The notes under the pieces: generated by a model
What the model was told of the DNA's origin: nothing
What the model saw: only the letters and a program-made list of their open reading frames with translations
Databases searched by the model: none
DNA from: Geodermatophilus marinus
Lineage (GTDB): Bacteria > Actinomycetota > Actinomycetes > Mycobacteriales > Geodermatophilaceae
DNA: 64,000 nucleotides
Direction: 5' to 3'
NCBI RefSeq assembly: GCF_003428645.1
Contig: NZ_QVQH01000016.1
Coordinates: 1-64,000, forward strand
Position numbers and translations under genes: made by a program
Part shown: piece after piece, positions 1-64,000 of the stretch
How positions within the stretch are numbered: position 1 is the stretch's first letter
Layout: every line of letters begins with the position of its first letter

Positions 1-531
1 GACGGCAGGCACGAGCGGTCCACATCTCACGGAGCGTTAGCACCTTCGCGAGCGTGGCCCTCGTGCCTGCCCCCAACGATCAGCCACGCCGAAGGCGACG
101 ATCACGCCTACTGGCGGGGACTCTTAGGGGACGGGTTCGCGTCGGTGCCATCTCGTCCCGGATCTCGAGACGGCCGAGCTCGCGTCCCTGAGGCGGCGAG
201 CACGGTGACGACCGCACGACAACAGGAGCCAGCATGCCGAGCGTCGCGATGCAATCGGGGTCGACCCAGGCCCGCCCTGGCATCAGTATCCCGGAGGTGC
301 GGGGCCCTGTCCCTCCTGCGTCGTCGATGCCGGTGAGACCTTCGTCGCCTGGGGCGACACGCCTGAATGGCCCGGTGATGACGAGCTGTGAGCCAAGGAC
401 AACTCGGCCTGTGGATCTCCATCCACAATCTCGCGCGTGCTGCGGGTCCCGGCCCCGTCGGGCTTGTAGCGTGGCCCGCGTCCCCAGTCGTGGTCGCCCG
501 ACGCCGCGGCCGGCCTCAGGAAGGTGAGCGG
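1..531. other. No convincing gene at the left edge
   Basis: Short open frames exist on both strands, but none shows a recognisable domain or a good ribosome binding site. The frame open from GTG 388 into the methyltransferase gene encodes Ala/Gly/Arg/Pro-rich sequence without family resemblance until residue 49. I therefore treat this stretch as the upstream region of the gene starting at 532, or as a remnant. No tRNA or repeat is seen. Confidence 0.5.
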
Positions 532-1452
532 TTGAAGTTCGATGTAATCCTCACGAATCCGCCCTTCCAGGACTCGGTGAACCGCAAGAAGACGCCACAC
601 AAGCTGTGGATCGACTTCACGTTGGCCGTCTTCGATCGCCTACTGGCCGAGGGTGGCAGCCTGGTGCAGGTCTCCCCGGCGAGCTTCTCCAGCCCGAGCA
701 ATGTGGTCTTGGAGCTCATGGAGGAGAACCAGACCAACGTCCTCCGCTTCGAGAACGAGCACCACTTCCCCGACGTTGCTTCGACCTTCTCTGATTACTG
801 GATCAAGAAGACGGAGAACGACCCGACGCCCACGACCGTCATCAAGGGCGACGAGACGTTCGACATCGAGCTGGACAAGTCGATGTTGTATCTGCCGAAC
901 GACCTCGGCCGGCTGTCGATGTCGATCCACGGCAAGGTCATGTTCACGCCCCGCACCCGCCTTGGCGTGCAGTGGGACTACGTCGCCTGCCACAACATTC
1001 GGCGCTACGACAAGAACCCGACGCTCGTAGAAGTCGAGACGCCGGAACACCCGTATCCCATCTTCCACACGAACCGCTCGACCTGGTGGTCATCGGTCCG
1101 GCAGGACTGGGCCGGCAATCTCAAGGTGATGTGGACGCGCAGCGGCTACACCAAGCCGTTCTACGATCACGGCAAGCTCGGCGGGACCGACATGGTCTAT
1201 TACGTGCCCGTAGAGACCGAGGAGCAGGGGCGGGTCCTCGCCCACAATCTCAACACCGAGCTGATGCAGTACATCTACAAGACCGCGAAGTGGTCCGGGT
1301 TCGGTAACGAGCGAGTGTTCTCGCGCCTGCCCGCGTTGCCCCGGTTTGAGGCGCTCACCGACGAGGAGATGTTCGCCTTCTTCGAGCTGACAGAGGAGGA
1401 GGTCGCGTATGTCCGAGCTGCTGTGGCGCCGCGTCGCCGAAAAGCTGGCTGA
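532..1452 (+). CDS. N6-adenine DNA methyltransferase, catalytic/target-recognition half
   Basis: This 306-residue protein begins almost at the catalytic motif IV: NPPF lies at residues 9-12 of MKFDVILTNPPF. The rest resembles the C-terminal half of Eco57I-like adenine methyltransferases, including a target-recognition region and a late YKTAKWSGFGNERVF block. I chose TTG 532 because AGGAAGG lies 7 bases upstream and the conserved sequence starts at once; a longer frame to GTG 388 has no family resemblance. The S-adenosylmethionine-binding motif I expected before NPPF is absent here but present in the next gene, which overlaps by 44 bases. I infer that the two products assemble into one enzyme. 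Whether this is a functional permuted split enzyme or a rearranged remnant is open. Confidence 0.7.
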   Translation: MKFDVILTNPPFQDSVNRKKTPHKLWIDFTLAVFDRLLAEGGSLVQVSPASFSSPSNVVLELMEENQTNVLRFENEHHFPDVASTFSDYWIKKTENDPTPTTVIKGDETFDIELDKSMLYLPNDLGRLSMSIHGKVMFTPRTRLGVQWDYVACHNIRRYDKNPTLVEVETPEHPYPIFHTNRSTWWSSVRQDWAGNLKVMWTRSGYTKPFYDHGKLGGTDMVYYVPVETEEQGRVLAHNLNTELMQYIYKTAKWSGFGNERVFSRLPALPRFEALTDEEMFAFFELTEEEVAYVRAAVAPRRRKAG

Positions 1453-2005
1453 GCACGACTACATGGCGGGCGTCGAGCGCACGGTCGAACGTGCGCGCGC
1501 TACGGGTGAAGTCTTCACCCCGTCCAAGCTGGTCATCGAGATGCTGCAGTACGTCGACCTCGACCTCTTCTTGCCGGGCAAGACGGTCCTCGACCCCGCG
1601 TGCGGCGATGGACAGTTTCTGGTCGCGGCAAAGTGGGTGAAGGTGTTCCACCACGGCATGTCCGAGGCGGACGCGCTTGCCGACATCTACGGCGTCGACA
1701 TCATGCGCGACAACGTCGACCTCTGCCGGCGGCGTCTCGGTGGCGGGACGATCGTGATGGGCGACGCCCTCAAGCCAGCCCGTCACCTCGACGGCCAGAC
1801 CGACGAGGAACGGGGGCTGATGCTGTCGATCTTCGACGAGCCGCCCACCAAGGTCCGCAAGAAGGAACGGGTCAACGGCATGAAGCCCAGGTCAAAGACG
1901 CTGCGCGGCCAGCGTCTGCCTGTGGACGCCCCATACCCGGCCGAACGCGGCCTGGCGGTGGAGGTCGAGGTCGACGAGGAGCAGCGCGACCTGGCCCTGT
2001 TCTGA
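1409..2005 (+). CDS. N6-adenine DNA methyltransferase, SAM-binding half
   Basis: This 198-residue protein carries the N-terminal half missing from the upstream gene. A GEVFTPSKLVIEML segment near residue 35 is typical of Eco57I/HsdM-like enzymes, and motif I (VLDPACGDGQF) follows near residue 63. An acidic motif II (IYGVDI) comes next, then a GDAL segment. It has no NPPY/NPPF motif and ends in a charged tail. The ATG is preceded by GAGGAGG at good spacing inside the 3' end of the catalytic-half gene, so translation is probably coupled. Family knowledge gives the normal order motif I then motif IV in one chain; here the gene order is reversed. It likely modifies DNA together with its upstream neighbour. 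Confidence 0.7.
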   Translation: MSELLWRRVAEKLAEHDYMAGVERTVERARATGEVFTPSKLVIEMLQYVDLDLFLPGKTVLDPACGDGQFLVAAKWVKVFHHGMSEADALADIYGVDIMRDNVDLCRRRLGGGTIVMGDALKPARHLDGQTDEERGLMLSIFDEPPTKVRKKERVNGMKPRSKTLRGQRLPVDAPYPAERGLAVEVEVDEEQRDLALF

Positions 2006-2036
2006 TCGCTAGAGCAGGGCCAGGCCGGCCGGTCTG

Positions 2037-3257
2037 TCACTTGCCGAAGATGCCCACTCGACGCAGGTCGAGGTACGTGTTCGTCGATGTGGCGATCTCC
2101 TTACTCTTGTACGGGCGCCGCTGGCCCCACTTGAGCTTGATGAGGTGGCCCTTGTCGTCCTTCTCACGGAGCCCCTCGTAGCGCTCCTTGGGGCGGTACC
2201 AGGCTCCGTTCGTGTTGATCGTGAACGGCACGTCCGTGGCGAGCAGCACCTTGCCGGGCTGATCGGTGAACTCGAACCGGATGTTCTGCAGGTGCTGGCG
2301 GGCGGTGAACGTCGTGGTCTCGGCGTTCAGCTTCTCGCGGAGCTTGTGGTACGCCGGGTTCGTGATGCTGTCGACGTAGCGCGCGGAGTCGAAGAAGAGC
2401 GCCTCCTCCTTGCCGTCCATGCCGATGCGCGCGAGGAACTTCTCGCGGACCTGGTCCAGGCCGACCAGCCGGAAGATCTCGAGCACGGCTTCCATGCCGG
2501 GCTCAGCGGCCCGTTCGACGGCGGCGCGGACGCGCGCTTGGTCGTACATCTCACAGTCCGGACCCAGGAGGTCCGCCCGCATTTCGGCCTGGAGTCGGTC
2601 GAGCGTCTCCAGCGGAGCCTTCAGATCCACACGTCTCATGAAGTCGAGGACTGCGTTGCGGCGCGTGACATCGCTGCCGCTGAACGCCGGCGAGGGAGCA
2701 TCCGGCCGCGGGTCTTCGTACGTCCCCACCCCGATCCGATTAAAGACGAAGCCGGCAGCGAAGGACAGGAACGTCCCGCTCGACACCTGCGGTCGGGTGA
2801 TCCCGCCGCCGCCGATGTAGTTCTTCAGGCTGACCGGGATCGGCTCCCGCAGTCCGCTGACGTGGATGAAGACGTCGGCCTTACGGCCGGCGTTGCGTTC
2901 CCTTGCCTCCACGTTCTCGAAGAAGAACGTCGAGCCCTTGTAGTGCTGGGCCAGTCGCTGCACGAAGTTCGGCAGCTGGAGGTCGGCGTTCCGCTTGTAC
3001 TTCCCATACTCGCCGAGTTCGAAGTCATCCAGCGTCAGGCCGCAGCCCGTCAGGTAGGACACGAACTCAGCCCAGCGCTCATGACTGCAGCGGATGGTCG
3101 CGACTCCGAGGTCCTCGGCGGTCTTCTGGAGGACGTACACGAAGTACGCCTCGCAACTGTCCTGAATGCCGTGCTGATCATCGTCCACGTTGGGCCCCGT
3201 CTTGTCGTCGGTCCACCTCTGCTTACGGACCGTGTTGCGGTGGCAACCTAGCGACAT
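2037..3257 (-). CDS. Putative restriction endonuclease convergent with the split methyltransferase
   Basis: This 406-residue protein is convergent with the methyltransferase pair and ends 31 bases after it. I do not recognise the family with certainty. A possible PD-(D/E)xK-like core lies around residues 140-165: an Asp in RKADVFIHV, then VSLKNY, where Ser replaces the usual acidic residue before x-Lys. Such variants are known among type II enzymes. No transmembrane segments are visible. ATG 3257 has no clear ribosome binding site; GTG 3188 is an alternative. The position beside a DNA methyltransferase next to a tRNA and an insertion sequence is the main reason to suspect a restriction enzyme. 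A different DNA-binding role cannot be excluded. Confidence 0.45.
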   Translation of the reverse strand: MSLGCHRNTVRKQRWTDDKTGPNVDDDQHGIQDSCEAYFVYVLQKTAEDLGVATIRCSHERWAEFVSYLTGCGLTLDDFELGEYGKYKRNADLQLPNFVQRLAQHYKGSTFFFENVEARERNAGRKADVFIHVSGLREPIPVSLKNYIGGGGITRPQVSSGTFLSFAAGFVFNRIGVGTYEDPRPDAPSPAFSGSDVTRRNAVLDFMRRVDLKAPLETLDRLQAEMRADLLGPDCEMYDQARVRAAVERAAEPGMEAVLEIFRLVGLDQVREKFLARIGMDGKEEALFFDSARYVDSITNPAYHKLREKLNAETTTFTARQHLQNIRFEFTDQPGKVLLATDVPFTINTNGAWYRPKERYEGLREKDDKGHLIKLKWGQRRPYKSKEIATSTNTYLDLRRVGIFGK

Positions 3258-3527
3258 TCAGGTTGCGAACGAGGGACATTCGAGATGTTTCCCCCGTCCG
3301 AGTGGTCCGCGAGGTCGAACCTCCGCGGATCGGGGCAGGTGGAAATCTGACCGTAGCGACCCACCCAGCGCGCTCTGGCGAGCCACCGTCCGTGGCCGTC
3401 GCTGTGGTTCCTGTCGGTGTGACCTGCAGCGGATTGACCTGCGTGTTGACCAGTCCAAGGCGGTCGTGTCAGCCTGAGGTGTCCCGTTTGGGTCGGCGCA
3501 CTGCCCGGGGCTAACGCCGACGGTCAC

Positions 3528-3550
3528 GTCCCCGGGGATGGTGTAGCTCG
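3528..3550 (+). repeat. Left terminal inverted repeat of the IS256-like element
   Basis: The sequence runs GTCCCC, then TGGTGTAG at 3539-3546, then TCG. Its reverse complement matches 4942-4964 with four mismatches. Confidence 0.65.
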
Positions 3551-3578
3551 TCCGCGTGCTGCTCTGCGGGAGTGCTGA

Positions 3579-4839
3579 CTATGCCGTGTATAGGGCGGGC
3601 TGGTCGATCACCCCGCCGGGGTCGGTGCGGCGGGGCTTGAGAGCGGTCGGCTCGGGCGGGGTGAGCAGGGCCATGGAGGCCTCGGAGAGGTAGCGGCGGT
3701 CGGCGACCTGCCACTCGTCGTGGGCCTCGATGAGCACGCAGCCGGCGAGCCGGAGCAGGGAGGCGTCGTCGGGGAAGATGCCGACCACGTCGGTGCGGCG
3801 CTTGACCTCCTTGTTTAGCCGTTCCAGCGGGTTCGTGCTCCAGATCTTGCGCCAGTGGGCCTAGGGGAAGTCGGCGAAGGCGGTGATCTCCTCGCGGGCG
3901 TCGCGCAGCAGGCCGGCCACCGACGGGAACTGGCGCTCCAGGGTCAGGGCCACGTTCTCCACCGCCTCGCGGACGGTGTCGGCGGTGGGCTGGGCGAAGG
4001 TGGTGCGGATCGCGGCGGCGACCATCTCCGCCTGCCCCTTGCTGACGCGGGCGAGCACGAAGCGCTGAGAAGTGCACCCGGCAGCGCTGCCAGGCCGCGC
4101 CGGTGAGCACGGTGTCGATCGCGGCGGTCAGGCCGCGGTGGGAGTCGGAGACGACCAGCTGCACCCCGGCCAGGCCGCGGTCGCACAGGCCGCGCAGGAA
4201 GCCGGCCCAGAACACCTCGTTCTCGCTGTCGCTGACGTCGACCCCGAGGACCTCCCGGCGTCCGTCGGCGGCTACGCCGGTGGCGATGACCACCGCCCGG
4301 GAGACCACCCGCCGGTTGACCCGGGCCTTGCAGTAGGTGGCGTCGAGGAAGACGTAGGGGAAGGCCTGCTCGCCCAGGGATCGGTCCCGCCAGGCGGTCA
4401 CCTCGGCGTCGAGCTGAGCGCAGATGCGGCTGACCTCGCTCTTGCTGATGCCGGACTCCACGCCCAGGGCGGCGACCAAGTCGTCGACCTTGCGGGTGGA
4501 CACGCCCTCCACCCAGGCCTGCATCACCACCGCGTGCAGCGCGACGTCGATGCGCCGGCGCGGAGCCAGCAGCGAGGGGAAGAACGACCCCGAGCGCACC
4601 TTGGGGATCTTCACCGTCAGGTCCCCGGCGGTGGTCGCGACCAGCTTGTCGCGGGTGCCGACGCGCTGGGTGGTGCGGGTGTCGGTGCGCTCGTGGGGTG
4701 CCGCGCCGATGTGCGCGCTCGCCTCGGCGTCGATCACCGCCTGCAGCATCCTCAGCAGCAGCCGGCGCATCAGCTCGCCGTCGTCCGCGCTGCGCAGTGC
4801 CTCGCTCAGCTCGAGCTGGGCAGACTGGTCCAGGGCCAT
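3579..4839 (-). pseudogene. IS256-family transposase, frameshifted and with an internal stop
   Basis: The reading starts at ATG 4839 (MALDQSA, the usual IS256 start) and gives a typical IS256 transposase, with a conserved DATYCKARVN segment and a WQRCRVHF segment, down to about 4062. There the frame shifts by one base, and the continuation (VLARVSKGQAEMV) is read in another frame. That second frame meets TAG at 3861-3863, where family members read FP-x-AHWRKIWSTNPLERLN. The C-terminal part resumes after the stop as VVGIFPDDASLLRL and ends at 3579. One frameshift plus one nonsense codon makes activity very unlikely. The flanking ends are still recognisable. Confidence 0.85.
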
Positions 4840-4941
4840 CGTGTGGGTGCTCTTCTGTGAGTTCCTTGGCGGGTTCTCACAGAGCCTCACGCGGTGGCCC
4901 CTCGACGTCGGTGACCGACACGATCACCGAGGCCAGGGGCC

Positions 4942-4964
4942 CGATCTACACCACTCCAGGGGAC
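4942..4964 (+). repeat. Right terminal inverted repeat of the IS256-like element
   Basis: Read on the minus strand this gives GTCCCC, five variable bases, TGGTGTAG and TCG, matching the left end at 19 of 23 positions. It lies about 100 bases upstream of the transposase start. Confidence 0.65.
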
Positions 4965-5060
4965 TCACCCTCGTAGTGGCACGCAGGTGGCTTGCGCCGT
5001 GCGGAGCTTGGCGGCCGGGCAGTCAGCTCGGCCGCGAAAGTCGATGTCACGAGGACGACG

Positions 5061-5141
5061 TGCGGGAGGGGGGAGTCGAACCCCCACGCCCGAAGGCACC
5101 AGATCCTAAGTCTGGCGTGGCTGCCGTTACACCACTCCCGC
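5061..5141 (-). tRNA. tRNA-Leu (anticodon TAG)
   Basis: The minus strand folds as a cloverleaf with acceptor GCGGGAG pairing with CTCCCGC. The anticodon loop CTTAGGA gives anticodon TAG, and there is a long variable arm as in leucine tRNAs. The T arm is GGGGGTTCGACTCCCCC and the discriminator base is A. Its 3' end faces the accessory DNA to the left, the usual orientation for an integration site. Confidence 0.93.
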
Positions 5142-5231
5142 GCAGGAGCCCGAGTGTAGGAGTCGCCCGTGCGGGGGGAGCGGCCCGACGAGGACGCGCC
5201 GGTCGCGGACGCGTCTGGCAGGCTGTCGCCC

Positions 5232-5456
5232 GTGCCCCGCGACCCTCGCCAGATCCAGCTGGAGATCGACGCCGCCCGCGAGTCGCTCGCGGCCACCCTG
5301 GACCACCTGGTCGCCCGCACCAGCCCCCAGCGGCTGCGGGCCCAGGGGCAGGCGGCCGCGCAGTCCTTCCTGCAGAGCCCGGCCGGTCTGGCCACCATGG
5401 GCGCGCTCGGCCTGCTGGTCACACTCGTCGTGGTCCAGAAGGTCCGGTCCCGCTGA
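5232..5456 (+). CDS. DUF3618-domain small membrane protein
   Basis: This 74-residue protein has the DUF3618 signature: an N-terminal helical segment (DPRQIQLEIDAARESLAATL) and one C-terminal transmembrane helix (GLATMGALGLLVTLVVV) followed by basic residues. GTG 5232 is chosen because it directly precedes the conserved block; the frame is open further upstream to 5169. DUF3618 proteins are common in actinobacteria, often near envelope or stress genes, and their function is not established. The next gene begins 7 bases after its stop, so the two probably form one unit. Confidence 0.75.
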   Translation: MPRDPRQIQLEIDAARESLAATLDHLVARTSPQRLRAQGQAAAQSFLQSPAGLATMGALGLLVTLVVVQKVRSR

Positions 5457-5463
5457 CCCGGCC

Positions 5464-5961
5464 GTGAGCCACCCGCGGCCCGACCCGGTCGGCCCCGGCC
5501 AGGAGTCGGTGTGGGACTACCCGCGGCCCCCGTCGGCCGAGGTCACGCCGCGGCACGTGGTCGTCCAGATCGGCGGGAGGGTCGTGGCCGACACCACGCG
5601 CGCCGTCCGCGTCTGCGAGACCAGCCACCCGCCGGTCTACTACGTGCCCCGCGAGGACGTCGCCGAGGGCGTCCTGTCCCGCGGCCGCGGCAGCTCGTGG
5701 TGCGAGTGGAAGGGTGCGGCGACCTACTGGGACGCCGAGGTCGACGGGCGCCGGGTGCCGGCCGTCGGCTGGTCCTACGAGGCCCCCACCCCCGGCTACC
5801 GGCACCTGCGCGGCGCGGTCGCCTTCTACCCGAGCCGGGTGGACCGCGCGCTCGTCGACGGCGAGCAGGTGCGCGCCCAGGCCGGTGACTTCTACGGCGG
5901 CTGGATCACCGGCGAGGTCGTCGGTCCCTTCAAGGGGGAGCCGGGCACGCTCGGCTGGTGA
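5464..5961 (+). CDS. DUF427-domain protein
   Basis: The 165-residue soluble protein matches the DUF427 (NTP_transf_9-like) family. Visible features are ARHVVVQIGGRVVADT-type strands, the PPVYYVPREDV motif, the CEWKGAATYW motif and a late VAFYPSRVD segment. These are small beta-barrel proteins with no proven reaction. It starts at GTG 5464, 7 bases downstream of the DUF3618 gene, and its length is normal for the family. It is convergent with the TetR regulator, whose stop lies 8 bases beyond. Confidence 0.8.
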   Translation: MSHPRPDPVGPGQESVWDYPRPPSAEVTPRHVVVQIGGRVVADTTRAVRVCETSHPPVYYVPREDVAEGVLSRGRGSSWCEWKGAATYWDAEVDGRRVPAVGWSYEAPTPGYRHLRGAVAFYPSRVDRALVDGEQVRAQAGDFYGGWITGEVVGPFKGEPGTLGW

Positions 5962-5968
5962 GCCGCGG

Positions 5969-6583
5969 TCAGGGGCGGGCCACGTCCAGCAGCGGCCGCA
6001 CCACGGTGTCGAACACCTCGTCGACGTACGCCTCGTCGACCGGCCGGCCGGTGAGCAGCCAGCGCTGGACGAGCAGGGCGCTGGTCGCCTCGGCGGTGAT
6101 CGACCCGGACAGCTCTGGCCGGACCTCCCCGCGGGCCTCGGCCCGGGCCCACACCTCGTCGTAGGCGGTCCGCCAGGACCGCAGCGGCCCGTTCTCGAAG
6201 GCCGCCATCAGCTCCGGCTGGTGCCGCATGACCGGCAGCAGGGAGCGCAGCGCCGACCCGGCCGGGCTCTCGACGGCGCGGGCGACCGAGCTCATCAGCT
6301 GCCGCACGTCGCCGGCCACGGTCCCGGTGTCCGGCGGCACGGCGACCACCTGGTCGAGCTCGGCCAGGGTGTCGACGACGAGCTCCTGCTTGGTGCGCCA
6401 CCGCCGGTAGATGGTGGCCTTGCCGACCCCGGCCTCGGAGGCGACGGCGTCCATCGTCAGCGCCCCGTAGCCCACCTCGGAGAGCAGCCGCAGGATCGCC
6501 GCCCGGATCACGCCGTCGCGGCTGGGGTCCCTCGGACGGCCACCGCGGGGTCTCGGTGGTTCGGTGACGGGTGCAGCGATCAT
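5969..6583 (-). CDS. TetR/AcrR-family transcriptional regulator
   Basis: The 204-residue protein has an N-terminal TetR helix-turn-helix (residues about 18-64; GYGALTMDAVASEAGVGKAT and IYRRWRTKQEL). The C-terminal ligand domain fits the TetR_C_11 type often seen beside DUF427 genes. ATG 6583 is chosen; GTG 6601 in the same frame is an alternative. The target and inducer are not evident. The gene is transcribed toward the DUF427 gene and divergently from the EAL-domain gene, so either could be controlled by it; that is inference only. Confidence 0.85.
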   Translation of the reverse strand: MIAAPVTEPPRPRGGRPRDPSRDGVIRAAILRLLSEVGYGALTMDAVASEAGVGKATIYRRWRTKQELVVDTLAELDQVVAVPPDTGTVAGDVRQLMSSVARAVESPAGSALRSLLPVMRHQPELMAAFENGPLRSWRTAYDEVWARAEARGEVRPELSGSITAEATSALLVQRWLLTGRPVDEAYVDEVFDTVVRPLLDVARP

Positions 6584-6705
6584 GGCGCAAACCTTAGACA
6601 CTCAACCTGCGGACGCCGGAATTCCTGGCGCGCGCCGTCCGGAAATCCGGGACGGCGGTCGCGCGTCGGCCCGGAACCCGGTCGCGGCTCGGTCATCCTG
6701 CTCCG

Positions 6706-7812
6706 GTGGCGAGCACCCCGGGCGGATCCGGTCGCCGGGAGGTCTGGGACGTCCCGGGGCCGGCGACGCGTCTCCTCCTGGCGACCCCGGACGAGCACCT
6801 GCTGCCCGAGGTGGCCCGGACGGCGCGCGCGCTCGGGCTGGCCGTCTTCGGCACCGGCGACCTGCTCGACGTGACCGACGAGCGGGGCGGCCGCGGTCTG
6901 GACCGGCTGCTCGCCCGCCTGGCCCGCGAGCTCACCCCCGCCGAGGCCGACGGGGTGCGGGTGGCCGCGGACCCGCCCGAGGAGTGGGCGGCGCTGGTGT
7001 CCCGGCTGCTCACCGCCCCCACGCTGGCGGTCGAGCTGGCCCGGCGCGGGGTGACCGCCGAGATCGCCGTGCTCGCCGAGGCCGAGTTCCGGTCGGTCTA
7101 CCAGCCGCTCGTCCGGCTCGACGACCGCGCGGTGGTCGCTCACGAGGCCCTGCTGCGCGGGGTCGTCGACGGTCGCGAGGTCGGCGGCGGGGACCTGTTC
7201 TTCGTCGCCGAGTCGGCCGGCTGGCTGCCCCGGCTGGACCGCATCGGCTGGGAACTGGCCATCGCCGGCGCCGCCTCCTGGCTCGGGGACGCCGACCTGT
7301 TCGTCAACTCCCACCCGGCCGCCGTCGCCCGGCCCCAGGTGGGCCTGGCCGGCGCCGAGCAGGCCCTGCACGACGCCGGCATCGACCCCTCCCGGCTGGT
7401 CGTGGAGGTCGGGGAGATCTCCGCCGCCACCGACCGCGGTCACCTGCTCGCGGTGCTCGAGCACCACCGGTCCCTGGGGTGGCGGGTCGCCCTCGACGAC
7501 GTGGCCGCCGGCTGGTCGAGCCGCTCGCTCATGGCCGCCATCCGGCCGGACGTCGTCAAGCTGGGCAAGGCGCTGGTGCAGGCGCTGCCCGACGAGGGGG
7601 CCCGCACCACCGTGGGCTCGGTGGTGGAGGCGGCGCACCGGCTCGGCGCGGTCGTCGTCGCCGAGGGGGTGGAGACCGAGGAGGTCGCCGAGGCGGTCGC
7701 CGCGCTGGGTGCCGACCTCGGGCAGGGCTGGCTGTTCGGCCGCCCGGTCCCCCCGCCCTCCGACGAGGAGGGCACCGCCTCGACCTACACCCGGGTGGCC
7801 CGCTCCCGCTAG
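6706..7812 (+). CDS. EAL-domain protein, probable cyclic-di-GMP phosphodiesterase
   Basis: The 368-residue protein has a roughly 115-residue N-terminal region resembling a receiver-like fold, then an EAL domain. The expected catalytic residues are visible: E in EALLR, N in VNSHPAA, E in VVEVGE, the paired Asp in LDDVAAGW, K in VVKLGK, E in AEGVE and Q in GQGWLFGRP. It should therefore hydrolyse cyclic-di-GMP despite a divergent DDVAAG motif in place of DDFGTG. There is no GGDEF domain and no transmembrane segment. Its stop overlaps that of the convergent phosphatase gene by four bases. The input signal is unknown. Confidence 0.8.
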   Translation: MASTPGGSGRREVWDVPGPATRLLLATPDEHLLPEVARTARALGLAVFGTGDLLDVTDERGGRGLDRLLARLARELTPAEADGVRVAADPPEEWAALVSRLLTAPTLAVELARRGVTAEIAVLAEAEFRSVYQPLVRLDDRAVVAHEALLRGVVDGREVGGGDLFFVAESAGWLPRLDRIGWELAIAGAASWLGDADLFVNSHPAAVARPQVGLAGAEQALHDAGIDPSRLVVEVGEISAATDRGHLLAVLEHHRSLGWRVALDDVAAGWSSRSLMAAIRPDVVKLGKALVQALPDEGARTTVGSVVEAAHRLGAVVVAEGVETEEVAEAVAALGADLGQGWLFGRPVPPPSDEEGTASTYTRVARSR

Positions 7813-8390
7813 GACAGACCCCAGCCGGTCAGCACCTGGCGGGCGTGCTCGTGGCCCAGCACGCCGTAGGAGCCGGCGGGCAGGGCGAGCAGCGCGCCGG
7901 CCTCCGGACCCAGGCCCAGCCAGCGGGCGGCGAGCACGCGCAGCACGTGGCCGTGCGCGATCAGCGCGACGTCACCGTCGGCGAGCCGGGTGCGGGCCCG
8001 GTCGAGCACCCGGTCGACCCGGACGGCGACGTCCGCCAGCGACTCGCCGGGGGTGTCGCCGGGCACGGTGCCGTCGACCCAGATCGACCACTCCCGCCCC
8101 ATCTCCTCGCTGATGGCCGCGGTGGTGCGGCCCTCGTAGCCCCCGTAGTCGAGCTCGACCAGGTCGTCGTCCACCGCGGTGGGCCGCAGCCCCGCCAGCT
8201 CCGCCGTCCGGCCGGCCCGCTGCCGCGGGCTGACGCGGACGTCGGCGAAGTCGTAGGCGCCCAGCGGGCCGGCCAGCCGGCGCGCCTGCTCCTCGCCCTC
8301 GGGCAGCAGGGGCAGATCGGTCACGCCGGTGTGCTGGCCGCTGCGGCTCCACTCCGTCTGCCCGTGCCGCACCACCACGATCTCGCCCAT
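7809..8390 (-). CDS. Histidine phosphatase (phosphoglycerate-mutase-like) family protein
   Basis: This 193-residue protein shows the phosphohistidine motif RHGQTEWS at residues 8-15, a middle LDYGGYEGRT motif and the second catalytic His in IAHGHVLRVL. Its length is that of single-domain cofactor-independent-looking phosphatases, often annotated as acid or sugar phosphatases. The substrate cannot be read from the sequence. ATG 8390 follows a GGAGGTG ribosome binding site. It stands alone, convergent with the EAL gene. Confidence 0.85.
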   Translation of the reverse strand: MGEIVVVRHGQTEWSRSGQHTGVTDLPLLPEGEEQARRLAGPLGAYDFADVRVSPRQRAGRTAELAGLRPTAVDDDLVELDYGGYEGRTTAAISEEMGREWSIWVDGTVPGDTPGESLADVAVRVDRVLDRARTRLADGDVALIAHGHVLRVLAARWLGLGPEAGALLALPAGSYGVLGHEHARQVLTGWGLS

Positions 8391-8511
8391 CGAGCACCTC
8401 CCGTCCGGCCGGTTCCGTCCCGCACGAGCATGCGGGACGGCCGTGCGGCCCGGTCAGCGGGCCCGGCGACGGGGGGCAGGCGGCCTCGTGCCGGGTCCCA
8501 CAGCGAGCGGA

Positions 8512-8537
8512 GCGAGGGGTGGGGAGGACGAGGTCCT
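8512..8537 (-). terminator. Post-stop hairpin and conserved tail (family A, copy 1)
   Basis: Read on the minus strand, the two bases after the STAS-gene stop codon are followed by AGGAC-CTC-GTCCT, then CCTCCCCACCCCTCGC. The 16-base tail recurs exactly at 10415-10430, also directly behind a stop codon and a hairpin. It probably acts as a terminator or transcript-end element. Confidence 0.5.
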
Positions 8538-8538
8538 T

Positions 8539-9078
8539 TCAGCGCCAGCGGCGCGGGGCGTCGAGGCGCGCGCTGCGGCGGCCGGCCTCCTCGGCCCGGC
8601 GCAGCGCGCGCATGCCGTGCCCGGGCACCCGCCCGCGGCGCAGCGGTGCCCGGTCCGCACCGGCCGGCTGCGCCGGGCCGGGCCCGGGGGGCTCGACGGC
8701 GGCCGGGCGCACCGGTTCGTGACCGCGGAGGGGCCCGTCGAGGGTCAGCCGGTCCTCCAGCCCGGACACCCGCACCAGGCGGCGCGTGGCGGCCGGGGCC
8801 CCCACGATGCGGCACTGCCGGCCGGCGGGAGCGAGGGCGGCGGTGAACGCGGTCAGCGCGTGCAGACCGGAGCAGTCCCAGAAGTGCGCTCCGGCGACGT
8901 CGACGACGACGCTGGCGGTCCCCAGGCCGGCGGCCCGCTCCAGGGCAGCGGTCAGGCGGTCGAGGGTGGAGAGGTCGGCGTCGCCGGTGAGCCGGACGAC
9001 GACCTGGTCGGGGGCGGGGACGAGCGCTGTGTGCAGGTGGGGCACGAGGACTCCGGCGGTGTGCTGCACTCCCGCCAC
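8539..9078 (-). CDS. STAS-domain anti-sigma-factor antagonist
   Basis: The 179-residue protein has a STAS domain at residues about 20-115. Visible elements are VVVRLTGDADLSTLDRL, VVVDVAGAHFWDCSGLHAL with the DCSGL site where the phosphorylatable Ser sits, and the final strand VRVSGLEDRLTLDGPL. Such proteins bind anti-sigma kinases in partner-switching control. GTG 9078 is chosen; the frame stays open upstream as a shadow of the neighbouring dehydrogenase gene. The C-terminal 60 residues are Pro/Arg-rich and not part of the domain. No kinase partner lies alongside. Confidence 0.8.
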   Translation of the reverse strand: MAGVQHTAGVLVPHLHTALVPAPDQVVVRLTGDADLSTLDRLTAALERAAGLGTASVVVDVAGAHFWDCSGLHALTAFTAALAPAGRQCRIVGAPAATRRLVRVSGLEDRLTLDGPLRGHEPVRPAAVEPPGPGPAQPAGADRAPLRRGRVPGHGMRALRRAEEAGRRSARLDAPRRWR

Positions 9079-9237
9079 GTGGTTCGGGCGGTGGGCCGAC
9101 CGTAGTTCGATCGGCGAAGGATCACAACGCGGCGTGCTCGGCTCGTCGCACTCTGCTCCGGCGTGTCGACGTCGACCCGCCGGTGGTAGCGCTCTCCCGC
9201 CAGGCCGGCTGCGCGGGCGGTCGCGGGGAGCGGCACC

Positions 9238-10401
9238 ATGGCAGGCGTGGACGCCGAGGACTTCCGCCAGATCAGGGATGCCGTCCGTCAGCTCGTCCGG
9301 GAGGTCGCCGTCCCGCTCGAGGAGCGGATCGACGACGAGGACCGCATCCCCGACGAGCTGCGGGCCCGCATCGCCGAGATGGGGCTGTTCGGGTACGCGC
9401 TGCCCGAGGAGCACGGCGGCCTGGGGGTGTCGATGGCCGAGGACGTCGAGCTGGCGTTCGAGTTCGGCTACACGACCCCGGCCTTCCGCTCCCTGTTCGG
9501 CACCAACAACGGCATCGCCGGTCAGGTGATCGCCAAGTTCGGCAGCGAGGAGCAGAAGAAGGTCTACCTGCCGCGGCTGGCCGAGGGGTCGCTGATCGGC
9601 TCCTTCGCCCTCACGGAGGCCGAGGCCGGCTCCGATCCGGCCGGGCTGCGCACGACCGCCCGCCGGGACGGCGACTCGTGGGTGCTCAACGGCAGCAAGC
9701 GCTACATCACCAACGCGCCCCTGGCCGACCTGTTCGTCGTCTTCGCCCGCAGCGACCCCGAGCAGGCCGGCGGCCGCGGCATCTCCAGCTTCGTCGTGGA
9801 AGCGGGCACGCCGGGTCTGACCGTCGGCCCGAAGGACCGCAAGATGGGGCAGTCCGGGGCGTGGACGGCGGAGGTCTTCCTCGACGACGTGCGGGTGCCG
9901 GCCGACGCGCTCGTCGGCGAGGAGGGCCGCGGTTACTCCAGCGCGCTCACCGTCCTCTCCCGCGGCCGGCTGCACATCGCCGCGCTGTGCGTCGGCATGG
10001 CCCAGCGGGTGCTCGACGAGTCGGTCTCCTACGCCGCCACGGCCAAGCAGGGCGGGGCGCCGATCGGCCGGTTCCAGCTCGTCCAGGCCCAGCTCGCCGA
10101 CATGCACGCCGAGCTGCTGGCCGGGCGGGCCATGGTGCGCGAGGTGGCCGCCCGGTACGACTCGGGGGAGGACACCTCCATCGGCCCCTCGTCGGCCAAG
10201 CTGTTCTGCACCGAGATGGTCGGGCGCGCCGTCGACCGCGCCGTGCAGGTGCACGGCGGGCTGGGCTACCTGCGGACCACGCCGGTCGAGCGCTTCTACC
10301 GCGACGCCCGGCTGTACCGGCTCTACGAGGGCACCAGCGAGGTGCAGCGGGTCATCATCGGCGGCGGGCTGCTGCGCGCCGCCGGCATGCCGCGTGGGTG
10401 A
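9238..10401 (+). CDS. Acyl-CoA dehydrogenase family protein
   Basis: The 387-residue protein has the full acyl-CoA dehydrogenase architecture: N-terminal helices, the FALTEAEAGSDPAG segment that contacts FAD and substrate, a middle beta domain with WVLNGSKRYITNA, and a C-terminal domain ending in YRLYEGTSEVQ with the probable catalytic Glu. It should oxidise an acyl-CoA to the enoyl-CoA using FAD, in the cytoplasm; chain length is not readable. ATG 9238 follows a GGGGAGCGGC region. A thioesterase gene follows, which suits a fatty-acid or acyl-CoA role. Confidence 0.9.
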   Translation: MAGVDAEDFRQIRDAVRQLVREVAVPLEERIDDEDRIPDELRARIAEMGLFGYALPEEHGGLGVSMAEDVELAFEFGYTTPAFRSLFGTNNGIAGQVIAKFGSEEQKKVYLPRLAEGSLIGSFALTEAEAGSDPAGLRTTARRDGDSWVLNGSKRYITNAPLADLFVVFARSDPEQAGGRGISSFVVEAGTPGLTVGPKDRKMGQSGAWTAEVFLDDVRVPADALVGEEGRGYSSALTVLSRGRLHIAALCVGMAQRVLDESVSYAATAKQGGAPIGRFQLVQAQLADMHAELLAGRAMVREVAARYDSGEDTSIGPSSAKLFCTEMVGRAVDRAVQVHGGLGYLRTTPVERFYRDARLYRLYEGTSEVQRVIIGGGLLRAAGMPRG

Positions 10402-10403
10402 CG

Positions 10404-10430
10404 GAGGGCCCCGCCCTCCCCACCCCTCGC
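10404..10430 (+). terminator. Post-stop hairpin and conserved tail (family A, copy 2)
   Basis: Directly after the dehydrogenase stop codon lies GAGGGC-CCC-GCCCTC (10404-10418), overlapping CCTCCCCACCCCTCGC (10415-10430). The tail is identical to copy 1 at 8512-8527 on the other strand. Confidence 0.5.
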
Positions 10431-10528
10431 ACGCTCGGGGCGGTGCCCTGGGCGGGGCCGGTGGACCGGAGGAACCGGACGGTCGCGGCCCCGGGCTCTC
10501 CGAGCAGCAGCGGGCCGCCCGCCGCGCC

Positions 10529-11176
10529 GTGGTGGGGGACCTCGGCGACGCGCTGCGCGAGCTCGCCGACGCCGCGGTCCGCACCGAGGTCGCCGAGGAG
10601 GAGCTGGCCGCCGTCGCCGCGGACGCCCGGGGCCTGGCCGCCCGGCTGCGCGCCGACGCCCGCAGCCCGTACGAGGTGGCCCGCGTGGACGACCCGGAGC
10701 GGGCCGAGCGGTGGTACAGCCCGGTCTACGGGCCGGGCAGCCCCGTGGCCCCCGCCCTGGAGGCCTCCGACACCCCCGACGGGCGGGCCACCGGCCGGGT
10801 CACCGTCGGCAAGGCGCACGAGGGCCCGCTGGGCCTGGTGCACGGCGGGGTCGTGGCCACCCTGCTCGACCACGTGCTGGCCCGCGCCGTGCGGGCGGCC
10901 GGGCACGGCGGCCTGACGGCCACCCTCACCGTCCGCTACCGGCGACCCGTGCGGCTCGGCGTCCCGCTGCTGCTCGACGCCGAGGCGGGCACCGTGCAGG
11001 GCCGGCGGACCACCGCCACCGCCCGGCTGGTCGCCGAGGCCGAGCCGGACGTCGTCCTGGCCGAGGCCGAGGGCCTGTTCGTGGCGATGCGCGCCGCGCG
11101 GGCCGCGGAGGTGTTCGCCGCCACCGGCCGGAGCATCGGGGCCTGGAGCGCCCCGGATCAGCCCGCCGGGGACTGA
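10529..11176 (+). CDS. PaaI-type hotdog-fold thioesterase
   Basis: The product (215 residues from GTG 10529) has an N-terminal helical part and a hotdog domain with the motif GPLGLVHGGVVATLLDHVLA, typical of PaaI/YdiI-like acyl-CoA thioesterases. TVRYRRPVRLG and a late VLAEAEGLFVAM strand follow. It probably hydrolyses an acyl-CoA. The frame is open to GTG 10394, but that extension overlaps the post-stop element of the dehydrogenase gene and is Gly/Pro-rich, so I prefer the later start. Its 3' end overlaps the convergent epimerase gene by 19 bases. Confidence 0.8.
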   Translation: MVGDLGDALRELADAAVRTEVAEEELAAVAADARGLAARLRADARSPYEVARVDDPERAERWYSPVYGPGSPVAPALEASDTPDGRATGRVTVGKAHEGPLGLVHGGVVATLLDHVLARAVRAAGHGGLTATLTVRYRRPVRLGVPLLLDAEAGTVQGRRTTATARLVAEAEPDVVLAEAEGLFVAMRAARAAEVFAATGRSIGAWSAPDQPAGD

Positions 11177-12246
11177 CCGGAGGGGGCGTCGGCGGGGTGC
11201 AGGAGCGGCCCGGTGCCGCCCTCGCCCCGGCCGAGCGCGGCGACGAACCGGCGCAGCACGTCGTCGCCCCGGTGGGCCGGCGTCCAGTCCAGGAGCCGCC
11301 GGGCCCGGCCGGTGTCCAGGGCCGGCGCCTGCGTGGCGATGTCCAGCCAGCCGGGCTCGGTCGGCACCACCCGGGTGTGGAAGGCGGCCGACAGCCCGGT
11401 GCGCAGCAGCAGGGACGGGAACGGGACCCGGACGGTGCCCAGGGCGTGCGCCAGCGCGCCGGGGTCCAGGGTGGGCCCGGCGGCCAGGTTGAAGGGGCCG
11501 GGCGCGCGGCGGTCGAGCATCCGCACGATCCCGTCGGCCACGTCGTCGGCGTGGATCAGCTGCACGCGCAGGTCGGGGAGGGGCAGCGGCAGCAGCCGGG
11601 CCAGCCGGCCGGGCACCAGGCGGGCCGCGCCGAACACCAGCGGGCCGAGGAAGTAGCGGGCGATCTCGCTGCCGGCCTCGGGCTGCAGCACCAGGGTGGG
11701 GCGGACGACGGTGACCGTGGTGTCGGGCGAGCGGGCCGACAGCTCCCGCAGCAGGCGCTCGGCCTCGGCCTTGTCCCGGCTGTACTGCGACGTGGGGATC
11801 CCCGTGGTCGGCCAGTCCTCGCCGACCTCCCGGTCCCCGCCGCCGCCGGCGTACGTGCCGAGCGAGGACAGGTGCACCACGTGCGGGACGCCGGCGGCCA
11901 CCGCGGCCTCGACCACCCGGCGGGTGCCGTCGACGTTGACCCGGTGCAGCCGCTCGGGCTGCAGGCCCGGCTGCAGCGCCCACGCGCAGTGCACCACGGC
12001 GTCCGCCCCGTCGAGGAAGGACCCGAGCAGGGTCCGGCTGGTCGGCTCGCCGAGGTCGGCCAGGTGCCAGCGCACCCGGTCGTAGGGAGCGGTCTCCGGC
12101 GGCTTCCGGCGGGCCAGCCCGCGCACCTCGGCGACACCGCTCGCGGGGTCGGTCAGCCGCCGCAGCAGCGCCGTCCCCACGTTGCCGCTGGCGCCGGTGA
12201 CGGCCACCGTCATGCCCTTCAGGTGGTCCGGGGTCAGTGCCTCCAT
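11158..12246 (-). CDS. NAD-dependent epimerase/dehydratase (extended SDR) family protein
   Basis: The 362-residue protein has a Rossmann NAD(P)-binding motif VTGASGNVGTALL near residue 15. It continues with HCAWALQPGLQ, an SSLGTYAG segment and the active-site-like Y-x3-K in SQYSRDKAEAE, followed by VRPTLVLQPE. These fit the extended short-chain dehydrogenase group that modifies nucleotide sugars or similar substrates. ATG 12246 (MEALTP) is chosen; the frame runs to 12279 without a better start. The substrate is not identifiable, and the neighbours do not define a pathway. Confidence 0.8.
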   Translation of the reverse strand: MEALTPDHLKGMTVAVTGASGNVGTALLRRLTDPASGVAEVRGLARRKPPETAPYDRVRWHLADLGEPTSRTLLGSFLDGADAVVHCAWALQPGLQPERLHRVNVDGTRRVVEAAVAAGVPHVVHLSSLGTYAGGGGDREVGEDWPTTGIPTSQYSRDKAEAERLLRELSARSPDTTVTVVRPTLVLQPEAGSEIARYFLGPLVFGAARLVPGRLARLLPLPLPDLRVQLIHADDVADGIVRMLDRRAPGPFNLAAGPTLDPGALAHALGTVRVPFPSLLLRTGLSAAFHTRVVPTEPGWLDIATQAPALDTGRARRLLDWTPAHRGDDVLRRFVAALGRGEGGTGPLLHPADAPSGQSPAG

Positions 12247-12355
12247 GGCCCGTCGGCTACCCGCGCAGCGCCCCGGCAACCCGGCAGGGGCGCAGGCCGG
12301 GGGAGACCCCGGCCACGAGCAGCGCGTGGGCGGCGGTGGCCGGCCCCCGCCGCGG

Positions 12356-13687
12356 TCAGTCGCCCGGGTCGTCCAGGGCCCGGCCGCGGCGCTCCGGCAG
12401 GAGCGCGCCGCCGGCGGCGGCGAGCACGAAGGCCGCCGCGAAGACGCCGAAGACCAGGCCGTTCCCGCCGGCGGCCAGCAGCGGCGGCACGCACAGCGGC
12501 GCGGCGACGGAGGCGATCCGGCCGAAGCCCGCCGCGGCCCCGGCGCCGGTGGCCCGCAGTGCGGTCGGGTAGGCCTCGGGGGTGGCGGCGTAGACCGCCC
12601 CCCAGGCGCCGAGGTTGGCGAAGGACAGCACCATCCCGGTGACCAGGACGGCGGTGTCCCCCTCGGCCACGGCGAACAGCCCGGCGCCGACCGCCGAGCC
12701 GGCCAGGAAGGTCACCAGCGTCGGCCGCCGCCCCCAGCGCTCGATGAGCCAGGCCGCCGTCGCGTACCCCGGCAGCTGGGCCAGCGTGATCAGCAGCGTG
12801 AAGCCGAAGGACCGGACCAGCGAGAAGCCCGAGGCCACCAGCAGCGTCGGCAGCCAGATGAAGGCGCCGTAGTAGCCGAAGTTGATCCCGAACCAGACCG
12901 CCCACAGGGCGCCGGTCGGCCGGCGGTGGCCCGGCGCCCACAGCGCGCGCACCCCCGGGGTGCGGCCCGGTGCGGCCGGCGCCGGCGAGGGGACGGCGGC
13001 GACGCCGGCGGCCCGCTCGAACCGGCGGACGGCGGCCTCGGCCTCACCGACCCGCCCGCGCAGCTCCAGGAAGCGCACCGACTCGGGCAGCCCCCGGCGC
13101 ACCACGACCGCGTACGCGGCCGGGACCGCGCCCAGCGCCAGCGCCCAGCGCCACCCGGCGTCGGACGCCGGGACGACGAAGTAGCCGATCAGCGCGGCCA
13201 GGAGCCACCCCACCGCCCAGAACGCCTCGAGCGCGACGACCACCCGGCCCCGGATCCGCGCGGGGGCGTACTCGCTGACCAGCGTCGAGGCCACCGGCAG
13301 CTCGGCGCCGAGGCCCAGGCCGATGAGGAACCGGAAGACCAGCAGGGCGCCCACCGACCACGACAGCGCGGCGGCCCCCGTGGCGAGCCCGAAGACGAGC
13401 AGGGTGAGCGCGAAGACCTGGCGGCGGCCGATGCGGTCGGCCAGCAGCCCGCCGAGCGTCGCGCCCAGCGCCATCCCGACGAAGCCGATCGACCCGATCC
13501 ACGACAGCTCGGTCGGGGTGAGCGCCCACTGCACGGCCAGGGCGGCCATCACGAAGGAGATGAGGCCGACGTCCATCGCGTCCAGGGCCCAGCCGACGCC
13601 CGAGCCGACGACCAGCCGGCCGTGCTGGCGGGTGAAGGGCAGCCGGTCCAGCCGCTCGGCGCGGGTCGCGGTGGTCGTCCCGGTCAT
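12356..13687 (-). CDS. MFS transporter, sugar/aromatic-acid porter type
   Basis: The 443-residue protein has 12 predicted transmembrane helices and the MFS loop motif GGLLADRIGRRQVFAL after helix 2. A related motif, WLIERWGRRPTLV, lies in the second half, and RIRGRVVVALEAFWAVG lies near helix 5. The pattern resembles SV2/AAHS-type proton symporters; the substrate is unknown. ATG 13687 overlaps the stop of the upstream DUF1264 gene by four bases (ATGA), so the two are co-transcribed and translationally coupled. Confidence 0.85.
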   Translation of the reverse strand: MTGTTTATRAERLDRLPFTRQHGRLVVGSGVGWALDAMDVGLISFVMAALAVQWALTPTELSWIGSIGFVGMALGATLGGLLADRIGRRQVFALTLLVFGLATGAAALSWSVGALLVFRFLIGLGLGAELPVASTLVSEYAPARIRGRVVVALEAFWAVGWLLAALIGYFVVPASDAGWRWALALGAVPAAYAVVVRRGLPESVRFLELRGRVGEAEAAVRRFERAAGVAAVPSPAPAAPGRTPGVRALWAPGHRRPTGALWAVWFGINFGYYGAFIWLPTLLVASGFSLVRSFGFTLLITLAQLPGYATAAWLIERWGRRPTLVTFLAGSAVGAGLFAVAEGDTAVLVTGMVLSFANLGAWGAVYAATPEAYPTALRATGAGAAAGFGRIASVAAPLCVPPLLAAGGNGLVFGVFAAAFVLAAAGGALLPERRGRALDDPGD

Positions 13688-14412
13688 CCCGGTGGGGCCT
13701 CCCGCACGTCCACGACGCCGGGCACGGGGGTGGCGGCGGGGAAGGCCGCCCGGAGCGCGTCCACGCCGTGCTGGGGGTGTGCCCGGGAGGTGAGGTCCTG
13801 CCGCCGGCGGCGCTCGTCGGCGGTGTCGAGCCCCATGGCCTCGTCCCGGTCCCGCTCCAGCGCCGGGTCGCACTCGCCGTCGCGGTTGAACGACCACATC
13901 AGCACCGGGTCGCCCAGGGGCAGGTCGTGCCCGGGCCGGCCGTCGTGGCGGCCGGTGTGCCAGGTGTGCCAGGTCTTGCCGTAGCTGTTGAGCAGCCGGG
14001 CCATGAAGGCGTGCTCGGCGGCCGCGGGCAGGCCGGGGGCGACCAGCGTCCCGGAGAGCACCTCGAAGTTGTGCGGGTGCCAGTAGGGCCGCTCGTCGTC
14101 CGGCAGCGTGCCGAACAGGTGCTCGGAGACGATGTACTCGATGCCGATGAGGTTGGCCTCGCGGGTGTTGCCGTCGAAGATGACGCACTGCAGGAGGTCG
14201 TCGTCGACCACGCGGCAGTAGTGGTGGGCCTCCATCTGCATGGCCGGGTCGTCCTTGGCGCAGTGGAACCCGACGACGTAGACGTGGAAGGCGCGCAGGG
14301 GTGTCGTCTCCTGGAGCACGTGGGCCCCCTGCTCCAGGACGGCGAGCCAGGCGCCCTTGTCGCGGCCGGCCGGGCGGACCGGGCTGTGCCGGGCGCGGAT
14401 CGCCGGGTTCAC
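13684..14412 (-). CDS. DUF1264 (OBAP-like) family protein
   Basis: The 242-residue protein carries the DUF1264 signature: PLRAFHVYVVGFHCAKDD, MQMEAHHYCRVVDDDLLQC, IGIEYIVSEHLF and PYWHPHNFEVLSG. The family includes plant oil-body-associated proteins and many bacterial members of unknown function. Conserved His and Cys residues suggest metal binding, but no reaction is known. GTG 14412 is chosen because it starts the conserved part and lies 5 bases after the stop of the small lipoprotein gene. It is followed by, and coupled to, the MFS transporter. Confidence 0.8.
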   Translation of the reverse strand: MNPAIRARHSPVRPAGRDKGAWLAVLEQGAHVLQETTPLRAFHVYVVGFHCAKDDPAMQMEAHHYCRVVDDDLLQCVIFDGNTREANLIGIEYIVSEHLFGTLPDDERPYWHPHNFEVLSGTLVAPGLPAAAEHAFMARLLNSYGKTWHTWHTGRHDGRPGHDLPLGDPVLMWSFNRDGECDPALERDRDEAMGLDTADERRRRQDLTSRAHPQHGVDALRAAFPAATPVPGVVDVREAPPG

Positions 14413-14417
14413 CGTCC

Positions 14418-14609
14418 TCAGCCCTCGTCCTCGCCGTCGGTGGCGTCGTCGACCTCCTGCTCGACCTCGTCCTGGACGTCCTCGACCTCCTGCTCGACGC
14501 CGTCGTCGACGACGTCCTCGCCGCAGGCGGCGGTGGTGAACGTGGCGGCCGCGATCGCGAACGCGGCGGCGGTGGCGCGCAGCAGGCGGGGGCGGGTGGA
14601 CGCGGGCAC
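14418..14609 (-). CDS. Small acidic lipoprotein
   Basis: This 63-residue protein has a basic N-terminus, a hydrophobic Ala-rich signal segment and a lipobox-like TTAAC. A very acidic tail follows, built from a repeated E-V-E/Q-D unit. It is probably lipid-anchored on the outer face of the membrane. The function is unknown. It lies 5 bases upstream of the DUF1264 gene in the same direction and begins a three-gene unit with the MFS transporter. Confidence 0.65.
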   Translation of the reverse strand: MPASTRPRLLRATAAAFAIAAATFTTAACGEDVVDDGVEQEVEDVQDEVEQEVDDATDGEDEG

Positions 14610-14680
14610 GGGCGGTACCTCCTGTGTCGGGCGGCTCTGTCCCCGTGCCCTTCCCTCGGAGCACCCGCCCGTAACCGGCG

Positions 14681-14730
14681 GGAGCGGGGTGGATCCGTCG
14701 GCGTCACGACCGACGGATCCACCCCGCTCC
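14681..14730. terminator. Perfect 20-bp inverted repeat, BamHI-type palindrome family (copy 1)
   Basis: The left arm GGAGCGGGGTGGATCCGTCG (14681-14700) is exactly complementary to 14711-14730, with a 10-base loop whose end bases can also pair. It lies downstream of the 76-residue minus-strand gene and before the lipoprotein gene, so it can end that transcript. A related hairpin with the same core is at 25076-25123. Confidence 0.75.
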
Positions 14731-14738
14731 GCGGGGGG

Positions 14739-14969
14739 TCAGCTGCCGAGGCGCGCCTTCAGGAGGGCCTTGCCCTGCTCGCCCCCCTTCTGGCTCTCGT
14801 GCTGGGCCTTGCGGAAGAAGTCGGCGAGCTCGGAGTCGCCGTCGCGCTCGGCGTCCTGGATGTAGGTCTGCAGCCGCAGCGCGTTGCTGAGGCTCTGCTC
14901 GGTGAACCAGAGGAGGTCGTAGTGCTTGTCCTTGGTCCCGGTCACGTCGCCGGTCTCGGTGCTGCTCAT
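14739..14969 (-). CDS. Conserved hypothetical small protein
   Basis: The 76-residue protein is soluble, highly charged and mainly helical (DLLWFTEQSLSNALRLQTYI, then ADFFRKAQHESQKGGEQ). I do not recognise a named domain. The helical arrangement with spaced Glu, His and Asp residues recalls ferritin-like or rubrerythrin-like small proteins, but that is weak. ATG 14969 has a GGGAGGACC ribosome binding site. A strong hairpin follows 9 bases after its stop. Confidence 0.6.
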   Translation of the reverse strand: MSSTETGDVTGTKDKHYDLLWFTEQSLSNALRLQTYIQDAERDGDSELADFFRKAQHESQKGGEQGKALLKARLGS

Positions 14970-15054
14970 GACGAGGGTCCTCCCGGTGCTCGGGTGGTCA
15001 TCCGGACGGCTGTGGCCTACCCCACATCGGGGGGATGGAACGCGCCGGGACCGG

Positions 15055-15888
15055 TCAGCCGTGGTCGGCCACGTGCCGGGCCACCAGGGCCGCGGTGCGC
15101 GCGGGGGCGAGCTCGGGCACCCAGTGCGGGAGCCCGTCGAGGACCTCCAGCCGGTACGGCGCGTCGACGTGCCGGTGGGTGCCCTCGGTGGCGGTACGGC
15201 CCAGGGCGGGGTCCGCGGTGCTCCAGACGTGCAGCGTGGGCACCCGCACCGGGCCCACCGGGTCCGACGCGGCCAGCGGCAGGGCGCGGTACCAGGCCAG
15301 CGCCGCCGAGAGCGCCCCGGGCTCGCGCATCCGGCGGGCGTACCGGTCGGCGGTGGCCTCCGGCAGCCCGCTGCGGTGCAGCAGCCGGCGCAGCGGCGCC
15401 GCGCCTCGGGCGAGCAGCAGCCGCTCGGGCAGGAGGGGCAGCTGGAACACCCCGACGTAGACCGACCGGAGCGCCTGGCCGCCGGTGACGCAGGCCCGCG
15501 CCATCGCCGCCGGGTGCGGCACCGACACCGCGGTCAGCGTGCGCACCCGGTCCGGGTGCCGGGCGGCCAGCGCCCAGCCGACGACCGCGCCCCAGTCGTG
15601 GCCCACGACGTGCGCCCGCCGCAGCCCGGCGGCGTCGAGCAGGGCCAGCACGTCGGCGGTGAGCTCCCGCAGCCGGTACGGCGCCCGTCCCGCCGGGCGG
15701 GCGCCGGGGGAGTAGCCGCGCTGGTCGGGGGCCAGGGTGCGCAGGCCGAAGGCGTGCAGGAGCGGGGCGACGTCGTCCCAGGCGCCGGCGTCCTGCGGGA
15801 AGCCGTGCAGCAGGACGACGGGGTCGCCACCGGGCGGGCCGCCGTCCCGGACGTCGAAGGCCAGGTCGCCGCGCCGGAAGCCGTCCAC
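15055..15888 (-). CDS. Alpha/beta-fold hydrolase, epoxide-hydrolase/dehalogenase-like
   Basis: The 277-residue protein has the oxyanion motif LLHGFPQD, the DQRGYS motif and the nucleophile elbow GHDWGA, in which the nucleophile is Asp rather than Ser. That points to the epoxide hydrolase/haloalkane dehalogenase group. A late HVWSTAD contributes an acidic residue and LPHWVPE the catalytic His. The substrate is unknown. GTG 15888 is chosen because it starts the conserved part, although the frame is open further upstream. It follows a cation/proton antiporter in the same direction, separated by 58 bases. Confidence 0.85.
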   Translation of the reverse strand: MDGFRRGDLAFDVRDGGPPGGDPVVLLHGFPQDAGAWDDVAPLLHAFGLRTLAPDQRGYSPGARPAGRAPYRLRELTADVLALLDAAGLRRAHVVGHDWGAVVGWALAARHPDRVRTLTAVSVPHPAAMARACVTGGQALRSVYVGVFQLPLLPERLLLARGAAPLRRLLHRSGLPEATADRYARRMREPGALSAALAWYRALPLAASDPVGPVRVPTLHVWSTADPALGRTATEGTHRHVDAPYRLEVLDGLPHWVPELAPARTAALVARHVADHG

Positions 15889-15946
15889 CCCGGAACCGTG
15901 CCCGGCGGCGGGTCCGCCCGCCACCCCGGGGTGCCGCTCGCCGGGC

Positions 15947-17173
15947 TCAGGACCCGGTGCCGGGGCCCACCCCCCGCTCCCCGGACGCGGCGGTGCTCCC
16001 CGTCGTGCCCGCGGAGGGGGCCGCCGGCCGGTCGATCGCCACCGCCAGGGCCGGCAGCAGGAGCACGGTGAGCGCCCCCGCACCGACCAGCGCCGCGGCG
16101 TCGGCCGAGGAGAGGAGGTCGTTGCGCTGCCCGATCTCGGCCAGCGCCACGAGCACCGGCAGCGCCGTGGCCGAGACCAGCACCGTCTGCACCCGCTGGC
16201 GGGCGGGCAGCACCGCCCGGTAGACGCCCAGCGCGGGCAGCCCGCGGACGGCGACCATCAGCCCGAAGAAGAGCAGCACGAGCAGCGGCGCCGCCGCGAT
16301 CGCCTCGAGGTCCAGGCCCATCCCCGAGTAGACGAAGAAGACCGGCACGAAGAAGCCGTAGCCGACGGCGTCCAGCTTGGACTCCAGCGTCGGCGAGGAG
16401 GCACCCACCCAGTGCCGCAGCACCATGCCGGCCAGGAAGGCGCCGAGCACGGCGTCCAGGTGGACCTGGTCGGTGACGGCGATCAGCGCCACCAGCAGCA
16501 GCATCGTCGCGCGCAGGGTGACCTGCGCGGTCTCGTGCTGGTTGAGGAGCACCACGGTGGACAGCCGGCTGCCCTCCCGCAGCAGGTGCCGACCGGCGGC
16601 GAGCGCGCCGGCGAAGGCCGCGACCGCGCCGATGGAGAGCAGGGCGGTGAAGCGGCTCTGCGTGCCGAGGAACACCGCGATCGCCACCACGGGGAACAGC
16701 TCCCCGACGCCGCCGGCGGCGAGCAGGTAGCGCCCGAACCGGCCGTGCAGGAGCCCGTGCTCCCGGAGGATCGGCAGCAGGGTCCCCAGCGCGGTGGTCG
16801 TCAGGCCGATGGCCACCGGGACGGCGGACTCCACCAGGCCGACCGCGGTGAAGCCGGTCGCGATCCCGAGGGCCAGCACGGCCGAGATCCCCCAGGCGCC
16901 GATCGCCCGGCGCCCCGGGTCTGCCCGCAGCAGCCGCAGGTCGAACTCGTAGCCGGCGAGCAGGAAGACGAAGCCCAGGCCGACGTCGGCGAGGACCTGC
17001 ACGTCCCCGGGCGAGCTGAGCCCCAGCGCGGAGGGGCCGATCGCGACGCCCCCGGCCAGCAGCAGGACGACCTGGGGCACCGGGAGGCGCGGCAGCAGCC
17101 CGACGAGGACCGGCGCGAGCAGCGAGACGGCCAGGACGGCGACCAGCGCGTCGATCGCGACGACCCCGTCCAC
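15947..17173 (-). CDS. Cation:proton antiporter (CPA2 family)
   Basis: The 408-residue membrane protein has about 12 helices and CPA2 features: PVPQVVLLLAGGVAIGPSALGL near the start, LGFVFLLAGYEFDL, and a middle LDAVLGAFLAGMVL segment. It lacks the cytosolic TrkA-N domain of KefB/KefC. It probably exchanges Na+ or K+ for protons. GTG 17173 fits the first helix. The C-terminal 30 residues are Ser/Thr/Gly-rich and cytosolic. Nothing in the surrounding sequence reveals its regulation. Confidence 0.82.
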   Translation of the reverse strand: MDGVVAIDALVAVLAVSLLAPVLVGLLPRLPVPQVVLLLAGGVAIGPSALGLSSPGDVQVLADVGLGFVFLLAGYEFDLRLLRADPGRRAIGAWGISAVLALGIATGFTAVGLVESAVPVAIGLTTTALGTLLPILREHGLLHGRFGRYLLAAGGVGELFPVVAIAVFLGTQSRFTALLSIGAVAAFAGALAAGRHLLREGSRLSTVVLLNQHETAQVTLRATMLLLVALIAVTDQVHLDAVLGAFLAGMVLRHWVGASSPTLESKLDAVGYGFFVPVFFVYSGMGLDLEAIAAAPLLVLLFFGLMVAVRGLPALGVYRAVLPARQRVQTVLVSATALPVLVALAEIGQRNDLLSSADAAALVGAGALTVLLLPALAVAIDRPAAPSAGTTGSTAASGERGVGPGTGS

Positions 17174-17336
17174 CGGCCTCTCCCGTCCACGGCCCCGGGG
17201 CGGGTGGGCCCGCCGCGCGGGAGGGGAGATCGTCGCGCGGACGGGCCGGGTGCGTCCACACCCCTCCGTCCGCGACCCCGGCCGGGGCCGGGGTGCACGA
17301 GCCGTCGCCGGACGCGACGGCGGGGGATCCGGGAGG

Positions 17337-17882
17337 ATGGGCGCCGTGACGGAGGAGCTCATCGTCCTGGTGGACGTCGACGGGACGGCGATCGGCACGA
17401 TGCCCAAGCCGCTGGTGCACCACGGGGAGACCCCGCTGCACCGGGCGTTCTCCGCCTACCTCTTCGACGACGCCGGCCGGCTGCTGGTCACCCGCCGCGC
17501 CGACGGCAAGCAGACCTTCCCCGGCATGTGGACCAACACCGTCTGCGGGCACCCCGGGCCGGGGGAGGACGACGAGGCGGCGATCGCCCGCCGGGCCGCC
17601 GACGAGCTGGGCCTGCGCGTGCGCGAGCTGCGCCCGGCCCTGCCCTCCTACCGCTACCGCGCCGAGTTCCGTGGCGTGGTGGAGAACGAGGTCTGCCCCG
17701 TCTACCTCGGCCGGTTCAGCGGCGAGCCGGCACCGCACCCGGCCGAGGTCGGCGCCTGGGAACTGCTGGACTGGCCGGCCTTCCGCCGCCGCCAGGAGGC
17801 CGAGGACGGCGACGCCTGGTCGCCGTGGTGCCGGGAGCAGGCCCGCCTGATCGAGGCCGCCGGGCTGGCTCCCACCGGCTGA
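17337..17882 (+). CDS. idi: Isopentenyl-diphosphate delta-isomerase, type I
   Basis: The 181-residue protein is a Nudix-fold isomerase that interconverts isopentenyl and dimethylallyl diphosphate in isoprenoid synthesis. Visible hallmarks are LHRAFSAYLF, the TNTVCGHP motif with the active-site Cys, a Nudix-like helix (AAIARRAADELGL) and ENEVCPVY with the second catalytic residue Glu. Length is normal. ATG 17337 is chosen, with GTG 17346 as an alternative; GGATCCGGGAGG lies just upstream. It stands alone. Carotenoid and menaquinone pathways would use its product. Confidence 0.93.
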   Translation: MGAVTEELIVLVDVDGTAIGTMPKPLVHHGETPLHRAFSAYLFDDAGRLLVTRRADGKQTFPGMWTNTVCGHPGPGEDDEAAIARRAADELGLRVRELRPALPSYRYRAEFRGVVENEVCPVYLGRFSGEPAPHPAEVGAWELLDWPAFRRRQEAEDGDAWSPWCREQARLIEAAGLAPTG

Positions 17883-17971
17883 GTCACGCGGCGACCACCG
17901 TCCGTCGCGACGGCCCGGGGCGCCGGTGTCGCTACCGGGTCGCCGCGGTGCGCCGCCCTACGGTCCGCCGC

Positions 17972-18793
17972 GTGGAGCGCCGCAGGTTCCTGCTCACCCT
18001 CGCCGCGGGCCTGGTCGGGGCCGCGGTCGGCCGCGGCACCACCGGCCTGGTCGACACCGCCGCCGCGGCCGGCCCCGCCCCCGCGTCCCGTGCCGAGCCC
18101 GTGGCCACCGTCCTCGGCGAGGTCCCGCCGGCACCGCCCACGGGTGTCGTCGACCGGCTGCCGGGTGAGGGCGACGGGCTGGCCCTCACCATCGACGACG
18201 GCACGGATCCCGAGGTGGTCGCGGCGTTCTGCACCTTCGCCGCCGACACCGGCGTCCGGCTGACCTTCTTCCCCAACGGCCGCTACCGCTCCTGGCTGGA
18301 CAACGGCGAGCTCCTGCAGCCGCTGGTCGACTCCGGCCAGGTGGCGATGGGCAACCACACCTGGTCGCACCCGGACCTCACCACGCTGCCCGACGACGCG
18401 GTCGCCGAGGAGATCGGCCGCAACCGCGACTTCCTGGCCGAGGCCTTCGGCGCCGGCCGGACGCCGTTCTTCCGCCCCCCGTTCGGGGCGCGCGACGAGC
18501 GCACCGACGCCCTGGCCGCCGCGGCCGGGCACCCCACCGTCGTCCTCTGGAACGGCACGCTGGAGGACAACCGGCTGCTCACCCCCGGCCAGCTCATGAC
18601 CGCCGCGCGCCGCTGGTTCACCGCGCAGGCGATCGTCGTCGGCCACGCCAACCAGCGCACCGTGACCGGCCTGTACGACGAGCTGGTCGCGCTGATCGCC
18701 GAGCGCGGGCTGCGGACCGTGACCCTCGCCGACGCCTGGCCCTCCGGGCTGGCCCGGGTCGTCCCGGTCGTGGTCCGCGGCGCCGTCGGCTGA
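17972..18793 (+). CDS. Exported polysaccharide deacetylase (NodB-type)
   Basis: The 273-residue protein starts with an ERRRFLLTLAAGLVGAAVG leader that looks like a Tat or Sec signal. The NodB domain follows, with TIDDG near residue 72 (the metal-binding Asp), the HxxxH pair in NHTWSH near 130, and RPPFGA near 167. It should remove acetyl groups from an extracellular polysaccharide or peptidoglycan. GTG 17972 is chosen because it places the signal peptide at the N-terminus. It is preceded by a 90-base gap and followed by an SDR gene. Confidence 0.85.
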   Translation: MERRRFLLTLAAGLVGAAVGRGTTGLVDTAAAAGPAPASRAEPVATVLGEVPPAPPTGVVDRLPGEGDGLALTIDDGTDPEVVAAFCTFAADTGVRLTFFPNGRYRSWLDNGELLQPLVDSGQVAMGNHTWSHPDLTTLPDDAVAEEIGRNRDFLAEAFGAGRTPFFRPPFGARDERTDALAAAAGHPTVVLWNGTLEDNRLLTPGQLMTAARRWFTAQAIVVGHANQRTVTGLYDELVALIAERGLRTVTLADAWPSGLARVVPVVVRGAVG

Positions 18794-18870
18794 CCCCGCT
18801 CGACCTGCGCGCCGCCGCCCCATCGGCCAGGCTGGGCGCGCGGAGTTCCACGAGCGCGACGGAGGAGCGG

Positions 18871-19650
18871 ATGGCCGGCAGCGGGACGATGGCGGGCCGG
18901 GTGGCCCTGGTGACCGGCGGGGCGAGCGGGCTGGGCCGGGCCACCTGCGTGGCGCTGGCCGAGGCCGGGGCGCACGTGGCGATCGCCGACATCGACGCCG
19001 CCGGCAGCGAGGGCACGCACAAGCTCGTGGCCGACGCGGGCGGCTCGGCCGAGGTCGTGCCGCTCGACGTCACCGACGACGCCAGCCGCCGGGAGGTCGT
19101 CGCGCGGCTGTTCGACGCCCACGGCGACGCCTTCGACGTCCTGGTCAACGTCGCCGGCATCGACCGCCCCGGCTACGTCACCGACATCGACCTCACCGAC
19201 TACCGGCGGGTGCAGGCGGTCAACTGCGAGGGTCCGGTCTTCCTCACCAGCGAGTTCACGAAGCGGGTGCAGCACCTGCCCGAGGGGCGCACCGCCGACG
19301 TCGTGCACGTCGTCTCGCTGTCGGCGATCACCTCGGGCAGCGGCGCGATCGCCTACAACGGCTCCAAGGCCGGGTTCCTCAACGCCACCCGCTGCATCCA
19401 GCGGGAGCTGCGCGAGAAGGCCGTCCGGGGCGGGGACGGCACCGAGCGGCCCTTCCCGTGCCGCGTGCAGGCGGTGATCCCCGCGGCCATGGACACCCCC
19501 ATGATGGAGCAGTGGGGCATCCCGGCCCACCTGATGATGCCGCCGTCCGCCGTGGCCGAGATGGTCCGGTACCTGGTGACGCTGCACCCGTCGGCGTTCG
19601 TCCCGGAGATGCAGATCGTCCCCCGCCTGGAGCCGAACTTCCCCCGCTGA
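18871..19650 (+). CDS. Short-chain dehydrogenase/reductase (SDR)
   Basis: The 259-residue protein has the classical SDR elements: VTGGASGLG near residue 15, a D-rich acidic residue in IADIDAA favouring NAD, NVAGIDRPG, a VVSLSAITS strand with catalytic Ser, and YNGSK with the Tyr and Lys pair near 162. Family knowledge gives NAD(P)-dependent oxidation or reduction of an alcohol or ketone. The substrate is not known. ATG 18871 follows GGAGGAGCGG, a strong ribosome binding site. Confidence 0.88.
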   Translation: MAGSGTMAGRVALVTGGASGLGRATCVALAEAGAHVAIADIDAAGSEGTHKLVADAGGSAEVVPLDVTDDASRREVVARLFDAHGDAFDVLVNVAGIDRPGYVTDIDLTDYRRVQAVNCEGPVFLTSEFTKRVQHLPEGRTADVVHVVSLSAITSGSGAIAYNGSKAGFLNATRCIQRELREKAVRGGDGTERPFPCRVQAVIPAAMDTPMMEQWGIPAHLMMPPSAVAEMVRYLVTLHPSAFVPEMQIVPRLEPNFPR

Positions 19651-19663
19651 CCGGGGTACCGGG

Positions 19664-20062
19664 ATGGGGGCGAGCCGCATGAGGAGGCGCAAGGTGGGCA
19701 GATCCGTCCCCGAGGACCCGACCCCGGACACCGCGATGGCCTCGGGCAGCGACGCCGGCGAGCCGGGCGGCCACCTCGGGCCCGGCGACCTCGCGCCCGA
19801 CGAGGAACGGTTGCTGGCCGCCCTCGAGCGGGACGCGGGCGGCACGCCGGCGTCACCGGAGGAGACGACGGCGGAGGTCCGGGCCGCCGAGGACGAGGCG
19901 CCGCTGCCGGCCGAGGGCGGGCGCCAGGACGACGGGCTGTCGGCCCGCTTCGCCGCGCCGGGGGACGGGCCGGATACCGGCGGGCCGCCCCCGGACGCCG
20001 GCGGGCCGCCCCCGGAGGTCGGCCCGCCGTCTCAGGACGCGCCGCTGCCCGACACCGACTGA
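19664..20062 (+). CDS. Low-complexity acidic hypothetical protein
   Basis: The 132-residue product is rich in Asp, Glu, Pro and Gly. It has a basic N-terminus (MRRRKVGR), and the C-terminal part contains a repeated GGPPPDA unit. It has no domain I recognise and is probably intrinsically disordered. It lies 13 bases after the SDR gene. Its 3' end overlaps the convergent truncated phytochrome gene by 31 bases, which adds some doubt. ATG 19679 is an alternative start. Confidence 0.45.
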   Translation: MGASRMRRRKVGRSVPEDPTPDTAMASGSDAGEPGGHLGPGDLAPDEERLLAALERDAGGTPASPEETTAEVRAAEDEAPLPAEGGRQDDGLSARFAAPGDGPDTGGPPPDAGGPPPEVGPPSQDAPLPDTD

Positions 20063-20526
20063 CCGCGCAGGCGGACGGCGACCAGCGCGACGTCGTCCTC
20101 CCCGCCGGCGGGCAGCAGCCGTGCGACGACCTCGTCGCACACCTCGCCGACCGGGGGCCCGCCGCCGAGGCGGTGCAGGATCGCGTCGACCGGCACCGGG
20201 CTGCCCGCCACGTCGAGGGTCAGCTCGACCGGGTTGCGCTCGCGCAGGTCGCCGAACGCCGCCGCCGACCGGGCGACCGCCTCCCCGGAGACCACTCCGA
20301 GGACGTCGGTCAGCCGCCGGCCCAGGGCGTCGGCCACCGGCACGCCGAGCAGGTCGGGCAGGTTCGCCGAGACCTGGGTGACCACCAGGTCCGGCTCGCG
20401 GACCGCGAGCAGCACGCCACGCGGCTGGACGCTGCCCGGGACGTGGATCGGCTCGCGCTCGCAGTTGGTCAGGTCGACCGGCGCGCCCGGCTGCAGCAGC
20501 CCCAGGTCCGGCCCGCTCCCCGTCAC
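20032..20526 (-). CDS. bphP: Collapsed bacteriophytochrome: PAS domain joined to a phosphatase-like tail
   Basis: The 164-residue product begins as the N-terminal PAS domain of a bacteriophytochrome: DLTNCEREPIHVPGSVQP, with the bilin-attaching Cys at residue 22, and VTQVSANLPDLLGV. It is normal until VDAILHR near residue 119. There the GAF domain should begin, but the chain jumps to EVCDEVVARLLPAGGEDDVALVAVRL, which resembles the very end of a SpoIIE/PP2C phosphatase. GAF, PHY and most of the output domain are missing, yet the frame stays open. It overlaps the heme oxygenase stop by four bases (GTGA), as an intact bphO-bphP pair would. It probably cannot hold chromophore properly; residual function is uncertain. 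Confidence 0.72.
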   Translation of the reverse strand: MTGSGPDLGLLQPGAPVDLTNCEREPIHVPGSVQPRGVLLAVREPDLVVTQVSANLPDLLGVPVADALGRRLTDVLGVVSGEAVARSAAAFGDLRERNPVELTLDVAGSPVPVDAILHRLGGGPPVGEVCDEVVARLLPAGGEDDVALVAVRLRGQSVSGSGAS

Positions 20527-21137
20527 GCGGGACCCCCCGGGGAGGCCCCCACCGGTGCGCACCAGGCCGCCAGGGCGGCGAACGTGCCGCGGGCGGCACC
20601 GACCACCCGCCCGGCGTCCCCGCCGGCGGCCACGTGCGCCCGCGCGACCCGGCGGTAGGCGTGCCACATGGCGCCGGTCTCGCCGCCGTACGGGGCGAAG
20701 GCGGCGCCCGCCAGGCCCCCTCCCGGCCCGGGCAGCCCGGCCAGGTGGCGGGCGATGACGGTGCCGCCCAGGGTGGAGCCCTCCAGCACGTACATCCGGC
20801 CCAGTGCCTGGTCGGTGTCCTCGACCGCGGGCAGCTCGGGCGCGTCCGCGCCCGGCCCGGCGCCGAGGGCCCGCAGGTCGGCGGCGAACAGGTGGGCGCG
20901 CCGGCGCCGGTCCCACTGCACCGCCGCGGCGTCGGCGGGCTCGCGCTGCGCCCACCCCTGCAGACCCGCCTCGGCCGCGGCCCAGAAGCCGTGCAGCCGG
21001 CGCAGCACGGCGACCAGCCGCTCGCGGCTCAGCTGCGGGTCCATGAGGGCGAGGGTGGACTCGACCTGCCCGTGCTCGGCAGCGGTGGCGGCCCGCAGCG
21101 TCGTGAGGACGTCGGCGCAACCGTCGTCTCGAGGCAA
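20523..21137 (-). CDS. bphO: Biliverdin-producing heme oxygenase
   Basis: The 204-residue protein resembles bacterial BphO heme oxygenases. AATAAEHGQVES contains the proximal heme-ligand His near residue 20, and MYVLEGSTLGGTVIARHL is the conserved distal helix region. The reaction is heme to biliverdin, CO and iron; biliverdin is the phytochrome chromophore. TTG 21137 is chosen because GGAGGAG lies just upstream. The truncated phytochrome gene follows with a four-base overlap, so this gene is a remaining partner of a photoreceptor operon. Confidence 0.85.
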   Translation of the reverse strand: MPRDDGCADVLTTLRAATAAEHGQVESTLALMDPQLSRERLVAVLRRLHGFWAAAEAGLQGWAQREPADAAAVQWDRRRRAHLFAADLRALGAGPGADAPELPAVEDTDQALGRMYVLEGSTLGGTVIARHLAGLPGPGGGLAGAAFAPYGGETGAMWHAYRRVARAHVAAGGDAGRVVGAARGTFAALAAWCAPVGASPGGPA

Positions 21138-21218
21138 GCCTCTCCTCCCGCTCCGTGCGACACCCGAGGATAGGTCGGCACCGCCGGCCCGGCCCGTCGA
21201 CGGGGCGGGCCCGACCGG

Positions 21219-22361
21219 TCACGCCGGCCCGGTCAGCCTCGCCGCGCGCAGGGAGGCGTGCAGCAGCAGCCGGTCGTCCCCGTCGGCGAGGTCGAGGCCG
21301 GTCAGCTCGGCGATCCGGCCGAGCCGGTGGTACAGCGTCTGGCGGTGCACGCCCAGCTCGCGCGCCGTCCGGGTCGCGCCGGCGCCGGCGTCCAGCCAGG
21401 CCTCCGCGGTCGCGGCGAGCACGGGCTCGGCCAGCAGCGGTGCGACGGCGGGGTCCGGGCCGGGCAGCGCGGCGAGCAGCCGCCAGCTGCCCAGGCCGTC
21501 CCAGTGCGCCACGGGGGAGAAGCGGAGCACGGCTCCGGCGACCCGGGCGGCCAGCCGCGCCTGCGCGAAGCGCCCGGCGAGGTCCGCCGTGCCGCGGCCG
21601 ACCGACGACACCCCGGCCGTGCTCCCGGCGGGCAGGGCGGCCAGCGCGGCGGCGGTGAGCGCGCCGGCCGGGCGCAGGTCGGCCGGCCCCGGCAGCGGCA
21701 CCCCGACGGCGACCAGGGGTTCCCCGGGCAGGACCGCGGCGGCCGCGCCCGCCCGCGGCGCCCGCCAGCCCTCCGGCAGCGGGCCGGCGGGGCGCAGCGC
21801 GACCAGCACCAGCGGCGTCGTGGCGCCCCAGGCCGCGGCCAGCGCCTCGGCCGCCTCGGCCCGGGCCGCGGGCGGCCCGGTGAGCGCGGCGGCCAGCGGG
21901 CGGCCGAGGTCGCCGCTCGCCCGCTCGCGCTCGGCCAGCAGCCGGCCGGCCTCGGCGGCCAGCTCCTCGGCCCGGGTCAGGGCCGGGTCGCCGCGGTCGG
22001 CGGGGTCGGTCCGCCCGCCGTCGAGCAGCCAGAGGTAGCCGTGCGTCCGCCCGCCGTGCCGCACCGGCAGCACCAGACGGGTGCGGATGCCGGCGGCCGG
22101 GTCCTCCGGGGTGCGCAGCGGGCGCTCGGCGGTCGCGATGCCGAAGTCCTCGAACCAGCGGCGGACGGCGGGGGTCGAGCCGCGGCCGAGGATGGACCGG
22201 GTGCGGACGGCGTCCATGACCTCCGCGCCCCCGGCCCCCGCGGCGTCCCCCGCCGGGTGGGCGCAGAAGGCGAGCAGGGTGAACTCGGCGTCCTCCAGCG
22301 TCACCGGGGCCCCGAGCAGCCCGGCGACCCGGTCCACCAGGTCCTGCAGCTCGTCGCGCAC
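21219..22361 (-). CDS. PucR-type regulator, probable activator of proline catabolism
   Basis: The 380-residue protein has an N-terminal GAF-like sensory part, a middle GGDEF-like region and a C-terminal PucR helix-turn-helix (GATRTARELGVHRQTLYHRLGRI near residue 340). GTG 22361 has GAGGAGG upstream. It is divergent from the proline dehydrogenase and P5C dehydrogenase genes. In actinobacteria such a PucR gene beside put genes encodes a proline-responsive activator (PruR/PutR); I infer the same here. A palindrome in the 135-bp gap is a candidate binding site. Confidence 0.82.
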   Translation of the reverse strand: MRDELQDLVDRVAGLLGAPVTLEDAEFTLLAFCAHPAGDAAGAGGAEVMDAVRTRSILGRGSTPAVRRWFEDFGIATAERPLRTPEDPAAGIRTRLVLPVRHGGRTHGYLWLLDGGRTDPADRGDPALTRAEELAAEAGRLLAERERASGDLGRPLAAALTGPPAARAEAAEALAAAWGATTPLVLVALRPAGPLPEGWRAPRAGAAAAVLPGEPLVAVGVPLPGPADLRPAGALTAAALAALPAGSTAGVSSVGRGTADLAGRFAQARLAARVAGAVLRFSPVAHWDGLGSWRLLAALPGPDPAVAPLLAEPVLAATAEAWLDAGAGATRTARELGVHRQTLYHRLGRIAELTGLDLADGDDRLLLHASLRAARLTGPA

Positions 22362-22375
22362 CGGCCCTCCTCGCT

Positions 22376-22387
22376 GTACAGCTGTAC
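22376..22387. promoter_or_regulatory. Candidate PucR operator palindrome
   Basis: GTACAGCTGTAC is a perfect 12-bp palindrome in the divergent gap between the PucR gene and the proline dehydrogenase gene. A second short palindrome, CGTACG, lies about 10 bases further toward the dehydrogenase gene. Confidence 0.45.
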
Positions 22388-22496
22388 GAGGCACGACCGT
22401 ACGTCTGTCGGTGGTGGGTGACCCCGGCGGTGCCTAGCGTCGGGGGTGTCGTGCGGGTCCCGAGGCACCGGACCCGCCCCGGACCCGGAGGTGGCC

Positions 22497-23432
<936 letters not shown>

Positions 23433-23447
23433 ATCAGGAGGACCCCC

Positions 23448-25073
<1,626 letters not shown>

Positions 25074-25075
25074 GT

Positions 25076-25123
25076 GAGTGGATCCGTCGAGGTCACCGCG
25101 ATGTCACCGCGACGGATCCACTC
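25076..25123. terminator. Bidirectional hairpin, BamHI-type palindrome family (copy 2)
   Basis: GAGTGGATCCGTCG (25076-25089) pairs perfectly with 25110-25123. The 20-base loop contains a tandem GTCACCGCGA. It sits between the convergent stops of pruA and the nitroreductase gene, so it can terminate both. The TGGATCCGTCG/CGACGGATCCA core equals that of the hairpin at 14681-14730. Confidence 0.75.
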
Positions 25124-25126
25124 CGC

Positions 25127-25771
25127 TCACCAGCGGTCCAGGTGCAGGACGGTGTCCAGCGGCTCGCGCGGGGCGGGCTGGAACGTCTCGCCCGTGTAGA
25201 AGGCGGTGGGCACCAGCGCACCCTGGTGCACGCCGTCCGGCAGGCCCAGGATCCCGGCGACCTCGGCCTCGGCGCCCAGGTGCAGCGACGTCCAGGCGGT
25301 GCCCAGGCCGCGGGCCCGCGCGGCGAGCATGTAGCTCCACACCGCGGGCAGCAGCGAGCCCCACAGGCCGGCCTGGTTGCCGGCCGGCAGCGGCCCGCCG
25401 GTGGCCACGCAGGGCACCACGAGCACGGGGACCTCGCCGAGGTGCTCGCCGAGCCACGCGGCGCTGTCGCCGACCCGCTGCTGCACCTGCGCCCGCTCCG
25501 GGCGGTCGGCGAACAACCTCCCGGCGAACCCGCGCGATCCGGCGTACCGGGCGAACTGGGCGCGGTACACCTCGCCGAGGGCGGCGCGCTGCCCCGGGTC
25601 GGTCACGACCAGCCAGTGCCAGGTCTGCGCGTTGGAGCCCGACGGCGCCTGCAGCGCCACCTCGAGGCACTCCCGCACCAGCTCCAGGGGCACCGGCCGG
25701 GTGAGGTCCAGCCGCCTGCGGACCGCGCGGGTGGTCGTCAGCAGCTCGTCAGGGGTCAGCGGCAGCGTCAT
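25127..25771 (-). CDS. Nitroreductase-family flavoprotein
   Basis: The 214-residue protein has nitroreductase hallmarks: the N-terminal TTRAVRRRLDLTRPV with FMN-contacting Arg, the APSGSNAQTWHWLVV motif, and a late AAWTSLH-like segment (GLGTAWTSLH) followed by a GALVPTAFYTG strand. It should bind FMN and reduce a nitro or quinone-like compound with NAD(P)H; the natural substrate is unknown. ATG 25771 overlaps the stop of the upstream DUF488 gene by four bases. Confidence 0.85.
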   Translation of the reverse strand: MTLPLTPDELLTTTRAVRRRLDLTRPVPLELVRECLEVALQAPSGSNAQTWHWLVVTDPGQRAALGEVYRAQFARYAGSRGFAGRLFADRPERAQVQQRVGDSAAWLGEHLGEVPVLVVPCVATGGPLPAGNQAGLWGSLLPAVWSYMLAARARGLGTAWTSLHLGAEAEVAGILGLPDGVHQGALVPTAFYTGETFQPAPREPLDTVLHLDRW

Positions 25772-26310
25772 GGGCCCACCCTGCCCGACGCCGGCCAGTG
25801 CACGCGGCCGTCGGGGGAGCGCACCGCGCCGGCCGCCGGCACGTGCGGTGCGCTGCGCCCGCCGGGGAGCAGGTGCGTGACCGGCACGCCGCGGCCGAGG
25901 ACGGCGACGTCGGCGACCAGCCGCCGGTGGCAGCGCCACCACACGTACTCGCTGCACAGCACGGCGACGGCCCGGTCAGCGGCCCCGGCCAGGAGCTCGT
26001 CGAGCGCGGCGGCGAACCCCGGCGTCCGGGTGTGCGCGGCGTAGGCGGCGAACTGGGCCACGGTCCACCAGTCGTCGGCCACCGGCTCGCCCGCCGGCAG
26101 CCGGCGCCGGCCGCCGAGCCGCTCGTCCCACCGGTAACCGATCCCGCTGCGCGGCAGCCACCGCTCCAGCGCCTCGCGGCGGACGTCGGGGTTGCGGCGG
26201 CTGCCCGGGAACCGGCGCACGTCGACGACCAGCCCGATCCCGGCGGCGGTGAGCCGGCCGGCCAGGGCCTCGCGGTCGTCGGCGCCGTGGCCGACCGTGA
26301 GCAGCGGCAC
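25768..26310 (-). CDS. DUF488-family protein
   Basis: The 180-residue protein fits DUF488: TVGHGADDREALAGRL at the start, VVDVRRFPGSRRNPDV, the RWDERLGGRRR block and a late VLCSEYVWWRCHRRLVAD with the conserved Cys-x-E and C-H-R. Members are uncharacterised and resemble nucleases in fold only loosely. It is translationally coupled to the nitroreductase gene (ATGA). It is divergent from the MFS gene, with an 87-bp gap. Confidence 0.82.
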   Translation of the reverse strand: MPLLTVGHGADDREALAGRLTAAGIGLVVDVRRFPGSRRNPDVRREALERWLPRSGIGYRWDERLGGRRRLPAGEPVADDWWTVAQFAAYAAHTRTPGFAAALDELLAGAADRAVAVLCSEYVWWRCHRRLVADVAVLGRGVPVTHLLPGGRSAPHVPAAGAVRSPDGRVHWPASGRVGP

Positions 26311-26397
26311 GCCCGACCCCTACCCGCCGCGCGGCCGCGAAGGCGCGGCGGTCATGCTGGTCGGCCGGGCGACGGTGCCCGCGGTGAGGGGAGCGGT

Positions 26398-27591
26398 GTG
26401 GAGACGGCGGGGGAGCGGACGTCCCTGTGGCGGCTGCCGGCGATGCGGGCCCTCGTCGGCGCGACCGCGCTGGGGTTCGTCAGCTTCTGCCTGACCCTGG
26501 CCTCCCTGCCGGCCTACGCCGTGGCCGGTGGCGCCCCGGCGGGCACCGCGGGCCTGGTCACGACGGTCTTCCTGGTCGTCACCGTGGCGGGGCAGGCGCT
26601 GGTGCCGGCGGCGACCGCCCGGTTCGGCATCGGGCCGGTGCTGGCGGCCGGGCTGCTCGCGCTGGGCGCGCCCGCGCCGCTGTACGCGGTGGACGACGGG
26701 CTGGCGTGGCTGTCGGCCGTGTCGGCGGTCCGCGGCGCCGGGTTCGCCGTGCTGACCGTGCTCGGCGCGATGCTGGCCGCCCGGGTCGCGCCGGCCGACC
26801 GGCGCGGGGAGGCGATCGGGCTGTACGGGCTGGCGATCGCGGTGCCCAACCTGGTCGCGGTCCCGGCCGGGGTCGCCCTCGTCCTCGGCGGTCAGGTGGG
26901 GTGGCTGGCGTGGCTCTCCGCCGCGCCGGTGCTGGCCCTGCCGCTGGTGCCCGGCCTGGTGCGCGCCGTGACCCTCCCGCCGGCCTCGGGCACCGCCTCC
27001 GCGGCGGCGGCGCGGGCCGCGATGGTCCCGGCGGCCGTGCTGCTCGTGGTGACCCTGGCCGGCGGGGGACTGGTGACCTTCCTGCCCATCGAGCGTCCCG
27101 ACGGGGCGCTGGCCACCGTTGCCCTGCTGGTCTTCGGGGTGACCGGGGCGGTCGCCCGCTGGCGGGCGGGGCTGCTGGCCGACCGGCTCGGGACCGGCGC
27201 GCTGCTGCCGGCCGGCCTGGTCGCCGCCGCGTTGGGGCTCGCCGGGGTCGCGGCGGGGCTGGTCGCCGGCGACGGGTGGGTGCTCGCCGGCGCGGCGCTG
27301 TTCGGGATCGGCTACGGGGCGGTGCAGAACCTCACCCTGCTGCGCGCCTTCGCGCGGGCGGGCGAGAGCGGGGCCACCGCGGCCAGCGCGATGTGGAACG
27401 CATCCTTCGACACCGGCACCGCCGTGGGTGCGCTGGTGCTCGGGCTGGCCGCCGAGCGCGCCGGGCTGCCGTGGACCTACACCGCGGTGGCGGTGGTGCT
27501 GCTGCTGACGCTGCCGCTGGCCCGGGCGGCGGCCCGCCCGGCGCCGGTCAGCCGGCGAAGCGCTCGGCCAGGGCCAGCTGCGAGCGGATGA
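26398..27591 (+). CDS. MFS transporter, probable drug-efflux type
   Basis: The 397-residue protein has about 12 hydrophobic helices and an MFS-like arrangement: VTTVFLVVTVAGQALVPAATARFG in helix 2 and the following loop, and ARWRAGLLADRLGTGALL in the second half. The substrate is not readable. GTG 26398 sits just before the first helix. The last 44 bases overlap the convergent hypothetical gene. The C-terminal tail (SRRSARPGPAASG) is probably a by-product of that overlap. Confidence 0.8.
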   Translation: METAGERTSLWRLPAMRALVGATALGFVSFCLTLASLPAYAVAGGAPAGTAGLVTTVFLVVTVAGQALVPAATARFGIGPVLAAGLLALGAPAPLYAVDDGLAWLSAVSAVRGAGFAVLTVLGAMLAARVAPADRRGEAIGLYGLAIAVPNLVAVPAGVALVLGGQVGWLAWLSAAPVLALPLVPGLVRAVTLPPASGTASAAAARAAMVPAAVLLVVTLAGGGLVTFLPIERPDGALATVALLVFGVTGAVARWRAGLLADRLGTGALLPAGLVAAALGLAGVAAGLVAGDGWVLAGAALFGIGYGAVQNLTLLRAFARAGESGATAASAMWNASFDTGTAVGALVLGLAAERAGLPWTYTAVAVVLLLTLPLARAAARPAPVSRRSARPGPAASG

Positions 27592-28114
27592 GCACGACCT
27601 CCTCGGCCGAGCGCCGCAGCCACACCCGCAGCCCGTCGAGGTCGCTGCGGTTCCGGTCGCGGAGGATGCCGAGGTGCAGGTGCCGGGTGGTGGCCTGGGC
27701 CCGCTGCGCCGGGGGCAGCCGCCGGCTCTCGGTGCGGGCGATGCCGGTCAGGCCGGCCCCGACGTAGACCAGCTCGCGGATGGTCGGGACCCCTGCGAGC
27801 AGCGCGTCGGCGGCCTCGTGGTCGTCGGCGCTCAGCAGGGCGACCAGTTCGTCGGCGGTGCGCCGTCCGGTGGTGTGGGGGTCGGTCACGGCGCCATTGT
27901 CGCCCGCCGGACGACGGGCCCGCGGGGCCGTCCGCCGGCACGGGTCGTGCGGTGGCCGCGGGCGGACACCCGCGGGGCCGTCAGCGGGGCCGGTGCCCCC
28001 CGTCGTCGCCACCCGCCGCGGGCGGCGGTGCAGCAGCCGGCTCAGGACCCCGGGGGAGCGCGGCGCTGCCGGCGGGCCCTCGACCCGGACCCAGGCGTGC
28101 GTGCCCATCGTCAT
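27548..28114 (-). CDS. Hypothetical protein with helical C-terminal domain
   Basis: Two starts are possible. ATG 28114 has GAGGAGG at ideal spacing and gives 188 residues, with an Arg/Pro-rich middle. GTG 27889 gives only the conserved-looking 113-residue part, a soluble helical domain (ADELVALLSADDHEAADALL, then EEVVLIRSQLALAERF). I do not recognise the family. The strong ribosome binding site favours 28114, the low-complexity middle favours 27889. Its 3' end overlaps the MFS gene by 44 bases. Confidence 0.5.
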   Translation of the reverse strand: MTMGTHAWVRVEGPPAAPRSPGVLSRLLHRRPRRVATTGGTGPADGPAGVRPRPPHDPCRRTAPRARRPAGDNGAVTDPHTTGRRTADELVALLSADDHEAADALLAGVPTIRELVYVGAGLTGIARTESRRLPPAQRAQATTRHLHLGILRDRNRSDLDGLRVWLRRSAEEVVLIRSQLALAERFAG

Positions 28115-28492
28115 CGCGACCTCCTCGGCACTTCCCGGCAGCTCACCGCGAGCCTGCCGCCCCGACGCTCCCGCGGGAACCCGGGAACACCCTGATCCGC
28201 TGCCGGGAGCCGGCGGGGGCCCCCGGCCCGAGGTCTTGAGGGTTCCTTGCGGGAACGCGGCGGGGCTCCTGCGGACCGTCCGGCACCGTTCTCCTCGTCG
28301 CCGCGGGGGAACGGCGACGAACGGGAAGCGCCGGCGTCTCCGCAGCACGGGGGGACGGAGCCGCCGGCAGTCCGGGCCGGGACGCCGTGGGGGACGGCGC
28401 ACCGGCCGGGGGACGCACGGGGCCGGTCGCGAGGGGGATCGCGGCCGGCCCCGCCGCGCGTCCGCGGGCGGGACGGGCGCCGGGGGTGCCGC
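28115..28492. other. Gap with no supported gene
   Basis: This 378-base stretch between two minus-strand genes has open frames only as GC-rich artefacts on both strands. It must contain the promoter of the gene starting at 28114. I see no hairpin, repeat or recognisable protein fragment. Confidence 0.5.
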
Positions 28493-29311
28493 TCACGCCG
28501 ACCAGGCCCCCCGGGCGGCGGCCGCGGCGGCGTAGTCGCCGAAGGCCACCGGCGGGCGGCCGGTGATCTCCGCCACCACCCCGTTCGGGACGTCGTCCCC
28601 GCGCCGGCGCAGCGCGGCGAAGGCGGGCAGCGCCTGCTGCGCGGCCTCCACCGGGAGCCCGGCGGCGCGCTGCGCGTCCAGGAAGCCCTCGTCGCTGCCG
28701 TCGAACTGCACGCGCAGGCCGCTGACCCGCGCGACGGTCGCCACCGCCTCGTCGAAGGTCAGCGCCTCGGGGCCGTGCAGCTCGTGCACCCGCCCGGCGT
28801 GGTCGTCGGTGGTGAGGGCGGCGGCCGCGACCGCGGCGACGTCACCGGCGTCGACGAACGCCTGCCGCAGCCCGCCGACCGGCACGGCCACCACCCCGGC
28901 GAGCACCCCGGCCCGGAGGAAGCCCTCGTCGAAGTCCTGGTCGAACCAGTTCGGGCGCAGGATCGTCCAGCCGGCCCCGCTCCCGCGCACCGCGCGCTCG
29001 GCGCCGAGCAGCCGCTGGTCGCCCATCTCCTCGACCGCGGCGCTGGAGAGCAGCACGACGCGCCGCACACCGGCCCGCACCGCCAGGTCGACGAACGCGG
29101 GATCGACCGGCACCCCGTCGGGTGCCATGAGGTACAGGCCGGTGGCACCCTCGACGGCCGCCGGCCAGGTCGCGGGGTCGTGCCAGTCGAACGGCACCGC
29201 CCCGGACCGGGAGGCCGGCCGCACCCGGTGCCCCGCGCGGGCCAGCTCGGCGGCGACGCGCCGCCCGGTCGTGCCGGTGGCGCCCAGCACCAGCGTCGTC
29301 GGCTCGGACAT
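28493..29311 (-). CDS. NmrA-like NAD(P)-binding protein
   Basis: The 272-residue protein has an N-terminal Rossmann motif VLGATGTTGRRVAAEL, then SRSGAVPFDW, GLYLMAPDG and VLLSSAAVEEMG, followed by a WTILRPNWFDQDF segment. This is the atypical SDR group that includes NmrA-like regulators and azoreductase-like proteins. It lacks the usual Tyr-Lys catalytic pair, so it may sense the redox cofactor or act as a quinone reductase. ATG 29311 follows a GGAGG. Confidence 0.83.
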   Translation of the reverse strand: MSEPTTLVLGATGTTGRRVAAELARAGHRVRPASRSGAVPFDWHDPATWPAAVEGATGLYLMAPDGVPVDPAFVDLAVRAGVRRVVLLSSAAVEEMGDQRLLGAERAVRGSGAGWTILRPNWFDQDFDEGFLRAGVLAGVVAVPVGGLRQAFVDAGDVAAVAAAALTTDDHAGRVHELHGPEALTFDEAVATVARVSGLRVQFDGSDEGFLDAQRAAGLPVEAAQQALPAFAALRRRGDDVPNGVVAEITGRPPVAFGDYAAAAAARGAWSA

Positions 29312-29458
29312 CGTCGGAGGACCTCCCGCCCGTGGCTGCAGCTGACCCGGACAGGTCTAGCGCGCGGGGGTGACACGTACCGGTCGGGGCCGGGCGACGG
29401 TCCGGACACGGAAGCGGCGACGTCCCGTGGACGTCGCCGCTGGTGCGGAGGAGGAGGG

Positions 29459-29531
<73 letters not shown>

Positions 29532-29692
29532 GTGCCGCCCGGGGGGCCGGGCAACGGGGGAGAACGATACCAGCGCCCCCGACCCCCGTGCCGCCCGACC
29601 CCGGCCCGGCGCCACCGGCTCCGCCGTCCCGGCGTGGACACTGGGAGGCCGTGCCCGGCGCCCGCCGGGCGCGTGACACGGGAGGGGACGTC

Positions 29693-30886
29693 ATGCGACG
29701 CACGGCCGTGCTGGTCACGACAGGGGCACTGCTCCTGCTGACCGGCTGCCAGGGGAACGGCAGCGGGGGTGCGGTGGCCGCCGGGACGACCACCTCGACC
29801 CCGCCGGCCCCCTCCGCGGCGGTCGAGCTGACCCCGGCCGACGGCGCCACCGACGTGGCCCCGGCCGACCCGGTGGAGATCTCCGTCACCGACGGCGAGC
29901 TCACCGAGGTCACGGTCGTCGACGACGCGGGCGCCGAGGTGCCCGGTTCGGTCGCCGACGCCCCGGACGGCGCCGGCGCCGAGCTGTGGACGCCGGAGGA
30001 CGACCTCGACTACGGCACCACCTACACGGTCACCGCGACCGCCGAGGGGGCGGACGACGCGACCGCGGAGGCGGTGGCCACCTTCACCACCGTCACCCCC
30101 GACGTCCTCACCACCCCGGGCATCGGGCCCCTCGACGGCACCACCGTGGGGGTCGGCATGCCGATCCGGGTCTACTTCGACGAGCCGGTCACCGACCGGG
30201 CGGCGGCCGAGAGCCACCTGCTGGTCACCAGCTCGCGGCCCACCGACGGCCGGTGGAGCTGGTTCTCCGACACCGAGGTGCACTTCCGGCCCTCGACCTA
30301 CTGGCCGGCCGACACCGACGTGACCCTGGAGGCCGACCTGCACGGCGTCGACCTCGGCGGCGGCGTCTGGGGGGAGAAGGACCGCACGGTCGCCTTCCAC
30401 GTCGGCGACCGGCACGTCTCGATCGCCGACGCCGCGACCCACACCCTCGAGGTGTACGACGGCGACCGGCTGGTGCAGACCTGGCCGATGAGCGCCGGCA
30501 GCCCCGAGAACCCCAGCCACGACGGCCCCCACGTGGTGACCGAGCTCAACCGCAACCGGGTCATGGACTCGAGCACCTACGGGGTCCCCGTGGACAGCCC
30601 CGACGGCTACCGGACGCCGGTGGAGTACGCCGTCCGCCTGTCGAACAACGGGGAGTTCGTGCACGCCGCCCCGTGGTCGGTCGCGCAGCAGGGCCACGAG
30701 AACGTGTCGCACGGCTGCATCAACCTCTCCACCGAGCGGGCGGCCTGGTTCTTCGAGTTCTCCCGGCCGGGGGACGTCGTGGAGATCCGCAACTCGACCG
30801 GCCCGGACCTGTCCCGCGCCGACGGCGACATCTCCGACTGGACGATCCCCTGGGACGAGTGGGTCGCCGGCAGCGCGCTGGGCTGA
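29693..30886 (+). CDS. Lipoprotein L,D-transpeptidase with Ig-like domains
   Basis: The 397-residue protein has a lipoprotein signal (LLLLTGC, lipobox Cys near residue 19). Two Ig-like beta domains follow (one with PADGATDV, the next with TPGIGPLDGTTVGVGMPIRV). A YkuD catalytic domain ends in ENVSHGCINLS with the catalytic Cys near residue 340. This is the actinobacterial Ldt layout; it forms 3-3 cross-links in peptidoglycan outside the membrane. ATG 29693 has GGAGGGGACGTC upstream. The C-terminal WTIPWDEW segment packs on the active site in relatives. Confidence 0.92.
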   Translation: MRRTAVLVTTGALLLLTGCQGNGSGGAVAAGTTTSTPPAPSAAVELTPADGATDVAPADPVEISVTDGELTEVTVVDDAGAEVPGSVADAPDGAGAELWTPEDDLDYGTTYTVTATAEGADDATAEAVATFTTVTPDVLTTPGIGPLDGTTVGVGMPIRVYFDEPVTDRAAAESHLLVTSSRPTDGRWSWFSDTEVHFRPSTYWPADTDVTLEADLHGVDLGGGVWGEKDRTVAFHVGDRHVSIADAATHTLEVYDGDRLVQTWPMSAGSPENPSHDGPHVVTELNRNRVMDSSTYGVPVDSPDGYRTPVEYAVRLSNNGEFVHAAPWSVAQQGHENVSHGCINLSTERAAWFFEFSRPGDVVEIRNSTGPDLSRADGDISDWTIPWDEWVAGSALG

Positions 30887-30962
30887 GCGCGCCACCCACC
30901 AGGCGTTTCACCGCCCGCCCGCCGGGGAACTGAGCGATCCGCCCGTCCCCGAGCGCGAGGAG

Positions 30963-31463
30963 ATGACCGTGGACACGTGGGTGATCGTGCTGATCGTCGT
31001 CGCGGCGGTGGTGCTGCTCGCCGTCCTGGCGCTCGCCATGGCCAAGCGCAGCCGCATCAACGGCGCGCGCAAGCGGGAGCAGGCCCGCGAGCACCTGCGG
31101 GAGGCGGAGCAGCGCCACGCCCAGGCGGAGCGGGACCGCGCGGCCGCCGAGGAGCAGGCCGCCCGGGCCCGCCGGGAGCGCCTGGAGGTCGAGGAGCGGA
31201 CCCGCCTGGCCGAGGAGGAGGCCGCGCAGCGGGCGGCCGCCGCGCAGGAGCACGCCTCGGCCGCCGAGCAGCTCCGGGCCAAGGCGGACAAGCTGGCTCC
31301 CGGCCTGGCCGACCGGGACCGGCGGCACGTCGTCGAGGGCGGCACCGCGGTCGAGGGTGGCACCGCTGCCCAGGGCGACACCGTCGTCCAGGGGCGCGCG
31401 GGGGAGGGGCACCCGACGCCGGCCGGGGACGAGCACCCCACCGGCGGCGCCACCCGCCGCTGA
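30963..31463 (+). CDS. Single-pass membrane protein with coiled coil
   Basis: The 166-residue protein has one N-terminal transmembrane helix (VIVLIVVAAVVLLAVLALAMA). A long Ala/Glu/Arg coiled coil follows (residues about 35-110). The hydrophilic tail holds short repeats built on VEGGTA/AAQGDT. It is probably anchored with the coiled coil in the cytoplasm. I know no function for it. ATG 30963 follows GCGAGGAG. Confidence 0.7.
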   Translation: MTVDTWVIVLIVVAAVVLLAVLALAMAKRSRINGARKREQAREHLREAEQRHAQAERDRAAAEEQAARARRERLEVEERTRLAEEEAAQRAAAAQEHASAAEQLRAKADKLAPGLADRDRRHVVEGGTAVEGGTAAQGDTVVQGRAGEGHPTPAGDEHPTGGATRR

Positions 31464-31573
31464 GGCGGCGCGGCCCGGTGGCCGCCCGCTGCTGACCGGC
31501 CGATGAGTTCCGGCGCTCCCGCGGGTCCTACCCCGCGGGGGCGCCGTCCGGGCGCCCCGGACCGGAGGGCGCC

Positions 31574-32656
31574 ATGACCGACCTGCTCGCCATCGGCACG
31601 CGCAAGGGCCTCTTCCTCGCCCGCAGCGACGACGACCGCCGCACCTGGACACTCGACGGCCCCCACCTCCTCGCCCAGGAGGTCGCGGCCGTCGCCGTCG
31701 ACACCCGGCGGGCGCGGCCGCGCCTGCTGGCCGGCATCCAGTACGGCCACTGGGGCCCCACCGTGATGCGCTCCGACGACCTCGGCGGCACGTGGGAGGA
31801 GACGGAGTCCGGCGCGATCCGATTCCCCGAGGGCACCGGCGCCGCGCTGGCCCGGGTCTGGCAGCTGCGACCCGACACCGCCGAGCGGCCCGACGTGGTC
31901 TGGGCCGGCTGCGAGCCGCACTCGCTGTGGCGCAGCTCGGACGGCGGCGCGAACTTCGAGCTCGTGCGCGGCCTGTGGGACCACCCGCACCGGCCCACGT
32001 GGGAGCCCGGCGCCGGCGGCGGTGCGGTGCACACGGTGCTGCCCGACCCGGCGTCGGACCGGGTGACGGTCGCGATGAGCACCGGCGGCGTGTACGTCAG
32101 CGAGGACGGCGCGGAGAAGTGGCAGCCGCGCAACCAGGGGATCAGCGCGGTCTTCCTGCCCGAGCCGCCGCCCGAGTACGGCCAGTGCGTGCACAAGGTG
32201 GCCGTCGACGCCGCGGGCCCGGACCGGATGTACGCGCAGAACCACTTCGGCGTGTTCCGCACCGACGACGGCGGCGCGAGCTGGACCTCGATCGCCGAGG
32301 GCCTGCCGGCCGACTTCGGCTTCCCGGTCGTGGCCTCGCCCTCCACCCCGGGCACCGCCTGGGTGGTGCCGCTGGTCGCCGACGTGCAGCGGGTGCCCCC
32401 CGGCGGCCGGCTGCGGGTGCACCGCACCCGGGACGCCGGCGCGACGTGGGCCGAGGTCGGCGCCGGGCTGCCCGACGCCTCGTGGACGGCGGTGGTGCGG
32501 GACGCGGCCTGCGCCGACGAGGGCGACCCCACCGGCCTCTACGTCGGCACCCGGGACGGCTGCGTCTACGCCAGCCGCGACGAGGGCGACACGTTCACCA
32601 CCGTCGCCGCCCACCTGCCGGACGTGCTCGTGCTCCGCGCGGCGCGGCTGCCGTGA
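31574..32656 (+). CDS. BNR/sialidase-like beta-propeller protein
   Basis: The 360-residue soluble protein has repeated Asp-box-like turns (SDDLGGTWEE, SDGGANFE, TDDGGASWTS, RDAGATWAE, RDEGDTFTT), so it should fold as a beta-propeller of the BNR/VPS10 type. It has no signal peptide and no clear catalytic residues. Such genes are often labelled exo-alpha-sialidase, but activity is unproven. The stop overlaps the next start (GTGA), coupling it to a MoaD/ThiS-like protein. Confidence 0.8.
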   Translation: MTDLLAIGTRKGLFLARSDDDRRTWTLDGPHLLAQEVAAVAVDTRRARPRLLAGIQYGHWGPTVMRSDDLGGTWEETESGAIRFPEGTGAALARVWQLRPDTAERPDVVWAGCEPHSLWRSSDGGANFELVRGLWDHPHRPTWEPGAGGGAVHTVLPDPASDRVTVAMSTGGVYVSEDGAEKWQPRNQGISAVFLPEPPPEYGQCVHKVAVDAAGPDRMYAQNHFGVFRTDDGGASWTSIAEGLPADFGFPVVASPSTPGTAWVVPLVADVQRVPPGGRLRVHRTRDAGATWAEVGAGLPDASWTAVVRDAACADEGDPTGLYVGTRDGCVYASRDEGDTFTTVAAHLPDVLVLRAARLP

Positions 32657-32937
32657 CCGCGGTGGAGGTCCTGCTGCCGGGGTCCCTCGCCGACCTGGCC
32701 GGCGGCGAGCGGCACCTGAGGGTCGACGCCGGGGGCGGGACCCTGCGCGACGTGCTGGACGGGCTCGACGCCGCCCACCCGGTGCTCGGCCGGCGGATCC
32801 GCGACGAGGCCGGGGCGATCCGCCGGTTCGTCAACGTCTACGTCGACGGCGACGACGTGCGCTTCGCCGGGGGCCTCGGGACCGCGGTGCCCGAGGGCGC
32901 GACGGTGCAGGTGCTGCCCTCGGTCGCCGGCGGCTGA
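32653..32937 (+). CDS. MoaD/ThiS-family sulfur-carrier-like protein
   Basis: The 94-residue protein has a ubiquitin-like fold pattern: VEVLLPGSLADLAGG, a GTLRDVLDGLDAAHP helix, FVNVYVDGDDVRF and the C-terminal VLPSVAGG. The terminal Gly-Gly is the residue pair adenylated and thiocarboxylated in MoaD/ThiS proteins. GTG 32653 overlaps the propeller gene by four bases. This pairing with a BNR protein recurs in actinobacteria, but its job is unknown to me. No MoeB-like enzyme is adjacent. Confidence 0.82.
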   Translation: MTAVEVLLPGSLADLAGGERHLRVDAGGGTLRDVLDGLDAAHPVLGRRIRDEAGAIRRFVNVYVDGDDVRFAGGLGTAVPEGATVQVLPSVAGG

Positions 32938-33017
32938 CGAGCGGCCGGGCCCGGCAGGACGGGGGACCTGCCGGGTCCGGCGGGGTGCGGGAGGCCGGTC
33001 CCGCGGACGGGGGGTGG

Positions 33018-33263
33018 TCAGAGGGTGGCGAGCGTGGCGCACTCGGCGCACAGCTGCCCGGGCTCGTAGCCCTCCGGCGGCCACACGGTCTCCTCGTCGA
33101 GCGCCACGTAGGCGCCGCACAGCGCCTTGCGGCTGCGGCCGTTGACCCGGCCGATGGTGGCGTGCGCCGGGCCGATCTGCCGCGCGACCAGGCCCTCCGC
33201 GCTGCCCACCGAGCCGACCATGACGACCGCGTGCGCGGTCCCGTAGGAGTAGGCGAGCGTCAT
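33018..33263 (-). CDS. Small Cys-containing hypothetical protein
   Basis: The 81-residue protein has a middle KALCGAYVALDEE and a terminal LCAECATLATL, leaving C, C and C-x-x-C type ligands that could hold a metal. I do not recognise a named family. ATG 33263 (MTLAYSY) is plausible but has no strong ribosome binding site. It stands between the MoaD-like gene and another small minus-strand gene. Confidence 0.55.
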   Translation of the reverse strand: MTLAYSYGTAHAVVMVGSVGSAEGLVARQIGPAHATIGRVNGRSRKALCGAYVALDEETVWPPEGYEPGQLCAECATLATL

Positions 33264-33372
33264 GGGGCCAGGGTCGCCAGCGGCACCGGTGCGGGACCAG
33301 CACCGGCGGCGGGCGTGTCCGGCACAGCGGTCCCACCGTGCACACCGACCCCGTGCACCCCGACCCGGGTGT

Positions 33373-33576
33373 TCACCACCGCCGGACCGGCGGGCCGCCG
33401 TCGGTCCCGTCCAGGACCTCCTGGATGCGCCGCGCCGGCGCCACGTCGCGGTCGGTGCCGCAGTCGCAGGAGCGGGTGCGCAGCACGAGGGCGAGGCCGT
33501 CGGGCAGTTCCTCGGCGATGGCGCGGTGGTGCAGGTCCTGCTCGGCCCGGCGGATGCGCGCCAGCAGCAGACGCAT
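33373..33576 (-). CDS. Small hypothetical protein
   Basis: The 67-residue product is helical and charged (LLLARIRRAEQDLHHRAIAEEL). A short CDCGTD segment could bind metal. The frame extends upstream as a shadow of the next gene; GTG 33594 is an alternative start. I do not recognise it. Confidence rests only on composition and the clean stop. Confidence 0.4.
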   Translation of the reverse strand: MRLLLARIRRAEQDLHHRAIAEELPDGLALVLRTRSCDCGTDRDVAPARRIQEVLDGTDGGPPVRRW

Positions 33577-33737
33577 CCGGCCGGGGTCGAGCACGGCGGT
33601 CCGCCGCAGTCCCGACTGTCCCCGCCCCAGCCGGGCAGACCTGGGACGGCGGCACCCGCGCGGGACGTCGTCCGGGCGCCGGTCGCGCGACCTCGGCTCG
33701 GCGCTCCCCGCGTACCGCGGCCCCGGCGCGCCCGGGG

Positions 33738-34823
33738 TCAGCCGGCGGCCGGCCGGGCGGGCAGCTTGACGACGTCCGCGGTCACCGAGTCGCCGACGAG
33801 CCGGGAGGGGGCCGGGCTGTCGTAGACGACCAGCAGCCGGTGCTCGTCGGCGTCGACCAGACCGATGCCCTCGGCGTGGTCGTCGCCGTCGCCGAAGGGG
33901 ATCTCCACCTCGCGGGTCAGCGCCTCCCCGCGCACCACCTGGGGCGTCTCGGCCGCGCACGCCCCGTGCCAGCGGTAGACCCGCACCGGGCCGTCGAGGT
34001 CCATGGTCGGGCCGGCGAGGACGAGCAGGTCCTCGCCGTGCGGGCACAGGTCGCGCACGCCGAGGCCGTCCATCCGCAGCACGTGCTTGCGGTAGCGGCG
34101 GCCCCGGCAGAAGCGGGTCAGCCGCAGCCGCGCGGGGTCGTCGGGGTCGACCTCCGGCCGCAGCTCCAGGACGACGGCCCAGCCGCGCAGCACGGGCCCG
34201 CGCAGGCCGAGGTAGACCCGGTCGCCGCGCACCGCGATGCCCTCGACGTCGAGGCCGTTGTCCTTGCCGGGGAGCGGCAGGAACGGGGCCAGGTGCTCGT
34301 CGTCGGCCAGCAGCTCGCGGAGGTCGCGGCCGCGGGTGCCGAAGACGGCGGCCCGGTGGGTCCGGCCGTCGACGGTCAGCTCGCGGACCGGGGTGGGCAG
34401 GCCGCCCACGTCGGCGACGGGGAGGCGGACGATCACCTGGCGGTTGGCCTGGCCGGTCACCCGCGCGAGCCGGCGCAGCGCCTTCTCGCCGTCGTGCTCG
34501 TCGCGGATCCGCCGGCGGCGCAGGCTGTGCGATCCCACCGCCCAGAGGAAGTGCCCCGAGCGGGCCAGACCCTCGACGTCGGCCTCCTCGTCGGCGTCGG
34601 CGCCGGGCAGGTCGACGAGGTCGGCCAGCCGGAAGGTCGTCTGCGCGGCGTACTCGGACGGGTGGTCCGGGTCGTCGGCCACCAGTCGCTCGACGGTGGC
34701 CGTCTCGTCCCCGGCGACCCACAGGACCGGCCCGTCGCTGCGGACGGCGGAGAGGTTGGTGTGGGTCGCGGACGTGCGGGAGGAGTGGGAGAAGGTCAGC
34801 CGGACGGAGCGCTCGACGGTCAT
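33738..34823 (-). CDS. DUF3616-domain protein
   Basis: The 361-residue soluble protein fits DUF3616: SATHTNLSAVRSDGPVLWVAGDE near the start, a DVEGLARSGHFLWAVGSHS block, LDVEGIAVRGDRVYLGLRGPV in the middle and a late DDHAEGIGLVD. The repeated D-x-E-G-[IL] turns suggest a beta-propeller. Its role is unknown. ATG 34823 (MTVERS) is chosen as the first good start. It stands 58 bases downstream of the PNPOx-like gene in the same direction. Confidence 0.78.
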   Translation of the reverse strand: MTVERSVRLTFSHSSRTSATHTNLSAVRSDGPVLWVAGDETATVERLVADDPDHPSEYAAQTTFRLADLVDLPGADADEEADVEGLARSGHFLWAVGSHSLRRRRIRDEHDGEKALRRLARVTGQANRQVIVRLPVADVGGLPTPVRELTVDGRTHRAAVFGTRGRDLRELLADDEHLAPFLPLPGKDNGLDVEGIAVRGDRVYLGLRGPVLRGWAVVLELRPEVDPDDPARLRLTRFCRGRRYRKHVLRMDGLGVRDLCPHGEDLLVLAGPTMDLDGPVRVYRWHGACAAETPQVVRGEALTREVEIPFGDGDDHAEGIGLVDADEHRLLVVYDSPAPSRLVGDSVTADVVKLPARPAAG

Positions 34824-34881
34824 GGCGGCGCACCCTGGCACGGGATCGGCCGGACGGGGAGTCCTCCGCGCGTGGCGGCGG

Positions 34882-35397
34882 TCACGCGGTCGTGAACCGC
34901 CAGCGGGTCTGGCTGTAGGGGGCCTTGCCGAACCCGAAGGCGGTCTCCGGGCGCACCCGGAACACCAGCGCCGGCCCGCCCTCCCCGGCGAAACCGCCGT
35001 CGACCACGTCGAAGTGCCACTCCGCGCCGTACTTCGCCTCCCAGGCGTCGGCCAGGACCTGGAGGGTCCCGCGGTCGGTGACCCGCCGGGCGGTCCCCTC
35101 GAGGACGACGTCGAGCCCCTCGTGCAGCGCACCGGTGCCGGTGGCCAGCGCCACCCGCGGGTCGGCCGCCAGGTTGCGGGCCTTGCGCTCCTCCGCGCCG
35201 GTGCAGAAGTGCAGCGCGCCGTCGTGCCACACGGTGATCAGCGGGGTCACGTGGGGACGGCCGTCGGGGCGGACGCTGACCAGGAACGTGGTGCCCGCGG
35301 CGGCGAGGGCGTCCCGGGCCTCCTCCCACGTGCGGGGCGCGGCGCCCGGGTCGCCGTAGCGCGCGTCGATCTCGGTGGTCGGTGCAGTCGTCGTCAT
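34882..35397 (-). CDS. Pyridoxamine 5'-phosphate oxidase-family protein
   Basis: The 171-residue protein has the split-barrel flavin/F420-binding pattern: TFLVSVRPDGRPHVTPL, TGAEERKARNLAADPRVAL and a C-terminal SQTRWRF. It lacks the extra C-terminal motif of true PdxH, so it is more likely a flavin- or F420-dependent reductase or general stress-type protein. ATG 35397 (MTTTAPT) follows a GAGAGGGG. It precedes the DUF3616 gene. Confidence 0.8.
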   Translation of the reverse strand: MTTTAPTTEIDARYGDPGAAPRTWEEARDALAAAGTTFLVSVRPDGRPHVTPLITVWHDGALHFCTGAEERKARNLAADPRVALATGTGALHEGLDVVLEGTARRVTDRGTLQVLADAWEAKYGAEWHFDVVDGGFAGEGGPALVFRVRPETAFGFGKAPYSQTRWRFTTA

Positions 35398-35484
35398 GGC
35401 GTTCCCCTCTCGTCCCCGGTACCGACCCCCCGGGCGCCGGGGGATCATCGGTGCCGGACGCGCCGGTACCGGGGTGAGGGCCGG

Positions 35485-35955
35485 TCAGCAGCAGGCCGCC
35501 GGGGGCCTGCCGGGGGCCGCCTGCGCACCGCTGCCGCAGCACGCCGTCGCCCCCGGGTCGGTGGGCGCGGACGGGCCGGTGCCGAAGGTGGGGCTGTCGG
35601 CCAGCACCGTGTAGACCTCCCAGCGCTCGCCGTCCGGGGCGGTCAGCCAGGCCTTGTCCTGGGTGGCGTAGCAGCAGGTGGTGCCCATCTCCTCGTCGGC
35701 GAGGAGCCCGGCGGCGGTCAGCCGGTCGATCTCGGCGCGCACGGTGCCCGGCGAGTCGACCTCGACGCCGAGGTGGTTGACGGTGCCCCCGGAGCCGGGG
35801 TTCTCCAGGAGCACGAGCTTGAGCGGCGGCTCGGCGACGGCGAAGTTGGCGTACCCGGGCCGCCGCTTGGCCGGCCCGGTGCCGAGGAGCGTGGAGTAGA
35901 ACGAGACGGCCTGCTCGAGGTCGTCGACGTTGAGGGCGAGCTGGACGCGGGACAC
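35485..35955 (-). CDS. cadI: ArsI/CadI-family metalloenzyme (VOC fold)
   Basis: The 156-residue protein has two glyoxalase/VOC half-barrels: an N-terminal VQLALNVDDLEQAVSFY, NHLGVEV with the metal-binding His, and GTTCCYAT with the vicinal Cys pair at 94-95 seen in ArsI carbon-arsenic lyases. The C-terminal tail is Cys-rich and ends in CC. ArsI cleaves methylarsenite; CadI relatives respond to cadmium. GTG 35955 is chosen because GGAGG lies 8 bases upstream; ATG 35979 would place the ArsR operator inside the coding region. It is divergent from arsR. Confidence 0.85.
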   Translation of the reverse strand: MSRVQLALNVDDLEQAVSFYSTLLGTGPAKRRPGYANFAVAEPPLKLVLLENPGSGGTVNHLGVEVDSPGTVRAEIDRLTAAGLLADEEMGTTCCYATQDKAWLTAPDGERWEVYTVLADSPTFGTGPSAPTDPGATACCGSGAQAAPGRPPAACC

Positions 35956-35974
35956 GGGAACCTCCGATTGGTGA

Positions 35975-35984
35975 GACATATGTC
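35975..35984. promoter_or_regulatory. ArsR-type operator, copy 1
   Basis: GACATATGTC is a perfect palindrome in the gap between cadI and arsR, just upstream of the cadI ribosome binding site. An identical copy lies at 36016-36025. Confidence 0.7.
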
Positions 35985-36015
35985 GAACTAGCGGCACCAC
36001 CGTGCTCGCTCTCTC

Positions 36016-36025
36016 GACATATGTC
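36016..36025. promoter_or_regulatory. ArsR-type operator, copy 2
   Basis: GACATATGTC repeats the palindrome at 35975-35984, 41 bp away (about four helical turns). It lies 23 bases before the arsR start, a position suited to autorepression. Confidence 0.7.
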
Positions 36026-36048
36026 AAGAAGGTGGCAGACTGGGTGCC

Positions 36049-36399
36049 ATGCCGAAGGCCCTGCCCGTCGTCGACACCTCCGCGCCCGTGTGCTGTGCGC
36101 CGGTCGCGGCCGCGCCGATGGGGGAGGACGACGCGGTGGGGGTCGCGCTGCGGCTCAAGGCACTGGCCGACCCCACCCGGCTGCGCCTGCTCTCCCTGCT
36201 GATGGCCCGCGGCGAGGTCTGCACCTGCGACCTGGCGCCGGCCGTGGGCCTCACCGAGGCGACGGTGAGCCACCACCTCGGGCAGTTGCGGAAGGCCGGG
36301 CTCGTCTCGGGGGAGCGCCGCGGGATGAACGTGTACCACCGGGCGCGCCGGGAGGCGCTCGGTGCGCTCGTGCGGGTCCTCGACCCCGACTGCTGCTGA
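36049..36399 (+). CDS. arsR: ArsR-family metalloid-responsive repressor
   Basis: The 116-residue protein has a winged helix (ALADPTRLRLLSLLM, then TEATVSHHLGQLRKAGLV). The EVCTCDL segment gives the Cys-x-Cys part of the classical arsenite site. Two further Cys pairs lie at the N-terminus (VCCAP) and the extreme C-terminus (DCC), as in some atypical ArsR proteins. ATG 36049 starts 24 bases after a palindromic operator. It should repress cadI and itself until arsenite or a similar metal binds. Confidence 0.88.
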   Translation: MPKALPVVDTSAPVCCAPVAAAPMGEDDAVGVALRLKALADPTRLRLLSLLMARGEVCTCDLAPAVGLTEATVSHHLGQLRKAGLVSGERRGMNVYHRARREALGALVRVLDPDCC

Positions 36400-36485
36400 C
36401 GCGGCACTCCTGGCGCGGCGCCCCCGGGGCGACCGGCGGCGTTCACCGGCTGTTCGCTTGACCGGCGGGTGCGGCCGTCGTTGCA

Positions 36486-36499
36486 TCAGCGCGTGCTGA
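36486..36499. promoter_or_regulatory. Candidate operator of the second ArsR gene
   Basis: TCAGC-GCGT-GCTGA is an inverted repeat just upstream of the chosen arsR2 start. Its location between the two regulator genes suits autoregulation of the second unit. Confidence 0.45.
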
Positions 36500-36507
36500 C
36501 ATCACCG

Positions 36508-36804
36508 GTGACTGACGAGTTGCTCCGGGCGCTCGCCGACCCCACGCGCGCGCGGATCGTCGAGCTGCTGGCCGCCGAGCAGCTGTGCGTCTGCCACCTG
36601 GTGGAGCTCACCGGGGCGACCAGCAGCAACCTGAGCAACCACCTGCGCGTCCTGCGCGGCGTGGGTGCGGTGGAGGCCGAGCCCGCCGGCCGGTTCACCT
36701 ACTACCGGCTGCGCCCGGAGGTGCTGGAGGTCGTCTCCGCCCACTACGCCGGGCTGGCGTCGCGGGCCCGCCTGGCGCTGGTGGTGAAGCGGCCGTGCGA
36801 CTGA
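36508..36804 (+). CDS. arsR: Second ArsR-family regulator
   Basis: The 98-residue protein has the winged helix ALADPTRARIVELLAAEQLCVCHLVELTG followed by SSNLSNHLRVLRGVGAV, then RFTYYRLRPE. The CVCHL segment is the arsenite-site region with His in place of the usual Asp. GTG 36508 is chosen because it leaves the palindrome at 36486-36499 upstream; GTG 36469 is open but would include it. Its 3' end overlaps the aquaporin start by 10 bases, so it heads the aquaporin-arsC unit. Confidence 0.85.
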   Translation: MTDELLRALADPTRARIVELLAAEQLCVCHLVELTGATSSNLSNHLRVLRGVGAVEAEPAGRFTYYRLRPEVLEVVSAHYAGLASRARLALVVKRPCD

Positions 36805-37610
36805 GCCTGCTGGCCCGCCAGGCGGTCGCGGAGTTCCTCGGCTCGGCCGGGCTGGTCGCCGTCGTCATCGGCTCGGGCATCGCCGCCTCCCGGCTGTCCC
36901 CGACCGACCCCGGGCTGCAGCTGCTGGAGAACGCGCTGGTCACCGGCGCCGGGCTGGTCGCGCTCATCCTGGCCTTCGGCCCGGTCTCCGGCGCGCACCT
37001 CAACCCCGTCGTCACCCTCGCCGCCCGCGCCTTCGGCGGGGTCGGCAACCGCCAGGTCGCCGCCTACCTGCCCGCGCAGTTCGCCGGCGGCGCCGTCGGG
37101 GCGGTCATGGCCAACCTGATGTTCGACCTGCCAGCGGTGAGCATCGCGACCACCGACCGCGCAGCGGCCGGGCTGTGGCTGTCCGAGGTGCTGGCCACCT
37201 TCGGCCTGGTCGTGCTGGTCTTCGGGCTGGTGCGGGCCGGCCGCGGAGGTCTGGCCGCCTTCGCCGTCGGCGCGTACATCGCCGCCGCCTACTTCTGGTC
37301 CTCGAGCACCTCGTTCGCCAATCCCCAGGTCGCCGTCGCCCGGATGCTGTCGGACACGTTCGCCGGCATCGCGCCGGTCTCGGTGCCGATGTTCCTGCTC
37401 ATGCAGCTGATCGGCGCGGCCGCCGCGGTGGCCGTGGTCGCGCTGCTCTACCCGGAGACGGCCGAGCGCGCCGAGCGGGCGGTCGTCCCGCACGAGCACC
37501 CCGTGCCGCACGCCGCCGGTGCCGCCGCGCCGGAACCCTCCGGTGCCGGGCCCACCGGTACCGCCCCCGGTCCCGCGTCCGAGCCGGCGCAGGGAGGAGC
37601 ACGGTCATGA
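36795..37610 (+). CDS. aqpS: Aquaporin-type (MIP) channel, likely metalloid permeable
   Basis: The 271-residue protein has six helices and the two half-helix motifs: HLNPVV (NPA changed to NPV) and FANPQV (NPA changed to NPQ). Changed NPA boxes are common in metalloid-transporting MIP channels. A Pro/Ala/Gly-rich cytosolic tail follows. The position between arsR and arsC fits AqpS-like export of arsenite made by the reductase. GTG 36795 overlaps the regulator's stop. The stop overlaps the next gene (ATGA). Confidence 0.87.
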   Translation: MRLSLLARQAVAEFLGSAGLVAVVIGSGIAASRLSPTDPGLQLLENALVTGAGLVALILAFGPVSGAHLNPVVTLAARAFGGVGNRQVAAYLPAQFAGGAVGAVMANLMFDLPAVSIATTDRAAAGLWLSEVLATFGLVVLVFGLVRAGRGGLAAFAVGAYIAAAYFWSSSTSFANPQVAVARMLSDTFAGIAPVSVPMFLLMQLIGAAAAVAVVALLYPETAERAERAVVPHEHPVPHAAGAAAPEPSGAGPTGTAPGPASEPAQGGARS

Positions 37611-37894
37611 CCGCGTGCACGCCCGAGCCGGGCCCAGGCGACCCCCAGGCGTGGCGGGTCCTCGACGACCTGGTCCGCGACCACGCCGACCGCTTCTCCC
37701 GTGACGAGGTCGTAGCTGTCTACCGGGACAGCCACGACCGGCTGGCCGCCTCGGCGCGGGTGACCACTTTCCGGCCGGTGCCCGCCGGCCGGTTCGCCCG
37801 CGAACGGCTCGACGCCCGCGTGCGCGACCTGATCGCCTCGCTGCTGCCCGGGCTCCCCCCGGCCGGCGCCGCTCTCCCCTCCGGCACCCGCTGA
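37607..37894 (+). CDS. Three-helix bundle protein, arsenate-reductase-associated
   Basis: The 95-residue protein matches the small three-helix dimerisation module found fused to, or beside, actinobacterial arsenate reductases: AWRVLDDLVRDHADRF, SRDEVVAVYRDSHDRLAA, then ARERLDARVRDLIASLL. It has no catalytic residues. Here it is a separate gene, coupled to the aquaporin (ATGA) and 77 bases before arsC. It may dimerise or tether the reductase. That role is inferred. Confidence 0.7.
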   Translation: MTACTPEPGPGDPQAWRVLDDLVRDHADRFSRDEVVAVYRDSHDRLAASARVTTFRPVPAGRFARERLDARVRDLIASLLPGLPPAGAALPSGTR

Positions 37895-37971
37895 CCACCG
37901 GCCCGCCCGGCCGCAGCGGGCGCCCGCCAGACCATCCCGACCCAGCACCCCGCCCACCCGAGAGGACCGGC

Positions 37972-38382
37972 GTGACCGACCGCCCCAGCATCCTGTTCGC
38001 CTGCATCCACAACTCCGGCCGCTCCGTGGCCGCGCAGGTCCTCGCCCGCCACCACGGCGGGGACGCCGTCGAGGTCCACTCCGCCGGCTCCGAGCCGGGC
38101 GCCGGCGTCAATCCCGCCGTGGCGCAGGTGCTGGCCGACCGCGGGCTGCCGGTCGACGACCACGTGCCCACGCTGCTGGACGCCGACCTGGTCCGCGCCG
38201 CCGACGTGGTGGTGACGATGGGCTGCGGCGAGACCTGCCCGGTGTTCCCGGGTAAGCGCTACGAGGACTGGCCGGTCGAGGACCCGAAGGGCCAGGACCT
38301 CGACACCGTGCGGCGGATCGTCGACGACGTCGAGACCCGGGTGCTCACCCTCCTCGCCGAGCTCGCGCCGGCGCGGAGCTGA
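37972..38382 (+). CDS. arsC: Arsenate reductase, low-molecular-weight phosphatase type
   Basis: The 136-residue protein has the phosphatase loop CIHNSGRS at residues 11-18, a middle VVVTMGCGETCPVFPG with further redox Cys, and YEDWPVEDPKGQDL, the Asp-Pro loop. These are features of thiol-dependent ArsC (thioredoxin- or mycothiol-linked). It reduces arsenate to arsenite, which the adjacent aquaporin can release. GTG 37972 follows CGAGAGGACCG. It is the last gene of the arsenic unit. Confidence 0.92.
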   Translation: MTDRPSILFACIHNSGRSVAAQVLARHHGGDAVEVHSAGSEPGAGVNPAVAQVLADRGLPVDDHVPTLLDADLVRAADVVVTMGCGETCPVFPGKRYEDWPVEDPKGQDLDTVRRIVDDVETRVLTLLAELAPARS

Positions 38383-38452
38383 CCCGTCCCGCCGCGCATC
38401 GGTGGGCCCCGGCCAGGCGGCCGGGGTGCCGCTCGTAGCGGTCGGCGGGGAG

Positions 38453-38796
38453 TAGACGCGGGTGCCGCCCTCAGGGTCGAGGACGCTGGTGACCTCGACG
38501 AGGTGGGCCACCCGGCGGGCGAACAGCACGCAGTCGACCAGGACGCCGACACAGACGCCGACGGCCGGGTTGTGGGTGACCGGGGTGACCGCGACGGTCG
38601 ACAGCATCTCGGTGGTCTCGCTGCGCGGCATGCGGTGGATGGTGCGCATGCTGTGCCAGTCGAAGGTGGCGATCGACACGAAGACCATCACCGCGACGAG
38701 GGCGGCCATCGGGATGATCGCGACCACGTCGCCGAGCGCGACGACGAGGACGAGCAGGAAGGTGCCGGCGAGGAAGGTGGACAGCCGGGTCCGCGA
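38453..38796 (-). pseudogene. SulP-type anion permease fragment
   Basis: The minus strand reads RLSTFLAGTFLLVLVVALGD, then IPMAALVAVMVFVSIATFDW, then VTPVTHNPAVGVCVGVLVDC and LVEVTSVLDPEGGTRVY. This is the last membrane part of a SulP permease. The first roughly 300 residues are missing, and the STAS domain after RVY is missing too. The 5' side joins a GAF fragment out of frame. It is a remnant. Confidence 0.75.
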
Positions 38797-38926
38797 GCCG
38801 GGCGAAGTCGGGGTAGGCGGCCTCGTGGGCGGTGGCGTCGATGGCGATGACCCCGCCGGAGATGACGGCGTCCATGCAGGGGCCGAAGCCGGCCTCGTAC
38901 TGGCGCTGGTCGAGCTGGGCGGCCGG
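38793..38926 (-). pseudogene. GAF-domain protein fragment
   Basis: The minus strand encodes AAQLDQRQYEAGFGPCMDAV and then IAIDATAHEAAYPDFARLA, the middle of a GAF domain like those of GAF-ANTAR proteins. Nothing before or after continues the gene. It runs directly into the SulP fragment in another frame, so two deletion events or one complex rearrangement met here. Confidence 0.65.
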
Positions 38927-38981
38927 GCCCCCCGGGTGGCCCTGACCCCGGCGGTGGGGGCCGCTGCCGTCACGCGCCTGC

Positions 38982-39791
38982 TCAGCGGTCGCCCCCGCGG
39001 CGACCGGGGCGTGGATCGGGCAGGACGCCGGTGGTGCAGAGCTCCTCGGCGAGGTCGACGACCTTGCGGTTGGTGTGCGAGGAGGCGCCGACCAGGATGC
39101 GGAAGGCCTCGTCCGCGGTGACCTTGAACCGCTCCATGAGGATGCCCTTCGCCTGGCCGATCAGGTCGCGGCTGGCGACCGCCGCGCGCAGGTGCTCCTC
39201 CTGCTGGGCGCCGGCCAGCGCGATGGCGGCGTGGCTGGCGAAGACCAGCCCGACCGACTCGGACTCCTCGTCGAAGGCGTGCGGCCGACGCGCGTAGAGG
39301 TTCAGCGCCCCGAGAGTGCCGCCGGTGACGAACAGCTGGAAGCTCAGGAGGCTGCCCATACCCGCCCGGGCCGCCTCTCGGGCGAACCGCGGCCAGCGGG
39401 CCTCGGCGTCGATGTCGTCGATCCGGACCGTCTTCTCCTCGTAGACGGCGTCCAGGCACGGGCCCTCGCCGAGCCGCTCCTGCACGAGGTCGATCACGCG
39501 CGGCAGTTCGCCGGTCGGCGCGCGGGACTCCACCCGGCGGCGGTCGATCACCAGCGTGACGCCGCAGTCGTCGCTGCCGGGCACCGAGCGCACCGCCGCG
39601 GCGGTGATGGCCCCCAGCGTCGCCTCGACGTCGCCGTGCTCCTGCTGCAGCGCCCGGGCCACCTGCCCCATGATCTCGCCCAGGTTGGGCAGCGCACCCT
39701 CACCGCCTGGCCCGACGCCCGTGGCCGAGGCAGGACGCTGCTCCTCGTCGCTGTGCTCCGAGCGACCGGCTCGATCGGGGCTCCCGTCCAT
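38982..39791 (-). CDS. GAF-ANTAR RNA-binding regulator
   Basis: The 269-residue protein has a GAF domain at residues about 45-190 (EGPCLDAVYEEKTVRIDDID, GALNLYARRPHAF) and a C-terminal ANTAR domain (ASRDLIGQAKGILMERFKV, then ADEAFRILVGASSHTNRKV). ANTAR domains bind paired RNA hairpins and prevent termination. The GAF ligand is unknown. ATG 39791 starts a disordered, acidic leader. It lies just outside the tRNA-His island; a paralog lies inside at 60048-60752. Confidence 0.88.
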   Translation of the reverse strand: MDGSPDRAGRSEHSDEEQRPASATGVGPGGEGALPNLGEIMGQVARALQQEHGDVEATLGAITAAAVRSVPGSDDCGVTLVIDRRRVESRAPTGELPRVIDLVQERLGEGPCLDAVYEEKTVRIDDIDAEARWPRFAREAARAGMGSLLSFQLFVTGGTLGALNLYARRPHAFDEESESVGLVFASHAAIALAGAQQEEHLRAAVASRDLIGQAKGILMERFKVTADEAFRILVGASSHTNRKVVDLAEELCTTGVLPDPRPGRRGGDR

Positions 39792-39860
39792 CCACCGACC
39801 CTAGGGCGGACCGGCCGACCCGGGCACCCCTCGGGGATCGGGCGGCGCCGGGCAGGGAGA

Positions 39861-39890
39861 AGGCCCCGGTCGGTCGCCCGACCGGGGCCT
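39861..39890. terminator. Hairpin beside the left att copy
   Basis: AGGCCCCGGTCGG (39861-39873) pairs perfectly with 39878-39890 across a TCGC loop. It sits 5 bases from the duplicated tRNA-His end and was probably its original terminator. It also lies beyond the promoter side of the GAF-ANTAR gene. Confidence 0.65.
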
Positions 39891-39895
39891 CTCCT

Positions 39896-39927
39896 CGTGG
39901 GGTGAGTGACGGGGCTCGAACCCGCGA
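39896..39927. repeat. attL-like 32-bp copy of the tRNA-His 3' end
   Basis: The 32 bases, beginning CGTGGGGTGAGTGACGGG and ending ACCCGCGA, are identical to 63113-63144. They contain the 3' acceptor strand and most of the T arm of tRNA-His but no anticodon. This is the expected scar of integration by a tyrosine recombinase at a tRNA 3' end. Confidence 0.85.
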
Positions 39928-39994
39928 GTGAGGCCGGTCCCGGGCCTGGTGGCCCGGCGAATCCGCAGGATAGCGGCCTTCTCGTACGTCCCGG

Positions 39995-40034
39995 AGCGGT
40001 TCTGAGCGGTCTACAGCGGTCCTGAGCGGTCAGT
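39995..40034. repeat. Four tandem 10-bp iterons, AGCGGT core
   Basis: AGCGGT occurs at 39996, 40006, 40016 and 40026, exactly 10 bp apart. The repeat units are close to GAGCGGTCCT. They lie just inside the left island end, where arm-type recombinase sites would be. The roughly 290 bases between the att copy and the first gene at 40222 hold no supported gene. Confidence 0.65.
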
Positions 40035-40106
40035 TGCCCCCGGATCTGCCCCCCCAGCTCGGCGTGGTGACCGAAGAGGTTCATCGCCACCGGGCCGGCA
40101 GTCGAT

Positions 40107-40126
40107 TGGGTGCCGCCACTGATGGT
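40107..40126 (+). promoter_or_regulatory. Shared 20-bp upstream element, site 1
   Basis: TGGGTGCCGCCACTGATGGT lies 95 bases before the DUF1772 gene. It matches the site at 42195 at 19 of 20 positions and contains the inverted core GTG-N4-CAC. Confidence 0.6.
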
Positions 40127-40221
40127 GGCGGTCGCCCTGGCACAGCAGCCTTGGGGGATGGCGCGGTGCAGACCGGGCTGCAGCCCGGCTGCCGGCCACG
40201 GAATCCGTCTGGAGGAGGCGC

Positions 40222-40722
40222 ATGGACCTCACGCTGCCGGTCGACTCGATCGCGATCGCGGCCGTTCTCTGCTGTGCTCTGGTGGCGGGCTTGCTGTTCT
40301 CCTTCGCCGTCGTGGTGATGCCGGGCTTCCGCGGGCTCGGGGACCATGAGTTCCTCAGCGCGTTCCGCGCCGTCGACGGCGTGATCCAGGCCGGGCAGCC
40401 TGTCTTCCTCGCTGTGTGGGCCGGGTCGGCTGTCCTGCCAGTGCTCGCGGTCGTGGTGCGCCTGCTGTCCGAGGGTGGCCCGGGTCCGGGGCTGCTCGTC
40501 GCTGCGGCCGCCGTTTCCGTGGTCGGCGTGCACCTTCCGACGGTGGCGGTGAACATCCCGCTCAACAACCGGCTGCAGGCGGTCGACGTGGGCGTTCTCG
40601 ACGGACCGGGGGCCGAGCGGGTCCGTGTCGGGTTCGAGTCGCGGTGGACGCGCTGGAACCTGGCGCGCACCGTCGCGTCCGTCGTGGCCGTGCTGCTGCT
40701 CGTCCTCGCACTGGCCGGATGA
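40222..40722 (+). CDS. DUF1772-family membrane protein
   Basis: The 166-residue protein has four hydrophobic helices and the DUF1772 pattern: AALVAGLLFSFAVVVMPGF, the Q-A-G-Q-P region, and VNIPLNNRLQAVD followed by FESRWTRWNLARTVAS. Function is unknown. ATG 40222 has GGAGGAGGCG upstream. The next gene starts five bases after its stop, so the serine hydrolase is in the same operon. A repeated 20-bp element lies about 95 bp upstream. Confidence 0.83.
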   Translation: MDLTLPVDSIAIAAVLCCALVAGLLFSFAVVVMPGFRGLGDHEFLSAFRAVDGVIQAGQPVFLAVWAGSAVLPVLAVVVRLLSEGGPGPGLLVAAAAVSVVGVHLPTVAVNIPLNNRLQAVDVGVLDGPGAERVRVGFESRWTRWNLARTVASVVAVLLLVLALAG

Positions 40723-40726
40723 TCCG

Positions 40727-42166
40727 TTGCGGCGACTCCTGAGCCTTCTCGCACTCGGCAGCGCAACCTTGCTCGTTCTCGGCGTCGGTGGTCCCGCGCA
40801 GGCACGGGTGCCCGTCGGGTCGATCGAGGATGTCGTCGACCGCGAGCTGGCCCCCTCGGGCGTCCCCGGCCTGGCCTACGCCGTGGTGGCCGACGGCCGG
40901 ATCACCTCGGTCGGCGGGCGCGGCGTGGTCAGGGGCGGAGGAGACGTGGAGGTCACGCCGGACACGGCCTTCGTGACCGGCTCGATCTCGAAGAGTTTCA
41001 CGGCACTGGCCGTGATGCAGCTGGTCGAGGCGGGCGAGGTCGACCCGGACGCCGAGGTCTCGCGCTACCTCGACACCTTCTCGGGCCGACCCGCCGGCGC
41101 GATCACGGTCCGGCAGCTGCTCAGCCACACGAGCGGCTTCTCGACGCTGCAGGGCAACGTCTCGCACACCGACACCACCGGCGGCGCGGACGAGCTCGCG
41201 CGCCGCGTGGACCGGCTCGCCGCGGCCACTCCGGCCTACGCACCCGGCGAGAAGTGGGAGTACTCCAACGCGAACTACGAGATCCTCGGGCGCCTGGTCG
41301 AGGTCGTGAGTGGACAGGAGTTCCAGGACTACGTCGCCACGAACGTCCTGGAACCGGTCGGCATGGAGCACAGCTTCGTCGCCGACGGCGAGGTCCATCC
41401 GGCGATGGCCACCGGGCACACCCCGTGGTTCGGTGCCAAGCGTCCGCTGCCCACGGGCGTGACCGAGCGCGGAACGGCTCCTCAGGGCGGGATCGTCGCG
41501 AGCGCCGGCGATCTGGCGCGCTACCTGCTGGTGATGATGAACGGCGAGGACGACGTGCTGAGCGCGGCGGGCAAGGCGTCGATGATGCGCCCGGCCGGCG
41601 GAGCATCCCCGTTCTACGGCTTCGGCTGGTTCGTGGATTCCGGCAACGGGCGCGTCTGGCACTCCGGCTCCACACCCGGTTTCGAATCGCTCGCCACGAT
41701 GGTCCCCGCCGAGGGGAAGGGGGTCGTGGTGCTGGTCAACGGAGGAAGCGGAGTGGGCTTCGGGGAGACGGCCCAGCTCCGCAACGGCATCACCGCCGCG
41801 GCGTTGGGCTTCGACTACGAGGGCGAGGGGTCCCGCATCTTCCAGAAGGCTCTGTTCGTCGCTCTGGTGCTCCTGCCGGTGATCTACCTGCTCAGCATGG
41901 TCTGGGCGTGGCGTCACCGCGGCGAGATCCGCGCCAAGTCGGGCGCCTTCGGGCTGTTCAGCCTGTGGTTCCCGCTGCTCACCACGGCCGGCGCGGCATG
42001 GGTCGTCCTCGACCTGGTGCCGAGGCTGCTCGGCTCACCGCTGCGCACGATCCGCCTGTTCCAGCCCGATCTCGGTCTGGCGATGACCGCCACCGCCGTG
42101 ACTGGCGTGCTGTGGGCTGTCTTCAGGCTGGCCGTCGCGTACACCGGACGGTCCGGCTCGTCCTGA
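40727..42166 (+). CDS. Membrane-anchored serine hydrolase (class C beta-lactamase fold)
   Basis: The 479-residue protein has an N-terminal signal (LLSLLALGSATLLVLGV). A beta-lactamase/D-alanyl-D-alanine-carboxypeptidase-like domain follows, with S-x-x-K in TGSISKSF near residue 86, Y-S-N in KWEYSNANYE near 180 and HSG in VWHSGSTPGF. Three or four transmembrane helices end the chain. Related proteins act as esterases, peptidases or penicillin-recognising enzymes; which applies is unknown. TTG 40727 is the only start close behind the DUF1772 stop. The membrane tail should hold the catalytic domain outside the cell. Confidence 0.85.
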   Translation: MRRLLSLLALGSATLLVLGVGGPAQARVPVGSIEDVVDRELAPSGVPGLAYAVVADGRITSVGGRGVVRGGGDVEVTPDTAFVTGSISKSFTALAVMQLVEAGEVDPDAEVSRYLDTFSGRPAGAITVRQLLSHTSGFSTLQGNVSHTDTTGGADELARRVDRLAAATPAYAPGEKWEYSNANYEILGRLVEVVSGQEFQDYVATNVLEPVGMEHSFVADGEVHPAMATGHTPWFGAKRPLPTGVTERGTAPQGGIVASAGDLARYLLVMMNGEDDVLSAAGKASMMRPAGGASPFYGFGWFVDSGNGRVWHSGSTPGFESLATMVPAEGKGVVVLVNGGSGVGFGETAQLRNGITAAALGFDYEGEGSRIFQKALFVALVLLPVIYLLSMVWAWRHRGEIRAKSGAFGLFSLWFPLLTTAGAAWVVLDLVPRLLGSPLRTIRLFQPDLGLAMTATAVTGVLWAVFRLAVAYTGRSGSS

Positions 42167-42194
42167 CCTGTCGCGCGGAAGTGATCGACGTAAA

Positions 42195-42214
42195 TGGGTG
42201 CCGCCACGGATGGT
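42195..42214 (+). promoter_or_regulatory. Shared 20-bp upstream element, site 2
   Basis: TGGGTGCCGCCACGGATGGT lies 99 bases before the quinone-oxidoreductase-like gene and just after the serine hydrolase stop. It is the best consensus copy of the three. Confidence 0.6.
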
Positions 42215-42313
42215 TCGCAGTGGGAGGGAGCGCGAGCGTGGGTTCACGACGCGGAGGCCCTGCGCGTCACCGGCGGCACCAGGCGCCGGTCTGCCGACCC
42301 TCGGGAGAGACCG

Positions 42314-43282
42314 ATGAAGGCGATCGTGCAACGCGGCTACGGCGGTGTGGACGTCCTCGAGTTCAGCGATGTCGAGCGGCCGCAGATCGGACCGGAGGAG
42401 GTTCTGGTCCGGGTGCAGGCCGCGGGCGTGGACCGGGGCACGTGGCACCTGATGGCCGGCCTGCCGTACCTGGTGCGGCTGATGTTCGGGCTGCGCGGCC
42501 CGAAGAACCCGGTGCCCGGCCTGGACGTCGCCGGCGTCGTGGAGGACGTCGGGGAGAGGGTGACCCGGTTCGCCCCCGGCGACGAGGTGTTCGGCATCGC
42601 CGCGGGTTCGTTCGCCGAGCACGCCCGTGCCCGGGAGGACAAGCTGGTCGCCAAGCCGGCCAAGGTCGGCTTCCCCGAGGCGGCCACGGTCGGGGTCTCC
42701 GGTCTGGCAGCGCTGCAGGCCGTCCGCGACCACGGGCAGGTCCGCCCGGGGCAGCGCGTGCTCGTCCTCGGCGCCTCCGGCGGCGTGGGCAGCTTCGCCG
42801 TCCAGCTCGCGAAGGCGCACGGCGCGCACGTCACCGGCGTGTGCAGCACGGCCAAGACCGACCTGGTCGCCGGGCTCGGCGCCGACGAGGTCATCGACTA
42901 CACCCGGGACGACGTCACCGACGGCCGGCGGCGCTGGGACGTCGTCCTCGACATCGGTGGCAACCGGCCGCTGCGAGCTCTGCGACGTGCTCTCATGCCC
43001 ACCGGGCGGCTGGTCATCGTCGGCGGCGAGGGCGGCGGGAAGGTGGTCGGCGGCGTGGACCGTCAGGTGCGCGCGATGCTGCTCTCGCCGTTCGTGCGCC
43101 AGGAGCTGGGCACGTTCATCTCCTCGGAGAACGCCCGGGACCTCGAGGTGCTCGCCGACCTGGTGCAGTCCGGCCGCCTGTCCCCGGCGGTGGACACCAC
43201 GTACGCGCTGGCCGATGCACGGGCCGCGGTCGACCACCTCAGCGCGGGACGCGCGCGGGGCAAGCTCGCTCTCACCGTCTGA
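42314..43282 (+). CDS. NAD(P)-dependent quinone oxidoreductase-like MDR enzyme
   Basis: The 322-residue protein belongs to the zinc-free medium-chain dehydrogenase group. It has the N-terminal VQRGYGGVDVLEFSDVERP, GLDVAGVVEDVG, PGDEVFGIA and the nucleotide site VLVLGASGGVGSFAVQLAKA; the zinc-ligand Cys residues are missing. It probably reduces quinones or reactive carbonyls with NADPH. ATG 42314 has GGGAGAGACC upstream. It lies 27 bases before the first DUF4386 gene, in the same unit. Confidence 0.86.
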   Translation: MKAIVQRGYGGVDVLEFSDVERPQIGPEEVLVRVQAAGVDRGTWHLMAGLPYLVRLMFGLRGPKNPVPGLDVAGVVEDVGERVTRFAPGDEVFGIAAGSFAEHARAREDKLVAKPAKVGFPEAATVGVSGLAALQAVRDHGQVRPGQRVLVLGASGGVGSFAVQLAKAHGAHVTGVCSTAKTDLVAGLGADEVIDYTRDDVTDGRRRWDVVLDIGGNRPLRALRRALMPTGRLVIVGGEGGGKVVGGVDRQVRAMLLSPFVRQELGTFISSENARDLEVLADLVQSGRLSPAVDTTYALADARAAVDHLSAGRARGKLALTV

Positions 43283-43309
43283 CCGGACCGGCCACCGCGG
43301 AGACCTGAC

Positions 43310-44107
43310 ATGGCAACTGAGACGGCAACCGAGACGACGGCCCGACCGGACGTCGCGAACCCGAACCGGCTGGCCCGGGTGATCGGCGCGCTGTTCGTCG
43401 TGCTGGCGGTGCTCGGGCCGTTCGCCCTGCTGTACGTGCCCGGGCAGATCGTGGTGGACGGCGACGCCGCCGCGACCGCGGCCAACCTGCGCGACTCGGG
43501 TGGCCTGTTCCGCGCCGGCATCGCCGTCGAGGTCGTGATCGTGCTCGTCGAGATCGCGATGCCGGTGCTGCTGTACCTGCTGTTCCGGCCGGTGAACCGC
43601 GCGGTGGCGCTGACCGCGGCGTTCGCCCGGTTCGGCGAGGCCGTCGTGATCGGGGTGGGCCTGCTCGCGTCGATCCTCGCGCTGCGACTGGTCGGCGACG
43701 CCGGGTACCTCGACGCGGTCGACACCGGGCAGCGCGACGCGCTCGCGCTGCTGGCGCTGGACAGCCACGGGGACGGCGTGTTCGTCTCGCAGATCTTCTT
43801 CGGCTTCTCGCTGCTGCTGCTGGGCTGGCTGGTCTTCCGGGCCGGGTTCGTGCCCCGGCTCCTCGGCGTCCTGCTGGCCGTCGCCGCGGCCGGCTACCTG
43901 GCCGACAGCCTCGGCCACCTGCTGTGGAGCGGCTACGACGACGCCTTCGGGTGGTTGGTCGGTGTCACCGCCGTCGTCGGCGAGGTGCCCTTCTTCCTCT
44001 GGCTGCTGATCAAGGGCGTCGACGCGCGGACCTGGCACGCCCGCGACGCGGCCACCCCGACGGGCCGGATGCCTCCACCGGCTGCGCGGGAGGCGACCGT
44101 CCGGTGA
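43310..44107 (+). CDS. DUF4386-family membrane protein, copy 1
   Basis: The 265-residue protein has about seven helices and the DUF4386 pattern: RLARVIGALFVVLAVLGPF, the DAAATAANLRDSGGLFRAGI segment, LYLLFRPVNRAVALTAA and a late LGVLLAVAAAGYLADS. The function of the family is unknown. It follows the oxidoreductase gene and precedes the sensor kinase gene. A paralog lies at 46102 on the other side of the two-component pair, which suggests a functional link. Confidence 0.83.
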   Translation: MATETATETTARPDVANPNRLARVIGALFVVLAVLGPFALLYVPGQIVVDGDAAATAANLRDSGGLFRAGIAVEVVIVLVEIAMPVLLYLLFRPVNRAVALTAAFARFGEAVVIGVGLLASILALRLVGDAGYLDAVDTGQRDALALLALDSHGDGVFVSQIFFGFSLLLLGWLVFRAGFVPRLLGVLLAVAAAGYLADSLGHLLWSGYDDAFGWLVGVTAVVGEVPFFLWLLIKGVDARTWHARDAATPTGRMPPPAAREATVR

Positions 44108-44190
44108 CCGTGCCCGTGCGGGCCCGGCCGACGGCGGGTGGGGGCGAAAGGGCTTACCTCCCGCCCCGGCTGCCCGTCAGGGTGGAGGTC

Positions 44191-45237
44191 ATGACGACGC
44201 CCCCGCCGGCGCCCCTGGTCTCGCTGCCTGCCGCGCGGGCGCGCAGGCCGGGGCAGAAACGGCCCGTCGCGGCCCGGCGGCGCGCCTCGCTGTACGCGCG
44301 GGTCGTCGCCGTGAACGCCACCATCCTGCTCGCCGCGGTGTTGGCGCTGACCTTCACCCCCGCGACGGTGTCCTTCCCGGTGACCGGGGACGAATGGACG
44401 ATCCTCGGCGTCGGGCTGGCGCTGCTGGTGGTTGCCAACGCGGTGCTGCTGCGGATCAGCTTCCGGGGACTGACCGCGCTCGTCCGGCAGATGGAGACCC
44501 TCGACCTGCTGCAGCCGCGCGAGCGGCTGCCGGAGATGGGCGGCCCCGAGACCCGGACGCTGATCGCCGGCTTCAACACCATGCTCGATCGGCTGGAGGC
44601 CGAGCGGCGCGCCAGCGTGCGCCGGACGATCACGGGCATGGAGGCCGAGCGCCGGCGCATCGGCCAGGAACTGCACGACGAGATCGGGCAGCGGCTCACC
44701 GGCATCCTCCTGCAGTTGGGCCGCATCCACGACGATGTTCCCGCGTCCCTGCGTGCGCGCGTGGAGGGGGTGCAGGAGGAGGCACGGGCGACGATCGACG
44801 AGGTGGGCGCGCTGGCCCACCAGGTGCGCCCCGGCGTGCTCACCGACCTCGGGCTGCGCAGCGGGCTGGACGCCCTGGTCGCCTCCTTCCGCCAGCACGC
44901 GCAGGCACGGGTCGACGCGACGTTCCCGGAGCGCCTGCCGCCGATGACCGGCGAGGCGGAGCTGGCCGTCTACCGCATCACGCAGGAGGCGCTGACCAAC
45001 GCCGCCCGCCACGCCGAGGCCACCCGGATCGCGGTCGCGGTCGCGGTCACCGCGGACGAGCTGGTGCTGCAGGTCAGCGACGACGGCCGCGGGCTGGGGG
45101 AAGCCGGCGAGGACCAGGGGATGCGCGGCATGCGGGAGCGCGCCCTGCTGATCGGCGGCCGGCTGCGCATCGACAGCCCCCCCTCCCGCGGCGTGCGGGT
45201 CCGCCTGGCGGTACCCGCGGCCAACCTCACCGGCTGA
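44191..45237 (+). CDS. Sensor histidine kinase, NarL/LiaS (HPK7) type
   Basis: The 348-residue protein has two transmembrane helices with a very short extracytoplasmic loop and a HAMP-like linker. The HisKA_3 dimerisation domain contains RRRIGQELHDEIGQRLTG with the phospho-His, and the ATPase domain contains ITQEALTNAARHAEA and VSDDGRGLGEA. A short periplasmic loop recalls membrane-stress kinases such as LiaS. ATG 44191 is chosen because GGAGG lies just upstream; GTG 44104 is open. The response regulator gene follows after 12 bases. Confidence 0.87.
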   Translation: MTTPPPAPLVSLPAARARRPGQKRPVAARRRASLYARVVAVNATILLAAVLALTFTPATVSFPVTGDEWTILGVGLALLVVANAVLLRISFRGLTALVRQMETLDLLQPRERLPEMGGPETRTLIAGFNTMLDRLEAERRASVRRTITGMEAERRRIGQELHDEIGQRLTGILLQLGRIHDDVPASLRARVEGVQEEARATIDEVGALAHQVRPGVLTDLGLRSGLDALVASFRQHAQARVDATFPERLPPMTGEAELAVYRITQEALTNAARHAEATRIAVAVAVTADELVLQVSDDGRGLGEAGEDQGMRGMRERALLIGGRLRIDSPPSRGVRVRLAVPAANLTG

Positions 45238-45249
45238 CCCCGTCCGACC

Positions 45250-45909
45250 ATGCCGATCCCCTTCCCCGCCCGCGTGCTGATCGCCGACGACCACGCCGTC
45301 GTCCGCGAGGGCCTGAAGGCCGTCCTCGAGCGGCAGGCCGACCTGCAGGTGGTCGCCGAGGCCGTCGACGGTCTCGACGCGGTGCAGCAGATCGCCGCCA
45401 CCGACATCGACCTGGCCATCCTCGACGTCGCCATGCCCCGGATGACCGGCCTGCAGGCGACGCGGGAGCTCACCCGCCGCCGCCCGGCCCTGCCGGTGCT
45501 GCTGCTGTCGATGTACGACCGGGAGCAGTACTTCTTCGAGGCGGTCGCCGCCGGCGCGGCCGGCTACGTGCTCAAGCGGCAGGCCGACCGTGACATCGTC
45601 GACGCCTGCCGGGCCGCGCTGCGCGGCGAGCCGTTCATCTACCCCGCCGCACTGTCCGCGCTCATGCGCGACTACGTGGACCGGGCCGCCCGCGGGGAGC
45701 GACCCGGTCGCGGGCCGCTGACCCCGCGGGAGAGCGAGGTCTCCAAGCTGATCGCCGAGGGGCACAGCTCCGGTGAGATCGCCGAGCTGCTCGCCATCAG
45801 CCCGAAGACCGTCGAGCGGCACCGGGCGAACATCCTGGACAAGCTCGGCCTGCGCGACCGGGTCGAGGTCACCCGCTACGCCATCCGCAACGGCCTCGTC
45901 GAGCCCTGA
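45250..45909 (+). CDS. NarL/LuxR-type response regulator
   Basis: The 219-residue protein has a receiver domain (VLIADDHAVVREGL, phospho-Asp in LAILDVAMPRM, Lys in YVLKRQ). A C-terminal LuxR helix-turn-helix follows (LTPRESEVSKLIAEGHSSGEI, then SPKTVERHRANILDKL). It pairs with the kinase gene 12 bases upstream. The 20-bp element found before three local units is a reasonable candidate for its binding site, but that link is inferred. Confidence 0.92.
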   Translation: MPIPFPARVLIADDHAVVREGLKAVLERQADLQVVAEAVDGLDAVQQIAATDIDLAILDVAMPRMTGLQATRELTRRRPALPVLLLSMYDREQYFFEAVAAGAAGYVLKRQADRDIVDACRAALRGEPFIYPAALSALMRDYVDRAARGERPGRGPLTPRESEVSKLIAEGHSSGEIAELLAISPKTVERHRANILDKLGLRDRVEVTRYAIRNGLVEP

Positions 45910-45958
45910 TCGGCCCCGGCAGCCGCCCCCGGCTGTGCACGGCAGGACCGGCCGGAGA

Positions 45959-45978
45959 TGGGTGTCAGCACGGATGGT
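45959..45978 (+). promoter_or_regulatory. Shared 20-bp upstream element, site 3
   Basis: TGGGTGTCAGCACGGATGGT lies 123 bases before the second DUF4386 gene. It matches site 2 at 17 of 20 positions and keeps the GTG-N4-CAC core although the spacer changed. Confidence 0.55.
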
Positions 45979-46101
45979 CGCCGGCCGGACCGACGCGAAG
46001 GGTGAGGGGCAGGCGGTGACGGCGGCATCGCCGCCATCCTCCGGTCCCCGTCCCCGACCTCTCGCTCCCCGGCGAGCCGACCTGACCTCCGGTGGTGCAG
46101 T

Positions 46102-46908
46102 GTGACGAAGACGCCGACGACTCCTCCGACGCCGACACCGACCACCCCGGCGGCCGCGGGCATCGGCCCGGCCCCGGCCTCACCCCGCCGGCTGGCGCGG
46201 ATCGCGGGCCTGTTCTACCTGCTCGTGCTGGTGTTCGGTGTCTTCGCGCACCTCGTCGTCCGGGGTGAGCTGTACGTGCCCGGTGACGCCGCGGCGACCG
46301 CGGCCAACCTGGCCGAGCAGCCCACGCTGTTCCGCCTCGGCTACGTCGCCGACCTGCTCATGGCCACGTTCCTGCTGCTCACCGCGATGGCGCTGTACCG
46401 GCTGCTGCGGCACGTGCACGCCGACGCCGCCCGGGCGATGGTGGTCTTCACCGCCGTCGGCACCGCCATCACCTTCGCCGTGCTCAGCTCGTCCTTCGCC
46501 GCCCTGCTGGCCGCCACCGAGGAGCCCTACCCGGCCGCGCTCGGCGACAGCGGGTCCGCGGCGACCGCGCTGCTGCTGCTCGACACCCACCACTACGGCT
46601 ACCTCAGCGCCCAGGTGTTCTTCGGGCTGTGGCTGCTGCCGCTGGGCTACCTGGTCTACCGCTCGGGCATGTTCCCGCGCTGGCTCGGCGTGCTGCTGAT
46701 CGCCGGTGGCGTCGGCTTCCTCGTCGACACGGTCCTGCTGTTCCTGGTCCCCGGCGTCCGCGACACCCTCGACCCGGTGGTCGGCACGCTCACCTCGGTC
46801 GCCGAGCTGGTCATGATCGCGTGGTTGCTGATCCGCGGCGCCCGACCCGCCCGGCTCAGCGCGCCGGCGGGGTCCCCGTCCGCCCCGGCGCCGACCGCCG
46901 CCACATGA
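46102..46908 (+). CDS. DUF4386-family membrane protein, copy 2
   Basis: The 268-residue protein is a paralog of the DUF4386 protein at 43310. RIAGLFYLLVLVFGVFAHL, VPGDAAATAANLAEQPTLFRLG and LYRLLRHVHADAARAM match the family, with about seven helices and a Thr/Pro-rich N-terminus. GTG 46102 overlaps the end of a short spurious frame. It has its own upstream 20-bp element. The two paralogs flank the kinase and regulator genes. Confidence 0.83.
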   Translation: MTKTPTTPPTPTPTTPAAAGIGPAPASPRRLARIAGLFYLLVLVFGVFAHLVVRGELYVPGDAAATAANLAEQPTLFRLGYVADLLMATFLLLTAMALYRLLRHVHADAARAMVVFTAVGTAITFAVLSSSFAALLAATEEPYPAALGDSGSAATALLLLDTHHYGYLSAQVFFGLWLLPLGYLVYRSGMFPRWLGVLLIAGGVGFLVDTVLLFLVPGVRDTLDPVVGTLTSVAELVMIAWLLIRGARPARLSAPAGSPSAPAPTAAT

Positions 46909-47004
46909 CCTGCGCTCGGCCACGGTGCACCCGACGCGGCCCGGCTCGGCCATGACCCCGCCGACCGGGCCCGGCCGGTGGGCTGCCCCGCGATCGGGCC
47001 GGCG

Positions 47005-47523
47005 ATGAGCTTCCGCGAGTACCTGCGCTGGGAGGGCGGCCTCGCGGTGGTCATCGGGGTGACCCTGTGCGCCTACGGCTGGCACGCCAGGCACCAGGGC
47101 GCCGCCGACGCGGCGATCAGCGGCGCCATCATGCTCACCGGCACCGGGGTGTTCCTGGCCCTCCGCCACAAGGTGCCCTTCCGCGCACCGGGCGGCTGGT
47201 TCACCGCCACGCCGCTCGCCGCCGCGGGCGAGGCGCATGCCACGGCCAGCACCCGTCGCCACCTGATGGCGGCACTTGTCGCTGAGATCGCCGTCATCAC
47301 CGCGGTGACCGTCGCCCTGAGCGTCCTGACCCGGTTCTGGCTCACCTACGTCGACTTCGGCGTCTGGCTCGTCGCCGTCGGCGTGCTCAAGGCCGGGCCC
47401 GCAGTCGCTCGCGTCGCGCGGGACGAGGCGAGATCCGGGGCGACCTACTGCGTGGCCCGGCGGCCGATCCGCGGCCTGGTCGAGCTGGGCCGGTGCAGTG
47501 ACGCCGAGATCGTGGCGCGCTGA
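47005..47523 (+). CDS. Hypothetical membrane protein
   Basis: The 172-residue protein has two N-terminal helices (LAVVIGVTLCAYGWH and AAISGAIMLTGTGVFLAL) and two further helices (LVAEIAVITAVTVALSVL, DFGVWLVAVGVLKA). A basic cytosolic tail follows. I do not recognise the family. ATG 47005 (MSFREYL) is chosen over ATG 46978. The following membrane ORF is in the same frame after a single TGA. Confidence 0.55.
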   Translation: MSFREYLRWEGGLAVVIGVTLCAYGWHARHQGAADAAISGAIMLTGTGVFLALRHKVPFRAPGGWFTATPLAAAGEAHATASTRRHLMAALVAEIAVITAVTVALSVLTRFWLTYVDFGVWLVAVGVLKAGPAVARVARDEARSGATYCVARRPIRGLVELGRCSDAEIVAR

Positions 47524-47580
47524 TGGCGGCGGGAGAGGTCCCCGCTGCTCGCGGTCGTCGCGGCCTGCCTGATCGGCCTG

Positions 47581-47934
47581 GTGGTGGCATTCCAGATCAC
47601 CCTGGCCGCCGGAGCGCCGTGGGGCGCCGTCGCCTACGGCGGCCGGGTGGTGCAGGACGACGGCAGGTTGCCGATCCGCTACCGGTGGGGCAGCGCCGCC
47701 GCGGCCGTCCTCCTCGCCGGCGCAGCCTGGCTGGTCCTGGCGACCGGCGGGGTCGTGGATCGAGGGCCGGTGCCAGCATCGGCCCTCGAGGGCGGCGCGT
47801 GGGTGCTGGCCGGCTTCTTCGCCCTCAACACCGTGGGCAACCTCGCGGGCAGGCACCCGGTCGAGCGGTTCGGTGCCGCTGCGCTAGCCGCAGTCCTGGC
47901 CGTGCTCTGCGGCGTCGTCGCGATGATGCGCTGA
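47581..47934 (+). CDS. Hypothetical membrane protein, N-terminus uncertain
   Basis: The 117-residue product resembles a common actinobacterial four-helix membrane family with an LAAGAPWGAVAYGG motif after helix 1 and FFALNTVGNLAGRHPVER near the end. The first helix really begins around 47545 (LLAVVAACLIGLVV), but no ATG, GTG or TTG is available there in frame. GTG 47581 cuts into that helix. The frame is continuous with the previous gene except for one TGA at 47521. A mutation at the start is possible. Confidence 0.55.
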   Translation: MVAFQITLAAGAPWGAVAYGGRVVQDDGRLPIRYRWGSAAAAVLLAGAAWLVLATGGVVDRGPVPASALEGGAWVLAGFFALNTVGNLAGRHPVERFGAAALAAVLAVLCGVVAMMR

Positions 47935-48381
47935 AGCCTGCCGTGCCGGGGGACGGTCAGGTGATCACCGTGGAGCGACGGTTCACGTCGGTAGCACCGG
48001 ACTCGGTAGTCCACGTTCCCGAGACCTGGCGCCGCCGGGCTCAAGAGGTATGCGGCGTCGGGCTCGTCGGCCAGCTCGGCTCGGAGAATGGCCGTGATGT
48101 GGTGCGCCACCACGCCGTGGGCCTCGTTGCGGTGGCAGGCCGGGTCCGAGCAGAGGTCCATCGGGATCAGGCGCAGGACGGTGCGGGCGAGTCGCAGCCG
48201 CCGGTGAAGATCATGTGCTCGGCGCCGACCAGCGCGAACTGGACCTTGCGCGGGCTTGATGTGCTCCTGGGTGCCTGCAGCGACCGGCTGTGGACCCGGA
48301 GCTGGCCCGTCCCGACGCCGACAGGGCAGGAGAACCCGGCGGGGATTGCCCCCGGGGGCCGGCCGCCGGACGGGTCGGAGG
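47935..48381. other. Gap with a possible degraded gene
   Basis: No intact gene is supported in these 447 bases. On the minus strand, about 48030-48170, the frame reads MDLCSDPACHRNEAHGVVAH and then a segment ending AELADEPDAAYLL, which looks protein-like rather than random. It has no proper start, and the flanks dissolve into Arg/Pro-rich sequence. I would treat it as a remnant of unknown origin. Confidence 0.35.
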
Positions 48382-48711
48382 GTGAACAACGAGCAGGTCG
48401 CCGCCGTCCGCTGCTACAAGCGGGCCGAGGTGGCGCGGATCCTGAACATCGAGGAGACCTGGCTGAAGCGGTGGGTCACCGCCAGGTGCATCCCGCACCA
48501 ACGCAGCGGCAACCCCGACGGCGTGCAGCAGCGCGGCGTGTGGTTCACCTGGGCCGACATCCTGGCGATCGGTGCGATGCTGCCTGAGCTCATGACGCCG
48601 CGTCAGGCCAAGCGAGCCGCGGCCGCCGACGCGCACTCCGCGGCGCCGGACGCACCGGAGCCGCTCACCAGCGACGTGCTCGACAGGTGGGCCAGCATCG
48701 GTCTGCGCTGA
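48382..48711 (+). CDS. Helix-turn-helix protein bracketing the potassium module, intact copy
   Basis: The 109-residue protein has a MerR/excisionase-like N-terminal fold (CYKRAEVARILNIEETWLKR) and a wing-like RGVWFTWADILAIGAMLPEL. A short charged linker and a final SDVLDRWASIGL helix follow. It may bind DNA. GTG 48382 follows a GGAG. A broken paralog lies at 59013-59217, just past the other end of the Kdp/Trk genes. No target is evident. Confidence 0.6.
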   Translation: MNNEQVAAVRCYKRAEVARILNIEETWLKRWVTARCIPHQRSGNPDGVQQRGVWFTWADILAIGAMLPELMTPRQAKRAAAADAHSAAPDAPEPLTSDVLDRWASIGLR

Positions 48712-48829
48712 TCGAGGAGCACCACCGGCGGACGCAGCCGATGGCGGACCCCCGGAGCCGAGACGGTGACGCGGCACCGCTGACCCGGTCGGTGTGACGG
48801 ACCGGGGTCAGCGGTGAGCCCGATCTGGT

Positions 48830-49441
48830 TCAGCGGGCTCTGGACAGCCGGTCCAGCGCCAGGTTCAGCTCGACGACGTTGACGTGCGGCGCGCCGATGA
48901 ACCCGGCGTCCCGGCCGGAGGAGTACTCCGCCACGAGGGCGGCCATCTCGCTGGCCGGCAGGTCACGGGCGGCGGCCACCCGGTCGATCTGGATCTCGGC
49001 GTACTCGGGGGAGATGTGCGGGTCGAGGCCGGACGCCGAGGCGGTGACCGCGTCGGCCGGCACGTCGGCCGGGTCCACTCCGTTGAACTGCGCGACCTCG
49101 GCCCGGCGTTGGACGATCAGGTCGGCCAGCTCGGCTGAGTTCGGGCCGAGGTTGGAGCCGCCGGACGCCGCGCCGTCGTAGCCGGAGGCCGACGGACGGG
49201 GCTGGAAGTACTGGGGCAGCGGTGCACCGTCGGCGTCGGTGAACGCCTGCCCGATAAGCGAGGAGCCGGCCACCTGCCCGTCGACCTCGACGAGCGAGCC
49301 GTCGGCCCGCCCCGGGGCGATCAGCTGCGCCGCGCCGGTGATCAGCAGCGGGTAGGCCACGCCGAGGACGACGGTGGCGATGAGCAGGGCCCGCACGGCC
49401 GCGCCCAGTTGGCGGCCGGAGAGCAGGAGCGGGGCAGACAT
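48830..49441 (-). CDS. kdpC: Potassium-transporting ATPase subunit C
   Basis: The 203-residue protein has one N-terminal transmembrane helix (ALLIATVVLGVAYPLLITG) and the KdpC extracytoplasmic domain: GSSLIGQAFTD, YFQPRPSASGYDGAASGGSNLGP, ASGLDPHISPEYAEIQ and a final HVNVVELNLALD. KdpC stabilises the KdpFABC complex and aids ATP binding. Its ATG shares its first base with the last base of the kdpB stop codon, as is usual in this operon. Confidence 0.95.
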   Translation of the reverse strand: MSAPLLLSGRQLGAAVRALLIATVVLGVAYPLLITGAAQLIAPGRADGSLVEVDGQVAGSSLIGQAFTDADGAPLPQYFQPRPSASGYDGAASGGSNLGPNSAELADLIVQRRAEVAQFNGVDPADVPADAVTASASGLDPHISPEYAEIQIDRVAAARDLPASEMAALVAEYSSGRDAGFIGAPHVNVVELNLALDRLSRAR

Positions 49442-51489
49442 CAGGCGATCCCGGGGAGCAGGCTGACGAGCAGGTCGATGAGCTTGATGCCGACGAACGG
49501 CAGAACCACCCCGCCGACGCCGTAGATGAGCAAGTTGCGGCGCAGCATCGCCGAGGCCGACGCCGGCGTGTAGCGGACGCCGCGCAGCGCGAGCGGGACC
49601 AGCGCCACGATGATCAGCGCGTTGAAGATGACCGCGGAGAGGATGGCCGACTCCGGCGAGGACAGCCGCATCACGTTGAGCGCGTCCAGCGCCGGGAACG
49701 CGCCGGCGAACATGGCCGGGAGGATTGCGAAGTACTTCGCCAGGTCGTTGGCGATCGAGAACGTGGTGAGCGAGCCGCGGGTGATCAGCAGCTGCTTGCC
49801 GATGGCGATGATCTCGATGAGCTTCGTCGGGTTGGAGTCGAGGTCGACCATGTTGCCGGCCTCCTTCGCCGCTGTGGTGCCGGTGTTCATCGCCACCCCG
49901 ACGTCCGCCTGGGCCAGCGCCGGGGCGTCGTTGGTGCCGTCGCCGGTCATGGCGACCAGCCGGCCGCCGTCCTGTTCGCGGCGGATCAGCGCCAGCTTGT
50001 CCTCCGGCGTGGCCTCGGCCAGGACGTCGTCCACCCCGGCCTCGGCGGCGATGGCGCGGGCGGTGCGCTCGTTGTCGCCGGTGATCATGACGGTGCGGAT
50101 GCCCATGCGGCGCAGCTCGTCGAAGCGTTCCCGCATGCCGGTCTTGACGACGTCCTTGAGGTGGATGACGCCGAGCACCCGGGCCGAGTCCCCGTCGGCG
50201 CAGGCCAGTGCCAGCGGCGTGCCCCCGGAGCCGGAGATCGCGTCCACCGTGCGACTGACCTCCGACGGGACAGATCCGCCGAGCGAGCGGACCCAGCCGG
50301 TGATCGCACCGGCCGCGCCCTTGCGCAGCTGCCGGCCGTCGGGCAGGTCGACACCGCTCATCCGGGTCTGCGCGGTGAACGGCACGAACCGGGCGCCGGG
50401 CAGATCCGAGCGGGCGCGCAGGCCGAACTCGTTCTTGGCGAGCACGACCACGCTGCGGCCCTCGGGGGTCTGGTCGGCGAGCGAGGCGAGCTGGGCGGCG
50501 TCGGCCATCTCCTTCTCACCGGTCCCGCCGACCGGCAGGAACTCCACGGCCTCGCGGTTGCCGAGGGTGATGGTGCCGGTCTTGTCCAGCAGCAGGGTGC
50601 CGACGTCGCCGGCCGCCTCGACGGCGCGGCCGCTCATCGCGAGGACGTTGCGCTGTACGAGGCGGTCCATGCCAGCGATGCCGATGGCCGAGAGCAGCGA
50701 GCCGATGGTGGTCGGGATGAGGCAGACGACCAGCGCGATGAGCACCGCGAGCGGCTGCTCGGCGCCGGAGTAGGTCGCCAGCGGTTGCAGGGTGACGACG
50801 GCGAGCAGGAAGACGATGGTCAGCGAGGACAGCAGGATGTTCAGCGCGATCTCGTTCGGGGTCTTCTGCCGGGCGGCGCCCTCGACGAGGGCGATCATCC
50901 GGTCGACGAAGGTCTCGCCGGGCTTGCTGGTGATCGTCACGACGATGCGGTCCGACAGCACCGTGGTGCCGCCGGTGACCGCCGAGCGGTCGCCGCCGGA
51001 CTCGCGGATCACCGGTGCGGACTCCCCGGTGATGGCGGACTCGTCGACGCTGGCGATGCCCTCGATGACGTCGCCGTCGCCGGGGATGGTCTGCCCGGCG
51101 GCGACCACGACGGTGTCGCCGGGCTGCAGACCGGCGGCCGGCACCTCGCGGCCGTCGAGCAGGTGCGCGACGGTCGTCGTGCGCGCCCGGCGCAGGGTTG
51201 CCGCCTGCGCCTTGCCGCGGCCCTCGGCGATGGCCTCGGCGAGGTTGGCGAACAGCACGGTGAGCCACAGCCAGCCGGCGATCAGCCAGCCGAAGAGGGT
51301 CGGGTCGGCCACGGCGAGCACGGTGGAGAACACCGAGCCGACCCACACCACGAAGATGACCGGCTGCCGCAGCAGGGTCCGTGGGTCGAGCTTGCGGACG
51401 GCGCCGGCGAGCGCCGGGCCGACCTGATCGGCGCTCAGCAGGGAGCGGGCGGGTGCGGGGCGGTGTTCCGCAACGGCGGTCACGGTCAC
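49441..51489 (-). CDS. kdpB: Potassium-transporting P-type ATPase, catalytic subunit B
   Basis: The 682-residue P-type ATPase has the TGES actuator loop ([11 protein letters not shown]), the phosphorylation motif DKTGTIT near residue 300 and the hinge [16 protein letters not shown] near 520. The seven-helix core and [18 protein letters not shown] near the end are typical of KdpB. It hydrolyses ATP to drive K+ through KdpA. Length matches the family. Its start overlaps the kdpA stop (ATGA), and kdpC follows immediately. Confidence 0.97.
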
Positions 51490-53144
51490 AGTCCTTCGGC
51501 GAGCGGGCCCAACGACAGGGCCGGGAAGTAGGTGAGGCCGACGACGACGAGGACGACGGCGGACAGCAGCCCGACGAACAGCGGCCGGTGGGTGGGGAAG
51601 GTGCCGGCGGTGACCGCGGTGCGCCCCTGGGCGGCCAGCCGGCCGGCGAGGGCGAGGACGAGCACGATCGGCAGGTACCGGCCGATCACCATCGCCAGCC
51701 CGAGGGCGGTGTTGTAGAAGGGCGTGTTCGCCGACAGGCCGGCGAACGCCGAGCCGTTGTTGTTGCCGGCGGAGGCGAAGGCGTACAGCGCCTCGGACAG
51801 CCCGTGCGGCCCGGTGTTGAGCAGCGAGTCGCGGCCGGCCGGCAACGCCATCGCCACCGCGGCGCCGATCAGCACGAGCGCCGGGGTGGTGAGGATGTAC
51901 AGCGAGGCGAGGGTCATCTCGCGGCGTCCGAGCCGCTTGCCGAGGTACTCCGGAGTGCGGCCCACCATGAGGCCGGCGACGAAGACGGCGACGACGGCGA
52001 GCACGAGCATCCCGTACAGGCCGGAGCCGACCCCGCCGGGCGCGACCTCACCGAGCATCATGTTTGCCAGTACTGTGCCGCCGCCGAGGGCGGTGTAGCT
52101 GTCGTGCATGGAGTTCACGGACCCGGTCGAGGTCAGCGTGGTGGCGGCGGCGTACAGCGCGGACAGCGGTTCGCCGAAGCGCACCTCCTTGCCCTCCATC
52201 GCCGCGCCGGCCAGCTGCGTCGCCGTTCCGCCGGCCCGGGCCTCGAACCACGTGACCAGCCCGATCGAGGCCGAGGCCAGGCCCGCCATCACGCCGAGGA
52301 TCGCCCAACCCTGCCGCCGGTCGCCGACCATGCGGCCGAACGTGCGGGGGAGCGCGAGCGGGATGAGCAGCAACAGGAAGACCTGGAACAGCGACACCCA
52401 CGCGGTCGGGCCCTCGAAGGGGTGGGCGGCGTTGGCGTTGTAGAACCCACCGCCGTTGGTGCCCAGCTCCTTGATCGCCTCCTGCGAGGCGACCGGGCCG
52501 CCGGGCACGAACTGGGTCGCGCCGGCCAGGGTGCTCGCGCCGGTGCCCGAGCCGAGGTTCTGCACCACGCCGCCCAGCACCATGACCAGCGCGCCGACGA
52601 CGGACAGGGGCAGCAGCAGGCGGGTGACGGCGCGGGTCAGGTCGACCCAGAAGTTGCCCAGCCGGTCGGTCTTCGTGCGGGCGAAGCCCCGGATGACCGC
52701 GATCGCCACCGCGATGCCGACCGCGGCGGAGAGGAAGTTCTGCACCGCCAGGCCGGCCATCTGCACCAGGTGGCCCATCGTCGACTCGCCGCTGTAGCCC
52801 TGCCAGTTGGTGTTGGTCACGAAGCTGACCGCCGTGTTCCAGGCCGAGCCCGGCTCGACCGCGGCCCGGCCGTTGTCCAGGGGCAGCCACTGCTGCACGC
52901 GCTGCAGGGCGTAGAGCAGCAGCACGCCGACGAGCGAGAAGGCCAGCACGCTGCGCAGGTAGGTCGGCCAGCGCTGCTCGGTGTCGGCGTCCACCCCGAC
53001 AGTCCGGTGGACCAGCCGCTCCACCCGCCAGTGCCGCGGAGTCGTGAACACCTGCGCCATGTGGTCGCCCAGCGGCCGGTGGACCACGGCGAGGGCGGCC
53101 ACGAGCACGCCGAACTGCAGCCACCCCGCGGCGGCGGCGCTCAT
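51486..53144 (-). CDS. kdpA: Potassium-transporting ATPase, channel-like subunit A
   Basis: The 552-residue membrane protein has about ten helices and the four KdpA selectivity segments, including [40 protein letters not shown], and late [13 protein letters not shown]. It selects and passes K+ in the KdpFABC complex. ATG 53144 shares its first base with the kdpF stop, as in the usual FABC order. Confidence 0.97.
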
Positions 53145-53233
53145 CAGAACCGCTCCGGGAACAGCAGCGACGCCAGCAGGTACAGAACCAGCGCGGCGGC
53201 CACCACCAGCCCCACCACGTCGAAGACGCTCAC
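53144..53233 (-). CDS. kdpF: Potassium-transporting ATPase subunit F
   Basis: The 29-residue peptide [18 protein letters not shown] plus ALLFPE-like ending (SLLFPERF) is a typical KdpF single helix that stabilises the complex lipid side. GTG 53233 overlaps the stop of a preceding tiny ORF. Its stop shares a base with the kdpA start. It is easily missed by gene finders. Confidence 0.9.
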
Positions 53234-53322
53234 AGCCGCTCCACCCCGCGCACGGCCAGCGCCAGCAGCCCGAACACCACCAGGGTCAGCACCACGAACA
53301 CCACGTCGGCCACGCCGCTCAC
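53230..53322 (-). CDS. Extra tiny membrane ORF upstream of kdpF
   Basis: The 30-residue product ([20 protein letters not shown], ending VRGVERL) is one hydrophobic helix with a basic end. GTG 53322 to TGA 53230-53232 overlaps the kdpF start by four bases, so it is translationally coupled to the Kdp operon. A KdpF-like role as a second lipid-facing helix is possible. Comparable small ORFs are seen before kdpF in some actinobacteria as far as I recall. Confidence 0.6.
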
Positions 53323-53406
53323 CTGCGATCGGTCCCGGCGGACGACCCGTCGTCGTCCACGCCGCGGGGCGACGCTAGGCCGCTGGTGGGGGCCTTCCCC
53401 GGGGCC

Positions 53407-53456
53407 TTGACGCATCGCTGACGGGCCGCCCGGCCTTCTTGACGCGACCTTGACGC
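53407..53456. promoter_or_regulatory. TTGACGC repeats between kdpF and kdpD, candidate KdpE operator
   Basis: TTGACGC occurs at 53407, 53439 and 53450. The last two form an 11-bp tandem repeat (CTTGACGCGAC then CTTGACGCGGG), the spacing preferred by OmpR-type regulators such as KdpE. They lie in the 170-bp divergent promoter region. Confidence 0.55.
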
Positions 53457-53492
53457 GGGCAGCCGGCCCTCGACGTCCGGTCCGGGGCGATC

Positions 53493-56036
53493 ATGGGTCC
53501 CGTGGCTGCCCGCGGGACCCTGCGCATCTACCTGGGCGCCGCCCCCGGTGTCGGGAAGACGTTCGACATGCTGGGGGAGGCGCACCGGCGGCTGTCCCGC
53601 GGCACCGACGTCGTGGTCGGGCTCGTCGAGACCCACGGCCGGGCGCGCACCGCCGAGCAGCTCGAGGGCCTGGAGGTCCTGCCGCGCACGCAGGTCACCC
53701 ACCGCGGGGTGACGCTGACCGAGCTCGACGTCGACGCCGTGCTCCGCCGGCACCCGGAGGTCGTGGTCGTCGACGAGCTGGCCCACACCAACGCCCCCGG
53801 CTCGAAGAACCCCAAGCGCTGGCAGGACGTCGAGGAGATCCTCGACGCCGGCATCCACGTGCTGACGACGGTCAACATCCAGCACCTGGAGAGCCTCAAC
53901 GACGTCGTCGAGCAGATCACCGGCATCACCCAGCAGGAGACGGTCCCCGACGCCGTCGTCCGCCGCGCCGACCAGATCGAACTGGTCGACATGACCCCCG
54001 AGGCGCTGCGCCGCCGGATGGCGCACGGCAACGTCTACCCGCTCGAGCGGGTCGACGCGGCCCTCGGCAACTACTTCCGCGTCGGCAACCTCACCGCGCT
54101 GCGCGAGCTGGCCCTGCTGTGGCTGGCCGACCGGGTCGACGAGGGGCTGCGGCGGTACAAGGCCGAGCACCACATCGACCACGTCTGGGAGACCCGCGAG
54201 CGGGTCGTCGTCGCGCTGACCGGAGGAACGGAAGGGGAGACCCTGGTCCGGCGGGCGTGCCGGGTGGCCCAGCGCGCCGGCGGTGACCTGCTCGCCCTCC
54301 ACGTCCTCGCCTCCGACGGGCTCACCGGCGCCTCGCCCACCGCGCTGCGCGCCCAGCGGGAGCTCGTCGAGAGCCTCGGGGGCACCTACCACGAGGTCGT
54401 CGGCGACGACGTGCCCCGGGCCCTGCTCGAGTTCGCCCGCAGCGTCGACGCGACCCAGCTCGTGCTGGGCACCAGTCGCCGCTCGCGCTCGTCGCGCGCC
54501 ATCCGCGAGGGCATCGGATCCCAGGTCATCGCCGATTCCGGTGAGATCGACGTGCACATGGTCACCCACGCCGCGGCCGGGTCCCGCGGCTGGCGGCTGC
54601 CCCCGCTCACCGGCGCGCTCACCCCGCGGCGACGGTGGCTCGGCCTGGCCCTCGCCGTGGTGGGGGTGCCCGCGGTGACCGCAGCGTGCCTGGCCGCCGG
54701 CCCGGCGGTCTCGCTGTCGATCGTGCTGCTGGCGTTCCTGCTGCTGGTGCTCGCCGTCGCCCTGGTCGGCGGGCTGTGGCCGGCGCTCGTGGCCGCGGTC
54801 CTCGGTGGACTGGCCGCGAACTGGTTCTTCACCGAGCCCACCGGGCGCTTGACGGTGAGCCGGGTCGACGACGTCGTGGCGCTCATCGGTGGGGTGATCG
54901 TCGCGGTCGCCGTGGCCACGGTGGTCGACCGGTCCGCCCGCCGGGCCACGGCAGCCGCCCGGTCCCGGGCGGAGACGGCGATGCTCGCCTCACTGGCCCG
55001 GTCGGTGCTCGCCGGGGATCGCGCGTTGCCCAGCCTGCTCGAGCAGATCCGCGAAGCCTTCGGGCTCGGCTCGGTGACGATGGTCGAGCGCACCGACGGC
55101 GGCGAGACCGAGGTGGGCAGCTGCGGCCGGCCGCCGGCCGATGACGCGGAGATCGAGACCGTCGCGATCACCGACACCCTCGCGCTCCGGCTGGCCGGGC
55201 GCACCCTGCCCGCCAGCGACCGGCGGGTGCTGGTGGCCTTCGCCGAGCAGGCCGCCGTCGCGCTGCAGCGGCACCGCCTGGCCGCGCAGGCCGCCGAGGC
55301 CGACCGGCTCGCCGCCGCCAACCGCATGCGCACCGCCCTGCTCGCCGCGGTCAGCCACGACCTGCGCACCCCGCTGGCCGGCATCAAGGCGGCCTCCTCG
55401 GCGCTGCGCTCGCACGACCTGGACCTCACCGAGGCCGACCGCGCGGAACTGGTCGCGACCGTCGACGAGTCGGCCGACCGGCTCACCGCGCTGGTGGACA
55501 ACCTGCTGGACATGAGCCGCCTGCAGGCCGGGGCGGTCACCCCCACGCTCGCGCCGACCGACGTGCCCACCGCCGTCCACCGCGCGCTGTCCTGGGTGGA
55601 GGAGCCCGACCTCGGGCGGGTGGAGCTGGACTGGCCCGAGGAACTGCCGCCCGCGCTCGCCGATCCCGGCCTGCTCGAGCGCGTGCTGGCCAACCTCGTG
55701 GGCAACGCCGTCCGCCACGCGCCGTCCGGACCGGTCACCGTCGCCGCCGGGATGCTCGACGAGCACGTCGAGGTGCGCGTCGTCGACCACGGTCCCGGAG
55801 TGGGGCCGGGCGATCGGGAGCGGCTGTTCGCACCGTTCCAGCGGCTCGGGGACTCGCCCGCCGGCCAGGGGGTCGGCCTGGGGCTGGCGGTGGCCCGCGG
55901 CCTGACCGAGGCGATGGGCGGGACCGTCAGCGCCGAGGACACCCCGGGCAGCGGGCTGACGGTGGTCGTGAGCCTATCGGCGGCGCCGGTCCCTGCCACC
56001 GCCCCGCCGTCGACGGTCCCGGCGAAGGTGCCGTGA
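53493..56036 (+). CDS. kdpD: Turgor/K+-responsive sensor kinase
   Basis: The 847-residue protein has the full KdpD layout: an N-terminal KdpD domain with Walker A GAAPGVGKT near residue 15 and VVVDELAHTNAPGSKN, a universal-stress domain to about 370, and four close helices (DUF4118) around 385-475. A GAF region, HisKA (AAVSHDLRTPLAGIK, near 620) and HATPase (NLVGNAVRHAP, GVGLGLAVARG) follow. It phosphorylates KdpE when K+ is low. ATG 53493 is chosen; GTG 53502 is close. The stop overlaps the kdpE start (GTGA). Confidence 0.96.
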   Translation: MGPVAARGTLRIYLGAAPGVGKTFDMLGEAHRRLSRGTDVVVGLVETHGRARTAEQLEGLEVLPRTQVTHRGVTLTELDVDAVLRRHPEVVVVDELAHTNAPGSKNPKRWQDVEEILDAGIHVLTTVNIQHLESLNDVVEQITGITQQETVPDAVVRRADQIELVDMTPEALRRRMAHGNVYPLERVDAALGNYFRVGNLTALRELALLWLADRVDEGLRRYKAEHHIDHVWETRERVVVALTGGTEGETLVRRACRVAQRAGGDLLALHVLASDGLTGASPTALRAQRELVESLGGTYHEVVGDDVPRALLEFARSVDATQLVLGTSRRSRSSRAIREGIGSQVIADSGEIDVHMVTHAAAGSRGWRLPPLTGALTPRRRWLGLALAVVGVPAVTAACLAAGPAVSLSIVLLAFLLLVLAVALVGGLWPALVAAVLGGLAANWFFTEPTGRLTVSRVDDVVALIGGVIVAVAVATVVDRSARRATAAARSRAETAMLASLARSVLAGDRALPSLLEQIREAFGLGSVTMVERTDGGETEVGSCGRPPADDAEIETVAITDTLALRLAGRTLPASDRRVLVAFAEQAAVALQRHRLAAQAAEADRLAAANRMRTALLAAVSHDLRTPLAGIKAASSALRSHDLDLTEADRAELVATVDESADRLTALVDNLLDMSRLQAGAVTPTLAPTDVPTAVHRALSWVEEPDLGRVELDWPEELPPALADPGLLERVLANLVGNAVRHAPSGPVTVAAGMLDEHVEVRVVDHGPGVGPGDRERLFAPFQRLGDSPAGQGVGLGLAVARGLTEAMGGTVSAEDTPGSGLTVVVSLSAAPVPATAPPSTVPAKVP

Positions 56037-56707
56037 GCCGGGTGCTCGCGGTCGACGACGACCGACAACTGCTCCGGGCGCTGCGGATCACCCTGCGGGC
56101 CGCCGGGCACGACGTCGTCACCGCGGAGGACGGCCGCTCCGCCCTGCGCGCCGCCGCCGAGAACCACCCGGACGTCGTCGTCCTCGACCTGGGGCTCCCC
56201 GACCTGGACGGCACCGAGGTGCTCGCCGGCCTGCGCCCGTGGTTCCCCGGTCCGGTCCTCGTCCTGTCCGCGCGCAGCGACAGCCGCGACAAGGTCGACG
56301 CGCTCGACGCCGGCGCCGACGACTACGTGACCAAGCCGTTCGACATGGGCGAGCTGCTCGCCCGGCTGCGGGCGCTGCAGCGCCGCGGGACGCCGGAACC
56401 GGAGGAGCCGGTCGTGCGCACCGAGCACTTCACCGTCGACCTGGCCGCCCAGCAGGTCAGGGTCGACGGCGGGGTGGTGCGGCTGACCCCCACCGAGTGG
56501 GGGCTGTTCTCGGAGCTGGTGCGCGCCCCCGGCCGGTTGGTCGGCCAGCGGCACCTGCTCCAGGCGGTCTGGGGGCCGGCGTACGAGAAGGAGACCAACT
56601 ACCTGCGGGTCTACATGGCGCAGCTGCGCCGCAAGCTGGAGCCCGACCCGGCCAACCCCCGGTACCTGCGGACCGAGCCCGGCATGGGCTACCGGTTCAC
56701 GCCATGA
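56033..56707 (+). CDS. kdpE: Response regulator for kdp transcription
   Basis: The 224-residue OmpR-type regulator has the acidic pocket VLAVDDDRQLL, phospho-Asp in VVLDLGLPDLDG, VTKPF with the conserved Lys, and a winged-helix output domain (LTPTEWGLFSELVRAPGRLV, NYLRVYMAQLRRKLE, GMGYRF). It should activate kdpFABC when phosphorylated by KdpD. The start and stop both overlap neighbouring genes by four bases. Confidence 0.96.
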   Translation: MSRVLAVDDDRQLLRALRITLRAAGHDVVTAEDGRSALRAAAENHPDVVVLDLGLPDLDGTEVLAGLRPWFPGPVLVLSARSDSRDKVDALDAGADDYVTKPFDMGELLARLRALQRRGTPEPEEPVVRTEHFTVDLAAQQVRVDGGVVRLTPTEWGLFSELVRAPGRLVGQRHLLQAVWGPAYEKETNYLRVYMAQLRRKLEPDPANPRYLRTEPGMGYRFTP

Positions 56708-56895
56708 CCGGGGTCCTCGGGAAGGTCGGCCAGGTCGCCTCCCTCGTGCTGCTCGTACCGGGCGTCGTCGCCATGCACGCCGCCGCCCTCCTGCTGCGGC
56801 GGCCGCGGCCGAGCATGCGCCCGCGGAGCCGGACGCCGTGGCTGCTGGCGGCGGGCGGGGCCGTCGTGATCGTCCTCGGCAGGGTGGGGCTGTGA
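56704..56895 (+). CDS. Small membrane protein between kdpE and the Trk genes
   Basis: The 63-residue product has two hydrophobic segments (VASLVLLVPGVVAMHAAALLL and LLAAGGAVVIVLGRVGL) split by a basic Arg/Pro loop. ATG 56704 overlaps the kdpE stop (ATGA), so it is translated with kdpDE. I do not recognise it. It may be an accessory of either potassium system or just a spacer gene. Confidence 0.5.
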   Translation: MTGVLGKVGQVASLVLLVPGVVAMHAAALLLRRPRPSMRPRSRTPWLLAAGGAVVIVLGRVGL

Positions 56896-56965
56896 GCGGG
56901 TACGACCGCCCTGACCGCGGACCGGCAGCGCGCCCCGGCCCGCGTCCCGGTCAGGAGGGGTTCGG

Positions 56966-58336
56966 GTGACCGAGGCCCTCCGTCGCGGTGCCGGCCGCTC
57001 AGCGCCGTCCGGCGGCTTCCGCCACCCCGGCCGGATCATCGCCGGCGCCTTCGCGGGGGCGATCGCGGTCGGCACCGCCCTGCTGTCGCTGCCCGTCGCC
57101 ACCGCTGGTCCCGGCCGCGCCGATGTCCTCACCGCGCTGTTCCACGCGACCTCGGCCGTCTGCGTCACCGGGCTCGTCACCGTGGACACGGGCACCTACT
57201 GGTCCGGCTTCGGGCAGGCCGTGATCCTGCTGTGCATCCAGGCCGGCGGGCTGGGGATCATGACGCTGGCGACCCTGGTCGCGCTCGTGCTGTCCCGTCG
57301 CCTGGGGCTGCGGGCCCGGCTGATCGCGCAGGCGGAGACCAAGGCGCTGTCCGCGGCCGACGTCCGCCGGGTCGTCCGCCGGGTCGTGGTCTTCAGCCTC
57401 GCGACCGAGGCCGTGGTCGCCGTCGTGCTCGGGGTGCGGTTCGCCACCGGCTACGAGCACTCGCTGCCGTCGGCGGCCTACTTCGGGGTGTTCCACGCCA
57501 TCTCGTCGTTCAACAACGCAGGATTCGGGCTCGACGCCGACAACCTCATGGGCTACGTCGCCGATCCGTGGATCAGCCTGACCATCTGCGCCGCCGTCAT
57601 CGTCGGGGGGCTGGGGTTCCCGGTGGTGTTCGAGCTGGCCCGCGAGTGGCGGACGCCGAAGGCCTGGTCGGTGCTGACCCGGATCACCGTCATCGTCACC
57701 GTGGCGTTGCTCGTCGTCGGCACGGTGGTGTTCCTGATCGCGGAGAGCCGCAACCCCGGCACCCTCGGTCCGCTCAGCGCCGGCACCAAGGTGCTGGCCG
57801 CGTTCACCGCCGCGGTGATGCCCCGCACCGCCGGGTTCAACAACCTCGACATCGCCGCCTACCAGCCCGAGACGCTGCTGCTCACCGACGCCCTCATGTT
57901 CATCGGCGGCGGCAGCGCCGGCACCGCCGGTGGCATCAAGGTCACCACCTTCGGCCTGCTGGCCTACGTGCTGTGGGCAGAGATGCGCGGCGACCCCGAC
58001 GTCGAGGTCGGCCGCCGCCGCGTGCCGGCCACCAACCAGCGCCAGGCGCTGGCCGTCGCCCTGCTCGGCATCGGCGTGGTCGCCGTCGCCACCTTCCTGA
58101 TGGCAGCGCTGAGCGACTTCACCTTCGACCAGGTGCTGTTCGAGGTCGTCTCCGCGTTCGCCACCGTCGGCCTGTCCACCGGCATCACCGCCGACGTCCC
58201 GGCAGCCGGGCAGGTGCTGCTCGTGCTGCTCATGTACAGCGGCCGCATCGGTCCGCTGACCCTGGCGTCCGGACTGGCACTGCGCGAGCGCGCCCGCCGC
58301 CACCAGCTCCCCGAGGAGAGGACGATCGTTGGCTAG
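56966..58336 (+). CDS. ktrB: TrkH/KtrB-type potassium channel subunit
   Basis: The 456-residue protein has eight or more helices and four half-membrane filter repeats: ATSAVCVTGLV, ISSFNNAGFGLD, PRTAGFNNLD and FATVGLSTGIT. A gating-loop-like GGGSAGTAGGIKVTTFG segment is present. It transports K+ with the membrane potential and possibly Na+. GTG 56966 has AGGAGGGG upstream. The TrkA/KtrA gene overlaps its end by eight bases, so both make one transporter. Confidence 0.92.
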   Translation: MTEALRRGAGRSAPSGGFRHPGRIIAGAFAGAIAVGTALLSLPVATAGPGRADVLTALFHATSAVCVTGLVTVDTGTYWSGFGQAVILLCIQAGGLGIMTLATLVALVLSRRLGLRARLIAQAETKALSAADVRRVVRRVVVFSLATEAVVAVVLGVRFATGYEHSLPSAAYFGVFHAISSFNNAGFGLDADNLMGYVADPWISLTICAAVIVGGLGFPVVFELAREWRTPKAWSVLTRITVIVTVALLVVGTVVFLIAESRNPGTLGPLSAGTKVLAAFTAAVMPRTAGFNNLDIAAYQPETLLLTDALMFIGGGSAGTAGGIKVTTFGLLAYVLWAEMRGDPDVEVGRRRVPATNQRQALAVALLGIGVVAVATFLMAALSDFTFDQVLFEVVSAFATVGLSTGITADVPAAGQVLLVLLMYSGRIGPLTLASGLALRERARRHQLPEERTIVG

Positions 58337-58988
58337 TAAGGAACCCGTCGCCGTCATCGGCCTCGGCCGGTTCGGCACCGCGTTGGCGCTCGAGCTCACG
58401 CGCGGCGGCACCGAGGTGCTCGCCGTCGATGCCCGGCCCGACATCGTCCAGCGCCTGTCCGGGCAGCTCGGCCACGTCGTCATCGCGGACTCCACCGATC
58501 CGGAGGCGCTCACCGAGATCGGCATCGCCGACTTCAGCCGCGTCGTCGTCGCGATCGGCAACGACCTGGAGGCCAGCATCCTCACCACCGCGCTGCTGGC
58601 CGAGCTGGGCATCCGCGACATCTGGGCGAAGGCGATCAGCCGGCAGCAGGCGACCATCCTCGAGCGGATCGGAGCCCACCACGTCGTCTTCCCCGAGCAG
58701 GACATGGGCGAGCGGATCGCCCACCTCGTCGCCGGCCGGCTGCTGGACTGGGTGGAGCTGGACCCGCAGTGGGTGCTCGCCAAGACCAAACCGCCGCGGG
58801 AGATCGTCGGCGTGCCGCTCGGCGAGACCGGGCTGCGCACGAAGCACCGCATCACCGTCGTCTCGGTCAAGGCGGAGAACCAGGCGACCTACACGCACGC
58901 CGACTACGACACCGTGCTCACGTACGGCAGCGTGATCCTGATCGCCGGCCGCCCCCACGATGTGGAGAGGTTCGTCGAGCTGCAGTGA
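58329..58988 (+). CDS. ktrA: TrkA/KtrA-type K+ channel gating subunit
   Basis: The 219-residue protein has an RCK_N Rossmann domain (VAVIGLGRFGTALALEL, then DSTDPEALTEIGIADF and AIGNDLEASIL). A C-terminal RCK_C domain ends in SVILIAGRPHDVERF. It forms a cytosolic nucleotide-sensing ring on KtrB. Start is TTG 58329, overlapping the ktrB stop, with GAGGAGAGG upstream. Length is typical for single RCK proteins. Confidence 0.93.
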   Translation: MASKEPVAVIGLGRFGTALALELTRGGTEVLAVDARPDIVQRLSGQLGHVVIADSTDPEALTEIGIADFSRVVVAIGNDLEASILTTALLAELGIRDIWAKAISRQQATILERIGAHHVVFPEQDMGERIAHLVAGRLLDWVELDPQWVLAKTKPPREIVGVPLGETGLRTKHRITVVSVKAENQATYTHADYDTVLTYGSVILIAGRPHDVERFVELQ

Positions 58989-59012
58989 CTTCTCTCCCGA
59001 TGACCGGTGATC

Positions 59013-59217
59013 GCGCAGCTGCGGTGGGTCACCGAGCACCGGGGTTCCGCACCAGCGCAGCGGGATGGTGCGCGGCGTGTGGTTCACCTGGGACGACGTC
59101 CTGGCCATCGGGGCGATGCTCCCCGACCTCATGACCACCCGGCAGTCCGCCGGTCTCGCGGCGGCCGGGATCCTCTCCGACGAGCAGCTCGACCGGTGGG
59201 TCCACCTCGGCATCTGA
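59013..59217 (+). pseudogene. Broken copy of the helix-turn-helix gene at 48382
   Basis: The sequence aligns with the 48382 gene: RWVTEH, then after a frame change VPHQRSGMVRGVWFTWDDVL, AIGAMLPDLMTTRQSAGLAA and SDEQLDRWVHLGI. The N-terminal helix-turn-helix is gone and one frameshift lies near 59035. A short open frame from ATG 59065 still encodes the last 50 residues. It stands 25 bases after ktrA, at the far end of the potassium module. Confidence 0.75.
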
Positions 59218-59422
59218 CACGCCACCGGCGTCGGACGGTGGGACTGCCGCCCCGTCGAAGCGTGCGACGGCGCGGCCGCCGAAGGAGCCGGGGAACCTCG
59301 GCGCGGCCGCCCGGACGCCGTCGCGCGCAGCGGGGGTCCGCTCCTGCAGGTGTCGGGTACGCGCCGGTCTCGTACCGTCGTGCCAGGTCGAAGCACCGGC
59401 CGTCCATGCGCTACTGCAAGCA

Positions 59423-59803
59423 GTGCGTCCGATGGCCTGCCGCTCCGTGGCGGGTGACCGTTCCCCGTTCGCCGTGCGGATCGATCTCGTCGGCGGGCGT
59501 GTCGAGGTGATCGGCCAACTCGGCCGTCGCACCGCTCACCTGGTGCAGGACGCCGTCTCCGCGCTGCTGCAGACCGATGGCGCTGCGTGGGTGCTCGACG
59601 TGGCCGGGCTCACCGGCTGCGACCGGGCCGGTGTGCGCGTGATCGGAGGTGCCTACCGGTGGGCGCTGCGGCACGGTCGCCGGCTCGCGCTGGTCGGCGC
59701 GCGCCCGTCGCTGCAGGCCGAGCTGGCTCGCCTGCGCCTGGACGGACACCTGCTGGCGGCCGGCGACGGCGCGCCGTCCACCGCCGACCGGCGCTCGGCC
59801 TAG
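59423..59803 (+). CDS. STAS-domain protein (anti-sigma antagonist-like)
   Basis: The 126-residue protein has a STAS-type pattern: VRIDLVGGRVEVIGQLGRRTA, WVLDVAGLTGCDRAGVRVI and LALVGARPSLQAEL. The usual D-S-[ST]-G phosphorylation site is replaced by GCDRAG, so partner-switching by phosphorylation is doubtful. GTG 59423 or ATG 59432 may start it. No kinase partner is in the same unit. It may bind a ligand or a sensor protein. Confidence 0.65.
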   Translation: MRPMACRSVAGDRSPFAVRIDLVGGRVEVIGQLGRRTAHLVQDAVSALLQTDGAAWVLDVAGLTGCDRAGVRVIGGAYRWALRHGRRLALVGARPSLQAELARLRLDGHLLAAGDGAPSTADRRSA

Positions 59804-60047
59804 CCGCACATCCGCGGGGGCCGGCCCCTTTGACCCTGGCCGGCCCCCGCCACCTCCCCGTCGACCGGGGGTGCTCGGCGTCCCGGACGCAGGCATCCGG
59901 GACCGGTGGGTAGCGGCAGCAACCGGCTGTCGTGTCCGCCGGCGGAGGGGCGGGTAGGTGTTCGTGCACGGTCGTGCGGGATCCCGGGGTCCCGCACGAC
60001 CCAGACCCGGCGGTCCGAGAACGTGGCCGCCGGGTCGCCCCGGCATC

Positions 60048-60752
60048 TCACTTTCGCCCGTCGGGGATCTCGCCGGTCTCCACCAGCCGCCGCGCCACCT
60101 CCCGCAGCTTGACGTTGGTGTGCTGCGACAGCCGGCTGAGCACCGCGAAGGCTTGATCGGGGGTGATCTTCAGCCGCTCCATCAGGATGCCCTGCGCTTG
60201 GCCGATCAGCGTGCGAGTGGCCATCGCCGTGCGCAGGTGCTGCTCGCTCTGCGCGCTGCGCAGCGCCACGGCGGCCTGCGCGGCGAAGGCCAGCCCCTCT
60301 CCTCGGGTCTCCGCATCGAAGGCCCCGGGGACCGGCGAGTACAGGTTCAGCGCGCCGAGGCTGTTGTGCTCCTCGTCGGTGTACAGCTGCAGCGACAGGC
60401 TGCTGCGGATGCCGGTCCGCTCGGCCACCGCACGCGCCCACCGCGGGTAGCGCTCCTCGGTGGTCATGTCCTCGATCTGGAAGGTCTCCTGTTCCCAGAT
60501 CGAGTCCAGGCACGGCCCCTCCGCCAGCTCGTACTGCAACCGGTCGGCGTGGCCGGCCCGGTCGTCGGTGACGACCGGGGTCTCGATCTCGCGGCGCTGC
60601 GTGACCAGCGACACGCTGGCCCACACGGTGCCGTCCAGGTTCTCGGCGGCCGCATCTACGACGCGCTGCAGGGTGTGCTGGGTGTCCGGCTCGTTGAGCA
60701 GATCCCGCGCGATGGATGCCAGCCGCTCGTCGAAGGTGCGGTCCTCGGCCAC
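60048..60752 (-). CDS. GAF-ANTAR regulator inside the island
   Basis: The 234-residue protein has a GAF domain (EGPCLDSIWEQETFQIEDM, SLGALNLYSPVPGAFD) and an ANTAR domain (TRTLIGQAQGILMERLKIT, then DQAFAVLSRLSQHTNVKL). It is a paralog of the 38982 protein. GTG 60752 is chosen for its GAGGAGG ribosome binding site; the longer frame upstream lacks a recognisable start. It should act on RNA hairpins in leader transcripts; the signal is unknown. Confidence 0.87.
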   Translation of the reverse strand: MAEDRTFDERLASIARDLLNEPDTQHTLQRVVDAAAENLDGTVWASVSLVTQRREIETPVVTDDRAGHADRLQYELAEGPCLDSIWEQETFQIEDMTTEERYPRWARAVAERTGIRSSLSLQLYTDEEHNSLGALNLYSPVPGAFDAETRGEGLAFAAQAAVALRSAQSEQHLRTAMATRTLIGQAQGILMERLKITPDQAFAVLSRLSQHTNVKLREVARRLVETGEIPDGRK

Positions 60753-61198
60753 GAGATCCTCCTCGGGTCGGTCCCCACTTCGAAGGCGTGGAAACGGGGA
60801 TCGGTCGATCGGCCCACTACCCCCCCGTGCCCGACGGAAGCACCGTCGGTCTGCCGCCGCCGCTGACGGTGCGGCCCGGGCTCGGTACCCGCGACGTGCC
60901 CGGGCGAACGCGGACGGCGAGAACTGCCGTCGCCCCCCCGGGGGCTGGGGCATCGGGGTCCGATCCCGGTCGAGCAGGCGACGAATCCTGGTCCGTGCAG
61001 GCGCTCACCACGTGGGACGGGGCGCTCAGCCCGATGTCGAGGTGGCAGTCGCAGCAGAGCACCAGGCAGCGGCCGGCTGCGGCGTCGCACCGCAGGCGCG
61101 GTGACCCGGTGCCCCCGCAGGCCGGCTGCTGTCACACGCCCTCAACCGATCGGGAGTAGGAGCGCTCGCCGTGGGTACCGGCGCGGCGTCGGCGCCCG
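60753..61198. other. Gap between divergent genes, no supported gene
   Basis: The 446 bases lie between the GAF-ANTAR start and the kinase gene. They should carry both promoters. Open frames here are GC artefacts. I see no strong hairpin pair that could be an ANTAR target, though short inverted repeats are common at this base composition. Confidence 0.5.
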
Positions 61199-62170
61199 AT
61201 GTCGCGGCCACGACACACCGGCTCCAACAGCGGGCCGACCTCCGACACCACGGAGTGCGCGATGGTCGCCCCTGCCTCCTCCCAGCACGCCTGCTCGTCG
61301 ATGCCTCCGCCCGGCGCGGCCCTCGACCCCGACGACATCGCCGGCCAGGCATCGCTGCTCGGCGAGGTCAGCCACGAGCTGCGGAACCGCCTGACCCCGA
61401 CGCTCGCCGCCGTGCACGTGCTGGTCACCTACCGCGCGCACCTCCCGCCCACCGGCCAGCAGGCGCTGGACCTGCTCGCCGAGGAAACCGCCTCCTTCGC
61501 GCAACTGCTCACCGAGCTGCTCGACCTGGCCCGCGAGGAGGCCGACGGCCGCGACCCGGTCGTGGAGACGCTGCCAGTGCAGGCCGTCGTCCGCGCTGCG
61601 CTGGACCGGCAGGTCGGCGAGCAGCGCGCCACCGAGCTGCTCCGCACCGCGCCCGGTGCGCATGCGCTGCTCGTCCGCGCCGACCGGCGCCGCCTCGCGC
61701 GCGTGCTGGGCAACCTGCTGACCAACGCCGACACCCACGGCGGCGGCTGCGTGGCCGTCCACGTCCGACCCGGTGAGGCGGCCGTCCTCATCCAGGTCGA
61801 CGACGCCGGACCGGGGGTGCCCCACGCCGACCGCGACCGCGTCCTCGAATGCTTCGCGCGCGGCCCGCACTCGGCCGGCGCGGGCCTCGGCCTGGCGCTG
61901 GCCTCCCGCTGGGTCCACCGGCTGGGCGGCACCCTCTCCGTGGACGATAGCCCGGCCGGAGGCGCACGCTTCACCCTCCACCTGCCGGCGGTGCACCGCA
62001 TCACCGCCGTCCCGATGGGAGGGCACCGGCCGATCGGGCAGGAAGTCGACCGACTCCCGCCCGCCGCCGCACTGCCCGGCCGGCACAGCGCTCCCGGCGT
62101 CAGCAGCACCAGCGTCCCGCGCGTCCCCCCGACCAGCGAGGACATGCGGGTGCGCTCGACCACGTCCTGA
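61199..62170 (+). CDS. Orphan histidine kinase without a visible sensor domain
   Basis: The 323-residue protein has a HisKA domain with GEVSHELRNRLTP (His 59), the N box LLTNADTHGGG, the D box DDAGPGVP and GAGLGLALASRW. Before the His only about 55 residues exist, with no transmembrane helix or PAS domain. The tail after residue 270 is Pro/Ser-rich. Start may be ATG 61199 or ATG 61262. There is no adjacent response regulator. It may be the remaining half of a larger membrane kinase. Confidence 0.65.
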   Translation: MSRPRHTGSNSGPTSDTTECAMVAPASSQHACSSMPPPGAALDPDDIAGQASLLGEVSHELRNRLTPTLAAVHVLVTYRAHLPPTGQQALDLLAEETASFAQLLTELLDLAREEADGRDPVVETLPVQAVVRAALDRQVGEQRATELLRTAPGAHALLVRADRRRLARVLGNLLTNADTHGGGCVAVHVRPGEAAVLIQVDDAGPGVPHADRDRVLECFARGPHSAGAGLGLALASRWVHRLGGTLSVDDSPAGGARFTLHLPAVHRITAVPMGGHRPIGQEVDRLPPAAALPGRHSAPGVSSTSVPRVPPTSEDMRVRSTTS

Positions 62171-62254
62171 CCGACTCGGCAACGGAGCTGACCGCGGAAC
62201 CGGCCATCGTCGTCGGCGACTGCGCGGGTGAGGAACCTGCGCACCGTCCTCGGC

Positions 62255-62810
62255 ATGACGACGCACCGCACGTCGGAGGACGACACGGTCGGGATCGACG
62301 AGCTCGACCTGGGGCCCGGCTCCCGGCCGGCCGATCCCGCTCATCTCGCGGCCCTCGCCGAGGTCCTCGACGACACCCCGCCGGTGCTCGTCCTCGTCCA
62401 CGGCGGCCGGCTCCGTCTGCTCGACGGCTTCATGCGCGTGGACGCCGCCCGCGCGCTGGGCCGGGCCACGGTGCGGGTCAGCGGGTGCGCTGCGACGATG
62501 CGTCCGCGGTGGAGCGGGCGGTCCGCACGAACGCCAACCACGGCCTGCCGATGTCCGGGCGCAGCGCCGGACGGCGGGGCTGCGGTTGCTCGCCCCCGCC
62601 CCGGACTGGTCGGACCGGAGGATCGCGTCGACCTGCGGAGTGGACCCGCGGACGGCCGGCGGTACCTGTCGGCGGAGCAACCCGAGTCTCGGCGTGGCAC
62701 CGCGCGGCAACTGCTGCCGGACGCCCGGCGGCTGTCGGACCGGAGGTCGGTCGCCGTGCCGGGCTGTCGGGGGGCGCGGTCCGCCGGATCCGGGCCGGCA
62801 CCGCGGCGGG
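62255..62810 (+). pseudogene. ParB-like (StrR-type) regulator, frameshifted several times
   Basis: From ATG 62255 the frame gives a ParB/sulfiredoxin-like start (VGIDELDLGPGSRPADPAHL, LRLLDGFMRVDAARALG) until about 62480. The family then expects an acidic segment and NHGLP: DDASAVERAVRTNANHGLPM is present, but in a second frame. A third frame holds LLAPAPDWSDRRIAST with the helix-turn-helix region near 62590. At least two frameshifts break the gene. Related proteins regulate antibiotic and sporulation genes. Confidence 0.7.
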
Positions 62811-63073
62811 GACGGCGGCGGGCGTGGCAGGGCCTGTGTCGACGCCGCCTGAACCGACCTCCTGGCAACGGTGCTGGCGGCCCCGCTTCTCGATCCACGT
62901 GCTGGGCGGCTTGAGGGACGTGGTGGGTGGGCTCCGTGCGGCCGTCGGTCGGTTGACCGGCCGCACGGTGCGCAGCGCGAGCCGCTGCGCGGTCGTCCCG
63001 CCACCGCCCCCGAAGTGCCCCCCAACGAGGGGGCAGCGGGCGTGATCGTGCCCCTCAGCGCGGGCCGGGGAAC

Positions 63074-63113
63074 GGGAGAGGCCCTGGTCGGCGAACCGGC
63101 CAGGGCCTCTCCC
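63074..63113. terminator. Terminator of tRNA-His
   Basis: GGGAGAGGCCCTGG (63074-63087) pairs perfectly with 63100-63113, and four further pairs include one G-T. It lies right behind the tRNA 3' end on the minus strand. A similar hairpin sits beside the left att copy. Confidence 0.7.
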
Positions 63114-63144
63114 GTGGGGTGAGTGACGGGGCTCGAACCCGCGA
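63113..63144. repeat. attR-like 32-bp copy including the tRNA-His 3' end
   Basis: This 32-bp stretch is identical to 39896-39927. It covers the tRNA-His 3' half of the T arm and the acceptor strand, plus a few bases beyond the gene. The crossover should have taken place inside it. Confidence 0.85.
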
Positions 63145-63190
63145 CACCCAGGATCACAACCTGGTGCTCTACCAGCTGAGCTACACCCAC
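63118..63190 (-). tRNA. tRNA-His (anticodon GTG)
   Basis: The minus strand forms a cloverleaf with acceptor GTGGGTG/CACTCAC (one G-T pair). The anticodon loop TTGTGAT gives GTG. The discriminator is C, and the base before the first acceptor base encodes G, the special G-1 of histidine tRNAs. Its 3' end faces the island. Confidence 0.95.
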
Positions 63191-63239
63191 CGTGCGCCCC
63201 CACCGGGGTGGCGGCAACGGTACGACGATACCGGGCGGG

Positions 63240-63917
63240 TCAGCCCTCCGACGCGACCGGGGGTGCGGTGGCGCCCGCGCCTGCGTCCCCCGCGGCGAGC
63301 AGCTCGGCGAACGAGCCGGTCACCCGCTCGGCGGCGGCCTGCGCGTCGGCGCTCGACGGCCCCGGCCCGTCGGCGAACAGGGTCTGCCGGTAGTAGGCCA
63401 GCTCGCGCACCGACTCGATGATGTCGGTCAGCGCCCGGTGCGCCAGCCCCTTCGACGGCTGGGCGAAGTACACCCGGGGGAACCACCGCCGGGCCAGCTC
63501 CTTGATCGAGGAGACGTCGATCATCCGGTAGTGCAGGTGGTCGTCGAGCTCCGGCATGTCCCGGGCCAGGAAGCCGCGGTCGGTGCCGATCGAGTTGCCG
63601 CACAGCGGGGCGGTCCGCCGCTCGGGCACGAACCGCCGCACGTAGGCCAGCAGCTGCTGCTCGGCCTCGGCCACGGTGAGGGTCGAGGCCCGTACCGCGT
63701 CGGTCAGCCCGGACTTGGCGTGCATCTCGGTGACGACGTCGGCCATGCCGTCGAGGTCGGCGTCGTCGGCGGAGATCACCAGGTCCAGGCCGGGGTCGAG
63801 GACGGTGAGCTCCGAGTCGGTGACGAGCACCGCCACCTCGATCAGCTTGTCCCGGGAGAGGTCCAGCCCGGTCATCTCGCAGTCGATCCAGACCAGGTGC
63901 CCTGCGCTGTCCGCCAC
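63240..63917 (-). CDS. orn: Oligoribonuclease
   Basis: The 225-residue DEDDh exonuclease degrades two- to five-base RNAs, including the product of cyclic-di-GMP breakdown. Motifs are [10 protein letters not shown] (Asp, Glu), [16 protein letters not shown] (Asp) and [11 protein letters not shown] (His, Asp). Conserved [17 protein letters not shown] is typical of Orn. GTG 63917 ([10 protein letters not shown]) is chosen. The C-terminal Ala-rich tail is specific to this lineage. tRNA-His follows downstream in the same direction. Confidence 0.95.
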
Positions 63918-64000
63918 GGGGGAGGACCCTACGTCCCTGCAGCCCCGGCCGCCCCGCCGGTGCACCACGTACCGCACGCGGCGCGCGCGTGCCACTCGGG

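Follow-up and report, generated by a model that had tools for sequence, protein, structure and literature searches.

How a complete potassium-uptake set came to lie between two copies of the end of a tRNA gene is the question raised by this stretch of the Geodermatophilus marinus genome (the window, 64,000 nt in all; its genome is labelled G000 below). An earlier note on this DNA had claimed a perfect 32-bp repeat bounding a 23-kb region, one copy being the true 3′ end of tRNA-His and the other only a 3′ fragment, with a terminator hairpin beside each, and all of these claims hold. The copies lie at 63113–63144 (attL core) and 39896–39927 (attR core, the displaced fragment), both on the minus strand. 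With up to three mismatches allowed the window contains exactly two copies, and 100 dinucleotide shuffles produced none. ARAGORN places tRNA-His(GTG), the target gene whose 3′ end is the attachment site, at 63115–63190 on the minus strand, and the right copy is therefore the 3′ end of the tRNA plus 2 bases; an orn-type exonuclease gene (63240–63995) adjoins it. Reading outward from the tRNA, a strong hairpin comes after each copy, at 63073–63114 on the island side of tRNA-His (−40.1 kcal/mol, z −5.7) and at 39856–39894 past attR (−39.0 kcal/mol, z −4.7), again both on the minus strand. The region thus has the intact tRNA at one end, its 3′ fragment at the other and the direct repeat of a tRNA-integrated island. 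In islands mapped by Islander, a regenerated tRNA and a displaced fragment mark island ends, and tyrosine integrases carry out integration (PMC4383910). A candidate gene at 37720–39459 was rejected, as it overlaps an LMW-phosphatase ORF on the opposite strand.

By sequence comparison across 112 Geodermatophilaceae genomes (26 of the window's genus, window genome included, and 86 from outside it), the tRNA-His 3′ end is the predicted integration site of a family of elements with conserved att arms. Both arms are present in the window on the minus strand, and their nhmmer scores include the window's own sequence in the profile, members of the att-arm and xis nucleotide profiles matching their own profile by construction: 178.8 bits for the attL arm (62866–63113) and 189.7 bits across 39897–40123 for the attR arm (39928–40060), which carries short direct repeats (ACCGCTCAG...) and a G-rich motif. 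By blastn, the attL arm is 84.6% identical across 259 bp, and the attR arm 89.5%, to G041, a genome of another genus; other blast listings of the comparison kept hits above set limits of length, identity or E-value. In a reversed-sequence control of 971,072 bases no score exceeded 6.0 bits for attR or 6.7 bits for attL, and nine attR matches come from outside the profile (G003, G013, G029, G034, G053, G057, two in G058 and the second in G041). Traces of att arms follow tRNA-His in half of the genus (13 of 26 genomes), and ten genomes besides that of the window match both arms. In G021 and G041 the end of a second element lies directly behind the first attR. In the congener G001 an attL-like match behind attR scores 46.1 bits, little more than the 43.6 bits that terminator-only matches reach, and it is read as an arm solely for its length (profile positions 5–112). 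The G-rich motif, searched as a typed pattern, was recovered in the attR copy only, and no claim is made for attL.

The check for empty sites gave a divided answer: congeners do have empty sites at tRNA-His, but none carrying the window genome's own left flank (where a GAF-ANTAR gene lies at 38982–39791) was found among the genomes compared. A prfC-like stretch, recognized by eye, starts 47–94 bp after tRNA-His in G002, G004 and G022, and the space before the same gene is filled in G003 and G013. Contigs of G005 and G021 stop short of this conserved block, and outside the genus 18 of the 86 genomes were fetched around tRNA-His, partly picked for long or second tRNA matches. Related species have other genes at the same spot, or none. 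An apparent duplication of orn and tRNA-His in G008 was discarded, because the positions of the copies suggest a circular contig that was left untrimmed and whose ends overlap. In tetranucleotide distance to the left core, three island segments of differing length stand at 0.18–0.21, the 33.3–39.9 kb stretch outside the island at 0.11, and ten 10-kb core windows at 0.08–0.12.

Little of the integration machinery is left. No Pfam integrase was found in the island ORFs scanned, and what remains is a putative stub of ~20 codons with its start codon lost (62862–62921, minus), which matches residues 1–20 of the 481-aa integrase of Blastococcus sp. TF02A-30 (G039) at 75% over this short match (E 4e-4). 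Since only this stub remains, we class the region as the remnant of a tRNA-integrated genomic island. Among the 112 family genomes, the Blastococcus genome is the single one with an uninterrupted integrase of the element type, located beside tRNA-His at +194 to +1636 (Phage_integrase 9e-19) with attR at +7659. The integrase-family matches listed for the genus were not taken as evidence of absence. A genome contig scan with this integrase recovered the Blastococcus record itself and, in an unrelated genome, one weak match. At E 1e-60 it came up in none of 397 order-level genomes, but the listed rows show four candidates scored for each genome and G039 itself was missed, so this negative carries no weight. 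Integrase-like matches 14–18 kb downstream of tRNA-His in G006, G007, G009 and G020 were rejected, being just ~30–38% identical to the Blastococcus integrase. An FtsK-type transfer protein or a replication initiator was not found among the ORFs scanned (non-exhaustive sets) in the island and in parts of G001, G015, G018, G021, G039, G041 and G097.

Two copies of an excisionase-like gene (xis), both on the plus strand and unlike in sequence (50% over 72 aa), flank the potassium cassette on both sides. The copy at 48382–48711 lies 118 bp from the kdpC end, in a region 84.6% identical to the xis adjoining attR in G041; the remnant at 59011–59217 lies 22 bp from the trkA end, and the xis nucleotide profile matches it at 83.9 bits. 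Family assignment of xis is weak (HTH_17 below cut-off, phrog_1840 E 0.0015), and its predicted structure is poor (pLDDT 59). Elsewhere in the family xis usually adjoins attR, as in G008, G021, both elements of G041 and G058. The two alignments are 8 bp apart in G041 versus 8.2 kb in the window, where xis is present but away from attR, and we infer that an inserted segment explains this gap; in G015 the distance is 4.5 kb. No xis was found by protein and nucleotide profile searches in G039, the genome with the intact integrase. In G001, a non-sister species with the same cassette at the same tRNA, the cassette begins ~400 bp after attR and is followed by an xis remnant ~100–380 bp beyond kdpC in the same orientation (31.2 bits and E 4e-8 with a profile lacking G001, against 9.7 bits in the reversed control; protein-level E 0.007).

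Taken as a whole, the 23-kb region is probably a decayed composite genomic island at tRNA-His. The earlier note had proposed a single mobile element carrying 23 kb. Insertion at a specific site, the 3′ end of tRNA-His, is supported by the arms, the traces of integrase and xis, the deviating composition and the empty sites in congeners. The single element is not supported; at least two elements in tandem most likely make up the island, and its integrase is a dead stub. According to our model, elements would have inserted one behind another at tRNA-His, with at least two stacked. A first element (E1, ~59.0–63.1 kb) would have left the attL arm, the dead integrase stub, regulators and the xis remnant that marks its lost right end. 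A second (E2, ~48.3–59.0 kb), with the intact-length xis at its right end, would have delivered the potassium cassette, which is most likely its cargo. The 8.2 kb separating that xis from the attR arm (40.06–48.27 kb) may be a later insertion or what is left of a third element that decayed further. The arm profile search recovered no inner att site in the window genome's island, and we therefore infer stacking from G001 and the two xis copies; the order of events and the work of xis are likewise presumed. With inner att sites and integrases gone, the island is putatively grounded now, unless a related integrase acts in trans.

The presumed E1 cargo consists of a histidine-kinase-type protein (61199–62170, plus; HisKA and HATPase_c), a GAF-ANTAR protein (60048–60953, minus) with a 65% relative in E1 of G021, and a STAS-domain protein (59423–59803, plus). 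That of E2 is the potassium-uptake set described by the earlier note. On the minus strand are KdpA (51486–53144) and KdpC (48830–49441), both by Pfam, KdpB (49441–51489), an E1-E2 ATPase between kdpA and kdpC that is 89.7% identical to its G001 counterpart, and a KdpF-like small subunit (53147–53233), recognized by eye as a 29-aa hydrophobic peptide just upstream of kdpA. On the plus strand follow the sensor kinase KdpD (53493–56036; Pfam) and, adjoining it, a KdpE-type response regulator (56033–56707; Pfam). The Kdp system is thus represented from KdpF and KdpABC to KdpDE, A to E by Pfam and gene order and F by eye. A TrkH/KtrB-like K+ channel subunit (56966–58336, plus) hits TrkH, although TIGR00933 gives 320 bits, below the cut-off of 331, and a TrkA/KtrA-like RCK protein of 219 aa (58329–58988, plus) has TrkA_N and TrkA_C. 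The set is therefore as claimed, except that the Trk part, judged from a single-domain TrkA together with TrkH, looks KtrAB-like rather than like E. coli Trk. This label is read from domain layout. The cassette would presumably aid potassium uptake of the host under potassium scarcity or in dry cells.

The segment at 40061–48273 (unstranded), delimited by G041 alignments, encodes by Pfam an anthrone-oxygenase-like protein, a beta-lactamase-fold hydrolase, a zinc-type dehydrogenase, two DUF4386 proteins and a HisKA_3 kinase with a LuxR-type regulator. A two-component stress module had been proposed; the pair is present, but nothing found marks it as a stress module. The product of 40625–42166 scores 90 bits against a class C beta-lactamase cut-off of 415 bits, and hence it is not called a resistance gene.

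That the cassette is old chromosomal DNA of the locus, with elements inserted around it and loss in most species, we consider very unlikely. This reading draws some support from the congener G001, whose cassette has the gene order of the window's and sits at the same tRNA, and from the Kdp proteins of the two genomes, whose sisterhood is not rejected (AU p 0.08). Against it, kdpA was not found in 22 of the 26 genus genomes. The earlier note would have been refuted had all relatives shared these genes here with no empty site; instead, kdpA occurs in three of the 25 others (G001, G007 and G021) and at this place in G001 only. G007 carries it and tRNA-His on different contigs, and G021 (a draft of ~610 contigs) has it on a separate, unplaced contig. 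Moreover, G001 falls within a supported clade that excludes the window genome, and monophyly of the Kdp proteins of G000, G001 and G007 is rejected (AU p 0.0005), in trees of 14 of 35 kdpA-bearing genomes (12 fetched, G000 and G001). The window's Kdp is also nearer to that of G041 (85.6%) than to that of G001 (83.2%), whereas host proteins show the opposite: for G041 versus G001, orn is 78 versus 85% and a 360-aa protein 82 versus 88% identical.

Delivery of the full 23 kb by one element, with internal duplication or later gain accounting for the 8.2-kb segment and the additional xis remnant, is unlikely, though less so. Just one attL arm and one attR arm are left, with cores identical at 32/32 bp, and in G057 a short attL match likewise stands 25 kb from attR; yet the two xis copies beside the cassette differ, nine of the ten other genomes with both arms span 1.5–11 kb to the first attR, and the G001 cassette falls outside that genome's first attL–attR pair. 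As for the left repeat being a chance or rearranged fragment with no integration at all, tRNA fragments can come from rearrangement too, but seven genomes of the genus, along with other genera, share the ~130-bp arm on the island side of the fragment, and these arms with the neighbouring integrase make such an origin barely credible.

ACME islands use Ccr recombinases, and kdp is also on SCCmec II. KdpA-like genes occur in 392 of 72,556 plasmid records, many of them megaplasmids and 179 predicted conjugative or mobilizable; no KdpA relatives were found in viral contigs. Composite ACME IV/V islands of staphylococci have a kdp operon aboard, as in the window, with insertion at orfX (PMC7029136); the mobility genes of the two are unrelated. 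On mobile DNA kdp is already known, and the earlier description of an unusual cargo is softened by the plasmids and ACME islands, although the set is rare in the genus. The cryptic Rac prophage of E. coli likewise has a Trk-type potassium gene, trkG, in a defective integrated element, as one transporter gene versus the full Kdp and Ktr set here (PMC9898762).

Among tRNA islands, those of Islander have the same tRNA and fragment ends, but Islander requires an integrase, and the window has a stub only and a composite build (PMC4383910). CGI48 at tRNA-Trp of Shewanella putrefaciens is similarly composite and holds another island (PMC8978831). AICEs share a tyrosine integrase, an excisionase-type RDF, tRNA 3′ ends, tandem integration and remnants without tra or rep, and differ in that the window island has no transfer or replication gene in the ORFs scanned, which were not exhaustive (PMC3218068). 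Tycheposons of Prochlorococcus and Methylophilaceae are tRNA-targeted too, with a tyrosine recombinase and nutrient-uptake cargo at one locus, and differ in phyla and target tRNAs (PMC10872708).

The chances seem about even that small non-conjugative elements, with hardly any mobility genes beyond an integrase and an excisionase-like gene, dock exchangeable abiotic-stress and ion-transport cassettes at tRNA-His across Geodermatophilaceae, tandem docking and decay yielding composite islands in a tycheposon-like system of dryland actinobacteria. If this cargo pattern holds, tRNA-His would be a marker for exchangeable stress cassettes in these actinobacteria. The window itself offers an evidenced case of how a soil actinobacterium may acquire a full set of potassium-uptake genes via a tRNA docking site, in an island that appears to be built of stacked elements. 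The integrase of Blastococcus sp. TF02A-30 and the xis of G041 are concrete candidates for the family.

On the docking-site reading, the exchangeable cassettes would be potassium uptake in the window, Clp/Hsp20 chaperones in Blastococcus sp. TF02A-30, a copper ATPase in G041, uptake of siderophore type in G018, and a cation ATPase with a phosphoketolase in G097.

The island between the two 32-bp repeats is real and mobile in origin, it is most likely composite, and it is probably immobile now. The window holds a single tRNA-His (63115–63190, minus strand), and the perfect repeat at its end, as claimed in the earlier note, was borne out: both copies (39896–39927 and 63113–63144) are exact, with no third in the window at up to 3 mismatches and none in 100 shuffles. 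The terminator hairpins said to lie beside them were also recovered, a strong hairpin following each copy in the direction of the tRNA. Gene content stood as first described, with a KdpF-like peptide added and the TrkH/TrkA pair better described as KtrAB-like. No integrase domain was found among the island ORFs scanned, and the whole genome is 5.2 Mb in size. Two GAF-ANTAR proteins lie just outside the island (38982–39791) and inside it (60048–60953), and several congeners have relatives of them on the downstream side of tRNA-His.

In all 26 genomes of the genus tRNA-His comes after orn, and a conserved block ending at tRNA-Lys begins 1.9 to 29.8 kb beyond it. This range comes from the 24 genomes with fetched sequence long enough to include the block, and the gap is largest in the window's genome. 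In G002, G004 and G022, alignment to a gene identified by eye as prfC-like starts 47–94 bp past tRNA-His, whereas ~2.5 kb in G003 and ~7.2 kb in G013 separate tRNA-His from the same gene, with an attR remnant directly before it (weak in G013, 20.4 bits). We take the first three genomes to show this site empty and the other two to show it occupied. The left neighbour in the window's genome differs from that of these congeners, and so no empty site with that flank was encountered among the genomes compared. An apparent orn–tRNA-His duplication in G008 (L056 and L057, both contig ends) was rejected, since the pattern resembles that of a circular contig whose overlapping ends were not trimmed.

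A second, downstream 3′ fragment of tRNA-His occurs in 7 of the 26 genus genomes, and ~130 bp on the inner side of the displaced fragment are conserved. Profiles of the two att arms, built from 12 attR and 15 attL sequences, were used to search 45 sequences of 44 genomes, 971,072 bases in all. They gave traces in 13 of the 26, with reversed sequences staying at or below 6.7 bits. For attR, nine of the matches came from sequences that were not profile members (G003, G013, G029, G034, G053, G057, two in G058 and the second of G041). In nine of the ten other genomes that match both attL and attR, the span up to the first attR is 1.5–11 kb; in G057 it is 25 kb. The integrase of this family adjoins the attL arm. 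It is uninterrupted in Blastococcus sp. TF02A-30, of the Geodermatophilaceae (G039; 481 aa, attR at +7659), and among 112 family genomes it was matched at E 1e-40 or better only there, in G015 (two pieces) and in G097 (residues 1–312). Shorter pieces remain in G000, G001, G005, G009, G011, G021, G033 and G041, that of the window (G000) being a stub of ~20 codons with its start codon lost. None of the matching 633 phage and 65 plasmid records covered at least 80% of the G039 protein. The excisionase-like gene (xis) encodes a ~109-aa helix-turn-helix protein with a weak match to the phrog_1840 excisionase. It adjoins attR in G008, G021, both G041 elements and G058, and lies 4.5 kb away in G015. 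A nucleotide profile picked up weaker traces next to attR in G033 (E 0.0013) and in G029 (E 0.05; 11.2 bits versus 9.7 for the reversed control) and nothing in G039.

Several observations point to a composite island. In the window, the potassium cassette sits between a full xis copy (48382–48711) and a xis remnant (59011–59217). G001, which falls in a supported clade without G000 in the tree of orn and the linked block (the placement of G000 itself being weakly supported), carries this cassette with its gene order unchanged and 78–88% DNA identity. There the cassette starts ~400 bp past the first element's attR and is followed by a xis remnant (E 4e-8, the G001 sequence being outside the profile); a partial attL-like match between that attR and the cassette (46.1 bits) is hardly above terminator-only matches. 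In G021 and G041, the ends of second elements lie immediately past the first attR. Alignment spacing between xis and attR is 8 bp in G041 versus 8.2 kb in the window, and hence we marked 40061–48273 as a putative insertion or further decayed element.

By the most likely mechanism, the family integrase would recombine attP with the 3′ end of tRNA-His and restore the tRNA, while excision would probably be directed by xis. Repeated docking would give rise to stacked elements, and cargo would be frozen in place once inner att sites and integrase are lost. No transfer genes were seen in the ORFs scanned; movement between cells would require a helper or natural uptake. Published accounts describe the same end anatomy for Islander islands (PMC4383910), tandem elements and remnants for AICEs (PMC3218068), nutrient cargo at tRNAs for tycheposons (PMC10872708), kdp in staphylococcal ACME islands (PMC7029136) and trkG in a cryptic prophage (PMC9898762). 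The island itself belongs to a known kind, and the family-wide view of tRNA-His elements is the interesting part; no description of such a family was found in the available text of the literature searched, in which PMC11706625 makes mention of this group and of genomic islands.

Among the genomes surveyed, kdpA is present in 4 of 26 in the genus and 35 of 112 in the family, and lies ~138–161 kb from tRNA-His in the seven g9 genomes with both on one contig; in G021 and G041, the contigs bearing kdp are not positioned relative to tRNA-His. In a comparison of 14 genomes, the window's Kdp proteins are closest to those of G041, from another genus (85.6%, versus 83.2% for G001), whereas two host proteins show the opposite trend, nearer G001 than G041. 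Monophyly of Kdp from G000, G001 and G007 was rejected (AU p 0.0005), and sisterhood of G000 and G001 was not (AU p 0.08). The arms and xis of the window are also closest to G041, with the congener G008 close behind. Of 12 further kdp stretches fetched, only that of G041 has trkH–trkA beside kdp, inverted. Within the genus, 5 of 26 genomes carry TrkH-like genes at E 1e-40, and the window's genome encodes a second such protein outside the island (G000:C12:253998-255356, 78% identical).

As far as the element stretches were scanned, sibling cargo includes ClpB-like and Hsp20 proteins in G039, a copper-type ATPase and DUF326 in G041, FecCD, a binding protein and MFS in G018, a response regulator, LuxR-type and CHAD proteins in G015, a dehydrogenase and MalT-like regulator in the first element of G001, and GAF-ANTAR and SpoIIE in G021. 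G097 (L099), whose integrase is two thirds long and whose attR was not found within the 18.7 kb fetched, carries a universal stress protein, a cation/P-type ATPase, acetate kinase and phosphoketolase. These annotations are suggestive of a stress theme.

At the other end of the window, the stretch 1–5141 has lower GC (~65% at 1–4 kb) next to tRNA-Leu (5060–5141) and holds ORFs resembling N6-methylases together with a broken transposase of the Mutator family; it is possibly another insertion at a tRNA. A 139-bp stretch (3663–3801) inside the transposase remnant matches the end of the G041 kdp–trk stretch (L142) at 85% identity.
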